A DNA stretch of 64,000 bases from Urechis unicinctus (taxonomy: Eukaryota > Annelida > Polychaeta > Xenopneusta > Urechidae), in NCBI GenBank assembly GCA_034190875.2, contig CM067346.1, positions 12,904,435 through 12,968,434 of the forward strand. The letters are read 5' to 3'. The number at the start of each line of letters is the position of its first letter. Position 1 is the stretch's first letter. The notes under the pieces are model-generated. The model saw nothing but the letters and a program-made list of their open reading frames with translations, was not told the DNA's origin and ran no database searches. The position numbers were made by a program, and so were the translations under genes. Of the stretch, positions 1 through 64,000 are shown one piece after another.

Positions 1-839
1 TTCCGGTTGTGTAGTGCTTTACAGAATGAATTTTATTAAGCGAAGCTCACATGGTTGAGTGCCATAAAGCTGAACAATTGGTTGAACCGATAACATACAC
101 ACGTAAAGACACTGAGCTGCGTAAGAGCTTGGACCTTTAGAGTAAGATGGTATTAAACGCCTATTTGGGTCATTCAGACAGGCATACGGGATGATGAAAA
201 TGACAGTGTAGCGCGCTAGTGACTTCTTCTCGTAATGTATGGTAGTTGTAAACGTGATTTGGCGGTGCTTATGTTGTATTCTAGGCAAGCATACAAGCCA
301 GCTTTAAGCTACTACAATCGCCTACCCAATTTCCGACTTCTGACTTATATTATAGTCAAATAAATCAGAGATCGTTTTGGAACATAACCTGGAAGTGTTA
401 TGTAAGTTTAGATAGTGTCAGAACCACATATAGTGATACATATTGACACTTATAAGAGGAACGCGTGGTGATAACCTTCCAGGGTTTCTGTGTTGTGTCA
501 TGTTGCCAATGAGTTTATAATGAGAACCATATCCAATGGCTAACTTTCAACATTTTGTGAGCTAAATCAGCTAAGCCATATATGTCGTAGGATTAATCCA
601 AGCGTCAGGTGGGCAGATTTTGACTGAGCAGTAGGTCGTCCCGCAGGTATTTAGTTCGATTCGAAGATGCGATAACTTGGTGACTGGTTACTTGTCGCTT
701 TGAATGCCTCACGTGATTGCGTTTAGGGACCGCAGTTGTACTGACATAAGACGCTAACGCTCCATCTCTTGTCTGTCATCGTGACTACAGCAGCTGCCAA
801 TAATAGATTTAATCGTTGGAGTATTGGTTGTTCATGCGG
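1..839. other. AT-rich DNA, no gene recognised
   Basis: No recognisable protein domain, RNA gene or repeat was found here. Open frames are short and lack family signatures. Confidence 0.5.
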
Positions 840-1530
840 TATACATTAGCTGACAAATTTTCTGACGTGCTACTGCAGTAGACTATCGTGCATTTACGAA
901 AACAAGTCGTGCACAATGCTTTACATTGTATTCCTCAAAGTAAGGTGGTTCAACTAGATGATATTCAATAGGCTCAAAAAGCGGCAATAATCGTGGGGCA
1001 TTTGCTCCTTAACATGCAACATTCCCTTTTTGGAACTTTATTCCGTTTTACAGATAATATATTTTTTTTAATGTGCTATTCATCTCAACTTCCCTGACGT
1101 CCATCTAATACACGTACTGTCACAATCACACATTCATATAAGAGGCAAGTGTTGCATGAATGTATAACCATCAGTTATTGAAAGACATGCAAGGCATCGA
1201 CTGCTGGTATAGCAACAAAGACACGCATCTGTACGGACCAACATCAGTGCATCTTCAATTAACATTCTGCAGAGATATTGACAAGAAACTGCACAATATC
1301 TTACTTTACGCACAAATTTTTTGCAATCAATGTCTGCTTTGAGCTATTTCATATTGTGTTTGTTGCTAATCGGATTTACCTCAACACGGTGGCACAGATA
1401 TATGTTTCGGCAAATGTAGCTCATCTAAATTTATTTTATGAGGTCGATCCTTTTACGCCAGTCTCGCTCTTTAGTATTTGTGCAAGCTACGTGACACGCT
1501 TCAGTACTTAGATCTTAATGTGATCGCAAC
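840..1530. repeat. Diverged repeat module R2/R3, copy 1
   Basis: This segment aligns by eye with 10,050-11,000, and more weakly with 28,060-28,370 and 52,050-52,740. Shared landmarks in the same order are atacattagctgac, gcatttac, a cacaatgc...attcctc run, ggctcaaaaag, gttgcatgaatg followed by tcagttattgaaaga, and caatgtctg(c/t)tttgagctatt. The copies differ by many substitutions and indels. No conserved reading frame is evident, so it is treated as old duplicated noncoding DNA. Confidence 0.6.
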
Positions 1531-2249
1531 CTCATATTAATAACAAAACCTTTTTGTCCATTAGATTATTAGATGCTATAATTAGTGTTGTGTCACCAGT
1601 AAAAGTAAGAACCTTTCATGAATTAGCGTATAAGCATTGCTTACTGCATATAAACATTTATTCTATGTTGAAAGATATTTGAGCATAATTCTTGAAGCCC
1701 GATCTTCCCAATAATACAACCACTCAAGCTAACAAGGTGCTGACAATAAACGATAAGCCAGATACCAGATGTATGGTGTTTATGACCATTCTGTCGACAA
1801 GGAATTTCAGCTTAACTGTGCGATCATTACCATAACAAAACTCTTTATTCAAGGTAAGCGGTGTGCATACTTTTCATAACAAGAAGTGATAGTGGTGAAA
1901 GGAATATCATATTCAAGTTCATCAAGTGGTTGTCATGACTGCACCTGGCCGAAGTATTAGTGAAAACATATTTAAGACACCAACCAGCTTGTCTTGCAAT
2001 GATGACGCACTATTGAAAAGCACCTGTCTTTTGAGGAGTGGTAGATGAAGGGACCCAGACCGATAGTGGTCAGCAAGGAAAGTCGAAATACTTACACGCA
2101 GCATGTGTATTACTACGCATATGTACACAAGATATTAGTTACAAATATGCACATATATATGTATCTCCATATATAAACCTTTACGAAAAAGTCAAATAAA
2201 CAGCAGTTAAATAAAGCTCTCGTTCAAATTGTCATAAAGATATGTTTAT
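1531..2249. other. No feature recognised
   Basis: AT-rich sequence with no domain-bearing open frame, no RNA gene and no clear repeat. Confidence 0.4.
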
Positions 2250-2700
2250 TCATTTATTTACTTATACAGATAAGCATGGTGGCAATGAAACAGAGCGTTC
2301 GGTATATGCTCGATCAATTGGTAACTTAGGCGCCTTGATCAATGTAATATAGACAAATTTAGAGTGCATTTCACCGTTTGTATAATAGATCCTGCCAGCT
2401 ACCTAACTGCTATCTGCAATTTCAAATGTGCCCCCTGATCGGTAGTCTGATTCAATAGCTGCCACAGTTGATTTATTGACTTGAATAAACACGTCGCTTC
2501 CTCTTGGACTCCATATTTGTTACACTAAATGACAGGGTTAGCTTATTGTAGTCACAAGTGAAAGGACTGTAAAGTACAAATTAAATCAAATGAGTGGGTT
2601 TTTTATGTATATGATTTCGTAAATTTGTCCTATAGAAGGGAAAATAAAAGGCAAATGTACAATTGTTTAGCTTCAAAAAGCGTGCCCGAACCACCTTTAA
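2250..2700. repeat. Diverged repeat module M, copy 1 (pairs with 46,280-46,680)
   Basis: Shared landmarks with the 46.3-kb copy, in order, are gctatctgcaatttcaaatg / gctatttgcaatttgaaatg, tcgcttcctctt, atgacagggttagc, tttgtcctatag and acaattgttt. The orientation is the same. No coding frame is conserved between the copies. Confidence 0.6.
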
Positions 2701-2963
2701 GTTACATGGGAGAAAGCCACGGCATTATATATATGAGTCTGATATAGCACATTATAATATATCTGTGTTAATGCTATTCATGACGATACATGCTATCTTA
2801 CCACCATTTCTTTCGAGCATGTACTTTAATTTTGTTTAACATGCTGCCGTGTTGTTTGTGCCGTCTTACCTCCCATCACCTTTATACCATTCTTACAACA
2901 AGCTCTCTCAGTCAATAAGGCTAGAAAATAGATTAAAAGAGGTGGCAGCCATAATCGAGGCTG

Positions 2964-2968
2964 ATTCC
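2964..2968. repeat. Target-site duplication, left
   Basis: ATTCC immediately outside the 3' LTR. The identical 5-mer lies at 4,768-4,772. Five-bp duplications are normal for gypsy-type integration. Confidence 0.85.
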
Positions 2969-3081
2969 TAACAAACGATAGACTCACATGGCCAGCCAAA
3001 CCGAAAGTGGTATGCTAAATATCCGCTAGATGTCGTACGTCGTGCATGATACATAGAGCTAGATATATGCATTATATCACA
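2969..3081 (-). repeat. 3' LTR (113 bp)
   Basis: Aligns without gaps to 4,655-4,767 with about ten mismatches. Read on the minus strand it begins TGTGATATAATGC and ends GTTTGTTA, so its right end is TA rather than the canonical CA. Confidence 0.88.
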
Positions 3082-3093
3082 TCGCCCTTTTCT
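3082..3093 (-). other. Polypurine tract of the LTR element
   Basis: Minus-strand GAAAAGGGCGA abuts the TGTGATATAATG start of the 3' LTR. This is where plus-strand priming occurs in LTR elements. Confidence 0.7.
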
Positions 3094-3163
3094 ATGAAAA
3101 GCATTTATTACAATCATAAACATACGAGCTGGAGATTCTGGTGTTTCTAATTCTCGTAGCGGC

Positions 3164-3921
3164 TCAGGATGCTCTGATTCGTCGCTGGCATTTGAGCTCT
3201 GCTGGACTGTTCAGTTTATTGGTCAGCGGTGTTGTGCGTAGCCTCAATAGCGGTAGGTTCCAGTCCGCTCCTGACCCAATCTGCCGTACAATGAAGCCGT
3301 TTGACTGTGGGTATCTGGTTAATGATGAAGTATGGCGGAAACCATATTCTTCTGCCAGTTTGATAAATGCTTGCCCCACATACTGGGGCCCATTGTCAGA
3401 TCGGACGATGTCGGGTATGCCAAATATGCCGCAGTACTTGCGCATGATGTTAGCAACTGATTCAGATGTTAAGTGTTTCGGCAGTTTGTCCACGAGGGAA
3501 AACTTGGTGTAATAATCAGTCACTATAAGGTAGTGATCTTTGCCAATCTGGAATATGTCTTTCCCGATAACGCTCCATGGGCGACCGGGTGTGTCAGTCG
3601 GTATCATCGTTTCTGACGTCTGGGCCCTTTGTGACTCCTCGCATACAGCACACTCTTTCCACATCCTCTCGATGTCTTCATTGATGCGAGGCCAGTTTAC
3701 ATCCCGCTTTGCACGTAGCTGGGTTTTCACGATTCCCATGTGCCCAGTGTGGAGATTTTGTAGGACGCTCTTGCGCTGTGGTTGAGGTATGAACACACGA
3801 TCTCCTTTCATGATCAGTCCATCATCGATCGACAGTTCATCTCGGTAGGACCAGAAGGATCGTAAGCTGGTTGGTAGCTCCCGTTGTTCGTCGGGCCATC
3901 CTGTGAAAATGATGCCGCTTC
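3164..3921 (-). pseudogene. Gypsy-type integrase remnant, catalytic glutamate deleted
   Basis: Reading on the minus strand, the fragment starts near 3,921 with the pre-integrase segment (GWPDEQRELPTSL, then SFWSYRDELSIDDGL). It continues into an HHCC zinc-binding region (LHTGHMG, then CAVC) and an integrase catalytic core. The first two acidic residues of the DDE triad are visible, Asp in KDIFQ and Asp in SDNGPQY. The block that should carry the Glu (normally right after YPQSNG) is lost. The frame goes from YPQSNG via about 12 unrelated residues to LLRLRTTPL, which lies downstream of the Glu in relatives. A stop follows SPAEL...RRIRAS, so no C-terminal domain remains. It cannot be an active integrase. 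Confidence 0.88.
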
Positions 3922-4092
3922 GTTATCGAATAGTCGAAGGCTGTTGTAGATTTTTTTACCATCGTCGTCCAAGGCTTGCTGGATGTGTGGTGCCAGATCT
4001 TGGTCTTTGATGCCTTCGGTCTTGGTGTATAGCTTTATGCGTTGTTCCCACAGGCTGAAGCGTTGGACAAGGTAGGTCTTCTTCGCGAATTC
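3915..4092 (-). pseudogene. Gag N-terminal remnant joined to the integrase remnant
   Basis: On the minus strand, after an in-frame TAG two codons upstream of the first homologous codon, the frame reads FAKKTYLVQRFSLWEQRIKL and then YTKTEGIKDQDLAPHIQQAL...KKIYNSLRLFDNEA. The pattern of a Trp, a hydrophobic helix and a YNSL-type block is that of gypsy Gag capsid N-termini. Around 3,915-3,921 the homology switches to pre-integrase sequence in another frame, so a deletion fused gag to the 3' part of pol. Gag assignment rests on pattern recognition only. Confidence 0.6.
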
Positions 4093-4360
4093 TAACTACG
4101 GTGCTTATTTGTGTGACTCCCGACTAGCCAATGTTCTAGTTTTGTGGGCGATGTAGCGAACACTGGTGCGGTGAGCACAGGTTTGGTATAGCTACACAAG
4201 TACTACTAGCGTTTCACTTCCCTAAGCGGCGTTTCTATGGCACAGGGTATAGTACTAAGCACAGTTCGTTGATGATTCGATGAGTAAGTTCTGGGTGCTT
4301 ACAATAGCGACAAATGAGCTTACACAACGTTATTGTCACTGTTTATGTGTTTTGTTACCA

Positions 4361-4492
4361 CTCGTTCGCCTGAACAATAGGTTTGCTGAACCATACCACT
4401 GTTGAAGCAAAGGTCTATATTATCGCTCACTGGGACGATCAGTCGTTCTCTTGAACTACGCCACTGTTTCTTGCAAAGTTCTCTATTATCGC
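4361..4492. repeat. Two-copy 66-bp tandem repeat in the element's leader
   Basis: Copies at about 4,361-4,426 and 4,427-4,492 share ccactgtt, gcaaag and tattatcgc in register. They lie between the 5' LTR and the gag remnant. Confidence 0.6.
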
Positions 4493-4644
4493 CCCCTCCG
4501 TGTCCCGCGATTCACTCACGTTTCTAACCTCTCTAGAGTTACAAGAGTCACTTAATCCTGTCGTTTACCCTCGTTGCTGGTGGTACTTGATGTTGGAGTG
4601 GAAGTTGACGTTGAAATCGGCCTTTTTAGGCTGATTTATCACTA

Positions 4645-4654
4645 GCTGCCACCA
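4645..4654 (-). other. Primer-binding site of the LTR element
   Basis: Minus-strand TGGTGGCAGC begins directly after the 5' LTR. A TGG start, complementary to the CCA end of a tRNA, is typical. The tRNA species is not assigned. Confidence 0.7.
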
Positions 4655-4767
4655 TAACAAACGACAGACTCACATGGACAGCCAAACCGAAAGTGGTGTG
4701 TTTAATAAACGCTAGATGTCGTACATCGTGCATGATACATGGAGCTAGGTATATGCATTATATCACA
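4655..4767 (-). repeat. 5' LTR (113 bp)
   Basis: Direct-repeat partner of 2,969-3,081, same length. It starts TGTGATATAATGC on the minus strand. Confidence 0.88.
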
Positions 4768-4772
4768 ATTCC
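4768..4772. repeat. Target-site duplication, right
   Basis: ATTCC directly outside the 5' LTR, identical to 2,964-2,968. Confidence 0.85.
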
Positions 4773-6312
4773 CTGAAATATTTGGGGTGAATAATTGTTG
4801 TTAAATGATTGTCATATAGACATGTGCAGGGATAGCAATTCCGCGAAGTCTGACAAAGGAGGAGCTACAACAAGAACAAGAATAGTACAAAACATAAATA
4901 ATTCTAGTCTTTATCTCATTTCAGGGTCTGCGTGCCAGCTGCAACAAGCTGATTCATTTTACCCCGACCTTTTCCTTCAACTTGCCCCGTGTCAAATCGC
5001 ACACTCACACCTTAATGGAGTTAAAGTATCAACAGCTGTAATTCGTTCGATACGTTGACTGAGTACCTCGCTAATATGATTTGCAAACCTGTTATGATGT
5101 ATGAACATTTTCTTCGAGTCTTCGTCTTGTACGTGGTCTAAGGGCCAACGTAGAGAAATATATAGGATGTTCTCACTTTATATAACAGGATCATTAACCA
5201 AGGCTGAGGTATAGGCTTGGTTCATTTATTCCGACCATGCGTGTACTGTACACCAAAAGTTTATTTAAAACAATATTATATGCATAAGATATATACTCAG
5301 ATTAGTATGCTTGAACAACCGGATCGTGTTATTTATACAATTGAGCAGTGATATAGCTACTGCTACCTCGAAGGTCACTGGCATTTCATTACTCTATGAT
5401 TACATTTGTAACTTGATAACTAAGCGCGCGTCAACAACCAATGTAAACGACCTCTACATCACTAACGGTGTATACTCAGAAAGAAGCCAAAATAAATCAT
5501 TGCGCATCTCCAGTAACGCGGCTGCAATACGTAATTAACTTGTTTGGAAAGCTTGAAAATTCGTGTTGATATTTTGGTACATTAATGAGGCCCAATGGCT
5601 GTTTCACTTCTGTGCAAACTACTCGTCTAGCTCATCGGGTACCTCACGCACAATCCGCAACATCTTCTCAGAAACAAATATTAACGCGGTCAGAATTATC
5701 TGTATGATGTACCGAGTATTACCTTGTTAGACGCTGACTAATATATCAGGCGTGTGTTAGCTTCACAACAGTCAAACTGATCAACGCCATATTTTATGAT
5801 TTTTCTCTTGTTAGGAAGTTGACATATGGAGTACGGGAGACAATTGTTCATCGATTTTCTACCATAATTGGCTGTTATTCGCCGCAACAAAGGATATGTG
5901 CAATGAAAAACCTCGTTGATAGATGTGCAAGTAGATGTTTGAGGGGAAATTCATATTTCTATTACCTGTCTCATGCCTTGTGGTTGCGTATTAGGTTGTA
6001 CTGCAGGCTTTTCCAGCCATTTGTCGATGAACTAAACATGAATCCTACTGTGCAACCACCGACCAAGGAAGTGTCTAATACAGTATAGTAAATGATCTTT
6101 TTATTTTCAACAGTTTCTGCATAGTTTATATATGACACGAGGAATGACATTGGCTGCGACCAGAATTCAGTCTTAACTAGTACGTTTAACATAGAGCACG
6201 TGACCTGCTTTTAGAATCGAGGTGACTACAACAGCACCCGCCTTTAAAATACATGTAAGATAGATGATAATTAACAATCCTGCCCTGGGACGAGAGGCGC
6301 TGTTGTTTTTGT
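4773..6312. other. No feature recognised
   Basis: Only chance-length open frames, none with a recognisable domain. No RNA gene or clear repeat was seen. Confidence 0.4.
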
Positions 6313-6704
6313 TTACACGTTAAGTCCGGCAGATGCTCTTGTAAGTTCTCGTGACACAGCTATTAAACGCCATGCTGTTGGCACAAAGAAATTCATCGTC
6401 CAAACGATTGCAAATGTGGTGCTCAAAAACATTTGCGTGTTGCTGAATTCCAATTCGTCATATGACTCCAGTTCCCTGGAATCCCATTCATTTGATTGTT
6501 TCAAGTCTAACAAAAAAGAATTAGTCAAGCCATTAAGACGGGACATCTCGGCGAGTTGTTGTCTTTTTAGAAATGCAACTTTTGCAGATTTGAATATGAC
6601 GTCCGCCCTAATATTTGCAGAAGTGATCACGACTACGCTTGAGACTAGTAACCCCGTATACACACTTAGATACCCATAGTGGTTGATGGTTGGAGCACAA
6701 TAAC
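6313..6704 (-). CDS. Possible terminal exon of a membrane protein (weak candidate)
   Basis: The minus strand is open for about 130 codons to a stop at 6,313. A splice-acceptor-like tract (tttgctgttgttgcag) ends at about 6,705, after which the frame reads GYCAPTINHYGYLSVYTGLL and on. Two hydrophobic stretches could be membrane spans, one near the start (YLSVYTGLLVSSVVVITSA) and one near the end (MFLSTTFAIVWTMNFFVPTA). They flank a polar middle containing LKQSNEWDSRELESYDELE. There is no initiating Met at the left edge, so it would be an internal or last exon. I recognise no family. A frame of this length is expected a few times by chance in the window, so this is only a candidate. Confidence 0.2.
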
Positions 6705-6804
6705 CTGCAACAACAGCAAAATCCTGATGCTATTGCAACGACAAAGTAACGCATGGGTTGGACTGCTCTCTAACACACGCCAAAATATTTGAATGCGAGA
6801 TGAG

Positions 6805-8420
6805 GGGCATTCGGCATTGTCTAAAAATGTATCGGACTTTTTTGTGCGTCGGTAAGTTCACGAATGAATGAACCTTGATAAGGCCTCAGCAATGACGCGC
6901 AGTCTGCTTAATAATGCATGTATTGCGATGATTGTCAGATGGTGCAATTATATGTTTTCTTCATAAATTTATATAGTAATCCACCAATATATGTTGTAAA
7001 AGCGCCGCGATCCAATTTGAGTTGCTTGGCCGATGTCAAAGTGCTGAATCAAACGCACTCTAACAGTTGTCGTGACGAATTTATTAAAGTTTTAACTTCC
7101 CAGGCAATGCCAGATACGTCCCCTGTTCCCTTCTTGAAAGTTCCTGCCTTGCTTCAAAAAGCATGCCGACACTTGTCTCCACTTGCACGTAGAGCTCAAG
7201 GCCCGACTTGATTAGAGAATAGCGCCTATAGCATAGTTGCGTTATTGAAGTGTAATAAGGCTTCGTGCAAAGTATCTTGCTTTGAATGTTAAGCCATGGC
7301 CAGTACAAGCTATAAACTTCGGTGCTCTCTTCCTCTAGGACAATGTCAAACGTTTGTGTTGGGTATCGCCAAGCTTCGAATGTCACGAAAACATAACAAG
7401 ACGTTATATAACTATGACGCGTTCCGCGGGCGTCTCTCTTGTGGTCTTACAATTTAACGCTCAGTACTTTGTTGTAGACGATACAGGCGGTCGTTACAAT
7501 GAGTCGATGAAAGCGATGTTATCCAATAATTTCAATAATGTTCTACAATACGAATACCCTGCATTCCACTGCAATACATACACCTTGCGCCAGAATGCCA
7601 CGTCCTTGCACCATATGTTCTATATTTCTATACCTGATTGCTAAATTTGGCAAATTTCTATTTCGCGCTAAATGACTGATTTTGTTTTCGAAATAATAAC
7701 ACTGGGCATGGAAACCTTTACTTTAACAAAGTATGTTCTAACTGCTAACGTCTTTGTTATACAGCAGTATGACAAACATGTACCTAAAATGCTGAATGAC
7801 TAAAACACGTCAGCATGCAACATACTGCCACAAAATTTCGCCACATTGTCATATACACGGTTAGCTTACGTCCTGTACACTTACTGTTTGTAGTCGACAA
7901 ATTGGCACTTCAACATAGATGCTTAGGGATATGGCGATAAATTTTAAAAATGTCTTCACGTATATTTAATGAGGCAGATCCGTGACAGATTACACTTTAC
8001 TGCAACGTTCGTACCATGATTAATCGCCCGCTGACGAATCCCAACGTGTCCAAACCGAGAATGGTGTCAATATATCTTGGTCATTCACACAGGTTATTGC
8101 CCTGATCTAAAAACTTTAGAGCTATCATTTGGCTTCCAATTAGTGAAGGATGTCATTAGTCATAAAAAACTTCGGCTTTGTTGTGTATTTACCAATACGC
8201 TTAGCAAACCTGTTTGCCCATTTCCGCAGATCCAAGGCCTAGTTCATGTAACTATATAACAACTAACCTTAGATTCCATTCGCTTACAATAGTCATATTG
8301 CTACTGGTCTTCCCACAAACTCGCACAAGACTCACTTGCACCAGTGAACTGGATATTGGCCTTGGATGTTTTAATCTTTCATGATATATTCTTCTATGCG
8401 TACAAACTACCGTTGAACCT
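6805..8420. repeat. Diverged duplicated block, copy 1 (pairs with 19,110-21,090)
   Basis: Ordered, same-strand landmarks are shared with 19.1-21.1 kb: cattcggcattgtcta, ataaggcctca, aaagtgctgaatcaaac, gcaaagtat followed by tttgaat, tctcttgtggtctta, caggc(a/g)gtcgttacaatg and gcacaagactcact. The copies are heavily diverged, and open frames in one are broken in the other. Confidence 0.65.
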
Positions 8421-9129
8421 CGATTAGTGTGAACTATAGCGTCACAATTTAGCCAAATTCATTGTTGCCAATCCCTTTAATATTAATGAAATGCACATAA
8501 TTGGAAATAAACGCCCTTTGTATAACGTCGACGGGAATTTTCATCCTAACTTACTTATGCGCATACACACTGCTGCTATTTGCGACCACAATCATTTGCT
8601 TCAGATGAGATATATGGTAAGCAATCGGCTCCTATCTGCTGCCATAACGACGAATGAATTATCTTATATGAGGGGTACTTCAGCTTATGCAACGAGGTGG
8701 TACACATGGATGAAGACGATGGTTGGGCCGATTGGATGACAACATCTTGCTCATGTTGTCAACCTATAAAACTCATAATGCCTCGACGACAGCCAACCGG
8801 AATGCTACAAACAGTCACTCATACTGTCAAAAAGAGATATATTGTTGATTGATGTTGATATCGCTGGTGGCGTAGGAGCGAAGTAAACGTAAAACATTTT
8901 TAAATCCATCACCAAATCGTCATGATTTCCTTTCACAAGATATCGGAAAGTTGCACAGACAGTCATTCCTTTTTTGATGAGAGATTAATCTCATAATCGT
9001 GGCTTCCCAATGTTTTGCCATCTTTGAACTGTAGAGGAACGGCTTTGTTAGCAGTCGTTGCGGCAAAAATTGCCAATCCGTCAATATTTGCAAGATTTAT
9101 TCTCTCCGAGATCAGATAGACGGATAAAT
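8421..9129. other. No feature recognised
   Basis: AT-rich DNA without a recognisable gene or repeat. Confidence 0.4.
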
Positions 9130-10010
9130 GACAACTGGACTATTAACGCTGGCACAACAGTTTTAGCCTGTATGTACTGCAGTGCCAGGTAAATAATCAG
9201 CACACTGTCAATCCATCAAATAGCTCGTCGTATGAACATTCAATAGGCAACAGCGCGCAGAGATATATTTATGAATGACTACGCGCATGAAAAGACTGTA
9301 GTTACGATACTAAGTGGGCTTTATTTAACATTGTGAATGTGTGCTATCGATATCGCTATCGAATATTGAATGCATTTTCTATGCTGTGGGCATATTCGCT
9401 GGTTATAGGCTAAATGCACATGTAAAGAATAGATCAAGCTACCTTTCGGTATGCGAACCGATTTACCGTTACCATTTACATAAGGCAAGAGAAGTAATAC
9501 AGGTACAGCGCCCACTGGGAAATAAACTCCTCTAAAGAATGGTGCAATTTTAATACATATTGTATACATTGTGGTATTGATATGAATTTGAGAGCAATTG
9601 CTCAAACCCCTGCGGATATATTTAACAAATTTTTAACGGGATACCGACAAGAGGTTTATCCGTTCGTTCATTCTTGATATGACTTCAGAATAACGGTTTC
9701 AGACAAATGATAGAAAACAGTAGCTCCAAAGATAGTTCTCATTTGCGTCATCCTTCCAGGTGATTGAGGCAGAATAGGCAACTGTACAATAATGATGCAT
9801 ACAGCAAACACGATATAATCGCATCCTAGGCTATGGGTTTCATCGAGTACCAGAATGTATATCCCCGATATTCATATAGGGCTGTTGATCGAATACACCT
9901 GCTCTTATAGACTATAATGTGCATGGGCGCAGTACAATCAATGGCGATCACTATACAAAATCGCCGTTAGTGGGCTACCCTGATGGCCAAATACATTAGC
10001 GGCCAAAACA
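9130..10010. repeat. Diverged modules R1 and S, copy 1
   Basis: The R1 part (9,130-9,500) recurs at 43,800-44,060, 45,700-46,000 and 63,890-64,000. Landmarks are gcagagatatatttatgaatgac / gtagag(a/g)tatatttatga, gatactaa, tatcgatatcgct-type tracts and acctttcggta. The adjoining 9,700-9,900 part aligns with 62,237-62,430 (acaaatgatagaa, gtagct, ggtgattga, tttcatcg). No coding frame is conserved. Confidence 0.6.
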
Positions 10011-10029
10011 TATGCAAACAAAAGATTCA

Positions 10030-12670
10030 TAAGGGGAATTAATTAGTTGTGCATCTGGCATACATTAGCTGACCAATTGTTTGACCTCACATGGTCCTGC
10101 TGCAGAAGGTCATGCATTTACAAAGACATTTCGTACACAATGCGTCGGATTGCATTCCTCCAAAGAATATTGCTCATTCTTGTATATTCAATCGGCTCAA
10201 AAAGTATCACTTATATAGAGACATTTGCTCCTAAATATGCGACTTCCTCTGTTTAAAACTTCATTCTGCATTATAGAAAATGTGTTTGTTTATGATTGGC
10301 GAGCAAGTATCATTTTGTTAAAGGTGTACGATTCCTCTCAAATTCCCTGGCACTCCAATGATATATGTTCCGTCCCCATCACACTGTTTAAGGAATCTGT
10401 CACAAAACGATCATACAAGCGGTAAGTGTTGCATGAATGCACACCAATCAGTCATTGAAAGGCATACAAGGCATCAAACATAGGTATAAAAACAATGAAA
10501 CGCTCTTGTAACGACTAACATTAGTGCATCTTCTTTCCACATCTTGCCGATTTAGCGTGTCATGGGTCTACCACTGTAAGCAAATAGAGTTACAATAATT
10601 GCTGACACGACAGCTATTTTATGCACTATATTGGAAATCACGGCATCGGCAGTACCCATGACACCTGAACGACATAGAGAGGTCGACAAAGAAAAGCACA
10701 GGGGGGTCATATTTTATTGGAGAAATTCATCGCATCACAACACTTAAAGAAACATATATATTGGAATATATCAATGATTTTACGCACCCAGAATCTCTAT
10801 TTGTCGATCAATGTCTGTTTTGAGCTATTGTATGCTACCTATGGTCCGTATTGTTGATAATCTTATTACCGAATATACCTGAACACGGTTGCGTAGATAT
10901 GTAATGCAAGTATAGCGCAATCAATCTTTTTGTACAAGTCTTCCTCCCAGTTTGAGTTTATATTGCGTCATATACTTAGACTTTTATGTGACCTCGACCT
11001 CATAAAAATAACCATCGACATCATAATGTGTCTTCTGAACGACATTGTCATGTAAAAAAAACATTTTGTCAGCAATAGAGGCACAATCCCTTCAGGCTAT
11101 TCAATTTGCTAACACTGTTGGCTGTATTATTGATTTATTAGCAATGCCATATGAGTGAGATCATTGAATGATGCCCAAGACATCCGCCACTTAAACCCTG
11201 CTATACCTATGCAATAATGTACCGATGTTATGAATTAGGGCCATGCATGCAGCATGAAACAAGGTGAGTCCAGCATGATTTGTGTGTTCAGAATGAACCA
11301 TAGCTATTATATCCAACGATTGTCTTCCCATAAACAATGATGGCGCAATAATAACTTCAGAGCCAAACATTGTGCTCAAGTTGTTGTATACTAAGCGTTT
11401 GGTAATTAATTTAGGTGATCTCTTTAACGAAACTTTTTCTTGCATGGATGGCCGTGAACCGATAATATGCAACTCCGGCTTGATTATTTCAGTCAGAAAT
11501 CGTGTCCGCATACGAACGCAGCACCCCAATCATAACATATTTGTTGATATAAAGTATCAGTCCCTAAATATTAAAGTGGCAAATATAACCATGCTGGGCA
11601 TTTACAAATATTAGTTGAAAGAGTCGAGCCTTTGTGTAAGGCGGCGCATAATATATACAATGGCTTGACGGAACGGAACTGTTTGTGACCACACCAGTGC
11701 AATAATGGTGCTAAATGTTCTCATAACTTCTCATGTTGTTATTTTATATGCAGCTCGTAAGGGTTCTGAATGTGTCCCTTGCACTTATGCAATGTGTTCT
11801 ATGGGCCTGCTGACGCTCTGATTAATCTGATATAATGATCCATAAATGTCGGGCTCAATACCAAGCTGCAGTTACCTTCCTAAGACGTGGCGCATTCCCA
11901 ATATTGTAGATGTGTGATTACTGGCGACCATTTACACGTTTAAGAACGGATATTTACACGAAATTTGGTTTCTAAGAAATAGCAGTTAGTTAGCGATCTT
12001 AATCATTAAACTTTATTCATATTTACAAAAACACAGAAATCGAGCCATAATTCAGGACGAGGGGTTGCCTTTGCCAACTTAACAAATACATAGGAATTGA
12101 ATGATGACTTGTTATTTATCCACCTATTGTCATAGCTCTTCCCTAATATCTACTTAAACTGGACATTTTATCTTTGGGTTAATCGGTAAAATATCCACGT
12201 CACACTAGGCAATGTGAAATATTTAGTTTAGCAACGATTTCGTTGACTGTTGAAATAAAATCTGTCATTGATGGTTATTAAATATCCAGGAAGCGAATTG
12301 TAAAAAAATCATTTAGACACATTCGCAAACGAGTGTGGTTTTTGTTTGCAAAATTGTGAAAGCAAAATTGGCCTGCAAGCATAAACGCAGCACATGCTTC
12401 TCAAATGAATAAGATAATGCAGGCTCTGTTCATGGTGTCGTCTGCTAATATACGTTTATTGGAAGTTTACGTTCATTTACGTAGAGCGAGTGGCCAAAGA
12501 AATTTGAAAAACGAACGAAAGGGTGAATAGATTCGGTGTGCTCGGGCCCTCGAGATAGTCTAATGATTTTAATGTTGCATTGTCTCGGTAGATTCGTAAT
12601 GCATTATCGTATTAAGTCGCCTCAAGACACAAATTTAACATACTGTGTACCTGCCGCTGAAGCAATATTT
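10030..12670. repeat. Diverged repeat module R2/R3, copy 2
   Basis: This is the most complete left-half copy of the module. It aligns in order with 0.84-1.53 kb, 28.06-29.47 kb and 52.04-54.57 kb. Landmarks include gttgcatgaatgca, catcttctttccac, gtgtcatgggtctaccac, ttatgcaatgtgttctatgg, ctgattaat(c/g)tgatataat and, at 12.6 kb, a c(a/g)t(a/t)atgcattatcgt-like run matched at 54.5 kb. Between landmarks the sequence is too diverged to align by eye. Confidence 0.6.
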
Positions 12671-13439
12671 TGTCATTTTTCTATTAGAACAGTCGCAGTA
12701 AAGTTGAGGTATGAGAGTATCTACAGCAACATAATTACCTTTGGTACTGCAATGTTCTAGCCGCAAGTTATGCTTGCTGTGTAAATGTATGTGATTTCAT
12801 CTTGGTTGCAATGCTATCGTTGCTTCAACAGAAAATGTATTTATTAGGTAAGCAATATGATGCAATCTCGTATAATGTTCCCTTCTAAAATGCAAAGAAA
12901 ATTGTAATTTATTCTGTTTTAGCAAACTATCAGCTTCTAAAGGGCATTCAAAGAGACTTTTCAGCTGGAGGTAGCATGAGGCGCACTTACCCCCTTCGAT
13001 GCTTTATATTACGAGTACGTTGGCGACCGCCAACACCAAGCTAGCTCCTTTCGAGAGCTATATTAGCCATTTGTACTGGTCCATATGCACTCTAAAGCAA
13101 AACAAAATGCATATAATATTTAAACGTTTATTACCACGCTGATAACAATTAGATATGTGCACCTAGCTCTACTGGAAATTTTGTTTTCTAACAATTGTTT
13201 TATATAACTCATATTTGTGAGAACGGACATATTGATGTCAAAATCAGTGTGAATACTTTAACGCGACTACATTTACATGCAATAAAAGCTATCTATGCAA
13301 CCCCGAACCTATTATGTCGCCTATCTTTTCGTACGAACTTCCTGTCCAAATGGTAAGTTTGCATTAAACATCCTGACTGCAGAGGGCGTCCAATTTTATA
13401 GCCGTATGTGGCAGCAAAATCGTCGTTCCCATTGAAATG
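12671..13439. other. No feature recognised
   Basis: AT-rich sequence with no supported gene. Confidence 0.4.
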
Positions 13440-13920
13440 AAGCTCGGCGGCGAGGTTCGGTCGTGGGAGCACAGGAAATGTTTGAAGAAATCAAACAACG
13501 CTTTCCTGCTTTTTTTATCAAGGGCAAATTGTCGTATCTGTTCTATCCGCGCTCTGCGGTATTAAAGACGTAATTAATGTTGAATGCCCTGTCCACTTTA
13601 ATATATGCTGACGACTGAACACTCATTGCCCCTCTATGTCATAGATGCTGAGCTTATGATTTAACTATTGGAGGAATACGCACAAGAATGTGATGCAGTT
13701 TTCAGTAGCTATTCAAGTATTGTGCCAATCTAAAATATACCACAATGATACCGACATTTAAGTAAAGCTAAATGGATCCATTTGAAGGAAGTGCAATAAC
13801 GCTGATTTATTGGACATAAATGCAATGATGCAAACATCGAGAAAGCTATAGGAAAGCTATCGTATCGTGTAGACACTCATTGTTTCGAGGCATATTGGGT
13901 GACGACCATAGGATTTGATT
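13440..13920 (+). pseudogene. LINE-type reverse transcriptase fossil
   Basis: Several frames on the plus strand together spell the order of a non-LTR retrotransposon reverse transcriptase. Near 13,520 SYLF resembles the 'SPYLF' segment. At about 13,607 IYADD is followed by a stop and then TLIAPL, the catalytic YADD box. At about 13,660 LLEEYAQECDAVF resembles the following helix. At 13,810-13,870 FIGHKCNDANIEKAIGKLSYR resembles the 'YLGH...DDADIE..I..LY.R' block of jockey/CR1-like elements. Stops and frame shifts interrupt all of it, so it is inactive. The endonuclease domain and element ends are not visible. Confidence 0.65.
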
Positions 13921-14336
13921 CGATTGTAAATTTCTATCTAATTTGGGGGAAGCCAATGATATGTTATTAATTGCCTCGTCGTAGCGTTTGCCTTTAGAAG
14001 GCTTTGTTTCAATTGTTAACATTACCGCAGGTACAAATGCTGTTTTTGCGGTATGCCCGGAAATAAACTATGCAATTGAATAATTAAAATTAGGTAACTG
14101 TTAAGGCCGCTATTTTATACCAATTATAAATGTAGATTTACCAATTAGGCTCTCATTTTATTGCGGGTTATGTGTAGCAGCAAAACGTTTCGATTGTAAT
14201 CCTCCTATCGTGGTATCAGCACGCCGCACAAAGTTTGGTGGTAAGTTATAAAAATACGCAACGAACTTTTATCTGAGCTCAACAGCATATGTCGTGAAAG
14301 TTTGCATGGGTTCTTGCCGCGGTTGATGCATTTACA
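13921..14336. other. No feature recognised
   Basis: May include further decayed LINE sequence, but nothing alignable was seen. Confidence 0.35.
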
Positions 14337-14379
14337 ACTAGTGTTGGAGTGCCGTTAAACCATATGCTTACCTTACCTC
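14337..14379 (+). mobile_element. SINE 3' tail fragment
   Basis: The run agtgttggagtgccgttaaa, then ccatatgcttaccttacct, closely matches the 3' end of the repeat at 48,428-48,472, including the start of its (CTTAC)n tail. The body of the element is not recognisable upstream. Confidence 0.6.
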
Positions 14380-16494
14380 GATGCGTTTACAAATTAGATG
14401 TCACAATATAGCTCAGCATGAATATTTCCAGGTCACGTATCCTACGACAGCCTGCTTGAGCTTTCAGCACCACAGAACAACCAGTCACAAATGCATAGCA
14501 CGATACATTGATCCCAAACTGAACCTCGGTCCAAAATTACTTAATCGGTCATAATTTAACTGCGACTACGATTGATTTGCATTCAGCTCAAAGTTTTCAT
14601 GTTTTTATGGAACAAACAAACCTTGTGTAGGTGTCACGTCCTACCATTATGAAATTAAGCACTCAGGCCATGTTGTTGTGTTGTAAGTCGATAATTCGGC
14701 GGCATCTTGATCAATAGATGATTATAGACTAAAATGGATATTTTCCCGCTAAATATAATAATGGCACGCTGCAAATTCACAATAGTTGCAAGTTATGAGA
14801 AAGCCTAATGTATAGCCGATGTTATACATAGCCCTATACACGAAACTGCTGTGATACTTGCCTATGGTAAGCAAGCTTTACTTGATGGATGTAAGTAAAA
14901 TTTAAAAGCCGGCCGGCTAACTCGGAAGGCAATTAACTTGGCTGCAGTTTAAAGCTCTCCTTGGGGTAATATACAAACCTTTGTAAACATCCATTGGACG
15001 ATTCCCGCAGGGTCAATCAGGTCTCGACCCAACTCCATTACTGACGGCATTCGAAAAGTTTCAAAATATATGGGTATCAAAGCCAATTACTTCTTACTGG
15101 AAGATATATTTGCACATGAGGTTTGGTGGGAGTGTTATAGTTCAATATATTTAACAATTACTGGAATGTAATTGTTTGCAGCGCTCATAGCTTATTGTAT
15201 CTATGTGTCGGCCTATACCCTGGCCTAAATCGCAACAGTTATAGGTGGTCACCAAAACCGTGAGCCTAAACAAATGTATATGTTTAAAGCAGCTAATATC
15301 TACCGATGACCAACTGACTCATGGAATACCATTGCAATTATGTCATTTTCTCAAGCGTACCTAATTAACACACCCATGTCAGTTGTAAGCCAACATATGA
15401 TTTATCGTGAACATACGATGTCAAAAAATAAGCCTCGTTCTCGAACACGGGATTTTGGTATCAGCAACATTCATGAATAAATCATAACAAAATATGAATC
15501 GGTCCTTATGAAGGGAGCAACAATGTACAATACCGCATGCGATTTTAGCAAAGCTGCTGTGTCTCCATTATCCAGCCGCCTCTGATATTGTCGAGGAATG
15601 CTAACTGCGAGTAATTACTGCGAGTAAGAGGGATACTTATGGACTGTACCTCATAGTTCAGAGCATTAGCAGCCAGTATCCCAGTTAACCCTTGATGTTA
15701 ATGACTATACATGTGTCATCCACATCCATTGCATACTCATTTACTGCATATTACCAGCTTATAGTGTTGACCATCTACTTCTAAGAACAGCGACTGAACC
15801 ACCCAATATTAGCATGAAAGCTAATGTCGCCACGTCAGCTATAAAATAGCGATTAGTTGTCCCATTTACTCACTTTCGTGAAAAGACAATTTTGTGTTTA
15901 TATTTTCGTCAGTTCGCCGTTCCATCACACTAACAGTACCCGATATGGTGATTAAATAACTATATTCAAGGAAAGAAAAGTTAATATATCCTTTGTTCGT
16001 TATACAAGTATGATATCATTGCCACAAAATATGCAGTGTCAAATACCATATTGTAGCTGACAATATAATGGGTAAACGAACATATACCTGTTATGTGTGA
16101 TAACGATCTACGGCGAGGTGATGTATTAAGGGCTGCAACAATACCAGTCTCCGCCCTACTCCTGCTTTTCCCGGTTATTCGGTGATAGGTTTATGCTTCA
16201 GTTTGCTGAGAAGCAGCAGATTGCAATACCTATTCTATTACGCAATCGGCTAGGCTATGCTTGAATCAGAAAAGCGGGTCTCGTCTACACTAACTTCTGA
16301 GCATCTGGACAGATCTGTAATAGGACGAGTGTTGGATGCCTTCAACAAGCCATTGATGCAAATGCAATCGGCAGTTATGCGGCTGTTTCGTCAATTAGAT
16401 TCCAGTAAAGTGCCTTTACCTATCAACCTTAGGTAGCTTTTTCCCATTATCGCCAGCCATTATCATACAAGGAAAAAAACATCCTTCTGATAGA
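14380..16494. other. No feature recognised
   Basis: AT-rich DNA. No domain-bearing frame, RNA gene or clear repeat was seen. Confidence 0.4.
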
Positions 16495-16960
16495 CTTCTG
16501 ATTACGGTCAAAGTGCAAAATGTCATAGCCCTTTCGTCTGGGCAACTGTACACATTGAATTAAGCACCTACAAGCTAGTCATCATACTCTCTCATCGTCA
16601 CATGCTCGTTCATATCACTTTTGCGCAAGCTAATAATCATCATATTCCACGTATACAACAAGATATGAAATGGCCTTGCACAGAAAAAGCATGTTGCTTT
16701 GGCTGTTCTCGTGTTTTCCTGTTATGCAGTCCCAGTTAGTAAAATATTACACACTGCCTACTCATAAGCAATATTGATGGACTCATTTAAGGCAGAAATA
16801 AGATCAAATAACCCTTCACTGTGTGATCGGTGTCATGTATGCATTTAAAACTAACGCAATATTAAGAATGGATCGCTGTCAGCAAGGGCGACTCAGCGAC
16901 CCGGGCAATCAAATCCGTTAGTAAGAGGAAGACCTTCATTACAATGTAGGACGATTGGAG
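16495..16960. repeat. Diverged module N, copy 1 (pairs with 46,765-47,220)
   Basis: Shared ordered landmarks are cggtcaaa(g/a)tg, atgtcata(g/a)cc or its variant, ctttcgtctg, acaagcta, atatatggcc / atatgaaatggcc followed by ttgcaca, and tcagcgacc. The orientation is the same. Confidence 0.55.
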
Positions 16961-17087
16961 AAGCCACCTGTTACTAAACATCGATCAGAAAGCAAAATGA
17001 TTCTCCTGGTGGAAAGGAAAAACTCGCTTAATCTGTAAACTATTTCGTTGACGTATTTTTATATCAGCTGTATAGTCGTGAAGTGCA

Positions 17088-17225
17088 TACATATATATAT
17101 ATGAATATATATATATATGCATGCATATGTATATACATAATATATATATATATGTATATATACATATATATATATCATATATATATGTATATAACATATA
17201 TATATGCATATGTATATGATTATAC

Positions 17226-17258
<33 letters not shown>

Positions 17259-17269
17259 ATATATATATG
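17088..17269. repeat. Interrupted (AT)n microsatellite
   Basis: AT dinucleotide tracts broken by gcatgc, gtatat and catatat variants. Confidence 0.95.
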
Positions 17270-17321
17270 AGACATATACTGTCCTATAGTCTATAGTATC
17301 TGCGGGTCAGCATTTTCATGT

Positions 17322-17372
17322 GCATATATATATATATATCTGTATGTATATACATACAGTATATGTATATAT

Positions 17373-17419
<47 letters not shown>
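17322..17419. repeat. (AT)n microsatellite
   Basis: Mostly pure AT with a gtatgtatatacatac-like interruption. A 50-bp unique spacer separates it from the array at 17,088-17,269. Confidence 0.95.
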
Positions 17420-17420
<1 letters not shown>

Positions 17421-18156
17421 GCAAAAAACCAACCTTTTTGGGACATTGGAGGCGACGAAGCTTATAGTCATTGGAGCGATTTGATATGATAATTTCTGTT
17501 TTTCTGTTGGTCTGTCACTACATCATGTTCCGGTTTATAGTAATTATATTTTTGATTTATATTGTTTCATATAGCTTTATATATATTTTGTGTGTATATA
17601 AAAAGGGTGTGTTCCTAAATAGTTCGGGCACTACGGACCCTTAAAAAACCACTATTTTGGAACCAAGCAATAACCCTCAATTTTAGACATAAAAAAGGAA
17701 CAAGGAACTTTACGAATAATTCGACCTGTGTAAGCATTTTGGTTTGAACAGGCAAATAAATATCTCTCTCTAGCTCATTGGAAAACGTCGAGACTAAATA
17801 TATGCTTTTATTTCCTCTATCGAATGTCTCGTGGAAAGAATATATTCATGAAGGAAGTAATTGTAATATACCATAAGTTGGGATAATGATATATCGGATT
17901 ATAACGAGAAACAAGCTGTTAAAGTCATAGTACCAAACGCCCATAACCAATTCCTGCGCGATGCATGAGCCAAAACCTTGCAATGGATAAAAGTGAATGG
18001 AGATAATGAACAGTGTAACATCACTTTTAAATAAAAAAAATGTACAATAAAGTGCTCAAAAAAGTCTTGATTTTTTTGTAAACCCAAGACGTGTGCCAAG
18101 ATGTGACTGTGTACCAAATTGGTTTGTCGATTGTCTCAAAAAGGTTGCATTCGCAT
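17420..18156. other. Spacer between AT arrays, nothing recognised
   Basis: AT-rich sequence with no supported gene. Confidence 0.4.
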
Positions 18157-18320
<164 letters not shown>

Positions 18321-18400
18321 TCATATTAGGAAGTAATTCTCCTAATAGTTTGGATAATTCATATCTGCTCTCTATATATATATTACTCTGTAAAAGTATC

Positions 18401-18535
18401 TAGCTTCTAAGGTGATATATCTAATATATCATTGCACTGCATGCATCCTATTCTCAATGTTAAATTACCCTGATCTGGCTTTCTAAGGTGACCTAATCAC
18501 ATTGCACTGTTGCATTATTCTCAATGTTAAAGTGA
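18401..18535. repeat. Two-copy tandem repeat, about 77-bp period
   Basis: ttctaaggtga(t/c), then attgcactg, then attctcaatgttaaa, occurs twice in succession, starting near 18,404 and 18,481. Confidence 0.7.
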
Positions 18536-19109
18536 TTCATAATCCTCTTGTCCATGGTGGCAACCCATTGATATGTTTTGGGATTATGTAATATCTATTA
18601 GAACATTAAAATACGTCAACGACAAATGCGCTATTAATTTTCATCGCTTAAGCAAAACCATCAACAAGCGCATACGTGCTTTGGTCGCAGTCAGGTTATA
18701 TGCTGAATTGATACATAAAAAATTCTTTTAGGCTATGATCCCCAAATACCTAGAAGTTGGAAGCATTTAGCCGTAGCATTTAGTTCGAAGCATTTAACCG
18801 AAAAAGTTCCAAGTTTGTATGATTTGAAGCAATATGACAAAGCATTTTTTGTTATTTATTTCCTCTTTCTACTGTCTACTGATCTCACTTGACATGTATG
18901 ACTAGCACAATCTGAAAGTTGTAGCTTTGGCGGCTTTGAATATGTTGTATGCCTGATTCAATTTTAACAAGCGGTGTGTGCTATAATTGAGATCAGGCAC
19001 CCTGTATGCTTCTTTTCCTATTTAGGTTGGTTGTAGGGCCCAAGATCTTTCAAGAAGAGCGAAAGTCTGTGTCATCTCTAGAACCAAAAGCCTAGGAATC
19101 TATATGCGA
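18536..19109. other. No feature recognised
   Basis: No gene or repeat could be supported. Confidence 0.4.
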
Positions 19110-21360
19110 GAAGAGGAAACATTCGGCATTGTCTAGAAAATGTATCGATGCTTTGAGTTGGTCTGTAAGTACGCGTCCGATCCTTCATAAGGCCTCATCG
19201 ATGACGCATAGTTTGCCTTGTTGCATTGATTGTTGCCGGATTATGCAGTTATATGGTCTGCCTCTAATGATTACCTCAACAAACGTGTATAATGAACCAC
19301 CATTACATCGAGGTATGGCGCCGCCACCCATTTTGTGTTGCTTACCCTGTGACAAAGTGCTGAATCAAACACCATTTCGGTAATTGTGATGATGTTATCG
19401 ACACTCTATACTTCATAGGTAATGTAAGACACGTTTCCTGAGTTCTTCTTGCAAATAAAGCAGCATAATTGGTTGTCGCTATGAGGAGTTTCTATCCTGT
19501 TGTAAAAACATGCACTCGTAACCCAAGCCTAGTTGCATTATTGAGATGAAATAGGGCTTCGCGCAAAGTATTTCGCTTTGAATAACCTGTAAAGATTAGT
19601 AACCTCGTGTCTCTCATCCATTAAGACCGTGACAAATATTTATTGGATTCAACACTTAAGTATTAAGTATGCGCCAGGATTTGAATGCAAACAAAGACGT
19701 CATGGAAATATGAGTTCGACGGGGGCCTCTCTTGTGGTCTTAATACTCCCCGTTCGATGCTATGTAATTTGGGCTTTGTAGAGGATATTTCAGGCAGTCG
19801 TTACAATGTGTTTATGTTTCCCAATAATTTAGATAAAGTACTGCATTAAGGGTACATTGCATCCCATGGCCATACACAGCCCTACGCCCGAGTCCGTGTA
19901 CCATTTTCTCTATATCCCTGAAATATCGTATCAGATAAACATTATGCGGTTCGTGTCATATCAGATAGCTACGTTTTGAAATAATGCTTGCAGACAGTTG
20001 CTACTGATGAAAACTACTAGTTACTATATCAAATGTAGTTATAGACCAATAAAATAATTGGGCTGACCAATACTGTGTTTCTAGTTGTCAACATAAAGGC
20101 AAAATGGAGAATCAACAAATGCAGATTGCGATTGGGTCTTCTACAAGAAGGCGTACTTCTGGACTACCTGTGGTTATGGCAAAACTCGCGACCCCTAGTC
20201 CAATAATGGAGGTCATTGTACCAAAGTGCCCCGGAACCACGTTGATAACGATTGTAGAATACAGAGTTCAAAATATCGCCATGTTTTTAGCCATACAAAG
20301 TTACTTACTGCACTTGCTGTCTGCGGTCGACAGAGTGGCTTTTCACCATAACTGCTATGGAAAATGGCTCATAAATTTCAAACGATGTTTTCACGTATAT
20401 TTCATAGGGTTGAACAGAAACGGAATACATTTTACAGTAACGTTTGAATTAATCACCCGATGATGTATAATAACGTCTCCACGCCAAGCGAATTATGTAA
20501 TTGACACATGTAACTAAATTAATCCGACAATTTTAGAGCGATCATTAGGCTGCGGACTATGGTTAATGAACAATGGCATTAGTCGTAAAACTAACAAAAA
20601 GCTCAGCTCCGTAAATATACGCAAATGCCAATACGATGTGTTAGGATAATATGCTTTGCGTGGCATTCCTTGTATACGGTACATCGTATTCGTTGTTTTC
20701 TCACACTGGGTACAACTCAACCAGCCAACTGTTGCACATTACATACAACAGAAGACGAAGCGAGCAAGAGCTAGGGGTGAACGTGCCCAACATTAACATA
20801 ATTATATTCAAACTAATTGGGAATCTGCATTAAATTCGAAAAATCGTGATGCAGGATGTATGTGCATTTCAAAAGAAAGCGCCGCGCACTTGCGCTTTCC
20901 TTATTAAACCTCTTAAACTCACTCGGTAAACAGTCATGTCACCAAGAATCATCAATTGAGCCCACATAAACCAATAAAACAACTAAGGGCCTTTATATGT
21001 CTATCGGTCGTCCCAAACACTGGCACAAGACTCACTTTCACCATCAAACCGCACCTCGGTCGTAGATGTTTTTACCTTTCATGATAATGGCTGGTGATAA
21101 TGGTAGTGAAAAAAAACCTGATGCTGATAGGTAATGCTACATATACACTACAATCTCATTGACGAAGCTGCCGCATAAGTGCCGATGTCATTTGCATCAA
21201 CTGATTTTAGCTGGCATGATTGATTACACATAAGTCCAAATTGCTTAGCAATTAGTGCAAACAAGACTCATGTTTTCAATATATACAACAACAAGAAGCT
21301 TTGCTGATTGCACCATAGGATGAGCATCGCATCCTTGGAAAGACAAGATCACAGGATAAA
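19110..21360. repeat. Diverged duplicated block, copy 2
   Basis: 19,110-21,090 pairs with 6,805-8,420. 20,930-21,360 pairs in the same orientation with 48,500-49,000 (landmarks aagaatca, cataaacca, attgac(g/-)a(a/g)gc(t/a)gccgcata, ttgcacataagtcca-like and cttggaaagacaag). The long plus frame at 20,104-20,463 is not conserved in the partner copy and is not called as a gene. Confidence 0.6.
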
Positions 21361-23959
21361 TACGTTCTAGTTCTCATTATCATAAGTTGCTACTACATGT
21401 TAGCTGCCCAATAATATCTTCAGATATATATATTAATTGACATTGTTTATTTGGTGCAAAAAATATGCTAATTGTAAATTATTTTTGACCTTATGACATG
21501 ACATTCTATCCCCTTTTTGGCACGATTTGTGCCATAGAATGGAGAACGAAACAAATATAACTACAAAGTTGCCTTATCACGAAGGCACTCTGATGCCTTT
21601 AGCCGCTGTAGTTTGAAGTAGTTATAAAGTAGTCATACACTGAATATGAGTGTTAAATGTACAGTCATTAACACCAGGGTGTGATGGGATGATATGCTGA
21701 TAATACCGTGAATAAACTGAGGTATAGACCATGAGATATCTCTTAATGCTCACTGGTAGTTACCAGTCCTCGATAACATAGGGGAGGGGTGGCGTAACAT
21801 GAATGTTCGAGTTATCGTCGCTATATGTCATGTGAAAACTATTTATCCAATGAAATTAGCTGTAGCTACATCGTTACTAGTATAACGTTATCACAACTGT
21901 ACCTAATAACATCGGATGCGGTATGGTAGAGTGTTCAGTCGTCGGCATATTTATAGGCTGAATTGGCGTCCAACATAACAACGTGTTTAATACCGTAAAA
22001 CGTCGGTAGTACAGATCATCTATTCGATCCTAGCGTGGAGGCCGAGAAGCGATATCTGATTGCTATGACCCTTCTTGCACTCCGACGATCGAAGCAGAGA
22101 AACTGAGACAACAAAACGCACAGTGTGAACATGAATGCTGAACGTATTACACAAGCATCTCGCTTCTTGTATTATTCAGGTATAACATGAGGTTACAAAA
22201 TGGGGCATCCTCTATAGTCTTGATGTTTAATGCAAATTTACGCTTGGTGCAGCCAGTAATCTTGCTCATCGAGATTATTCCTAATTATTTACTAAGTAAG
22301 AGTTGGCACCACAACTGGGTAGGAAGGAAAAAACTGTACGCCTTTCACCAAACCAGCCTTGCAAAAGTACTTCCCCGCTCTGCTGAAAAAACGAGCCGTA
22401 AACATTATGGATGTTATTTTGCTGCCAGACGTATGTATATTCTACTTTCGCTAGCAAGAATATAATCAAACGCATTAATATAATAAAATGCAACGAGAAA
22501 ATTTGCTAGTAAGTTTTGTTTAACAATTATCCATAATTTCTTAGAGTCACAAATAGCCATTTGTACGTCATTGTTATCTTTGACTAAATATTTGCTCTCA
22601 TTTATGATCATCAGTACAGGTGTGACCGTTGAATCCCAATTACAGTGAACGATGACGCATATTTAGCCAAATGTAATATATCCAATTCCATGAAGCTAAT
22701 GAACTGCTCATGATAAAAGCATGTGTGTATTGACTCGTGTAGCATACATTAAATTATCTTATTTAAAAAAGGACAGCAGTATATACAAGTACGGTCCCAA
22801 TAAGAGTACTTTGTAGTACAGGGTGCCATCAAGCGCAAATCAGAACGACTGGCAAAAATATATGGTTAAGACTATGATATTTTAGAATTATCGCAACCGT
22901 TGTGGACCGGATCATTTGCATGATAATTTCCCTGAATGTCATTACCTTCTGCCCATGCGCATGAAAAATACACAGTTAAAGTAGACTCAGTAGAAATTGG
23001 CAATTTAATAGATAGCCTCCACTGTAAGCTATCAACATCGTAACATACATAAATATATAACATATATAATGTCCTTAAGTCAGCCAGCGTGTGTTTGCCG
23101 GTAAATTCATATCTGCTTCATTAGCTTCATGCATTGACAATGTGTGACAGGTTCAGCTTCAGGTTCCATAAGCCCCGAAGTGCCATTTGTCAATAATTTG
23201 AAAGCAGTGAGGCGATCGCCAAATGAAGCGATATCCTGACTTCAACAGCAGTCATGCTGTTCATACGGGGCTAGGAATGTACATAAAACAATTGTCAAAT
23301 ATGCTTTCACCAGTGTACTCAAATGACGCAATAGCATACAGCCAGTTACTTTCTCTCTAAGTCAGACGGATTGGAGGTCCACTGATTGGGTTATTCATTG
23401 GCAAATATTACAACATGAAATGAATGAGTAGTATTATAGTTATTGTACAGTAACAATTTAAGCTTAATGTAGCATATTTTGCGGAGCGCCAATCTTATTT
23501 AAACTGAACATGCAATAAAGCCACAGGAATGACACTTTTGTAAGAATTAATTGATATTGTTCTATTGACTACTCAAGCGACTTTTGCTCTTATACAGTAC
23601 CTGGCACAAAACGACAAACTATACATGCAATTTTCATCCTTCACAGCACATCGTATTCCGAACCGACCAAATATGCAGGTAAAAGTTGTAAGACTATTTG
23701 TCTTAGAGGTTTCTATGCGTGAAAGATACAATATACGCTCAGTCATCTATCGCAAAGTTTTAAACCTACCGCCAGGCATATTTCGGAAAACGCAATATCT
23801 TTACAAAGCAATGTGATAATCTACCGACCCGATATGAAATGATGGCTGGACGCAAATTTAGTTGTAATGAATCTCTGTACGTCCCATGCAATGCGGTCTC
23901 AATTTTCTGTCTTCAAGGCTGTAGAGTTCATTTTTACGGAAACCCTTTGGTGCCACGAG
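21361..23959. other. No feature recognised
   Basis: No supported gene. A tRNA-promoter-like pair near 21,920-22,040 was considered and rejected. Confidence 0.4.
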
Positions 23960-24081
23960 AACATGGTGCGAATTACTTTAATTATCTGGCGGCCGCTATA
24001 TAACTATAGTTATATAGTTATAGCTATTGTTATATAGTTATATGGCGGTCGCCAGATAATTTAACTAATTCGCACCATGTT
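23960..24081. mobile_element. 122-bp near-perfect palindrome, MITE- or foldback-like
   Basis: The left arm (acatggtgcgaatta, then attatctggcggccgc, then tatataacta) is repeated as its reverse complement in the right arm (tagttatat, then ggcggtcgccagataat, then taattcgcaccatgt). Arms of about 58 bp differ at only a few sites, and the centre is a short AT-rich turn. The sequence can fold into one long hairpin. No target duplication was found, so mobile origin is inferred. Confidence 0.7.
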
Positions 24082-24187
24082 TACATAACTATCTGACTTG
24101 TCTAACGGTAGACATTGCAACTGAACTACTGGCAAATACTGGGGATGATTCTGGGTCGTTCAGTTTCGTCCGCTGCCACATGTTAAG

Positions 24188-24188
24188 G

Positions 24189-24258
<70 letters not shown>

Positions 24259-24267
24259 GATGATGAC
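24188..24267. repeat. (ATG)n trinucleotide microsatellite
   Basis: About 26 tandem ATG/GAT units with one GTG interruption, 106 bp from the palindrome. The poly-His frame on the minus strand is an artefact. Confidence 0.95.
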
Positions 24268-26359
24268 AGCGCATTTAATGACACAGTGTAATTCGTTCAT
24301 GAAATTACGGTGCGTCGAGAACTTGATTGTCGAGATTTGATAGCAGTCTTCTCACAGTAAAGGAATCCTCAAGCCTATTATGCCAATTTTGTAACAAACA
24401 TGCTGACGAAGGAGGTAGAAAAATTAGTGGAGATGTGATGCGTTACGCCCTCGCCGAATTGTGGGACAGTTTAAGCGTGGTCATGTAAACAATACAACCA
24501 TGCTGATAACGTTGGTCTTCACTGCCATACAATATGTAATTCTGCAATATATGTGTTTAAACATTATTGCATTGCTGGTTCAGTTTAATCTTTCCTAAGC
24601 AGCGCCAGGAGAGGCTGGCACGGCGAGATTCATCGACTTGTAGCTCTTGAATCATATCATAAACTACAAGCCGTGCATCGGTAGTGCGTGATATATTAAA
24701 AACGCTATTGTAATTGTGCACCAATAATGTACGAAGGCCAATTGGTTGTAAAGGAAGCACATTGAGATACAACTGTGACCGTAGAATACCACGGTGCTAC
24801 GTGATATTCGTCGCCTTTGTATTATCGTGCCGAGATATAGTATCGCTTTAAAATATGTTTGGTTATTCATTGACTATGCAATTTTGCCTAATAAACATTT
24901 TGATTCAAATTGGCCAGTCGTCGTATTTTATAATTGGCTCCCGAGTATTTTGTCTCATTGGAAAAAGCAACTGCAAATGACAGAAGGATATGTCGCGACA
25001 CCTCATCATTTAGGTGCAGTTCTAAATATATGAGCAGCGTAGAAATACACATGTATCAGATGAAAATATACACATGGTGCTGATATATGTAGGTGGTTTG
25101 TGTGAGGTGAAGCTAAGCGAGTTCATGCCAATACACAACATTAGACTAGTAGGCTTTATATAAGTGACGTTATACAGTTATAAAAATTATGCACTTTGAA
25201 CAATATGTGAGCAACCATCTATGTTTTGATTCATAAGTTGCGTTACAAGACACTACATTACTCGTTCCTCGCAATGAAGAATGGAAACATAAATCAGATG
25301 GTCCAACAAGAACCGTCAATATAGATCCGAAATAAATCGACAACGGCATATTCATAACAGTTACTCGCGGCAGTTATGCGTTCACAGGATCTGCCAATCA
25401 ACTGTCAGAGAAAGAAGTGAATATGAAGAGATATGTTTGCTATGGAGATGACGTGATTTTGCTTTGCTGGCTATGTACCAAACTGCTTTTAAACTCATTT
25501 ATTTATTCAGCATGCAACATTACATACACACCTTTGCGATGAACCCACATATTTTGCATTGCAAATAGTGGTTGTAATTATGTTTCCACAAATCTGCAAC
25601 CCCTACACCCGGATAATCAGCATCCTAAGCGCGAGGCTTGATATTTGAGTCCTATCACGCATTTGGATTCATGGCTATTGACAGAGGCATGCGGTGAGTT
25701 CTTTTTTTAGAATATTTGACTGAGCCTTAGTCGTTTGGAACAGCAAATAAGGCGTATTTGTGCATGACCTCGCATGTTCCCTCAAAAAGAAGCCTTATGT
25801 AAATAGAAGCCAATGACGCTCAGCAGTAATGTTTGGGTTCTTTGAAATGGTTCCATTGCGACACCCATCTTTTCATATTGTTCAGGACCACATGGCCGTA
25901 TCTAATAAAGCCAGTACCCTCAGTGTCTATGATTGGATCGAGAAGTTAAGTGGCTGCATAGGAGACTATTCATTTAGTAAATGACAACGTGCAGAATGCA
26001 CCGCAAAGCTAAGCAGCATCATTTTGTATTGATGAAGTAAGAATTTATTGACGGCAGCTTGGAAGATAAAATAACTATTATAAAAAGGCGGCTTACATGC
26101 AATCCTCTATGATAACAAACTTAACAATGGCAACTAGGGTAAGGGTTATTGTCGCACGTCACATGCTTTCGCTAATTGGAAAGTCACGTGGATGGATGGA
26201 TGTCTATGTCGTATGCGTCGCCTAGTCGGTTACGGATGCTTATACAATTAACATGGTACAACATGACTATTTATTACATATTAGCATATCTATAGCACCA
26301 CTTGACCATCCACCCAGGGGTGTCAGGTTGCCAGAAAACTGAATCAATAATGACTATTA
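24268..26359. other. No feature recognised
   Basis: No supported gene, RNA or repeat. Confidence 0.4.
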
Positions 26360-27280
26360 TGTAATGATGCCTATTTTTGAGTTTTTGTACAACTGGTTTG
26401 TGCTTTACATTACCTGATTCATGTAAGGGTTACACGCAAGTACAGGAATTCAGCTTGAGCCATGCTAGAAAACCAGCCACCATCTCTAATTTATTGTCAT
26501 CATGTTCAAACTTAGTATGGCAGTCGTTGTAGATGTGTTTCTGATGAGAAAGACTGTTTGGGAATTTCTTGTTGGATGGACGATATACAGCAGTCCTGTT
26601 TCGCCCGGTACCTTAAGATTGGAGCAGCATCGAATGAGAGTTATTATGAAGAAAAAAAATATTTTTTGTCTTTTGTCTTGCGTCAACATATTTGTTCTTG
26701 AACGGCCTCAGAATAGGTTGCGTCATGGTATATTGGATGAAGTTAATTCATATATTTTACCTAAGAGTAGCAAAATCTTGAGTATATCTGCGCGAGAAAT
26801 ATGATGCGTAAGATCCTTTAATTTATATTTAGCAGACATCTAAAGGATATGAGTATCAAATGTCGTGTCAGTATGATATTGTGTCAGGTTTCTCGGACGT
26901 AATGATTATAGGAAAGGTGCATTTGTCCACCGCGAATTTTAAAATGTATCTTGGCAGACAAATATTATGTCGACGTGAGAGAAATTTCATCAGATGGAAT
27001 CTTACTTGGAACAGTTGGTACTCAACACATTGTTTAGGTCAACACTGCTGTGATAATGTACTTAAACGCAAGGTGTTTCCCCGATGGCGTGCCAGGCATT
27101 ATGTTCAAAATAGCCGACTTTGTCGCCCTACAGCACTGTCGCATATATGACTTATTAGCTTGGAACAGCGTGCTTCACATACGCTGTAATAGAAGAATAG
27201 GCATTGGCGACAGAACCCACATTACAGCGCCCTGTTGCAAGTAACCGGTGAGCTTTATTTGCACAGCCCACAAGGGGCTT
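26360..27280. repeat. Diverged module P, copy 1 (pairs with 50,630-51,330)
   Basis: Ordered landmarks shared with the second copy are actggtttgtg, gacctgaat-like, gacaaatatt / gacaattatt, tgtgagag / cgtgagag, atggaatcttac, tgtcgccct, gaagaata(g/a)gcatt and tacagc(g/a)ccct. The orientation is the same. Frames open in one copy are broken in the other. Confidence 0.6.
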
Positions 27281-28059
27281 ATCTGTAGATGCTTTTATTT
27301 GTATATATAAGGTCGCAACGCACTTTATCCGTAGGCATTGCAATGGGCGCTTTGTACGGCCAAATTTGATGCGTGAGTATTGTTGAACGACCACATTTTC
27401 AGCAGAACGGCACCCGACCCCAAACCCGGTAAGTACAACTATTCCCAATAAATATCAATTATTAATAACAATTTGCGTCGGTTAAGCCTGACAAGGAAGC
27501 CGACTTCTAGTTTGATAAACTGACTGCAATATTCTCAGATTGCTTAGATTTGCGGTGTTTATCAACAATTTTACTAGATATCACGGAAGGGCGGCTGTTT
27601 TAAAGGGCGTACTTTTTCCTGTTCACATTATACTATGTGAAAAGATGTAGGCATATGTTAGGTCAATTCGGCGAAGAATATGTAGTTGGCTTGTTTGCGA
27701 CTGCTTGGTGCTATCGAATCAACAACATAAGGAATATTATGGAATACAGGCCAATGTCTATTAGAAAAGGACCACCGAAGTTGCTCTTGATATCCGTGCT
27801 TAATTTCACCGTGTCGGAATTTTGCTCCCAGATAGGAAACTCATTTAATGTTTAAACTTATGCAGTAAAAGAAAATTCCGCAGTCTCTCCTACGACGTTC
27901 GTAATGCTTAATTACCAGAGTAAAAGAGTGCATAATTTTACGAAAACGACCACGCTCTGAACAAGCGTTCTTTAAGCCTGGAGTTTGGAGTACACTCTGT
28001 TTTTGTCAAACCCACTCTCCTGTGTGCACTCGCGGCTAAAAAGAACCAAACGTTAGATT
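27281..28059. other. No feature recognised
   Basis: No supported gene or repeat. Confidence 0.4.
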
Positions 28060-29470
28060 CCTTCGTGAAATTAATTAGTTTTGCATGTAGCAAACATAAG
28101 TTGACTAATTAATGGACCTCACATGCACCTGCAGTCGCACGCAATGCTTTGCTGTGGTTCATTTTTGTAACATACAATCGTTTCAAACTTCATTCTGGTC
28201 TAAAGGATAAGTGTTTGTCTAATAATTGGCAAACACGTGTCATTTTAGTAGAGGTGGGCCAGTTATCTCGAATTCCCTAGCGTACACTTGATACAGGTAC
28301 TGTCAGAATCACACTGTTGAGGGAAGCAATCATATAAGCGGTAAGCGTTGCATGAATGCATATCCGTCAGTTACTATAAGACAATTTGAACCACAATATG
28401 CGTTCGTGTCTGTATAACTAATATATTGATTTGCAAAGCGTCAATATCTGCAAGTGAACGGATGGCGACAATTATGTTAACTCGACTGTAACTGTAACTA
28501 TGATATACCGACTTCCTCTTATCACCCCATGTTATTGCCTTGCGGAAATTGGGCGCAAGCGATAGTACACGCAACATGATTGCCTATGCGCCGAACCCGT
28601 TCCCATTTTATATTTGAAACAATTTTCATTAGATATTTGATCAAATTCTGATAAGGACATTTTATGCCAGTTTCTGTGCAGTCTTCAATATTTTTTACAG
28701 TAAAATGGTGTCGTAGATATCACACGCATAATCCAGTCAGTGTATACATTCGTGATGATAAGGCTTCCGTGATGTTGATTGCCAGTGCATGTTCACCCTG
28801 CGTTGTAGCGTTATGTGAGCCACATGAATATCCAAACTGTTACCACAACATTTAACCTCACATAATAAAATTTATGATAAATGGTGCTGGTGATGGAAAC
28901 TGTGTTCATGATGACCGAGTATCATTGTTAGTCAGGGGCGTACAGAATATAGACAATTGAAGATGTCTCAAGTTAATTTTTCAAACTCACAAGTCTCCCC
29001 TCAATGCCTGCATAGCAAGATAACGCTGGACATTATTTCTTCATGACCCTGGATTACTAAAACACGCTGGTCTAAATATCGTTGGTTATTTCTATACCCT
29101 CATCATCACTTATTTTCTGAAATATAGCATCAGTCCCTAAGTGCCGAAATGGCAGATATCAAATATTAACCATTCTAGATACTTACAAATATTGGTTGAC
29201 AGATTCAAGCTGCATTCAGTCTTTTTGAGGGGCGATGCATAATAAATAGAATGGCTTGATGAAACGATATGTGACCGCGTTTGCGTAGCATAAATTATAT
29301 TAAGCATACAAATGCAGATATTAATGGTGTTAAATGATCTCCTGCTGTTGTTATATATGCAGCACATGGGGGCTCTAAATGTACCCCTAGCACTTATGCA
29401 ATGTTTTCTATGGGTCTGTTAAGGTCTCTGATTATCATGATATAATGATCGGTAAACCTTGTACTTAATC
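28060..29470. repeat. Diverged repeat module R2/R3, copy 3
   Basis: Best partner is 52,040-54,300. Landmarks are gcggtaag(c/t)gttgcatgaatgca, gatttgcaaag(c/t)gtcaatatctgca, aattatgttaactcg, aggcttccgt, atttaacctcacataat, gttatatatgca and ctattgg/ctatgggtctg. Part also matches 10.0-11.9 kb. Confidence 0.65.
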
Positions 29471-29647
29471 CCACGAAGCTTCAGTAAACATCCGATAGCG
29501 GCGAAGTAGTGCCACATCAACAGCAACATGGATGTTAGAAAATTGGCACACTTCTATCGAAATGACGACGAACAAGTTGACACATTTTCAAAATGGATAT
29601 TTACTTAAAATATTTTGGAACATTCGCTGCAAATGCATCGCATAATA

Positions 29648-29670
29648 CATGCACACATTGCATACATACA

Positions 29671-29701
<31 letters not shown>

Positions 29702-30059
29702 CACATACATACATACATACATACATATACATCATACATATACATATACACATACATACATACATACATACATACATACATACATACATACATACATACA
29801 TACATACATACATACATACATACATACATACATACATACATACATACATACATACATACATACATACATACATACATACATACATACATACATACATACA
29901 GACCATCACACATACATACATACATACATACATACATACATCACACATACATACATACATACACATACATACATACATACATACATACATACATACATAC
30001 AGCATATTTACCTACATACATACATTTACATACCCATGCAATCATACATACATACATTG
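29648..30059. repeat. (CATA)n tetranucleotide array
   Basis: A long, near-pure run of catacata units with cacacata and gaccatca interruptions. Thinner catacata clusters continue to about 30,385. All three plus frames and two minus frames stay open because the unit contains no stop in them, so the frames are not genes. Confidence 0.97.
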
Positions 30060-30705
30060 ATCACGTTTCAATGAATCTTTACACCCACTCAATCATACAC
30101 AGCATGCACACCATTTTCACACCACTCGCCATACATTCATTCATATGGAACATACATGACATGCAGCCACATTAGACGTGCACATACATACATGCCAAAT
30201 TAAATACACGCCAATACATACATATTTTCATTTTGCTGCTATGTGAATACATACATACGTGATACATTACATTCAGAAATATAAACATAGAATGTGTTAC
30301 AATGATTACCTCGTAAGTGCAGCATACATAGCAACATACAAACCATACATCAAATACATCTACATCTACATACATACAAACATACATTAATACGAACACG
30401 GTAGACATACATGTCCTATAATACAGTCTGCAGATGCATACCCCGCGTATATCCTCACCAATAGGTCACATATATAGCAAGAGCATACATCACAACGCTG
30501 ATACTATAAGCATACATAAGCAACTAACTCAACAAAGAAAAGCTACCAACATATGTAGTGTTATGTAATCATATTTCACTACACAAGGCTCTTGTGAAGT
30601 TTTCCATGAATAAAATCTCATTACTTCCACCCTTTATGAGGCTTCTTTGGTATAAGGCGTACTCTTGACACCAACGACGAAAACAGCCGACTCGTCGTTG
30701 CTCCC

Positions 30706-31918
30706 CTATATTTGTTTGTATGTCTCTGAATAAGGAATTTTGGACGAATGAGTCAAGCTTGTGTTATTTAGATTGGTGGATGGGTTGTACGTTACAGTGG
30801 TCATCGCTCGTTGTCCCGGATGACTGTGAATGCAAGTCATGTCTGATGGTCTATCGACACAGTGCTTATAGTTCTGGAGCGTGTCCATGTGTATCGTATT
30901 GGGACGTGGTTGACGGGGACGGAATAGGGCCACAAGTTGTTGGCGGAACTTCTCACCCGTGGCACAGTAGAGGAAGAAGTTCATCGAGTGGTTGAGGTAC
31001 ATGAGTAGTTCTGTAATGGAACGAATCATCTTCAGCAAAGCTATTCTTTCCTCTTGTCGAAGTTTACCTATAAGAGCATTCGCAATGAGCATACTATTCA
31101 TAGGTAAGGTAGTGATGAGAAAGGCGAAGGAAATCGTGAGAAGCATGATGGTCACTTTCATGCTACCTTCCGATGTGGAGCTACTCTGACTTCGCTGAGT
31201 GGATGTTCCAGCACGGCGTGAACCGTTGGTCGCCCTGCGCACATCCGCTCTCTCTCCATATAAAAGCTTACGATTGCGCTTCGACGAAATCACTTGCTGA
31301 ATGATGAGACCATTGAATATAGATATAATCACCACTGGGATGTACGAGCATATAAACGCGTCCACCCATGGCCAAATATCCATCACTACCTCTTCAAAGC
31401 CAAGGCCAGCTTCGCATTTCGTGATTGTTATGCCGGCTAAATTGTAACTTTTAACTTCCGTCGTCCAGAGGAAGTGCATGTTAATGCAGAGGAGGAAGAA
31501 AAGCTATGCGATTGTCGCACATCGTCGGCGCATGTAACGGCCAGCAAATGGCGAGATATCGCTCCACTGTGACAGCAATAATAAGCCAAACTGAATAGTC
31601 ACTGACCGTAAACGCCAGTACAGTTATGAAGCCACAGCTCCATCCGTACTTCTGCTGAAGATCGTAACCAGTGAGCTCCCTCACCCAAATTCTCAATAAT
31701 CCAAGGTACAAAACCAACGTATCTGTAATAGACAGGGCGGCCAAGTACCTGTAAGTTGACTGCTTATTCATTGGCTTACGTGTGAGTATGACAAAAGAGA
31801 GTATGTTACCCACAGTACCGAAGAATAGTATAATGGGTGGGATATAGAGTAACAAGTTCTTGTGGATGCGGTACTCTGAGTACACCCAAAGGGACTCCTC
31901 GTAAATCGGAATATGCAT
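30706..31918 (-). pseudogene. Peptide-type rhodopsin-family GPCR with one frameshifting deletion
   Basis: Reading on the minus strand from ATG at 31,918, the first frame carries TM1 (with FGTVGNILSF), TM2 (LSITDTLVLY, conserved Asp), the conserved Cys before TM3 (WSCGF), TM3, and ERYLAICWP (DRY variant). It runs out at a TAA near 31,481. A second frame (about 31,500 to the stop at 30,706) resumes in TM4 (LLCINMHFLW). It has the extracellular-loop Cys (ITKCEAG), TM5 with a Pro, a basic/Ser-rich third loop, TM6 (ITTLPM), TM7 with NHSMNFFLYC (NPxxY variant) and helix 8 (GEKFRQQL). Compared with the 55.6-kb copy, 23 bp are missing at the frame break. It is otherwise complete, with no intron. Family: GPR139-like/FMRFamide-receptor-like; ligand unknown. 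A sequencing error is possible but unlikely for 23 bases. Confidence 0.9.
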
Positions 31919-31966
31919 TGTGTCGCTACGATTACATTGACCAAGTTCAGTAATCAAACAATAGAA

Positions 31967-32110
31967 TCATTCTCCGTTTAAAGTCTGCCAAGTCTCTGTC
32001 AATTCTTGTAATATAGTAGCTTTCTTTTCTGTTCCGAGTGCCCGGACGTACTGCAGAATTTCCCCCTCTGCAAAATTAATCGGATAGCCGTTCTCCTCTG
32101 CGAGTAGAAG
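31967..32110 (-). CDS. Coding-like island upstream of the GPCR (possible exon)
   Basis: The minus strand, after an acceptor-like CAG at 32,111-32,113, reads 47 codons to a TGA. It begins LLLAEENGYPINFAEGEILQ, continues YVRALGTEKKATILQELTET and ends WQTLNGE. The copy at about 56,125-56,250 keeps the same frame with conservative changes (EILQ..RAL.TEK.A..LQEL.ETWQTL), despite a short gap near its start. The TGA is in the same frame as, and 51 bp upstream of, the receptor ATG. It could be the end of an upstream gene, an upstream reading frame in the receptor leader, or a decayed exon. No family recognised. Confidence 0.4.
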   Translation of the reverse strand, partial: LLLAEENGYPINFAEGEILQYVRALGTEKKATILQELTETWQTLNGE

Positions 32111-32199
32111 CTGAAGGTATCTATCATGCACAGAAGACAAACAAGAGTGTCAATCAGCAAGCCAATAAAAAATACAGGATAAGATATCTACGGCTTTTC

Positions 32200-32430
32200 T
32201 GAAGCATAAACATAAATTTCGGCGCTTGATGAGACTTCCTACAAGTCACGAACGCGATAAATTCCCGTCCAATATTTCACAATCATCCGTCAGAAGGACA
32301 ACGGAGGCATGCTCTCACGGAGTGCAAACCAGTCACAAGAATGTATTTTGCAAAATCGCGTATGCCATTCCGATAGCCTTCCATTCTGTGTGTGATCGGA
32401 CAGTAACCCGTTGACAATGTAGGTTAAGTC
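32200..32430 (-). other. Second conserved island upstream of the GPCR
   Basis: The sequence is very similar to about 56,300-56,520, including ggaatggcatacgcgatttt, gactggttt and gggaatttatc on the minus strand. Copy B has an 84-codon open frame here, while copy A is interrupted. Coding status is unresolved. Confidence 0.35.
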
Positions 32431-33432
32431 TGAATAAGTAAACCTTGCCTGGCTACAAATATGTACAGAAATATATAAATGCATTAATTACTAGTATTTG
32501 TGGAAATAACAACAACGATGGAAATGGCTTATTCTATCCTGACACTAAACGCTAACAGGCTACAAAGCACACCTGCGCTTGCCATTTAAAGGATTTTACT
32601 GAGATCATATTGGGCAAGAACGTTTCTCAAAATGCTCCTAATGGAGAAAGTCAGTCATACGTCGCTGTTTTCTCTGTGCAGTCTACATCTGACATGAAAG
32701 TACTGCCATGCGGGTATCAAGCTCGACGCTGGTTTCGCTGCTCTATGGTTGATAATTACTGAAAAGGGCAGGTTTTATTCTACCAAGACGCGTTATGTCT
32801 TCAGAGGTTCCACGTGGGAGCGAGTTGCCAAGCTGAGCTGCGTAAGGTGGTAATCAATGGCAGATTTCATGATCAACACCCTTTCATTAGCATATTGTTT
32901 GGTCTAAGACAAAGCTTGCACGCAACCATCGATATATTAACTAAAAACAGCAGGTGTTTAAGTGTTCTCATCATGAATTGGTAGGCTGTTGGACAATCAA
33001 ACAGTGATTAAGCACAATATTGATTTATGCATCCCACTACACTGACAAATGACCATCGTCACTTAAGCTGACACATTGTTGCCTCATTCTGCTGAAATCG
33101 CCTTTTGATTCGGTTTTCTGGCTGAAGCAGTAGGATGTGTTTAGATTAACGATACAAAGGGTAGACTTATGCACCGAAGGTAAGTCTGCAAAAACTGTAT
33201 GTAGTGTCTGTATGATGTGTGGCAATCAGAGCGATTCTCTCCTTCTGTCTCACTCTCTCTTATTCTCCCCAACCAAATGTTCCTATTCTCACTTACTTGT
33301 ATGTCGCTATTGCTCTTGGACAGTATTTTAGTTTATCTTTACTTTTTTCTATATTACCTTCACCGTAATATACAACGAAACGATAGAAGAAATACGTTAG
33401 TAACTATTCTTACCTGTAAGATTGCCTTAGTA

Positions 33433-33723
33433 CTAGTCTGCTGGTACCAAACGAGTTCGTGATACACACTCAAAATAATCAAATATCCTCGCATATTTCT
33501 CAAGATTCAAGTCGTTTCCTTGCATGTTATTGCTTGAAAAACTCCAATCACGAATCGTCCGCCCATACACGAATTTCCTCTCCTGAATAGGCTTCCATGA
33601 TAAAGTCGTGAGGTTTTGCCCTTTGCACACGTCAGTAGTACCTTCCGCGTCGATGCTGTGATGAACGTCTGCAACTAGCTGGCAACTCGAAAGCGCGCTG
33701 CCCTGCTGCAGCAGATTGCCCAC
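33433..33723 (-). CDS. Coding-like open frame in the receptor block (no family recognised)
   Basis: This is a minus-strand frame of about 96 codons. The part reading SALSSCQLVADVHHSIDAEG, then TTDVCKGQNLTTLSWKPI, is kept in frame in the copy at about 57,660-57,790 (SKLSSCQL.AD.HHGI.TEGTT..CKGQNLTT.SWKPI), with mostly conservative replacements. Copy B has a stop just before this stretch and loses homology after it. Two cysteines and an NLT glycosylation sequon would suit a secreted segment, but there is no signal peptide. The initiator is uncertain; it could be an exon. Function unknown. Confidence 0.35.
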   Translation of the reverse strand: MGNLLQQGSALSSCQLVADVHHSIDAEGTTDVCKGQNLTTLSWKPIQERKFVYGRTIRDWSFSSNNMQGNDLNLEKYARIFDYFECVSRTRLVPAD

Positions 33724-34029
33724 GCAACTGTGGCTGCGCCTCCCACCAACCTAACCGCTATCGATCTCACGGCATAGTTGGTGTTGATGAATGGATCCTC
33801 ATAGACTAGCGCACATGTTAAATTCCCACATATGATTGGGGAATTCTAGCAATGATTATTTGCTAATTTATCAAACAATAGTCATCTAGATTTGTCGGCA
33901 AACGGGGTACTGATTTGAAAATAGCAGTGACGCCGTAATTAGCAATAACGCAGTTAGTTAACGACTCCATGGCATATTCATTGAAAGAGCATCAATCTAA
34001 TTAGGCCAGAAAGCATTGACACTCCCTCA

Positions 34030-34725
34030 CCATGGACCACAGTGTGGCTTTTGTCCTATTCGTCGCACGCAGCAACGTCAAAAGATTTAACGCCGCTCTT
34101 AGTCATCCTAGCATCTTATATACTCAGCTACATAACATTTATCTGGAATTTGATCAAAATGCTGGTGGCAATGGATAGCCAACCACTTGATGAGGTCATG
34201 AGATCATCAGATCGAACCGACTATAAACAATTCTAAGGCAACCTACGCCGGAAACTTACGCCAGGCTTTGCAAACCGCTCGCCAGATGTTGATGGACTTC
34301 CATCCATCACAGTTTATTGATCTGTTGCAAGTTAGAGCGAATGGTCGTCGTTCATAGTACAATCATGACCGTCTCAGACTTATTCAACTAATCAGGGCTT
34401 AGCGGATGTCAGCGTGCGTCCTCTTATGACTGGTAGCAGACAAGTGGCGAATTACAAAGGTTTTAAAGGTAATTGCGCTCAACTATAGCTTTATTGGCTG
34501 AGGTAGCATTCAGGGTGTTTGATGAACTACGTTGTTGCAGAAAACTTTCCTTGGCGAATGTAATGCGACATCTAAACTGTTATGAGCGCTTGTATCAAAC
34601 AGCATCAACTATGGGAATAGTTAATAATGAGGCACTCAATGAATTTGACAAGGTTTTTATGCAACTTTGTCACTTGCAAATACGACCTTCATATTCTCGG
34701 TATCATAAGTTCCGATAGATAATCG
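34030..34725 (+). pseudogene. Plus-strand coding-like blocks, probably a decayed gene
   Basis: On the plus strand the sequence reads MDHSVAFVLFVARSNVKRFN, then AALSHPSILYTQLHNIYLEF and DQNAGGNG, then a stop. In another frame it then reads ATYAGNLRQALQTARQMLMD and FHPSQFIDLLQV. From 34,473 an 81-codon frame contains ALLAEVAFRVFDEL and STMGIVNNEALNEFDKVFMQ. The copy at 58,325-59,000 preserves scattered parts (NAA.SHPSILY.Q, EFDQNAGGN, QMLIDF..PQ, STLGIVNN) in shifted frames with stops. I recognise no family. The pattern suggests an old gene, host or mobile, transcribed divergently from the GPCR. Confidence 0.35.
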
Positions 34726-34735
34726 ATTAGCTATG

Positions 34736-36732
34736 CTGATCGGTCGATGTTACTATGTCAATTGATATTGAATATCATGACATGTAAGAATATAGGTATA
34801 TCACATACAGAATCGAATATTGGATGAAAATTAAAATGCCGAGGTTTCGATGTAGAATGGCTTGTTGACCATTCCACGTCGGGATCTTCTTTAGAACACT
34901 GCAAATGCCGTTATATGCATCCCCCCACATTAGTGTGTATTAGTGGTAGATGACGGATGAGATCACTTAGCATTCGTCATCACCACGACAAGGCGGCATG
35001 GATCGCCTCGAACATAACCTTCTCCGAAGTACACATTATTCGCTCATTGCACTTACTGATAATATTCGTCGTATTAGTGCTATGAACGATCTAAGAAAAG
35101 AAATGCACCTTGGTTAGTGATATTGCAAAGTATAACGTGTTGATACGTGCTGATATAATCATTGCTTCTTAGGTACTTTCCCGGAAAAGATGCTTCATTC
35201 ACATATTCCACACTGACGCGACCGTCTTGAGTGCGTGTTGTGAGGCCATGTATAGGCTACATGTATTTCAAGCATCCACTTCACAACAAGCTTTCACATG
35301 AAGATGTTAAAGCTTTCAAGAGGCGAGCCCATTACGACTCGGAACAGCTCTTCAATGCGGGTGCTCAGAGTACAGCAGATTCAATATTATTCTCGAATAA
35401 TTCCAGAAGCAGAAGCTCCGGGATTAAATTGTAAAATCCGACTCCTGGCAGTCACTTCCTAACAATTCATTCCGTGTACATTTGACATCTGAGTTGGCGT
35501 GTTACAAAACACCGCAATCTAGACAAATGTACGATGAGAAAGCCCCCAAGCAGGTCACCGAGTCGGTTTCGAGCGAGGCATTGAATGTCCTGCAAAATGC
35601 ATCTAGGATCGGAGCGTGTGCCTGTCGTTGCTCGTGTGGTGGATCGAATCATCCCAATCAAGCTTTCAATTCACCTGTTGTTGCAAGCACACCTGGTGGT
35701 TATCTTTATGTCACATCACTAAAGACGTTCAACTTTGCCATCAGATCAAAATTAGGCCCCCGCTCTATGCACTGCGTGGCACGAAACATGGCAAGCCATA
35801 GCATGCCATATGATAAGCCTAACTTTAAATATTTGAGCATAATAGATAACATCACATTCGCGTAGCTGATTATCTAAGCAGCAACAGCGCAGCCGTTTGT
35901 GAATCGCGTCATTTGGCGCTAATATGCAATTACATTCCTCGGAAGCAGATAATATAGAACACTTTATAGGTCTCATGGATCAATTACTATATATATTGTT
36001 ATATCATCTCAATTTATATTGCTTGTCGGTCACGATTTGTACAACAGAGTAGGGGCGGATCCTGACAAACAGCAAAGGAGCTAATCTGTCTGCCAGTGGT
36101 CATTGTTTGATAACGTCAGATGGCTGGGCATCCTAACTACGAGGGGCATGGGTATTATGCTGTTGCGGCCAGAGAATCTACGCAGATAGAACATGTCTGA
36201 TTGGTTTATCGACGTTATCACATATGTTTGGTGAGGTTATGATTAATTATTTTAGAGAAAGTGAATTACGGCCGACATACAGTTCAAGGCAGAAATAAAG
36301 TGTATACATTCATGTGGCTTCAATCGCACTAACAATAAAAAGCCACGATAGACTCGGTGCTGCAATGTATAACTTGCCCGCAATATTCTCGAGGGAAGAT
36401 TAAACAGTCACGGGAGTTGTTGGTGTGAAATTCCCTTCCAATGGCAGATCCTTGGCTCGGAATTCTCGATGGAGACTCACGGGTAATTGATTTCACTTAA
36501 CCTCACCAAAACCCTTAAATGCGCTTGCTTACACTATTGAAAAAAGAATTCCACATTTATGTTGCCCAGTTACTTACCACACAAGGAGAGCTTAATTGCA
36601 AGTCATCGTATAAAAGCAGTCCTTCGTAACTCGCCTGATATTAAAACCTTTAATCCTTTGAAGGACCTGTAGTATACTCCTATGTTACTTTGATTATATC
36701 AATGCCAGATTAGCACCTAAACTAGCTCCGGT
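34736..36732. other. Copy-A-specific DNA, no gene supported
   Basis: I found no counterpart in the second receptor unit. A 127-codon plus frame at 35,482-35,865 with a CACRCSCGG run is within chance expectation and is not called. Confidence 0.4.
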
Positions 36733-36763
36733 CGTAACGGTAACACGAATTTATACCGTTACG
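36733..36763. other. Perfect 10-bp inverted repeat
   Basis: cgtaacggta (36,733-36,742) and taccgttacg (36,754-36,763) flank an 11-base loop. Function unknown. Confidence 0.7.
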
Positions 36764-37000
36764 AGGCGATCATTATACGCGCGTCGCCGTGTTCGCGTTT
36801 GGGTTGAAGGGCTACTCTGCGCAACTAGAGAATAACATATATCAAGAGCCTCAACAAAAAATAGACTTTGCGCACCAAAAAACTTACCCCCACTCGCCGG
36901 TATTCTTCAATAAATGCCATCGATATTCGTTTCTGAGAAAATTGCGATACGATGTCTGCCATTTTGGAAAATATTAATTCCCGCGATTTCCCGCATTGCC

Positions 37001-37221
37001 TTAGCATCCCAAGGGGGGGCACTTACCCTAACTCGGATAGGGGTGTGCCGCGGGACCTCGAAAACCCGTACCCGTTGTACAAGTTGAGAATGGGAAAAAG
37101 TATACTCCGTCGTACAAGGTATTATGCGAATGTATAACCCGAGAGGCCGAAAAAACATGCCCCTTCGCGCGGCACATTTATACTATATCTAAACACTTAA
37201 GTGCCCCCCCCCCCTTAGCAT
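37001..37221. mobile_element. 207-bp inverted-repeat element with 7-bp target duplication (MITE-like)
   Basis: TTAGCAT occurs at 37,001-37,007 and 37,215-37,221. Between the copies, the left end carries ggggggcactta and the right end taagtgcccccc, an inverted pair. A second nested inverted pair, gtgccgcg and cgcggcac, lies further in. The interior is richer in G+C than its surroundings and has no coding capacity. A non-autonomous DNA transposon is the best fit; the superfamily is not assigned. Confidence 0.6.
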
Positions 37222-40200
37222 TAGTCGTCGTCTTTCTGAGCATGCGCAATGCACTTGGTCTTGAACTTGAAAACAAACATGTTGCTGTGTTTCGGACTTT
37301 TCACCGCTTCCCAAATTGATCGAACTATAAATAATTACCATGGATGAAATCCCCCGCCGAAAAAAGGGTTAAAATTTTCCGTAAAACACCATTGCATTCT
37401 ATAACTCCATCACTTGTGTATGTTTGGTGTTTGATAGTTGTCATAATTGATCTAAAAAAATTCGCGTTGCGTCGTTTCCAGAAAGAGTAAGTCTTGTAGG
37501 GCTACACCTAAGCAGATCCGCCGGACAGCCGCATGGAGTCATTCTGGTTTACAGTTACTGGGCGGTCAAGATGATAGGCTGAGTGGGACGTCATCACCTA
37601 TGTGAACGAAAGCCATTTGCTAAGATATCTTCCAAGCATTACCATCCAATAAACCTATAACAATATCCCTTAGTCAAAGCTTTTCTTGTCACAGAGTCTG
37701 TCAGCTTGGTCTAGGTTCATCTGTTTAAACTGATGCATACAATCTATTACATAGAATTACAATTGGCTATCTAACCACAACTCGTTTATCCACCAAACAT
37801 TTCTTTGTTGATTTAAACTAGGAGTACATAGTTAAGGCCTTCTTAAGCGGAGTAAGACCCTTTGAGTGAAGCTGTACCCACTGTCATTTTCCCCAAAATT
37901 ACATTTAATGCCTAGTTGCTGCAAATATTCTATGACTCCGTCAAATTTAAGTTCCTAATACCACCCGTGATTCATCTTAATTTTCAAATCATATGATACA
38001 GATAGGTCGCAGGTATGAACCACCCGAGCCATACCATGCACTTCGCGTGAGCCAAGTTGCTCAAATCGTGTGTGCGTTACTATCGCACATTCAATGAAGC
38101 ACCTGATTAACTTACCTGAACAATTGCATTCGCAAGATAAAAGTATCAATGCTAATTTCTGTTGTGATAAGCCAGCTCAATAGTCCTGTACTGTGAATAA
38201 ATCAATCTTTATCCACCGCATCCTATAGTGGATAAGCCAGCTCAATGGTCCTGTACTGTGAATAAATCAATCTTTATCCACCACATCCTATAGTGATAAG
38301 ACGTTGTAGCCACATCTCCTTATAAGATGTCCAGTGCAGGTGATGCACCTACCGGCGATGTTAGTGATAGATTCCAGGCGTCCTTAGTTTTCCAAAACAT
38401 GTAGGTTTGATTCGTATTTATGGTGATATATTCGAATGACCTAAATTATATTCGTTTTGAATCTTGTATCCAGCTGCTTGTTAAGCTCAAAATAATATGT
38501 TGGGCATGGTAGCATATATTATTGCTAATAATCAAAATGTTCTTTCGAGTTCCTGGATAAATAATGAGAACACAGCAACGGTTAGTTTTCTCCAGAGCGT
38601 AGTATTTTTATGAATAACGAATCGTGAGGATCACCTATCCTGTTCGTTGAAGTCACCCTTTACAACAATATATATCATGCATTTGTGCAAAACGCCGTAA
38701 ATTGCGTTGCAGTCAGAAATACGTTTAGGACAGCATCATACACTATATTCCCCAGTGTCTGATGGTCATTCAGTCGCCAGATTAAGACTGGCGGGGTGAG
38801 TTCGGGTGAGTCTGGGTGCAGGTAACCTTCACGGATGTCCTGTCCATGTCTTGTTCAATTTGCACCTCTTATTGTCCTCTAATATGTATCGATACATACT
38901 AAGTATGCTTTATATCACGGGCAAGGCTTTTTCCAAATAATCCTGCATTTGTGTTTTATTTATGTATAATTTTCAACACTTTGACCCATATCCAAACAGA
39001 TATTAAAGCATCTGGAATTGCTAATAAAAAACAATTGGTTCTAGATGGTGCTCATGGAACAAGGGGACATGCACAACAGCGGAGACGCTGTTTAAATCGG
39101 TGTCAATTAGACAAATCCATGAATCCCAATCGTACTAACAGAAGTGATCCTGGGTGTTATAGAGCCATGCGACCTTGTCAATGCGAAGGCTGTGAATGCA
39201 AGGAATGAAATCAGGGCGATTAAACAGTCACGATGGACCTTCATGGTTCCCTCAAATGTTGATATTTTCGACTACAATATCGTTAACAGGTAATGACTGA
39301 AGGTATGTCTATACGTTGTGATGCCATTCAACATTTCGCAATAGATATCGAAAATGGGAAACTATGTTAAATATCGAGAGCAGTATAGTAGTGCACGCCA
39401 ACGATAGCTAATTAGTAGCTCTTTTAAACCAAGTGGAGCTTGCGCTCCCTCTTTGTTCTCGAAGATGGCATTTCCAAAGTAGAAAATTCGATGATACAAC
39501 CTTACCTTCACGGTGTCAACTTGATTAAACAAGTCGAATTTACTAAGCAATCAGTATTATGCATCGCATTAGAGTCTCAGGAATCGCAACAACTTGTAAA
39601 TATGCATAATTGCCTTAAATGTGTGAGGCGATAAACTTTACCGACTAAATTCCTATATGGCGACGAGATTGCGCAACATAAGTCAGATGGAAAAGGACTT
39701 GTTATGATGATGAATGAAGGAGAGGAAAAGGTAACTAGGTCGGAAAGCTATAAGGTATAAATCTAGTATAAACTGATACGCCTGTTAAATGTATTATCAG
39801 GCAGATAATGGTATAATAAAAACTTAGCAAATTCCACGCGGTCGTTTTCGACAACGTCATGCAAGAGACCGTTTGTTGACAACGACCAGAATTCGGAGTG
39901 GAATCCCAAATATTGGTAAATGAAACCCACAGCAATTAAATTCAGTCAATACTCTCACTGTTGGTGGCTTTAAATTGTTTTCAGTACGTATTTTTAAAGT
40001 GATAAGTTAAGCATGTTTCTTAATCTACCGATAAACGGTGGGTTTTCCTGTTAGACCAACAAAGGGAGTACCCGATCGACTGCTGGTCCGTACGGCTACA
40101 AATTAGTGCTTGGTTAGGGCGTTTCAAGACCATTCATGCCAATATCTCATGCGGAAATCGTGAACAACCATTTCCTTTTCACCTCTTTGCAGAGTGTCTT

Positions 40201-40859
40201 CAAATATCGTGCAGTGTGCCACGTCCAGTAAAGGTTGATGTAATTGCTTAGCATATGGTGTCAGAAACTTGTCACGCCGACATTAACCACTCAGAAGGAT
40301 GAGTGATTAGATGTCATAAAGGTCGTCTCACCTCTGACAGGTTATTAACAAAAAGTGACATGAAAGAGAGTATGCGGGCTGACTCGCTTGAGTGGGACGG
40401 TGTCATCAAAATATGGAGACAGCTGCATCTAATTGTCGCCAAACACTCTGACAATATTAAAATTATAACCATTTTGTTATTTCAGTTCTATGGTGTCAAG
40501 CTTTGAGAGACATGATTCTCTATCAAGCGTTCAAATGAACACATCTTGGGTCGGTTCAGCAGCATTGACTCATAAGATGGATGTGAGCTTATCAAGCTGG
40601 GGGTCGTGGCACCAATCAGAGCACGGTACATTTGTCAAAACATATGACTGCTACAATGGGCCACGAGAAAAAATAGAGTTCAATTAGCAATACAGTCCAT
40701 AAAGAAAACATTAGCATCACATTTATCACTCTGATCACGTTAAGGTGTTTAATCAAAAGAAAGGTACGCAAGGCACAGAGGGGATGATATAGTCAGAAGA
40801 GTAGCCGAGCGTGCGCTGGTGATTGACGGCTCTGGTCGGGGAATCGATGTCCCGCAATG
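37222..40859. other. Mostly unannotated DNA, no gene supported
   Basis: Apart from the tandem repeat at 38,164-38,295, nothing was recognised. An 85-codon plus frame at 38,951-39,208 ends in a Cys-rich stretch (CYRAMRPCQCEGCECKE) but has no homology I know. Confidence 0.4.
38164..38295. repeat. Near-identical two-copy 65-bp tandem repeat
   Basis: gataagccagctcaat(a/g)gtc, then ctgtactgtgaataaatcaa, then tctttatccacc(g/a)catcc, occurs twice back to back and begins a third time. Only about two substitutions separate the copies, so this duplication is recent. Confidence 0.9.
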
Positions 40860-41040
40860 CACTCCCTCGTGTCTTGTTCCCTGAATCTCTATGTGGTGAC
40901 CCTGACGATTGGCTGATTGTGCTGATATCGTTGTCTTTATGAAGCATTTCTTCCTTGCACTAGCAACATTGTAATGTGTTACCTTGAACTTGATACTCAT
41001 GTACACATGATATTCAAGAAGTGTAAGCGAGTGTGTTATC

Positions 41041-41078
41041 GGGGGTGGGGAGGGTGGGGAGGGTAGGGGGGGGGGGGT
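41041..41078 (+). other. G-tract cluster with G-quadruplex potential
   Basis: Five or more runs of three to eleven Gs separated by single T, A or TA bases. The paired position near 60,510-60,540 keeps only a loose G-rich remnant. Confidence 0.7.
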
Positions 41079-42887
41079 TGGAAGTTGTGGTGTCCGCCAA
41101 TGGCACAGCAATATTGATACCTTGTAGCGATCACCAGGAACGACGGAGGCGAGTCATGTAATGGCATTTGGAATTCCGCTGCTATATCTGTATTCGGAGA
41201 GTGAGGTGAAACGGCGTGGTGACGGAGAACTCAGTCATCTGCAGATTGCTGTAAAGGTCTAGGTAAGGGGATGGGGTCGTGAGTTCGGGAAAGTGTAAGA
41301 AATGGCCGCCAGGTTCCTTATCCAATTACGTCTTTGCAGCATATATATAATCGCCGACGTTTTCAACTAGGGGGTTCCAGTTTATTAGCAAGTGGCTTTA
41401 TCGTGTGCTCATATGGAACTATATAGGACCGTCAAATTAGAGGTCTGAACTGTAATTGATATAACGGACCTTGCTTTGGACTCTAACTTGCTTGCTCAAA
41501 GAACATTTTGTGTGTTTACGATGTCATTCATCACATGTTACATGTGTATATTTGCACAATAACCTGTGTTGTCTGTGTACGTAGTAAACGGTGTTTTGTA
41601 AGAGTATTTGGTTATTCGTTTGTCCAAGAAATAAAAATTATAAGAAAAACCGTGAAAAGAGCTTTAATTAGTAAAAAAAACCCATAGAGCACATAATATA
41701 TGTTTTCAAGCAATCTAGTAATACTCAGGAATTTCCATAACTTATTTGGTATCATTTCTTTTTAAAAAGACATACTTTTAAAATCATAGCATATTGATTA
41801 AGTTTCAAAGAGTACATAAACAACCCGTAGAACGCTCACAGACTGCCCGTAAAGCATGTTACTGGCTTCCTATGGGCAGAGCCCTTAAGTGTGTATGGGC
41901 GCCTGTATGTTACATGTGACCTAAGCATTAGACAATAAATCTTATAGCGATGCTTAGTCAACTTGCCTATAGTAATATATTAAATTGGAAACCAATATGT
42001 TTGAATCAATCATTATGCTAACCCAATAAGACGACTTCCTTAATTGCATGTTGGTGTACATTAATCATCAACGTTGTTCATTATTGTTATTTGTCTCATC
42101 TGCTTAGTCATTACCTCTCGAGAGATGTTCCCATGAAATCCAAATTATCTGTGGACCCTAGTGCAGTTCTTTGTTATAAAGCCAATTAATTCTGAAATAA
42201 TGGGTGAAAACGGATAATTTATAATAGGTAATCACTATAAACATTGTTCTCCGAATCAATGGTATAAAGGCTTTATATGAACCAAAGTAACATTTAACAT
42301 CAAACGAGGCGCGCATGGGGCCAAATCTGTATAATTTAGTAGTATCGTAATACATAGAACGTTCATCATCAATTATCTTTTGTGGTAATGTAGCCCAACT
42401 TAAAATACATTTTGATACCAGCCTGTAGCTTATATGGTGCAACACGTAAAACGAAGGGATTTCATGTCTGTATCTTTTCTGGTCCTGCAATGTCTGATAA
42501 TTAATTCAAATATGCATCATGTGACATAATGTTAATGAATAAGTTTTTAACTTGATAGCGTCAAGAGCAAAATGGAAACACCCTCCGTACAAAATATTTC
42601 ACTTTTATCATTCCCCAACTTGTTTTAAAATTGTTTTCTATAATCCCTCACAAATCTGTTTTACGCTGACACCAAATAACCGAAATATATCTATTTAGAA
42701 GTTATTGTTTTGAGATCTAAATGAGTTGGATAATGGAGCTGTTTTTGGATTTGAAAAAAACTAAGGAATGTAACATCCGAAGTGACAGGTCACGAAGATA
42801 TATTCGGAACTAAGGAGAGAAGATGCTGCAAAATGCACTAGTGAGGCATGGGGCGTGATGTGTGTAGTTTTAACTTTTTAGCAATTG

Positions 42888-42925
42888 CACATGCTTTTAT
42901 CATGACCACATGCTTTTATCATGAC
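42888..42925. repeat. Perfect 19-bp tandem duplication
   Basis: cacatgcttttatcatgac appears twice without a spacer. Confidence 0.95.
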
Positions 42926-45900
42926 TTATGGTGAAGATGTCTGTCATAAAATCCTGTTTTACAGTATTGTAAGGAAATTGTTAACCTATTATATGGTTGG
43001 GGAAGATGTAGCATACTTATATGTACATGAGGGCAACAAAAGGCTTAGGAATACTGTGAATAAGTCATTTTATTTTGCTTCGTGCTTCGAATACAATGCG
43101 TTGCATTATTTAAGACAAATCAAATTTGGATATGATAATGACGACGCTTATTCATAAACTAAACAAATTGGAATTGGCTTCGGCACTAGCAAAACATCCT
43201 TCTATACATCGCCTTACTATGTTTCTGTGCATCAATTGACACTTTATACTTTTAAGCACGTCCTTAACCCTGATTTTGGATCTATATCATAATGCTGTAT
43301 GTTTGCTATCATGTTACGGAGTTGCAAGAAGGGAACAGAGGCATATGGTATTTCGGTCCTAGTTATCCTTCTCAAATTCCGTTAACTGCCTACATACCGC
43401 TGATTTAGTTGAAGGTTCTTTCAACTGTTAACAGGTGTACAGTAGCGATCACCAGCACGCGCAAGCAATGCGTATATTGCAGGTATTACATGTTCAAGAC
43501 TCATTGGCTTGTGACAGTAGATGAGGTGTTTATTGGGTTGATCTTCTGCGCTCCTTCTATCATTACATATCGGTGACTCGTAGCGGTTATATTTCATTCT
43601 TCGTCTGACTCTAAATGTTGTCCATCTATGTAATGTTTAACCTCAGCGGGGTGATATTATAAACATGTCTTATCATCGTAGAACAGAGGAGGAAATTTGA
43701 TCAAGAATGGCATTGAAAGCAGTCAGCGCTGCATGAATGCCAATTCATCAATCATTGCAAAAACTAATCCCTCCGAGGTCATACAGACTGAAAAGGGATC
43801 ACTGGATTGCTAACGCTTAAATAACAGGTTTGCTAGAAGGTCCTGGACGAATAATCGGCATATAACCTATCCATTAAAATTGCTGGTAATTACAATATTC
43901 AATGGGCAATATCGTGTAGAGATATATTTATGATTGATCATGCGCATGGAAAGCCTGTAATTAGGATACTAAGTAGGCCATACTTTACAAAGCGTATATG
44001 TTATCTCGATATCGCTTTGGAATATTGCATGCATTAACTAAGCTGTATGCGATGGCGAATGTATTTTTACAGAATCAAATGTCCTGTGGTCTGACGTTCG
44101 CCGCACCATTGAATGCCCGGCTATGTTGCTAGTCGGCAGCAGGTTATTCCATTGAAAAAAAATATTGCTCACAGATTACAATGAGAAAGAACGTATTAGT
44201 AGGATAACATGCTGATATTCGATAAACAACAACCACAAGTGCATACGTTTGTGTCAATTAAAGCTTTGATTAAACCAAAGTAAGCAACCAACAACGTCGT
44301 TCTTCAAATTCATAAGCGTATCCACTCAGCAGCAATGTAATAGCGTAAACGCATTTTCATGTATTAATTCTGTCCTGATTTGGTCAGAGTCGACTCCTCT
44401 TGTCATCTTTTAATTCATTCTCATCCATCACCTTGGCGATATCATATCGAATTGGAAAGTGGTGTTAAGCCAACATTATGACGTCACCATTACCATAACC
44501 CTTTAAGTTCAACATAAAAAAAATGTCGTGAAAGGCCTCATTCTGAATGTGTCAGGCCTTGAGCTGAGACGGCGACTGCACGTACCATGGAAACTGTGAT
44601 TAAGTAATCTCTACTCAAAGATGCCGCATTAGATATCTGCCTGATTCTCACTCGAGGCACGCTATATCAAGTATCCTGCACCTGTATACATCCCCCGGCC
44701 TAAGGCTAGATGACCTCTCCTTGACCCCGATGGCGAAGTTAAAACAATCATGGTTCTTTTTGTCGGACATTGTGCAAGCATAATAAAACCACAGCCTGAG
44801 GCTCGCGTTTGTTCTGTCGCGATTGTACGCACAGATAAGATTCCTTTATTTAGTATAGCATTTCAATCAATCATAAGTGTCAGATTAATCGTGAACATAG
44901 TAATTGTCTTCTCCATGGTTGTATACGTTGTCGGATTGAAAAGCACACGCAAGCAGACAGCGACATAATGTGAGCTTTTGCGCAATTCGACTATAGGAAT
45001 TATCAGTATCTATAAGTTATTGGACTCGATCACCATGAGAAAGTTGCGGTCAAAGGCCCATCAATTTAGAACAATCGTATAAATGGCATCGGTAGTGAAG
45101 TGTGTTAGCGGTATTCTGTACTTGTTCTCGGCCGATGTAAATATCAATAAACATGATAAATTGTTCTATAGATTGCAAGTTTTAAATAAAGTGGGAGATC
45201 ACACGCGTGCTGTGACTCTTGTTTGGATCTTACATCAATTTTGCACCAAATAAAAGTGTTCATTTATATTAGAATGAAAAGAATCTTATAGTATACTGAC
45301 GATAGAAAAATTAATGATACTTTTGCCATGTGCTGAAGGGACCATAGGGGTAGAATATTGAGTAAAATTTGATATGAGCGCTAATTTGTTTGACATGAAA
45401 CCCAAGCAGTGTGATATACGGGGCAATATTCGCCATTGGTATTGGGCCCTTTCATGCTATCATAAATACATGTGTCTGATACTCTCAAATGCCCCACCGC
45501 GCTAGTTTAGAAATCATTGGCGATGTGCGCAATAGGATATTAGGCTCGATGATGATAGTTGCGTAGATAGTTAAACTTGTTAGGATCAGACATTTGTATC
45601 CTAATCTTGGCTTTCATTTGAAATGCGTGTCCTGTCATGGTGAAACTGTAGATAAAACTAGGTATTGTATTGGCTGATTAACAGTCACCACATTGTTAAT
45701 AGCTGAGAATTGTAATATTCACTGGGTTATATCGTGTAGAGGTATATTTATGAATGACCACGTGTATTGAAAGTCTGTAGTAAGCAGACTAAATGGGCTA
45801 CATTTTAAGAAGTAAAAGTGTATTTGTGATCTATATATCGCCATCAAATTCTACATGCATTATCTACGTTGTATGTGAACGACTTCATCATATTTTCTGG

Positions 45901-46279
45901 CTATAAATTGAATGCCCATGAAGAGTTCAGACAAAGTTACCTTTCGGTAAGAAAACCGATTTAACGCACCATTCTATTCGGGCAAGCGTAATACTGTTCC
46001 ATCAATCGGCATTGCAAACGAACTTAAGTAACCATTGTCATCATTGAGTGCAATCGCATATCTTTCGCCTTATGATAGACGTAAAGGGTGGTTGAATCGT
46101 TACAACATATTACGCTGATAAAATACACTCTAATAGACCACAATATACATGGACACAATACCATTGACGGCGGCCACAGGATGAAATCGCCATAAAAAAT
46201 GACCGCCATTGGCAAAATATTTACATAATAAGCAGTTTAATATTGCATTCGTTCAAATTGCAAAAAAAACCATAATTTT

Positions 46280-47220
46280 ATTTATATATTTACAAATTTG
46301 TTTTTCGGGCAACTTAATCGCTATTTGCAATTTGAAATGAGTTCGATTATCAGTGGGCTGACAAATAAGTTTCCTATCATCGCTTCCTCTTCTGCTGGTT
46401 ACGCTTCATGACAGGGTTAGCATATATCAGTCACCAGCAACACGAAGGTACTCCAAATAAAGAAAGATCTTATGTATGTGTTCAATGAGTATTATGTAGT
46501 TTTATAGCATTAGCACACATATTACATCACGATTGTAGGATGATGAATTTTAATCGTTTTATTTGTCCTATAGCAGGGGGAATAATAGGCAAAGATACAA
46601 TTGTTTTGCTTACAAAAGCGGGCATATCTGAATCGGGCCAAATACCTTTGAATGACATAGGTGCAAGATCCATGCCCTGACATTATGGCTTAGGCTTTAG
46701 GGCAATCGATAAGCCGTGACATTAATGGCAGTAATGTGAGTAACGATGCTTGCATGACAAGACATCCTAGTCGCGGTCAAAATGTGAAGTGTCATAACCT
46801 TTCGTCTGTATACACATATGCAGCTTACCTGCGTGAAATCAATAGCTCACAAGCTAATCTTTGTACTTACGCATCGTCTCAAATGCATTCATGTTACCTA
46901 TTCGCTATCTAAGAAACAACGTTTGCTACGTCGACAAGAATATAATATATGGCCTTGCACAGACGTATATTGTTGTTTCTCCTGTTCTTATCAAGCAGTC
47001 TCTGTTGATGGAATATAATATCATACATTTGAATATTATTGATGCAATCATTTTAGGCAACAATAACTCATCCTAAGCAGATTGACGGTATGGCTGGTGT
47101 CCGCTATGCACTTAAAACCAACGAACCATCGAGCATTGATTGCTGAAAGCAAGGGCTCCTCAGCGACCTTGGTAATCAGCATGTGTGCATTGACGTCCAT
47201 CACATTGTAGAACGATTTCA
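46280..47220. repeat. Diverged modules M and N, copy 2
   Basis: 46,280-46,680 pairs with 2,250-2,700 and 46,765-47,220 with 16,495-16,960, both in direct orientation. Here the two modules are adjacent, following R1 at 45,700. Confidence 0.6.
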
Positions 47221-48067
47221 GAGGCATCCAGTAACTTAACACAGCACAGAAGGAGCACACACAACGGTACGCAATTGTAAGCCGAAGATAGAAATAAAAA
47301 ACTGCAAACGGCTTTTTATCTTAGACCTAATGTTTAAACAAAAGCACCACAACTTATCTGCATATCATTTCAAGGCGGCTAAAGATAAAACCTAAAATAT
47401 ATATGAAAGCCCTTTAGAAACCCGTTATTCAAACGCGTTGGCCTGATGACATCGAGAACACTGATTCATCAGCACAGTGGATGCATCAATGTCAATGCCA
47501 GTGTCGCTGAACACGCAGTAACATCGCTTTGTGCAAATACTGCAGGCATTCATTTGCAGTATTGACCTATGAAGCAACAGCTAATGTTGCACACAGCACT
47601 TTAGCACTGACAAAACATAACATTTAACGTTCAGGCGGTTTTTTTTTCAAGACCAGCTATATTCGACCGCTTTTGCAATAGTGATAAGGAAAATATAGCC
47701 ACAGTTATTGATAAAACCGATGCAACCACAGTGGGGTAAAAAAAAGAAAAGACTAGGAAATGTTTGCCAATATTGGTCGCAAAATCAAAGACACTAACTG
47801 TTACAGAATTGCCTGTGTAATGTGCAGTTGGTACTGAAACCATGGACGATACGATAGCATGAATATACAGAAGATCCGGCTTATTATGTTGTATAATAGA
47901 GGTGCTCAATCGTGGTTTATGTATATGACAGCGAAACTAATAGGTTTATATTGCAACACATGCCCAATATTTACCGTATTGTATTCAGATTTATCTTTAA
48001 CCTGCAGTTCAGTATAATATTATGCATGATGACGGTGCATTTCACACAAATAGATGCCCCTGTTAAG
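47221..48067. other. No feature recognised
   Basis: No supported gene or repeat. Confidence 0.4.
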
Positions 48068-48476
48068 CTCCCCCTGTGGGTCCGGGGTTAAAATAGACCC
48101 ACTGTTTCATTCTGCATGTCGTACGAGGCGACTAATAGGGGGAAACCTGTTGGCCGTGGGTTGCGACTCCATGTCGGTGGACAATGGGCTCAAGTGGTTG
48201 AGTGGAGCGGTCCTTTGATGGCCGTATCTGCAACACACCACTCTGGCCCGGCTTTCTCCTAGACGAGATGCTAGAATGGCCTGGTTCGGTCAATCGGCTG
48301 GTGGTGACTTGCCCTAGGATAATCGCTTCCAGTTTATCTTTTCCCATCTCCATTTTCATTTATCCTGGAAGACGACGGTTTAATCAGGTCAATCTTATCT
48401 ATTAACCTTTCATGGCACCATATATCACATGAGTGTTGGTGTGTCGTTAAACCCTATACTTACCTTACCTTACCCT
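48068..48476 (+). mobile_element. SINE-like interspersed repeat with (CTTAC)n tail
   Basis: This roughly 410-bp unit is richer in G+C than its flanks. It begins cccctgtgggtccggggtta, contains catgtcgtacgaggcgacta, and ends gagtgttggtgtgtcgttaa, then accctatacttaccttacc, with a CTTAC-type microsatellite tail. A second 3' end lies at 14,337. tRNA-promoter-like motifs (ggctcaagtggttgagtgg near 48,188 and ggttcggtcaa near 48,284) are spaced more widely than in a tRNA. Sequence and tail resemble a gastropod repeat style I recall, without database confirmation. Confidence 0.65.
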
Positions 48477-48499
48477 GTTAAGCCTCATAAATTCACCTA

Positions 48500-49000
48500 G
48501 TTAGCAGCAGCACTAGTCATGTCTCCAAGAATCAGTAAATAAGCTCGCATAAACCATGAACTTGTTCATTAACTTATAAAGCAATTAGCCACATGTTCGA
48601 TTTGCTAACTATAACCAGCGCCCATTATATTTCGACTTGTATTCCCAAACACTCGCCCTAGACGCCCTAGTACAATGCAGCATTTTGCTAGAACTCGGTT
48701 GTATTTGTTGATACCTTGTATATGGCCGCAGTTGGAAAACTACCGGGGGTAAAGGCGCATATATACTGGAACCTAATTGACGAGGCAGCCGCATAGCTGT
48801 CTATGCCTTTAGCATTACCGGCTTGTTGAATACCGGCCAAGTTCGTCGGTCTGATTGCACATAAGTCCAGATGTTTAACAGTAAGTTGACAAAACGAGCT
48901 AACCGGGTTCCTGATTTATTGAACAGCACAACACAATTGACTGATTGTACCGTAGGCTGGACATCACGTCCTTGGAAAGACAAGCATATGCGATTAAATA
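48500..49000. repeat. Diverged module O, copy 2 (pairs with 20,930-21,360)
   Basis: Shared landmarks include tcatgtc(a/t)cc, attgacga(g/a)gc, gccgcata, tgattgcacataagtcca and ccttggaaagacaag, in the same order and strand. Confidence 0.6.
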
Positions 49001-50629
49001 ACCTAGAACTGTTGCTTCTCAGCACACTTAAGCATAGATCAACCCCTAATCATCAAATGCTACTGCTAATGCAACACGGAATTAACAGATACAATCCACA
49101 TCACAGCCTGTAATACATCGCCTCACTGTAGACGATAGAATTACCCCGTTGAAGTTCGCATTGTTTTTATTGACTTTATATGTTCGCCCCCAAATAATAA
49201 TATCTGGTACATAGATTAAATGACGCTGCATATTTGGTGACAATAATATGATTATTGTATAATTTAATATGACATAATGACTTGCCACTCCCTGTCTATT
49301 ATTATTCGATTTCGTATCGATACGCTAAACGGGAGGTCAAGGAAAAGAAAACCGAACATTGTGCTACAAGTTTGGATAAACATGGGTACTGGCCATCAAC
49401 ATCGCTTTTAATGCTCATTCGCAGTTGCCACTATCGGGTGGGTCGGTGACGTCACTGTGTATTCTCGACAGATTGTATATGAACTCACAACTGACATAGG
49501 TATGTAGTTTAGATAAGCCCGTAAAAAATAAAAAAATTGTTGTATTGTTATCCCACCTGTTAACACAAGACATAGTCTATTGGCTGCTAACATCGGCACG
49601 TATTTCATCCGAATGGGAGCTCTTACCTGCAGCGAAATAATGTCCCTTTGGAATTAGTCATTAGTTCATTTTAATTCGATACATGTCGTAAATGCTCGTA
49701 TGTCATATGCAATTATTATAACAGTGCTTTATAGAACAAATGGTATACGAGATGCAAACCCTACCTTAACCTGCATTTTATGAAATTTCGGTCATAATAT
49801 GAGCACTAATTAGTTATTAAGAATTGTTAAATATATCAGGATGATACATGGTTACGCTTAATGACAACCAACGGAACGACTGGCTTGGTCAATAATTGAC
49901 ATGATATATACTTTAACTCGTGTGATCTTATTATCAGCATATGGTTAAACACGTCAGTTGCTGAATGGTAATTTACATGAGGGGCGGTGCAATCATTAGT
50001 GTTTATGTTGATGATCAAAAAAATGTAAAGAGGTAAAAATTGGCTTCATTTATTTTCCCCTTCGTTGGCTCAAGCAGTTAGTGCGCATGAAATGAAAATA
50101 AGTGCTTGGAGCGCTTCTTACGCTTACGTGCATGTCTATTTAAACGCTGATTAAATGGATTCAATCATCCATAAACATAATAACGAATTTCCTTTTCGTC
50201 GGGTACGATGAAAACACAAGTGGCCAAACTAGAAACGTGGCCATGACACATATGTGTACCTTGACTAAAGTAACGCGCATCAACAGCCATTGTTAAAGGC
50301 GTATGGAATCGCGTCCAAAAGAGCCCATTAATTCATCCGTTGTATACTATAACCTTCATCCAAGGTTTGCGTGCCTTGCAATGACTCTTTGATAATCATT
50401 TGTATTGTGAATAGGATACGATACCGAGCTGCCGAATCGCACACATGCGAGAGCATACTACTAAAATTCAATACTACTCATAAACATGTACTGGTCGTTT
50501 ACGGATTGTTTTAAGCTATTATACAATGAATGTGGATATTCAATTATTTTATTTTAGCAAATACATATAAATAACATCACTTTTCCATCACCACAAGGTA
50601 GGCATTTTGTTCGATGGTTGAATCCATAA
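49001..50629. other. No feature recognised
   Basis: No supported gene or repeat. Confidence 0.4.
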
Positions 50630-51330
50630 AGCTTTTCATATAATGTGGCATTACTTGTCTGTACTACTGGTTTGTGTATAACATGACCTGAATCGCATAT
50701 ACTTATGTATAATAACTCGGTGTTATATTAGCCAATATATCGGTTTGTAGCAGTGTCAGTGTATATCTCTAAAACAAATATGATACGTATGACCCTTTTT
50801 GCGTGTATTTATTACGTTTGAGTGTCCATTAGATATTTTAACGATATGTGTTGTCGGACTACGTTTTCCAGACTCAATCAGTTTAGGAACTATACATTCA
50901 TTCAGTGCAATTTGGAAACGGTTTCCTGGTAGACAATTATTGTATCAATGTGAGAGTAAATATATGAAATGGAATCTTACCTGAAACAAATGGCACTTAA
51001 GAGATATTAAGGTTAATACTTCAATGCTAACAAATATGGTATTAGTCAGTAAACAGCCATAAATTTAATTGTCTTCACTGAGGACTACTAAACAGACAAC
51101 CGAGCACGATTTGCCGTCGATGGCTTGTTTAGCCTTATGTTGACAAAAGCACAAAATTGTCGCCCTGCAGTGCGCTCACATAAATGATGACTTATAAGGC
51201 TTTAAACATCACACTTGACATATGCTGTCTAAGAAGAATAAGCATTAGCCCACACTACAGCACCCTAGCCCATCTGCACAGCACAGCAGCTCTGGTGGAT
51301 ATTTAAGGTCGGAAGGCACTATTTTGACGC
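50630..51330. repeat. Diverged module P, copy 2
   Basis: Partner of 26,360-27,280, same strand and order. Confidence 0.6.
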
Positions 51331-52039
51331 CAATGAAATGGGTTCTTCCTGCAGCAAGATTTGATGCGAGAATATTATTTAACGACCGTATATTTGTCAG
51401 ATATCACTCTGGATCATTGGCCATGAAACATCTCCTGACGGAATCTATATGTCAACTTCGAAAATGATTCATCTGCCATAAAACAGATCCAAAGATAAGT
51501 CGAGATGTATTTTGCTTAAACAAAGTCCCTCTCTCAGGTAATTGGCTCGTTTTGAAGGTGTGATAATTTGATGAATGGTTACATATTGCATTATAAATTT
51601 TCTGCTGGTTGCATCTAGGACATGCATTTGCACTCTGACGCCAAAAATACCTTCAGTCAAGCATAGAGTTGGCATAAATTAAGATAATGTCGGTTTATCA
51701 TATTTATGTAAAAGAAATGCTGATTTCATGGAAGGTGAGCTCTAGTGATAATGATGCGCATCCTCAAAGATATGTAACAACAGGCCTACGTCTAATAGGA
51801 GAGGCATACCGTATGGTTAATGAACATCGACTCATAATTGCGTGGAGTATTATCCGGCTGAGGTGATATTGAAGACGGATATCAAGAACAAGATGAGATT
51901 GATGTGGGCACTCGAGCACAGATGCACACAACATATTGATTCCTGGAATGTATTATTGGTTGTGGGCGTGATATACATTTGCCAATAAAAATTTCGGCCT
52001 AACTTGCTAATGTAGCAGAATATCATGCATTTAGGAGTG
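51331..52039. other. No feature recognised
   Basis: No supported gene or repeat. Confidence 0.4.
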
Positions 52040-54570
52040 AACGATAGTGAACAGTTCGTTGCATTGCGTTCCTCCAAATAATATGATTCATCTTTGTGAT
52101 ATTCCATCCGCTCAAAAACAGCAATAATCTTGTGTCATTTGCTTATTAGCAGACTCTCTCTGCTTTAAAATTTAATCTGCTTTATAGAAAATGTGTTTGT
52201 CAAATGATTGGCGAGCAAGCGTCATTGTTATAATGGCATGTTATCATCTCATATTCCCGAGCGACCTTATAATAAATGTCCTGTAGAAATCACACTTCAC
52301 ATGGAATCTGCCACCAAACGAGGATATGAGCGGTAAGTGTTGCATGAATGCATGTCCATCAGTTATTGAAAGACGTAGGGCGCATCAAATTAAGGTATTA
52401 AACAGAGAAATGGTTCTGCCAGAACTAACATAAACGCATCTTCTTTCCACAAATTACCGATTAACCGTGTCATGGGTCTACCACAGCAAGCAAGTAAAGT
52501 TTAATTAGATGCCATCACGTCACAGATATTTTGCACAACACTAGGGGATCAATAATTCGACAGTACCCCTGACCTCTGGACGACGTAGAGAGGCTGACAA
52601 AGAACAGCCATTGACTTATTTATTGACCCGAATGCTTCAAGAAACAAAGACAGTGTAAAATTGTATCGGTTTTATCGTGCAGAGATGTACCCGCAATCTC
52701 TATTTTGAAATATTTCATATTGTTATTGTAACAAATGCTTCTGTTATTCATTAATAACCGCATTCACCTGAAAACAAAAATGAGTGGACTTTAAATAGAA
52801 CCATCATATGCATTCGGGTATATGTAACTTATATAATGATTTGCAAAGTGTCAATATCTGCACGTGAACGATATGTATGTCCAAATGGAAGGCGGCAATT
52901 ATGTTAACTCGATTGTAACTAATATAAGGATATACTGACGTCATATATTTAATGCGACAACTTGGCGAAAGTGATGGTACACACCTGCAACATGAATCAT
53001 GATTGCCAATAAGCCATTCGTGGGAACATTTGCCCTGTGGATGACTGTAAGAAATTTCATCAGTCCCGACCTCTTCGATATCATTTACATCTGAAACGTT
53101 TCATGCAAGTTATCTGCGCCGTCTTTAATTATTTTTACATTAGTATTGTGCCTTAAATATCACACCTGCAATCCCATCAGGGCATGTATGCTTGATGTTG
53201 AGGCTTCCGTTCTAAATGATTGCTAGTGCATGCCCAGCTAGTTTTGCGGAGATATGGGAGCAATATAAATAATCTTTACTGCTACCAACACATTTAACCT
53301 CACATAATGATTGATGATTAATGGCTTACCTCCTAGTGAGACTATATTTATCAGCTTGTTTAATATATTAAGGTATGGTCGAAAGTTAATTTGGGCTCTG
53401 GAAGCAAGTAACTTTCAATGTTTTGCACTGTGCTGCGGCATTGATGCTGGTGACGGCAACATAATAACCATTCGCTAGTGACGCGCGGTAGATCTATGTA
53501 TGTGACAACACACTACCGTTTTTAGTGAGTGGCATGCAGATTACACACAATTGTAGATTCCCTGCTAGCTGTTAATATCGTCGTGCTTTTATTCAACATA
53601 GTGCTAGCATTTTTTCATAGATCCAACATTACACAAACATAAAGCGATCATTGCAACATACCCAATATGTAAGATCATTCAATCGCACGATTAATTCCTT
53701 ACGCATTTATATAATCAATAGAGCAAATATACCTGGTTATCTAAACCATTACATCTTAAAACTGACCTGCGCGATGGCCAGCACTGGATACACGTTACAA
53801 ACATAGGACTAAATGTAGATCGCCAAAACCAGGGGTATTTAATTGAATCAATTTCCCCATTACAATAAAAGCTGGAATATATTTCCTCGCGGTCCTGAAT
53901 CCACACTCACGCTGGTCTACACATTGTTGTTTTCCTTCATTCCCTTTATAAGAACTAATCTATTGATAAAGAGCGTCCGATCTAAGTGGCAGATATCAGA
54001 CATTAGCAATTGTACTTTGTTGAAAGAGTCAAGCTTCATCCTATTTCTATTAGGGTGACGTACTACAAATATAATGGATTGACGGAACTATCTGAGACCT
54101 TACATGTGAAAAATAAACAGCATAAGATATAACAAACGGGGATATTAATCGTGTGGCGTGTTCTATTGACGTCTCATGTTTTTTGTTATATATGCAACAC
54201 ATAGGGGTTCTGAATGTGTCACTTGCACTTGTACAACATTTTCTATTGGTCTGCTAATGCTCTGATTAATGTGATATAATATTCATAGACTTGAGCAAAC
54301 AAAGTCATCAAACTTTGTCCATAATGTCTTTGACCAAAGCCTGCAGATATATTAAGGTTCATACAGCCAAGACACATAAAAGCGACTGTCTAATTGTGTT
54401 TGCCTGGATAAAAGGGATAACAAAAACGAACGTTTGGAGAGTAGAGGTCTGTTCTTAGTCACCTGGGACAGTCTTGGGATTTTAAGAATGCGGTGTCGCA
54501 GTGAATTTGTGATGCATTGTCGTGTAAGGATTCGCTTAAGACCCCCATTTAAGATAGTGTGCACCTGCCA
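52040..54570. repeat. Diverged repeat module R2/R3, copy 4
   Basis: This copy matches 28,060-29,470 over most of its length and 10,030-12,670 at both ends. Landmarks include gctcaaaaa, tttatagaaaatgtgtttgt, gttgcatgaatgcatgtcca and catcttctttccac. Confidence 0.65.
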
Positions 54571-54678
54571 CCGGGATTAAGTCCCACTTCCAATAATTAT
54601 AGGATATTATATTTTTTCCACTGGAAATATTAAAGTCACTTTTGGGTATTTAGGCTGAGAATCAACAGAGAAACACCA

Positions 54679-54999
54679 CTAACCTGCATTTCTTTGCTTT
54701 AGTACTGCAATGTTCCAATCACATCCATCCTTCATTTTTTTAAACGAGACTGTGAGCGGATTCGTCTGTGAGTGTCCAAGCCTCGTTTTAGCCAATTGGC
54801 TTTCGTAGCGGTTTACATGTAGTAATGTGGATGCCGTATCGGTCTGGGATACTATTGCTGCAATATCTAAGCAATGGAAATTTGTTGCTCGACGCCCCGT
54901 CGCATCGAAATGCAGACTATCCTTAACCGGAAGATGTGCTGCGTCGATAATTTGTACTCTGATAGTATCGTTAATCGATGGTTTTCTGCCTCTTAACAT
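54679..54999 (-). CDS. Candidate first exon of an unknown protein (weak)
   Basis: The minus-strand ATG at 54,999 opens 106 codons, beginning MLRGRKPSINDTIRVQIIDA and continuing AHLPVKDSLHFDATGRRATN. The frame stops right after AGAAATGCAG/GTTAGT, where GCAG|GTTAGT would serve as a splice donor at about 54,682, so the stop could be intronic. The sequence is mostly hydrophilic, with no membrane segment or known domain. It lies just outside the receptor block, and the matching place in unit A is occupied by the CATA array, so no conservation test is available. The length is within chance expectation. Confidence 0.2.
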   Translation of the reverse strand: MLRGRKPSINDTIRVQIIDAAHLPVKDSLHFDATGRRATNFHCLDIAAIVSQTDTASTLLHVNRYESQLAKTRLGHSQTNPLTVSFKKMKDGCDWNIAVLKQRNAG

Positions 55000-55589
55000 T
55001 TAACATAGTGCAGGACTGTTTTGTTTTGTTCTTTTACTAGGTGACTGGTCGGTACAAATTGCTATTTAACTACCGGAGCTGGCGTTACAAGCCGGTACAT
55101 CTATTTATTTCGAGACAAGCACATTCGACAGATAATGCTCATTCATATATGTTAATAAATGACTATACTTGATGATTTGTGGACCTTGTGAGGCACCCAT
55201 ACGTGAATCCATTACAGACCAAAGGTTCTATTTCAAATGGCCAAGATTTAGACACCAATTGTGACAAATATTGTGTTTTTGATTGATATAGAAATAAACC
55301 TTAACGTTATACATTAATTCCGAGACATGAACAAAGAATTTATAACAATTATTACTTGCGTAAGTGCTGAATGAGAAAATAATCGAAACATTATCCACCA
55401 AATTCGTCCTACATCTACATAAGATTAAATTGGACATTAATACGAACGCGTTAGACAAGTATATACTATAATACAGTCTCCAGATGCATTCCACACGTAT
55501 ATCTATGAGGTAGAAGTCTCTACAAGAGGATGTGCTCAGAATAAAACTTAACCAAGGTAAGCTATCAGCATAGAAAGTGGAATGTTTGC

Positions 55590-56076
55590 AAATAAATGGT
55601 AACGTTTAACACCCGTTGCCCATAGGAAGTGCATGTAAATACAGAGGAGCAGGAAAAGTATGCCAAGCATGACCCGGAAGGCTTTGCGATTGTTGGATAT
55701 GGCCGGCTCTCGTAACGGCCAGCAAACAGCGATATATCGCTCCACTGTGACAGCAATAATAAGCCAAACTGAATAGTCACTGACCGTACACGCCAGTACA
55801 ATTATAAGGCTTCAGCTTCATCAGTACTTCTGCTGAGGATCGTATCCAGTGAGCTCCCTCACCCAAATTCTCAGTAATCCAATATATAAAACCAATGGAT
55901 CTGTTATAGACAGGGCAGCCTGTAAATCGACTGCTTATTACGTCGCTTGCGTATGAGTATGAAAACAGAGAGTATGTGACCCACAGTACCGAAAAAGAGT
56001 ATTATCGGGGGATATAGAAAGCATATTCGTGTGGATGCGGTACTCTGAGTACTCCCAGAGTAACCTGGATATGCAT
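55590..56076 (-). pseudogene. Decayed second copy of the GPCR, 3' half missing
   Basis: The minus strand from ATG at 56,076 matches the 31.9-kb receptor through TM1-TM4 in broken frames. An 11-bp loss follows the start. About 7 bp are lost in TM2 just before the conserved ALSITD segment. Before TM3, KYGWSCGF has become KY, two stops, S, stop, removing the conserved Cys. The stretch from TM3 to TM4 is still readable (MERYIAVCWPLREP, then MLGILFLLLCIYMHFLWATG). Homology stops after VKRYHL: TM5-TM7 and the tail, about 830 bp in copy A, are deleted. It keeps the 23 bp that copy A has lost. Confidence 0.9.
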
Positions 56077-56124
56077 CGTGTCGTTAAGATGACATTGACC
56101 AAGTTCATATAGAAAACAGTGGAA

Positions 56125-56250
56125 CTGTTCTTCGCTTTAGAGTCTGCCACGTCTCTTTCAGTTCTTGTAATAGAGAAGCTTGCTTTTCTGTACTGAGTGC
56201 CCGGCCGTTCTGCAGAATTTCCAGTTCCCTCTGTGAGAAGAAGCCGAGGT
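56125..56250 (-). pseudogene. Copy B of the coding-like island upstream of the GPCR
   Basis: Reads EILQNGRALSTEKQASLLQE, then LKETWQTL, on the minus strand, matching 31,967-32,110. The reading does not end at the same stop as copy A. Confidence 0.35.
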
Positions 56251-59060
56251 AACCTATCACGCACTAAAAACCAGAGTGTCAATCGACAAGACGATACGAA
56301 TTGCAAGGTAAGATATCGCCACTTTTCTGAGGCATAAGATAAATTTCGCCATCTGGTGAGAATTCCTTTAAGTTACGAAAGTGATAAATTCCCATCCAAT
56401 ACTTCACGATCAAAAACACGAAGCATGTTCTCGTGGAGTTCAAACCAGTCATCTGAATATAATTTTCAAAATCGCGTATGCCATTCCGATTGTCGTCCAG
56501 TCTGTGTCTGATGGGCTGGTTAACCAGTGACAATGCAGGTGAGGTTTTAATAAGTAAATGTTGCTTCTCTACACATATGCATAGAAATATAGGAATGCAT
56601 TATTTACTTGTATCCAAAGAAATAACAGCAACGACGGAAATTGCTTAATCTATCCTGACACTAAATGCAATAGGCTGCATAGCACAAGCGCGCTCGTCGT
56701 CAAAGTGGTGTCAGGGAGCTTTAAGCGCTCAAGGAGACAATTGTGGTCCATCGCCGATGTTTAATCTCTGAAGGACAGCAATTTTAAGGATTTTACAGAG
56801 GTCACATTCGGAAAGAATGTTCCACAAAATACTCCACACGGAGAAAGACAGTCATGCGTCGCTGTTTTCTCCGAGACACTTTTCTTGTCACGTGACTGCG
56901 GTTCGTTTATATACCCACTGTTTACTCTGCTAGCCTGTGGCAGACAATTACTGAAGAGGACAGGTTAAATACCTTATTTTTAGACCCCGAAGACACGTCA
57001 TGTATACCGAGGTTCCGCGTGCGAGGGAGTTGCTGGGCTGACCCACGTAAGATTTTAATCAATGGCGGGTTTCCCGATCGACACTCTTTTCATTATCATA
57101 TTGTTTGGTCTTAGACAAAGCCTTTCAGAGCTATCGTCATGATTTGGTTGACTGTTGGAAAATCAAACAGCGAATAAGCGGAATATTGGTTTATGCATCC
57201 CACTAAACTGGCATATGACCATCGTGATAATAAAACTGACTCATTGTTGCCCCATTCTGCTGAAATCGTTTTCTGGCAAAAGCACTTGGCTGTGTTTAGA
57301 TTAACTATTCAAAGGGATCAGTTATGAACCGACGGTGAGTCCGCAATAAACGCATGCTGTGTTTATAGTATGTGAAGCACTGTTATCGGCTCTCAGGTCG
57401 ATTCTCCTCTTCAGCCTCACTCTCTCTTATTCTCCCTAACCGACTGTTTCTTCACCTTCTATCCTCGTCTGTAGCGATCGCTCTCTGATAGTCTAGTTGT
57501 TTGACTTTACCTCCCCTTCTTCTATATTCCTTTCACAATCTAGATAGTTTCGCATTATCCAACGAATACGTTGGTGAATGTTATTACCTGTAAGGATTGC
57601 TATTAGTGCTCGGCTGCTGCTAATATAAATCCAGATTCAAGTCGTTTCAGTGCATGTGATTTGCTCTCATAAATAGGCTTCCATGAGATAGTCGTAAGGT
57701 TTTGCCCCTTACACCCCTGAGTCGTGCCTTCTGTGTTGATGCCGTGGTGATTGTCTGCAGCTAGCTGGCAACTCGAAAGCTTGCTGCCTTACTGAGGCAG
57801 AATGCACGCGCTACTGTGGCTACCCTGCCCTCCAGCTTAACCGCTATTGATCTCCCAGCATTGTTGGCGTTCATGCATAGATTTTCATAGACTTATGTAC
57901 ATGCCAAAATCCCATATATGCTCAGGAAAATTAGCGATGAATATTTTCTTGCCAATCAAAAAATATTCATGTACCCCGTTTTATTCCTCTAGATTTGTCT
58001 GCAAACAAGGTACTGACTGGAAAATAGCAGTGACGCCTTTATTGGAGATTGCCAAGATTCTATCCATTGTGTTTTTGACGACTAAGTGCATATAAATCAT
58101 AAAGTAACAATCGAAGGCGAGAGATGATTGATGCTGCCAACTAACTTGTCCTACTTATTACACAACTAATCGTCCACGTCCCGGTGCCAATCCCTTATAG
58201 CGAGGCACTGGTTTGATCGAAATAAGAAACTCTGCACTATAATACAGTTACTAAACGTCTCCAAGGCCCAATGTCTTGAAGGAGTCTAAATCTAATTAGG
58301 CTAGGAAGCCGTAACACTCCAAAGCCATGGATCACTGAGTGGCTACCGTCCTATTCATTGCACGCAGCAACGGCGAACGATGGAACGCCGCTCCTAGTCA
58401 CCCTAGCATCTTATACGCACAGCCATAAAGCATTCGTCCGGAATTTGATCAGAATGCAGGTGGCAATGTTTAAAGGCAACCACTTAGCAGGATGAGGTGT
58501 CAGAAGTCATCAGATCAAACGGACCAAAAACCAATTCTAAGGCAATCGAGGAGTGAAAATTACGCCATGCTTTCAAAACAGCTTGCCTTAGGTGACCAAA
58601 TGTTGATAGACTTCTGTCAACCACAGTATTTGGATTTGTGGCAAGTTTAAACGTATGGTCGCCTTTTATAGTAGACTCTCGGCCGTCACAGACTTATTTG
58701 ACTAATCAGGGTTTAACAGATGTCTGCTTCCGTCTTCAAATGACTGCACACGGTAGCACACAGGCGGCGAATTACAAAGGTAATTGCGCTCAACTATGGT
58801 TTATTGGCTGACATAGCATTCAGGTTTTTTTTATGAACAACGTTGTTGCAGAAATTTCCCTTGATATGTGTAATAAGACATACAAACTGAAGTGAGCGCC
58901 TGTATCAAACATGAATCAACCTTGGGAATAGTTAACAATAAGACGGTGGCAATCAGTTCAGTTGTGAAGGTTATTTTTATGAAACGCTGCCCTTAACATA
59001 TATAACCTCCATATTCTCGGTATCATAACTTCCTGTAAGTAATCGATTAGCTAAGAATAT

Positions 59061-60056
59061 TTTGTGCTCTGTTATGCGATATCGTGAAGTAAATCGGATT
59101 GATGTGCCATGCAAATGTGGGAATTGAATGTGTTCTGATACCTGTTGACGTGACACTCCAATATTGGGCAAAAACCACCGCGCATGGTTACTGCTGTGTG
59201 GTATTAAAGAGACCGATCAACGATGTCTGGCACCTGTAGTTAGAACACATTACCCGCCCCAGTTAAACGATTGAATTACCATTAACTAAATGACAAATCC
59301 GGTGTGTACCTAAGCGACAACATAATCTACTACAACATGAGGCGTTTTCGGGCCAACAATATTATATTTGGTTGAATCATGGGCGCAGCTCTGTAATATG
59401 CATCCATTTGCAGTGTCTCATATGGTTTGATTAGATGTCTGCTCTCATTAGTACGCACGTGGCGCCGTTAATATACACGAATTGAGCAATGTGTGGCAGA
59501 CACCTCTGTCACTTAGTATTTCCATTGTGCGGATTAGTACTGATATATGGGTGTGATCTATCCACCACATTAGCCTGGTGCGTCCGCTGCTGCAGTTTCC
59601 TGGTCATGTGTATCAACGCACGGTCAATCATTGAAATAGGTGACGACAAAAGTCGGTCATTTCGTTTCGCCAGACGAGGACAACTATGATTGCCAGTTAA
59701 ATGGCTGAATCAATCATCACGACGATATTATTTTGTACTCTTGACGATACTATGAACATCGGTTGGAGGGACTCATGTAATCAGATGAACGTAGGTGTTT
59801 AACCTAGGCAAACACCGGTTATTGCACTTCTCACAGAAAGGAAATAGACCGATGGTGCATTGTTAAACGACTGCTTATTTGCACAGAAGCTGATCATACA
59901 TAGAGGTCGCCGTTCGCGTTTCACGTCCTTAGATCAATTACTACGCAATACCAGTTACGAGAATCACGTCAGTGGATTATATTCCCAGCAAGGCGAATTA
60001 TCGTACAAACTGTATGGTGCAGTGTATAATTATAAACTACGCGAGACTTCCATCAT
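59061..60056. other. No feature recognised
   Basis: Short interval between the receptor block and module Q in unit B. The equivalent interval in unit A is about 6 kb. Confidence 0.4.
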
Positions 60057-60326
<270 letters not shown>

Positions 60327-63300
60327 TATTGTGCCTAGTTCCCTGCATCTCTATGTGGTGACCCAGACGATCGCTTGATTGCATGGAGATCGTTGTCTCT
60401 CATTAGGCTTTTTCCCTCATTCCTATCTCACTAGCAACATTGTCGTGTATTTTCCGAATACCTTTCCCCTGAATTTGATATTTGCGTAAACGTGATATTC
60501 AGGCCGTGCGTGTGGGTGTGGTATTGGGGCCGGTAGGGTGGCGCCGTCGCCAATGGCGAAGCAATATTAATACCATGCAGCACTCACTAGCAAAGACAGG
60601 TGCTAGTCATTATATGGTATATAGAGTTACGCTTTCTCCTCCCTGGGCTCCTAGTTCAGCTGGGGAGAGTCGGTGAAAAGGCGATGCGACAGTGAATCTA
60701 ATCAGCTACAGATTGCTGAAAAGATTGAGAGAAGGGGATAGGAGCGAGTGGGGGGGATGGAATCGTGTGTTAGTTAAGCCTCAGTGCCCTTTCCAGAAAA
60801 TGTAAAAAATCCAGTCTACGAGCAAGGATGACTCAAAAGAGTCTATTTCCGTTTCCCAGTTGATCAGTGCTGCCGGTGAAGTTCGGAATGCCTACATTAC
60901 TATAAATATTTCGTCAAGGGCGACATCTCTTTAGCTGGCGTCTGAGCGGGCATTATATAGTGACCAACCATCCTGATAAAAGCTTAATTGCACTCAAATT
61001 CAGGCTTCCAGCCTGCTCGATGTGCCTTAGAAAGCATTATGTTAAGTAGTACACCATCACGAGTTGACTATAACATTAAAAGCTTTGCGGCTATATCATA
61101 AAATTCAAGCGTCACAGCCAACGTTCCGTGATTCTCAAACAATCGACGTTGTAACAATATATAACTGACCACGGGACAAAGAACGATTCGTCCTTGATTA
61201 AGAAGAAAAAAACATGTAAGGTGTCTCGACTCTGTGGAACACGAATAGTTTTCATTTCCGCTTTTTGAAGCCGGTGTATCGTTTGATGGTGGAAGCAACA
61301 CCGAGTTATTGGCTTTGGTTGGGGGTAAGAAAGTCCGCATTGTGGTGCAAATATTTTGTTTCCCGACCTCTCTCCCTTGTACCGTGTGTCACGACTGCCT
61401 CCTAATTCATCCTCACCATGATACCAAGTTAGTATCGAGCCAATCGCAATTACATGGAAGAGATCAAAAGAAAACATCAACCCAATCAGCGAACTCAGTA
61501 AGTAGGATACATTAGGCAATCATGGATACTTAACTATGATAACTGCCCAAGCATGTTTACAATACGTCATTTCCATCTGACCGAAGAAGATGGACATAAA
61601 AGGCCCTTGGACCAAAAGTTGAATCATGCACTACTTTCAGACGCAGGCTTCTTACGGAATTAAGCCCATCGAAGGCCTGTTGCGTCCTTGCGGTGTATAT
61701 TTAATCGCCAACGTTTTGAACCTAGCACCAAAAAGCTTTACCGCGTGCGCAAGGATTCTTTATTTGTTGATAATTTTTAGAGTGCTTGGCTCCGTAGGAC
61801 TTTATTTGCAAGTATGTCTTATCGCATAATAACGTATGTTGTCGGTGCATGTAATAAAAGGTGATTTCGTTAGAGTTTTTGTTGTTTTTTGTTCTCCATA
61901 AAATAAGTATGATATACTAAAACCATTGGAGGATGCTTTGAAAAATAAAAACAAGCACGGAGTGCACAATATATTTATTACAGCTACTAGGTAGCAAATG
62001 GCCACAAACCGCTCGTAATGCATTGAATATGGAGCTGGTATTTAGATTACTAAGCTAAATGTAACGTGCGTATTGACATGTCACAAAGATATATTTGCAA
62101 CAAAGGAGAGAAGATGCTGCAAATTGCGCCAAGTGCCGGGTTGTCCCAAACTGTTTGTGCAAAAGAAGTAAGGCACCACAAATGTGGTATATCCATATGT
62201 TGATTCTCTAAATGACGAGAGAATTCGCCCGCAACAAATGATAGAACACGGTAGCTACATTGATAGTTTACATTGGCGTCGTCTTTCTTGGTGATTGAAG
62301 TAGAATGGGAAAATATCGACAATGCTGCATCGTATAAAAAAGAGTTCATCGCAATCTAATCATTGAGTTTCATCGTGCTCCGAAAGGTATATCTTTGGGA
62401 TTCACAGACAGTTGTGATTATATACAGCCGCTCTTACAAGCTGAAATAACCATGTACCAGCGACAGTGGCCTTTGGCTGAAAACACAGTCTAAAACGATT
62501 GCCCATTGTCGAGAAATCGAAATCCGTCACAGAAAATTAGCGATATGGTTTGCATTATAACTGTTACAAAGGAAGTCATTATATGTTCTCACTGCATTGT
62601 ACCATGCAGGCATTCGATCTTTAATAACCAAAGGTGCTTGGAATGATTACGCTTGTGTGTGTTAATGCGGTGATTAAACGTATCTGACCGCCCAAAAACG
62701 TCGTTCATTATATTCATCGACGTATACACTCAACAGCAACGTAAAAGCACCAGTTGAATCGTTAACGATGTGTTACGAAGCAGAAACTCTTACTTTCATT
62801 TACCCATCCTGTCAGGATTTTGTCAAAGAAGACTCCTCCTGTCACCTTGTAATTCATTCTCATCCATCATCGTGGCGATATCATCTCGATGTTGGAAGTG
62901 ACATTCAACCCATTACCATTGCCTTGTAAGTTCAGCATAGCAAACTTGTCTTGAAAGGCTTCTTTCTGAATGTATAAAACAGGAAGCTAAGACGACGACT
63001 ACGTGCACCGTGGATACTTGGCTTTTGATTGAGGAATGCCTACTCAAGGAAGACGCATCAGATGTAGGCCTGTTCTCACTCTAGGCCCTCATGCGCTGTA
63101 TCAAGTATCCAAACCTGTATACGTCCCGCAGTTAAAGGCTAGAAAGCCTTGTCATGATCCCGCTGACGTAGTTTCAACTAACATACGTCAATTTCTGGGG
63201 TATTGTGCAAGCAAGTACAACAAGTGCCTATGGCTCGAGTTTGTTCTATCACGATTACACGCACCGATTATATTCATTTGTTTATCATTGCATCTCAATC

Positions 63301-64000
63301 AATCAAAAGTATCACATCAATCATGATTCGAATAATTATCATGTCTGCCTGATAAAATAGTTCAATCAACTTAATCTTCTTATCACTTCCAAGACGGTTG
63401 CTGTGTACAACCTTAGCCGCTCCGTTTGAGAGTTTTTTTAAAAAGCTAGTAGACAGTGACATCATGTGAGCTTCTACGCAATTATCTAGCATCAAATATT
63501 ATTATCTATGAATTGAGGCTCTCAATAGCCATTAGAAAGGCGACAAATTAAGAACAATACAACACATATCATCGACAGGGTAGTGCGCTAATGGTATGCT
63601 GTACTTGTTCTGGGCCGACGTAATTATCACTGAATATGGTAAATTGTAAACTTAGTTGCGTGCATTAATGTAGCGCCTGGACATGTTTCTGATACTCACA
63701 AATTCTCAGCTGTGCTAGTTTACGAAAAAACATTGGCGATGTGCACAATAGAAAGTTAGTTTCGATGATGATAGTTGTGTAGACATTTTCTCCTTAACTC
63801 GGCTTCCATTTGAAACACATGTCCTGTCATAGTGGAACTGTATATAAAACTAGGTATGGAACTGCCTCATCAACAGTCACCACATACTCAATAGCTGGTA
63901 ATTATAGTAATCGATGGTGAGGAGATATAATAATAAATTACTACGCGCATGAAATACCTGTTCTTAAGATACTAAAGGGGCTACATTTTACATAGAAGAA
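60327..64000. repeat. Diverged modules Q, S and R1, copy B
   Basis: Partner of 40,860-46,000, same order and strand, ending in the start of R1 at about 63,890, where the window stops. The 135-codon minus frame at 61,112-61,519 lacks an ATG start and a partner in unit A and is not called. Confidence 0.65.

Follow-up and report, generated by a model that had tools for sequence, protein, structure and literature searches.

A class A GPCR gene cluster of Urechis unicinctus that combines tandem units with mirror arms, in keeping with birth-and-death evolution

The window, meaning the whole 64,000-nucleotide stretch of DNA that was analysed, very probably belongs to a birth-and-death GPCR cluster, in which a segment was copied head to tail, an inverted duplication followed and the receptors met mixed fates. 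Copies lie in direct order and, in the searches made, at a single locus. They are carried on mirror arms, differ in relative age, and contain receptor frames that are open in some cases and broken in others.

Unit A (26240..50250, + strand) contains modules m0 to m6 in order, with a receptor copy inside on the - strand. Unit B (50519..64000, + strand) has the same order and orientation and runs past the window end to ~70.4 kb; module m6 sits between units. Comparison of A and B gave 17 direct matches and no inverted ones (E <= 1e-3, simple repeats masked) over 10,288 alignment columns. The longest increasing run comprised 14 of the 17 matches, which was equalled in none of 100,000 permutations, and the three off-order matches stemmed from short repeats internal to module m4 and its neighbours. 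Twenty first-order Markov shuffles produced one match in total and the reversed sequence none; together with the permutations, these controls ruled out chance similarity as the source of the matches.

Read from left to right, 26240-26420 matched 50519-50694 (offset 24.3 kb), 26767-28382 matched 50747-52374 (24.0 kb), 28383-28884 matched 52793-53324 (24.4 kb), 29001-29450 matched 53848-54284 (24.8 kb) and 30151-30613 matched 55198-55672 (25.0 kb). Two matches joined 31398-34735 to 55550-59055 (24.2-24.3 kb). Beyond these, 40863-41290 matched 60325-60757 (19.5 kb), 42714-42840 matched 62011-62131 (19.3 kb) and two matches joined 44205-46108 to 62600-64264 (18.4-18.2 kb). The five module pairs named in the preliminary description were all present in one order and orientation, and the offsets fell from about 24 to 18 kb as it had claimed; one match among these modules, 41543-41718 with 61813-61990, fell in a genome-dispersed repeat. 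The main cause of the step from 24 to 19 kb was a deletion in unit B, so that this half of the proposed explanation stood and insertions in unit A did not account for the main step. The distance from the receptor to m3 has a lower limit of 5.1 kb. With 27.2% substitutions between A and B, the data agreed with an old tandem duplication, in direct orientation, of ~20-25 kb of sequence, noncoding DNA included. Since kilobases of noncoding DNA were copied in order, the earlier rejection of retroposition of the receptor alone was upheld.

Receptor copy A is a class A GPCR (7tm_1) located at 30709..31966 on the - strand. Its TM1-4 (31484-31966) and TM5-7 (30709-31503) are in two different frames, so the reading frame is interrupted near 31.49 kb; the halves scored 51 and 44 bits against the curated Pfam 7tm_1 cut-off of 30.5. 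Receptor copy B (55551..56124, - strand) is a TM1-4 remnant with 5 stops, and its TM5-7 half was not found. The receptor block, comprising in A (31398..34735, - strand) the first coding half and ~2.8 kb of upstream DNA, was better conserved between A and B than any other part (21.7% substitutions). In B it spans 55550..59882 (- strand), of which 56462-59882 differed from the mirror copy B' by 11.6% substitutions.

The search with this block identified 14 loci, which share one chromosome and all fall in the interval 12.75-14.64 Mb. Seven of the 14 are intact, single-exon class A GPCR frames of 408-411 codons; five (A, B, B', F and M) are broken, with defects that differ among copies, and loci D and H have little or no coding part in the sequence examined. 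The seven intact frames are under purifying selection, with dN/dS of 0.14-0.31 in 17 of 21 pairs, those with dS above 0.11. Eight loci akin to the A type form a second cluster, 1.0-1.7 Mb farther on along this chromosome, in which + strand copies again precede - strand copies. The best solved chains for the receptor were peptide-receptor types. The open frames are probably expressed genes, and a signalling or chemosensory role may be suggested for their products; the mixture of many intact and broken single-exon paralogues is as in chemosensory receptor clusters.

The window is almost entirely contained in one arm of a large inverted duplication. The mirror arms were aligned in 37 blocks covering 40.2 kb, with 12.5% substitutions and many gaps, and the order of the blocks showed 0 violations in 36, as for colinear inverted arms around a spacer. 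In window coordinates, the right arm extends from about -15.8 to 59.9 kb (1..59882 within the window, + strand) with one further block at 70.2-70.5 kb, and the left arm from about -34.0 to -113.4 kb with one further block at -120.9. This inverted duplication was absent from the preliminary description. The mean of 12.5% substitutions indicated that the arms are not near identity and are at most patchily homogenised. Divergence varied strongly among arm blocks (chi-square 624 on 36 df), which may reflect unequal constraint or several events. The block at 8992..10221 (+ strand), with 4.5% substitutions against its mirror copy, is a candidate gene-conversion tract, and gene conversion may have acted between the arms.

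The mirror arrangement might have arisen in two steps, by direct tandem duplication of arm and spacer (~105 kb) and subsequent inversion of the left arm, with no one-step inverted duplication; we regard this as possible, with the odds against it. A copy S' of the spacer S that separates the arms lies, in direct orientation, just past the right arm; the resulting order is inverted arm, S, arm, S', and the 15.7% substitutions between S and S' over 6.3 kb are close to the 12.5% between arms. Against this, the S family has many more copies, and the apparent pair of S and S' may therefore be fortuitous. A more doubtful proposal is that the whole of 12.75-14.64 Mb is a self-propagating hub of mirror-image duplication, with inverted arms centred at ~12.88, 13.45 and 14.4 Mb, where direct spacer repeats beside an arm could drive further exchange and conversion between arms would preserve some receptors while others decay. 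The centre near 13.45 Mb was drawn from 35 hand-picked positions, with many shorter rows left out, including opposite-strand internal repeats of S; a coarse mirror-sum count did not converge on one well-defined centre, its fullest bins holding 6, 6 and 5 pairs.

The relative ages were read from trees. The maximum-likelihood tree joined A with A' and B with B', each at 100, and placed the split between A and B deeper; A and B are therefore not each other's closest relatives. The main clades were unchanged in the tree from upstream DNA alone, in which A and A' differed by ~6% and B and B' by ~14%. In the coding-only tree, A and A' were joined at 56, and B and B', which retain coding parts with very little overlap, were not joined. 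The pairing of A with A' and of B with B' indicated that the direct duplication is older than the mirror duplication. The unequal age of the mirror pairs leaves room for readings other than one inverted event. Collectively, the layers comprise direct copies at 27% substitutions, mirror copies at 12.5% and close copies with receptor blocks 92-98% identical. Some of the latter pairs are 95-98% identical, as might be expected if the assembly had left alleles uncollapsed and arranged them as tandem or mirror-image copies. Such an artefact is improbable: the divergence between A and B and between the arms, with its many gaps, is too great for alleles, and the five broken receptor copies carry different defects.

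The array had been described as confined to the right half of the window, from 26.36 kb, and as two units. This did not hold, as modules were also found at 0.8-1.3, 9.0-9.5, 10.0-10.9, 11.5-11.9, 16.5-17.0 and 21.0-21.5 kb. The last four form the older unit U2 (9992..26200, + strand), in which the cyclic order is as in the other units and a piece at 14.8-16.4 kb is inverted. Unit U1, also older (580..9991, + strand), has modules at 0.6-1.3, 2.2-2.7 and 9.0-9.9 kb. The left half is thus part of the array too, and the window contains at least 4 units, two of them (U1 and U2) without a detected receptor. The expectation of more units in flanking sequence was confirmed: further units show matching module order, with regular spacing, estimated by hand from anchors, of ~20.6, 21.2 and 22.4 kb in the left arm (~20.6 kb between C and D) and 24.2 kb between A and B. 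A single two-copy duplication of A and B, unrelated to the rest of the window, would fit their colinearity and offsets and is very unlikely, being contradicted by the units left of A, the 14 receptor-block loci and the tree. A stands closer to A' and the distant cluster than it does to B; A and B fall in two old clades, and their origin as a pair in one exchange was not supported.

Scattering of the modules through the genome, the outcome opposed to the original proposal, was not seen. With all candidates scored, the receptor-block query (60 of 60 matches), the left-half query (59 of 59) and the 52-kb module query (18 of 18) matched only one chromosome, within 12.749-14.640 Mb, although copies elsewhere may have escaped a DNA search that passes over very common words. 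For three further queries the best 40 of 159, 1000 and 3724 candidates were scored, and all rows outside the locus were in identified dispersed repeats. These include a recent high-copy element outside the duplication (~26458..26675, + strand; copies 96-99% identical on many chromosomes), which adjoins the 26.4-kb module, and a repeat inside the 40.9-kb module (~41326..41862, + strand) with copies through the genome. No Rfam family matched the window at the gathering thresholds. Segment L027:1-6200 on the same chromosome could not be used as a local control because it is itself a second multi-copy family, whose 65 rows are confined to C5, 60 of them at 13.0-14.41 Mb and 5 near 36.81 Mb. The sole distant control, a C3 segment, gave mostly a young element on many chromosomes among the best 40 of 2709 candidates, so a weak local family there is possible. 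Products of transposition or retroposition landing nearby by chance are hardly credible despite the dispersed elements within units and the intronless receptor frame; this source was rejected on the strength of the noncoding kilobases copied in order, the single-locus matches once identified repeats were set aside, and the contrasting behaviour of the C3 segment.

Under the birth-and-death reading, repeated head-to-tail copying of a segment of ~20-24 kb, with one intronless class A GPCR and its noncoding surroundings, would have given units C, D, B and A and the receptor-less U2 and U1, most likely through non-allelic homologous (unequal) exchange. A segment of at least 75 kb with several units would later have been duplicated in inverted orientation, producing A/A' and B/B'; some receptors would have been kept intact under purifying selection while others, including both in the window, decayed. 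Unequal exchange is plausible as the copying step, and not proven because no junction or flanking homologous repeat was found at the unit breakpoints, where divergence is too great to fix a junction.

The cluster preserves older and younger layers of duplication next to one another, and its genes include both intact and broken copies. It offers a usable case for asking how the regular 20-25 kb spacing of receptor clusters originates, and whether mirror arms prolong gene life via conversion outside the well-studied sex chromosomes. A literature search, weak because it was done without the species name, returned no description of the locus. Overall, the cluster resembles vertebrate olfactory receptor clusters, and its mirror architecture is unusual. 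As in the parts consulted on vertebrate olfactory and vomeronasal receptor clusters (PMC1995454), single-exon GPCR genes and pseudogenes lie in tandem arrays, there presumed to come from unequal crossover, with ~25 kb mean spacing and gene conversion. Unlike those clusters, the units here lie within large mirror arms and the best solved chains are peptide-receptor types; at the sequence level the likeness to olfactory receptors is the shared 7tm_1 match only. By description, the array is also like the candidate chemoreceptor families of Aplysia and Biomphalaria, which in the portions consulted (PMC2700072, PMC5440852) are for the most part single-exon genes for rhodopsin-type GPCRs that form genomic clusters, with pseudogenes present; Aplysia examples given there are 9.0, 9.2 and 13.3 kb apart, and those portions describe no mirror arms. 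Similarly to human Y chromosome palindromes, as portrayed in the part of PMC6790999 consulted, gene-bearing inverted arms of tens of kb occur with tandem and inverted changes nearby; unlike in those palindromes, the arms here differ by 12.5% on average.

Comparison of the window with itself (simple repeats masked, E <= 1e-3) gave 43 direct pairs covering 18.1 kb and 9 inverted pairs covering 1.6 kb; the window's own reversed sequence, used as a control, gave 1 match. Between 26.2-50.4 and 50.4-70.6 kb, corresponding to the tandem units A (26240..50250) and B (50519 to ~70.4 kb), each with a class A GPCR copy on the - strand, 17 direct matches and 0 inverted matches were detected. A single increasing chain contained 14 of the 17, a value reached in 0 of 100,000 permutations, and 20 Markov shuffles produced 1 match in total. 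The adjacent 104-133.5 kb, taken as a comparison, had 1 match with B and 2 with A, both at 41.3-42.0 kb, in and beside a dispersed repeat. The masked self-comparison, permutations and shuffles thus bore out the preliminary description of a direct tandem duplication, all five of its module pairs being present at the offsets it had reported. Over 9.0 kb, substitutions between A and B amounted to 27.2%, with 21.7% inside the receptor block and 30.2% outside it.

The duplication had been described for the right half of the window; self-comparison and module order indicated that the left half belongs to the same array. Modules in + orientation keep one cyclic order: m1 (-1.2 to 1.2 kb, negative values lying left of the window), m4b (2.6 kb), m4/m4b (9.0-9.5 kb), m1 (10.0-10.5 kb), m2 (11.5-11.9 kb), m5 (16.5-17.0 kb) and m6 (21.0-21.5 kb), after which come unit A in full and unit B. 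The sole exception is an inverted m6 at 14.8-16.4 kb. This order implies at least 4 units in the window, 2 of them without a detected receptor (U1, 580..9991; U2, 9992..26200). When 6.5-12.7 kb was used as a query, all 59 matches fell on C5 (contig CM067346.1) at 12.796-14.633 Mb (32 of 32 candidates scored). They include a colinear copy at 14.486-14.493 Mb, whose distance to receptor I (21.8 kb) is about equal to that from U2 to A (21.2 kb). The left half also holds a retroelement integrase fragment (Integrase_H2C2, rve; 3167-3922, - strand) with a pair of repeats at 2969-3081 and 4655-4767 (113-130 bp, 87-91% identical).

The assembly searched comprised 1.19 Gb in 926 contigs, the window being C5:12904435-12968434. 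Rather than being scattered genome-wide, all 60 matches of the B receptor block were confined to C5 at 12.749-14.640 Mb (16 of 16 candidates scored), and the further units expected in flanking sequence were found beyond the window. Manual grouping of these matches defined 14 receptor-block loci, given here with the receptor strand: C (12.754 Mb, +), D (12.771, +), B' (12.794, +), A' (12.817, +), A (12.936, -), B (12.960, -), E (13.993, +), F (14.067, +), G (14.232, +), H (14.270, +), I (14.513, -), J (14.531, -), K (14.587, -) and M (14.636, -). Matching anchors in the near cluster are spaced by ~20.6 (C-D), 21.2 (D-B'), 22.4 (B'-A') and 24.2 kb (A-B). Regular spacing is limited to this cluster, since far-cluster spacings are 37-165 kb except for I-J (18.2 kb). 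A protein search with the TM1-4 half returned, among the best 150 of 556 candidates, ten close C5 copies (85-100%), B at 60%, nine rows at 50-61% on C1 and C153, and below these distant class A GPCRs. Related receptor copies with 50-52% identity are spread along C1 (0.94, 2.25, 8.3, 15.35, 15.40 and 17.8 Mb), with one more on C153; 5 of these 7 rows have open frames of 510-519 aa.

Elements within the units at ~26458-26675, 41326-41862 and 48058-48480 were found on many chromosomes (best 40 of 1000, 159 and 3724 candidates, respectively), so the search method detects dispersed sequence. The last is a high-copy element of ~410 bp, mostly 87-91% identical on many chromosomes, with adjacent copies in places. 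A 6.2-kb control segment from C3 matched young-element copies on many chromosomes, with no local cluster among the best 40 of 2709 candidates. A segment 50-60 kb right of the window, intended for use as a control, turned out to belong to another family restricted to C5; local multi-copy sequence is therefore a property of the whole interval, beyond the receptor units. A direct duplication at window-relative 80866-96899 is recent: its copies are 95-98% identical, at offsets of 8.2 and 9.7 kb.

Across 258 kb in and around the window, its strongest matches were inverted, not direct. A mirror-diagonal chain of 37 blocks (40,182 aligned bases, 12.48% substitutions, 0 of 36 order violations) joined a right arm (~-15.8 to 59.9 kb; extra block 70.2-70.5) to an inverted left arm (~-34.0 to -113.4 kb; extra block -120.9). 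The uncorrected divergence of the direct copies A and B is about double that of the mirror copies. The mirror arms would have arisen either by a single-step inverted duplication or by direct duplication of arm and spacer with a later inversion of the left arm. The second route is suggested by the spacer (-33.3 to -16.5 kb), which has a direct copy at ~72-100 kb, 15.7% diverged; this spacer family (S) has many other copies, with most of 95 rows on C5 12.88-14.21 Mb and others at C5 36.7-36.8, C6 64.0 and C9 0.29 Mb (best 40 of 51 candidates).

S and a second multi-copy family from right of the window (T) sit between the receptor clusters, at C5 12.88-14.41 Mb, and a distant copy of pieces of both lies at C5 36.74-36.81 Mb. 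Among 35 hand-picked S/T copies, the + strand carries 12 of the 13 at 12.88-13.34 Mb and the - strand all 14 at 13.50-13.93 Mb, which suggests a further mirror centre near 13.45 Mb; the other 8 are farther out, with mixed strands.

A maximum likelihood tree of the receptor block (14 copies, 3,415 columns) placed (((B,B')100,D)99,C)100 opposite (A,A')100 grouped with the eight far copies (100). The mirror pairs E/M and H/J had support of 100 each, and one node within the far group was without support (13/53). Upstream DNA alone gave the same clades (96-100), the inner far-group node (77) being arranged differently. The coding-only tree was poorly resolved (supports 42-96): it retained E/M (88), F/G (95) and A/A' (56) and joined B with C (71) and B' with E/M (47), the surviving B/B' coding overlap being only ~70 bases. 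Divergence in the upstream tree was ~6% for A/A' and ~14% for B/B'. Arm blocks were heterogeneous (chi-square 624, 36 df), ranging from 4.5% at 8992-10221 to 28.8%. This unevenness would be explained by conversion between the arms, but also by unequal constraint or by multiple events.

An intact open frame of 408-411 codons, starting at a shared ATG, ending in a stop and lying in one exon, is present at seven loci (A', C, E, G, I, J and K), start and exon structure being predicted from DNA alone. Among the 21 pairs of these, the 17 with dS above 0.11 had dN/dS of 0.14-0.31 and the 4 closest 0.33-0.46. In E, I, J and K, the stops at residues 6-7 of the aligned frame precede the shared ATG. In these four, a stop 9-10 codons upstream of the ATG ends the upstream open frame; in C, F, G and M the frame stays open for 63-75 codons upstream, with similar residues. 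The frame of A is broken near 31.49 kb, and F and M have interrupted frames. B retains a partial TM1-4 with stops (TM5-7 was not found) and B' a partial TM5-6 with stops, most of TM1-4 being absent, so these two copies took different paths of decay. Only ~30 residues were found in D and none in H, the surroundings of both having been read in part. Both halves of copy A passed the Pfam 7tm_1 cut-off. For TM1-4, the best-scoring solved chains were the GPR139, neuromedin U and thyrotropin-releasing hormone receptors (E from 1e-8); for TM5-7 they were angiotensin AT2 and CCR6 (E from 9e-6). The gene is a putative peptide or chemosensory receptor.

The distance from receptor block to m3, determined for six units, is 1.27 kb in B, compared with 5.11 in C, 6.13 in A, 6.27 in M, 6.47 in E and 6.83 kb in A' (calculated there by subtracting one anchor from the other). 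Since C belongs to B's own clade, B lost ~4-5 kb, which accounts for the offset step from 24 to 19 kb and upholds the proposed deletion in unit B. The absence of a TM5-7 half from B would fit the change in offset from 25.0 to 24.2 kb. No unequal-crossover junction was found at this locus; in receptor clusters, unequal crossover is the presumed origin of tandem copies (PMC1995454).
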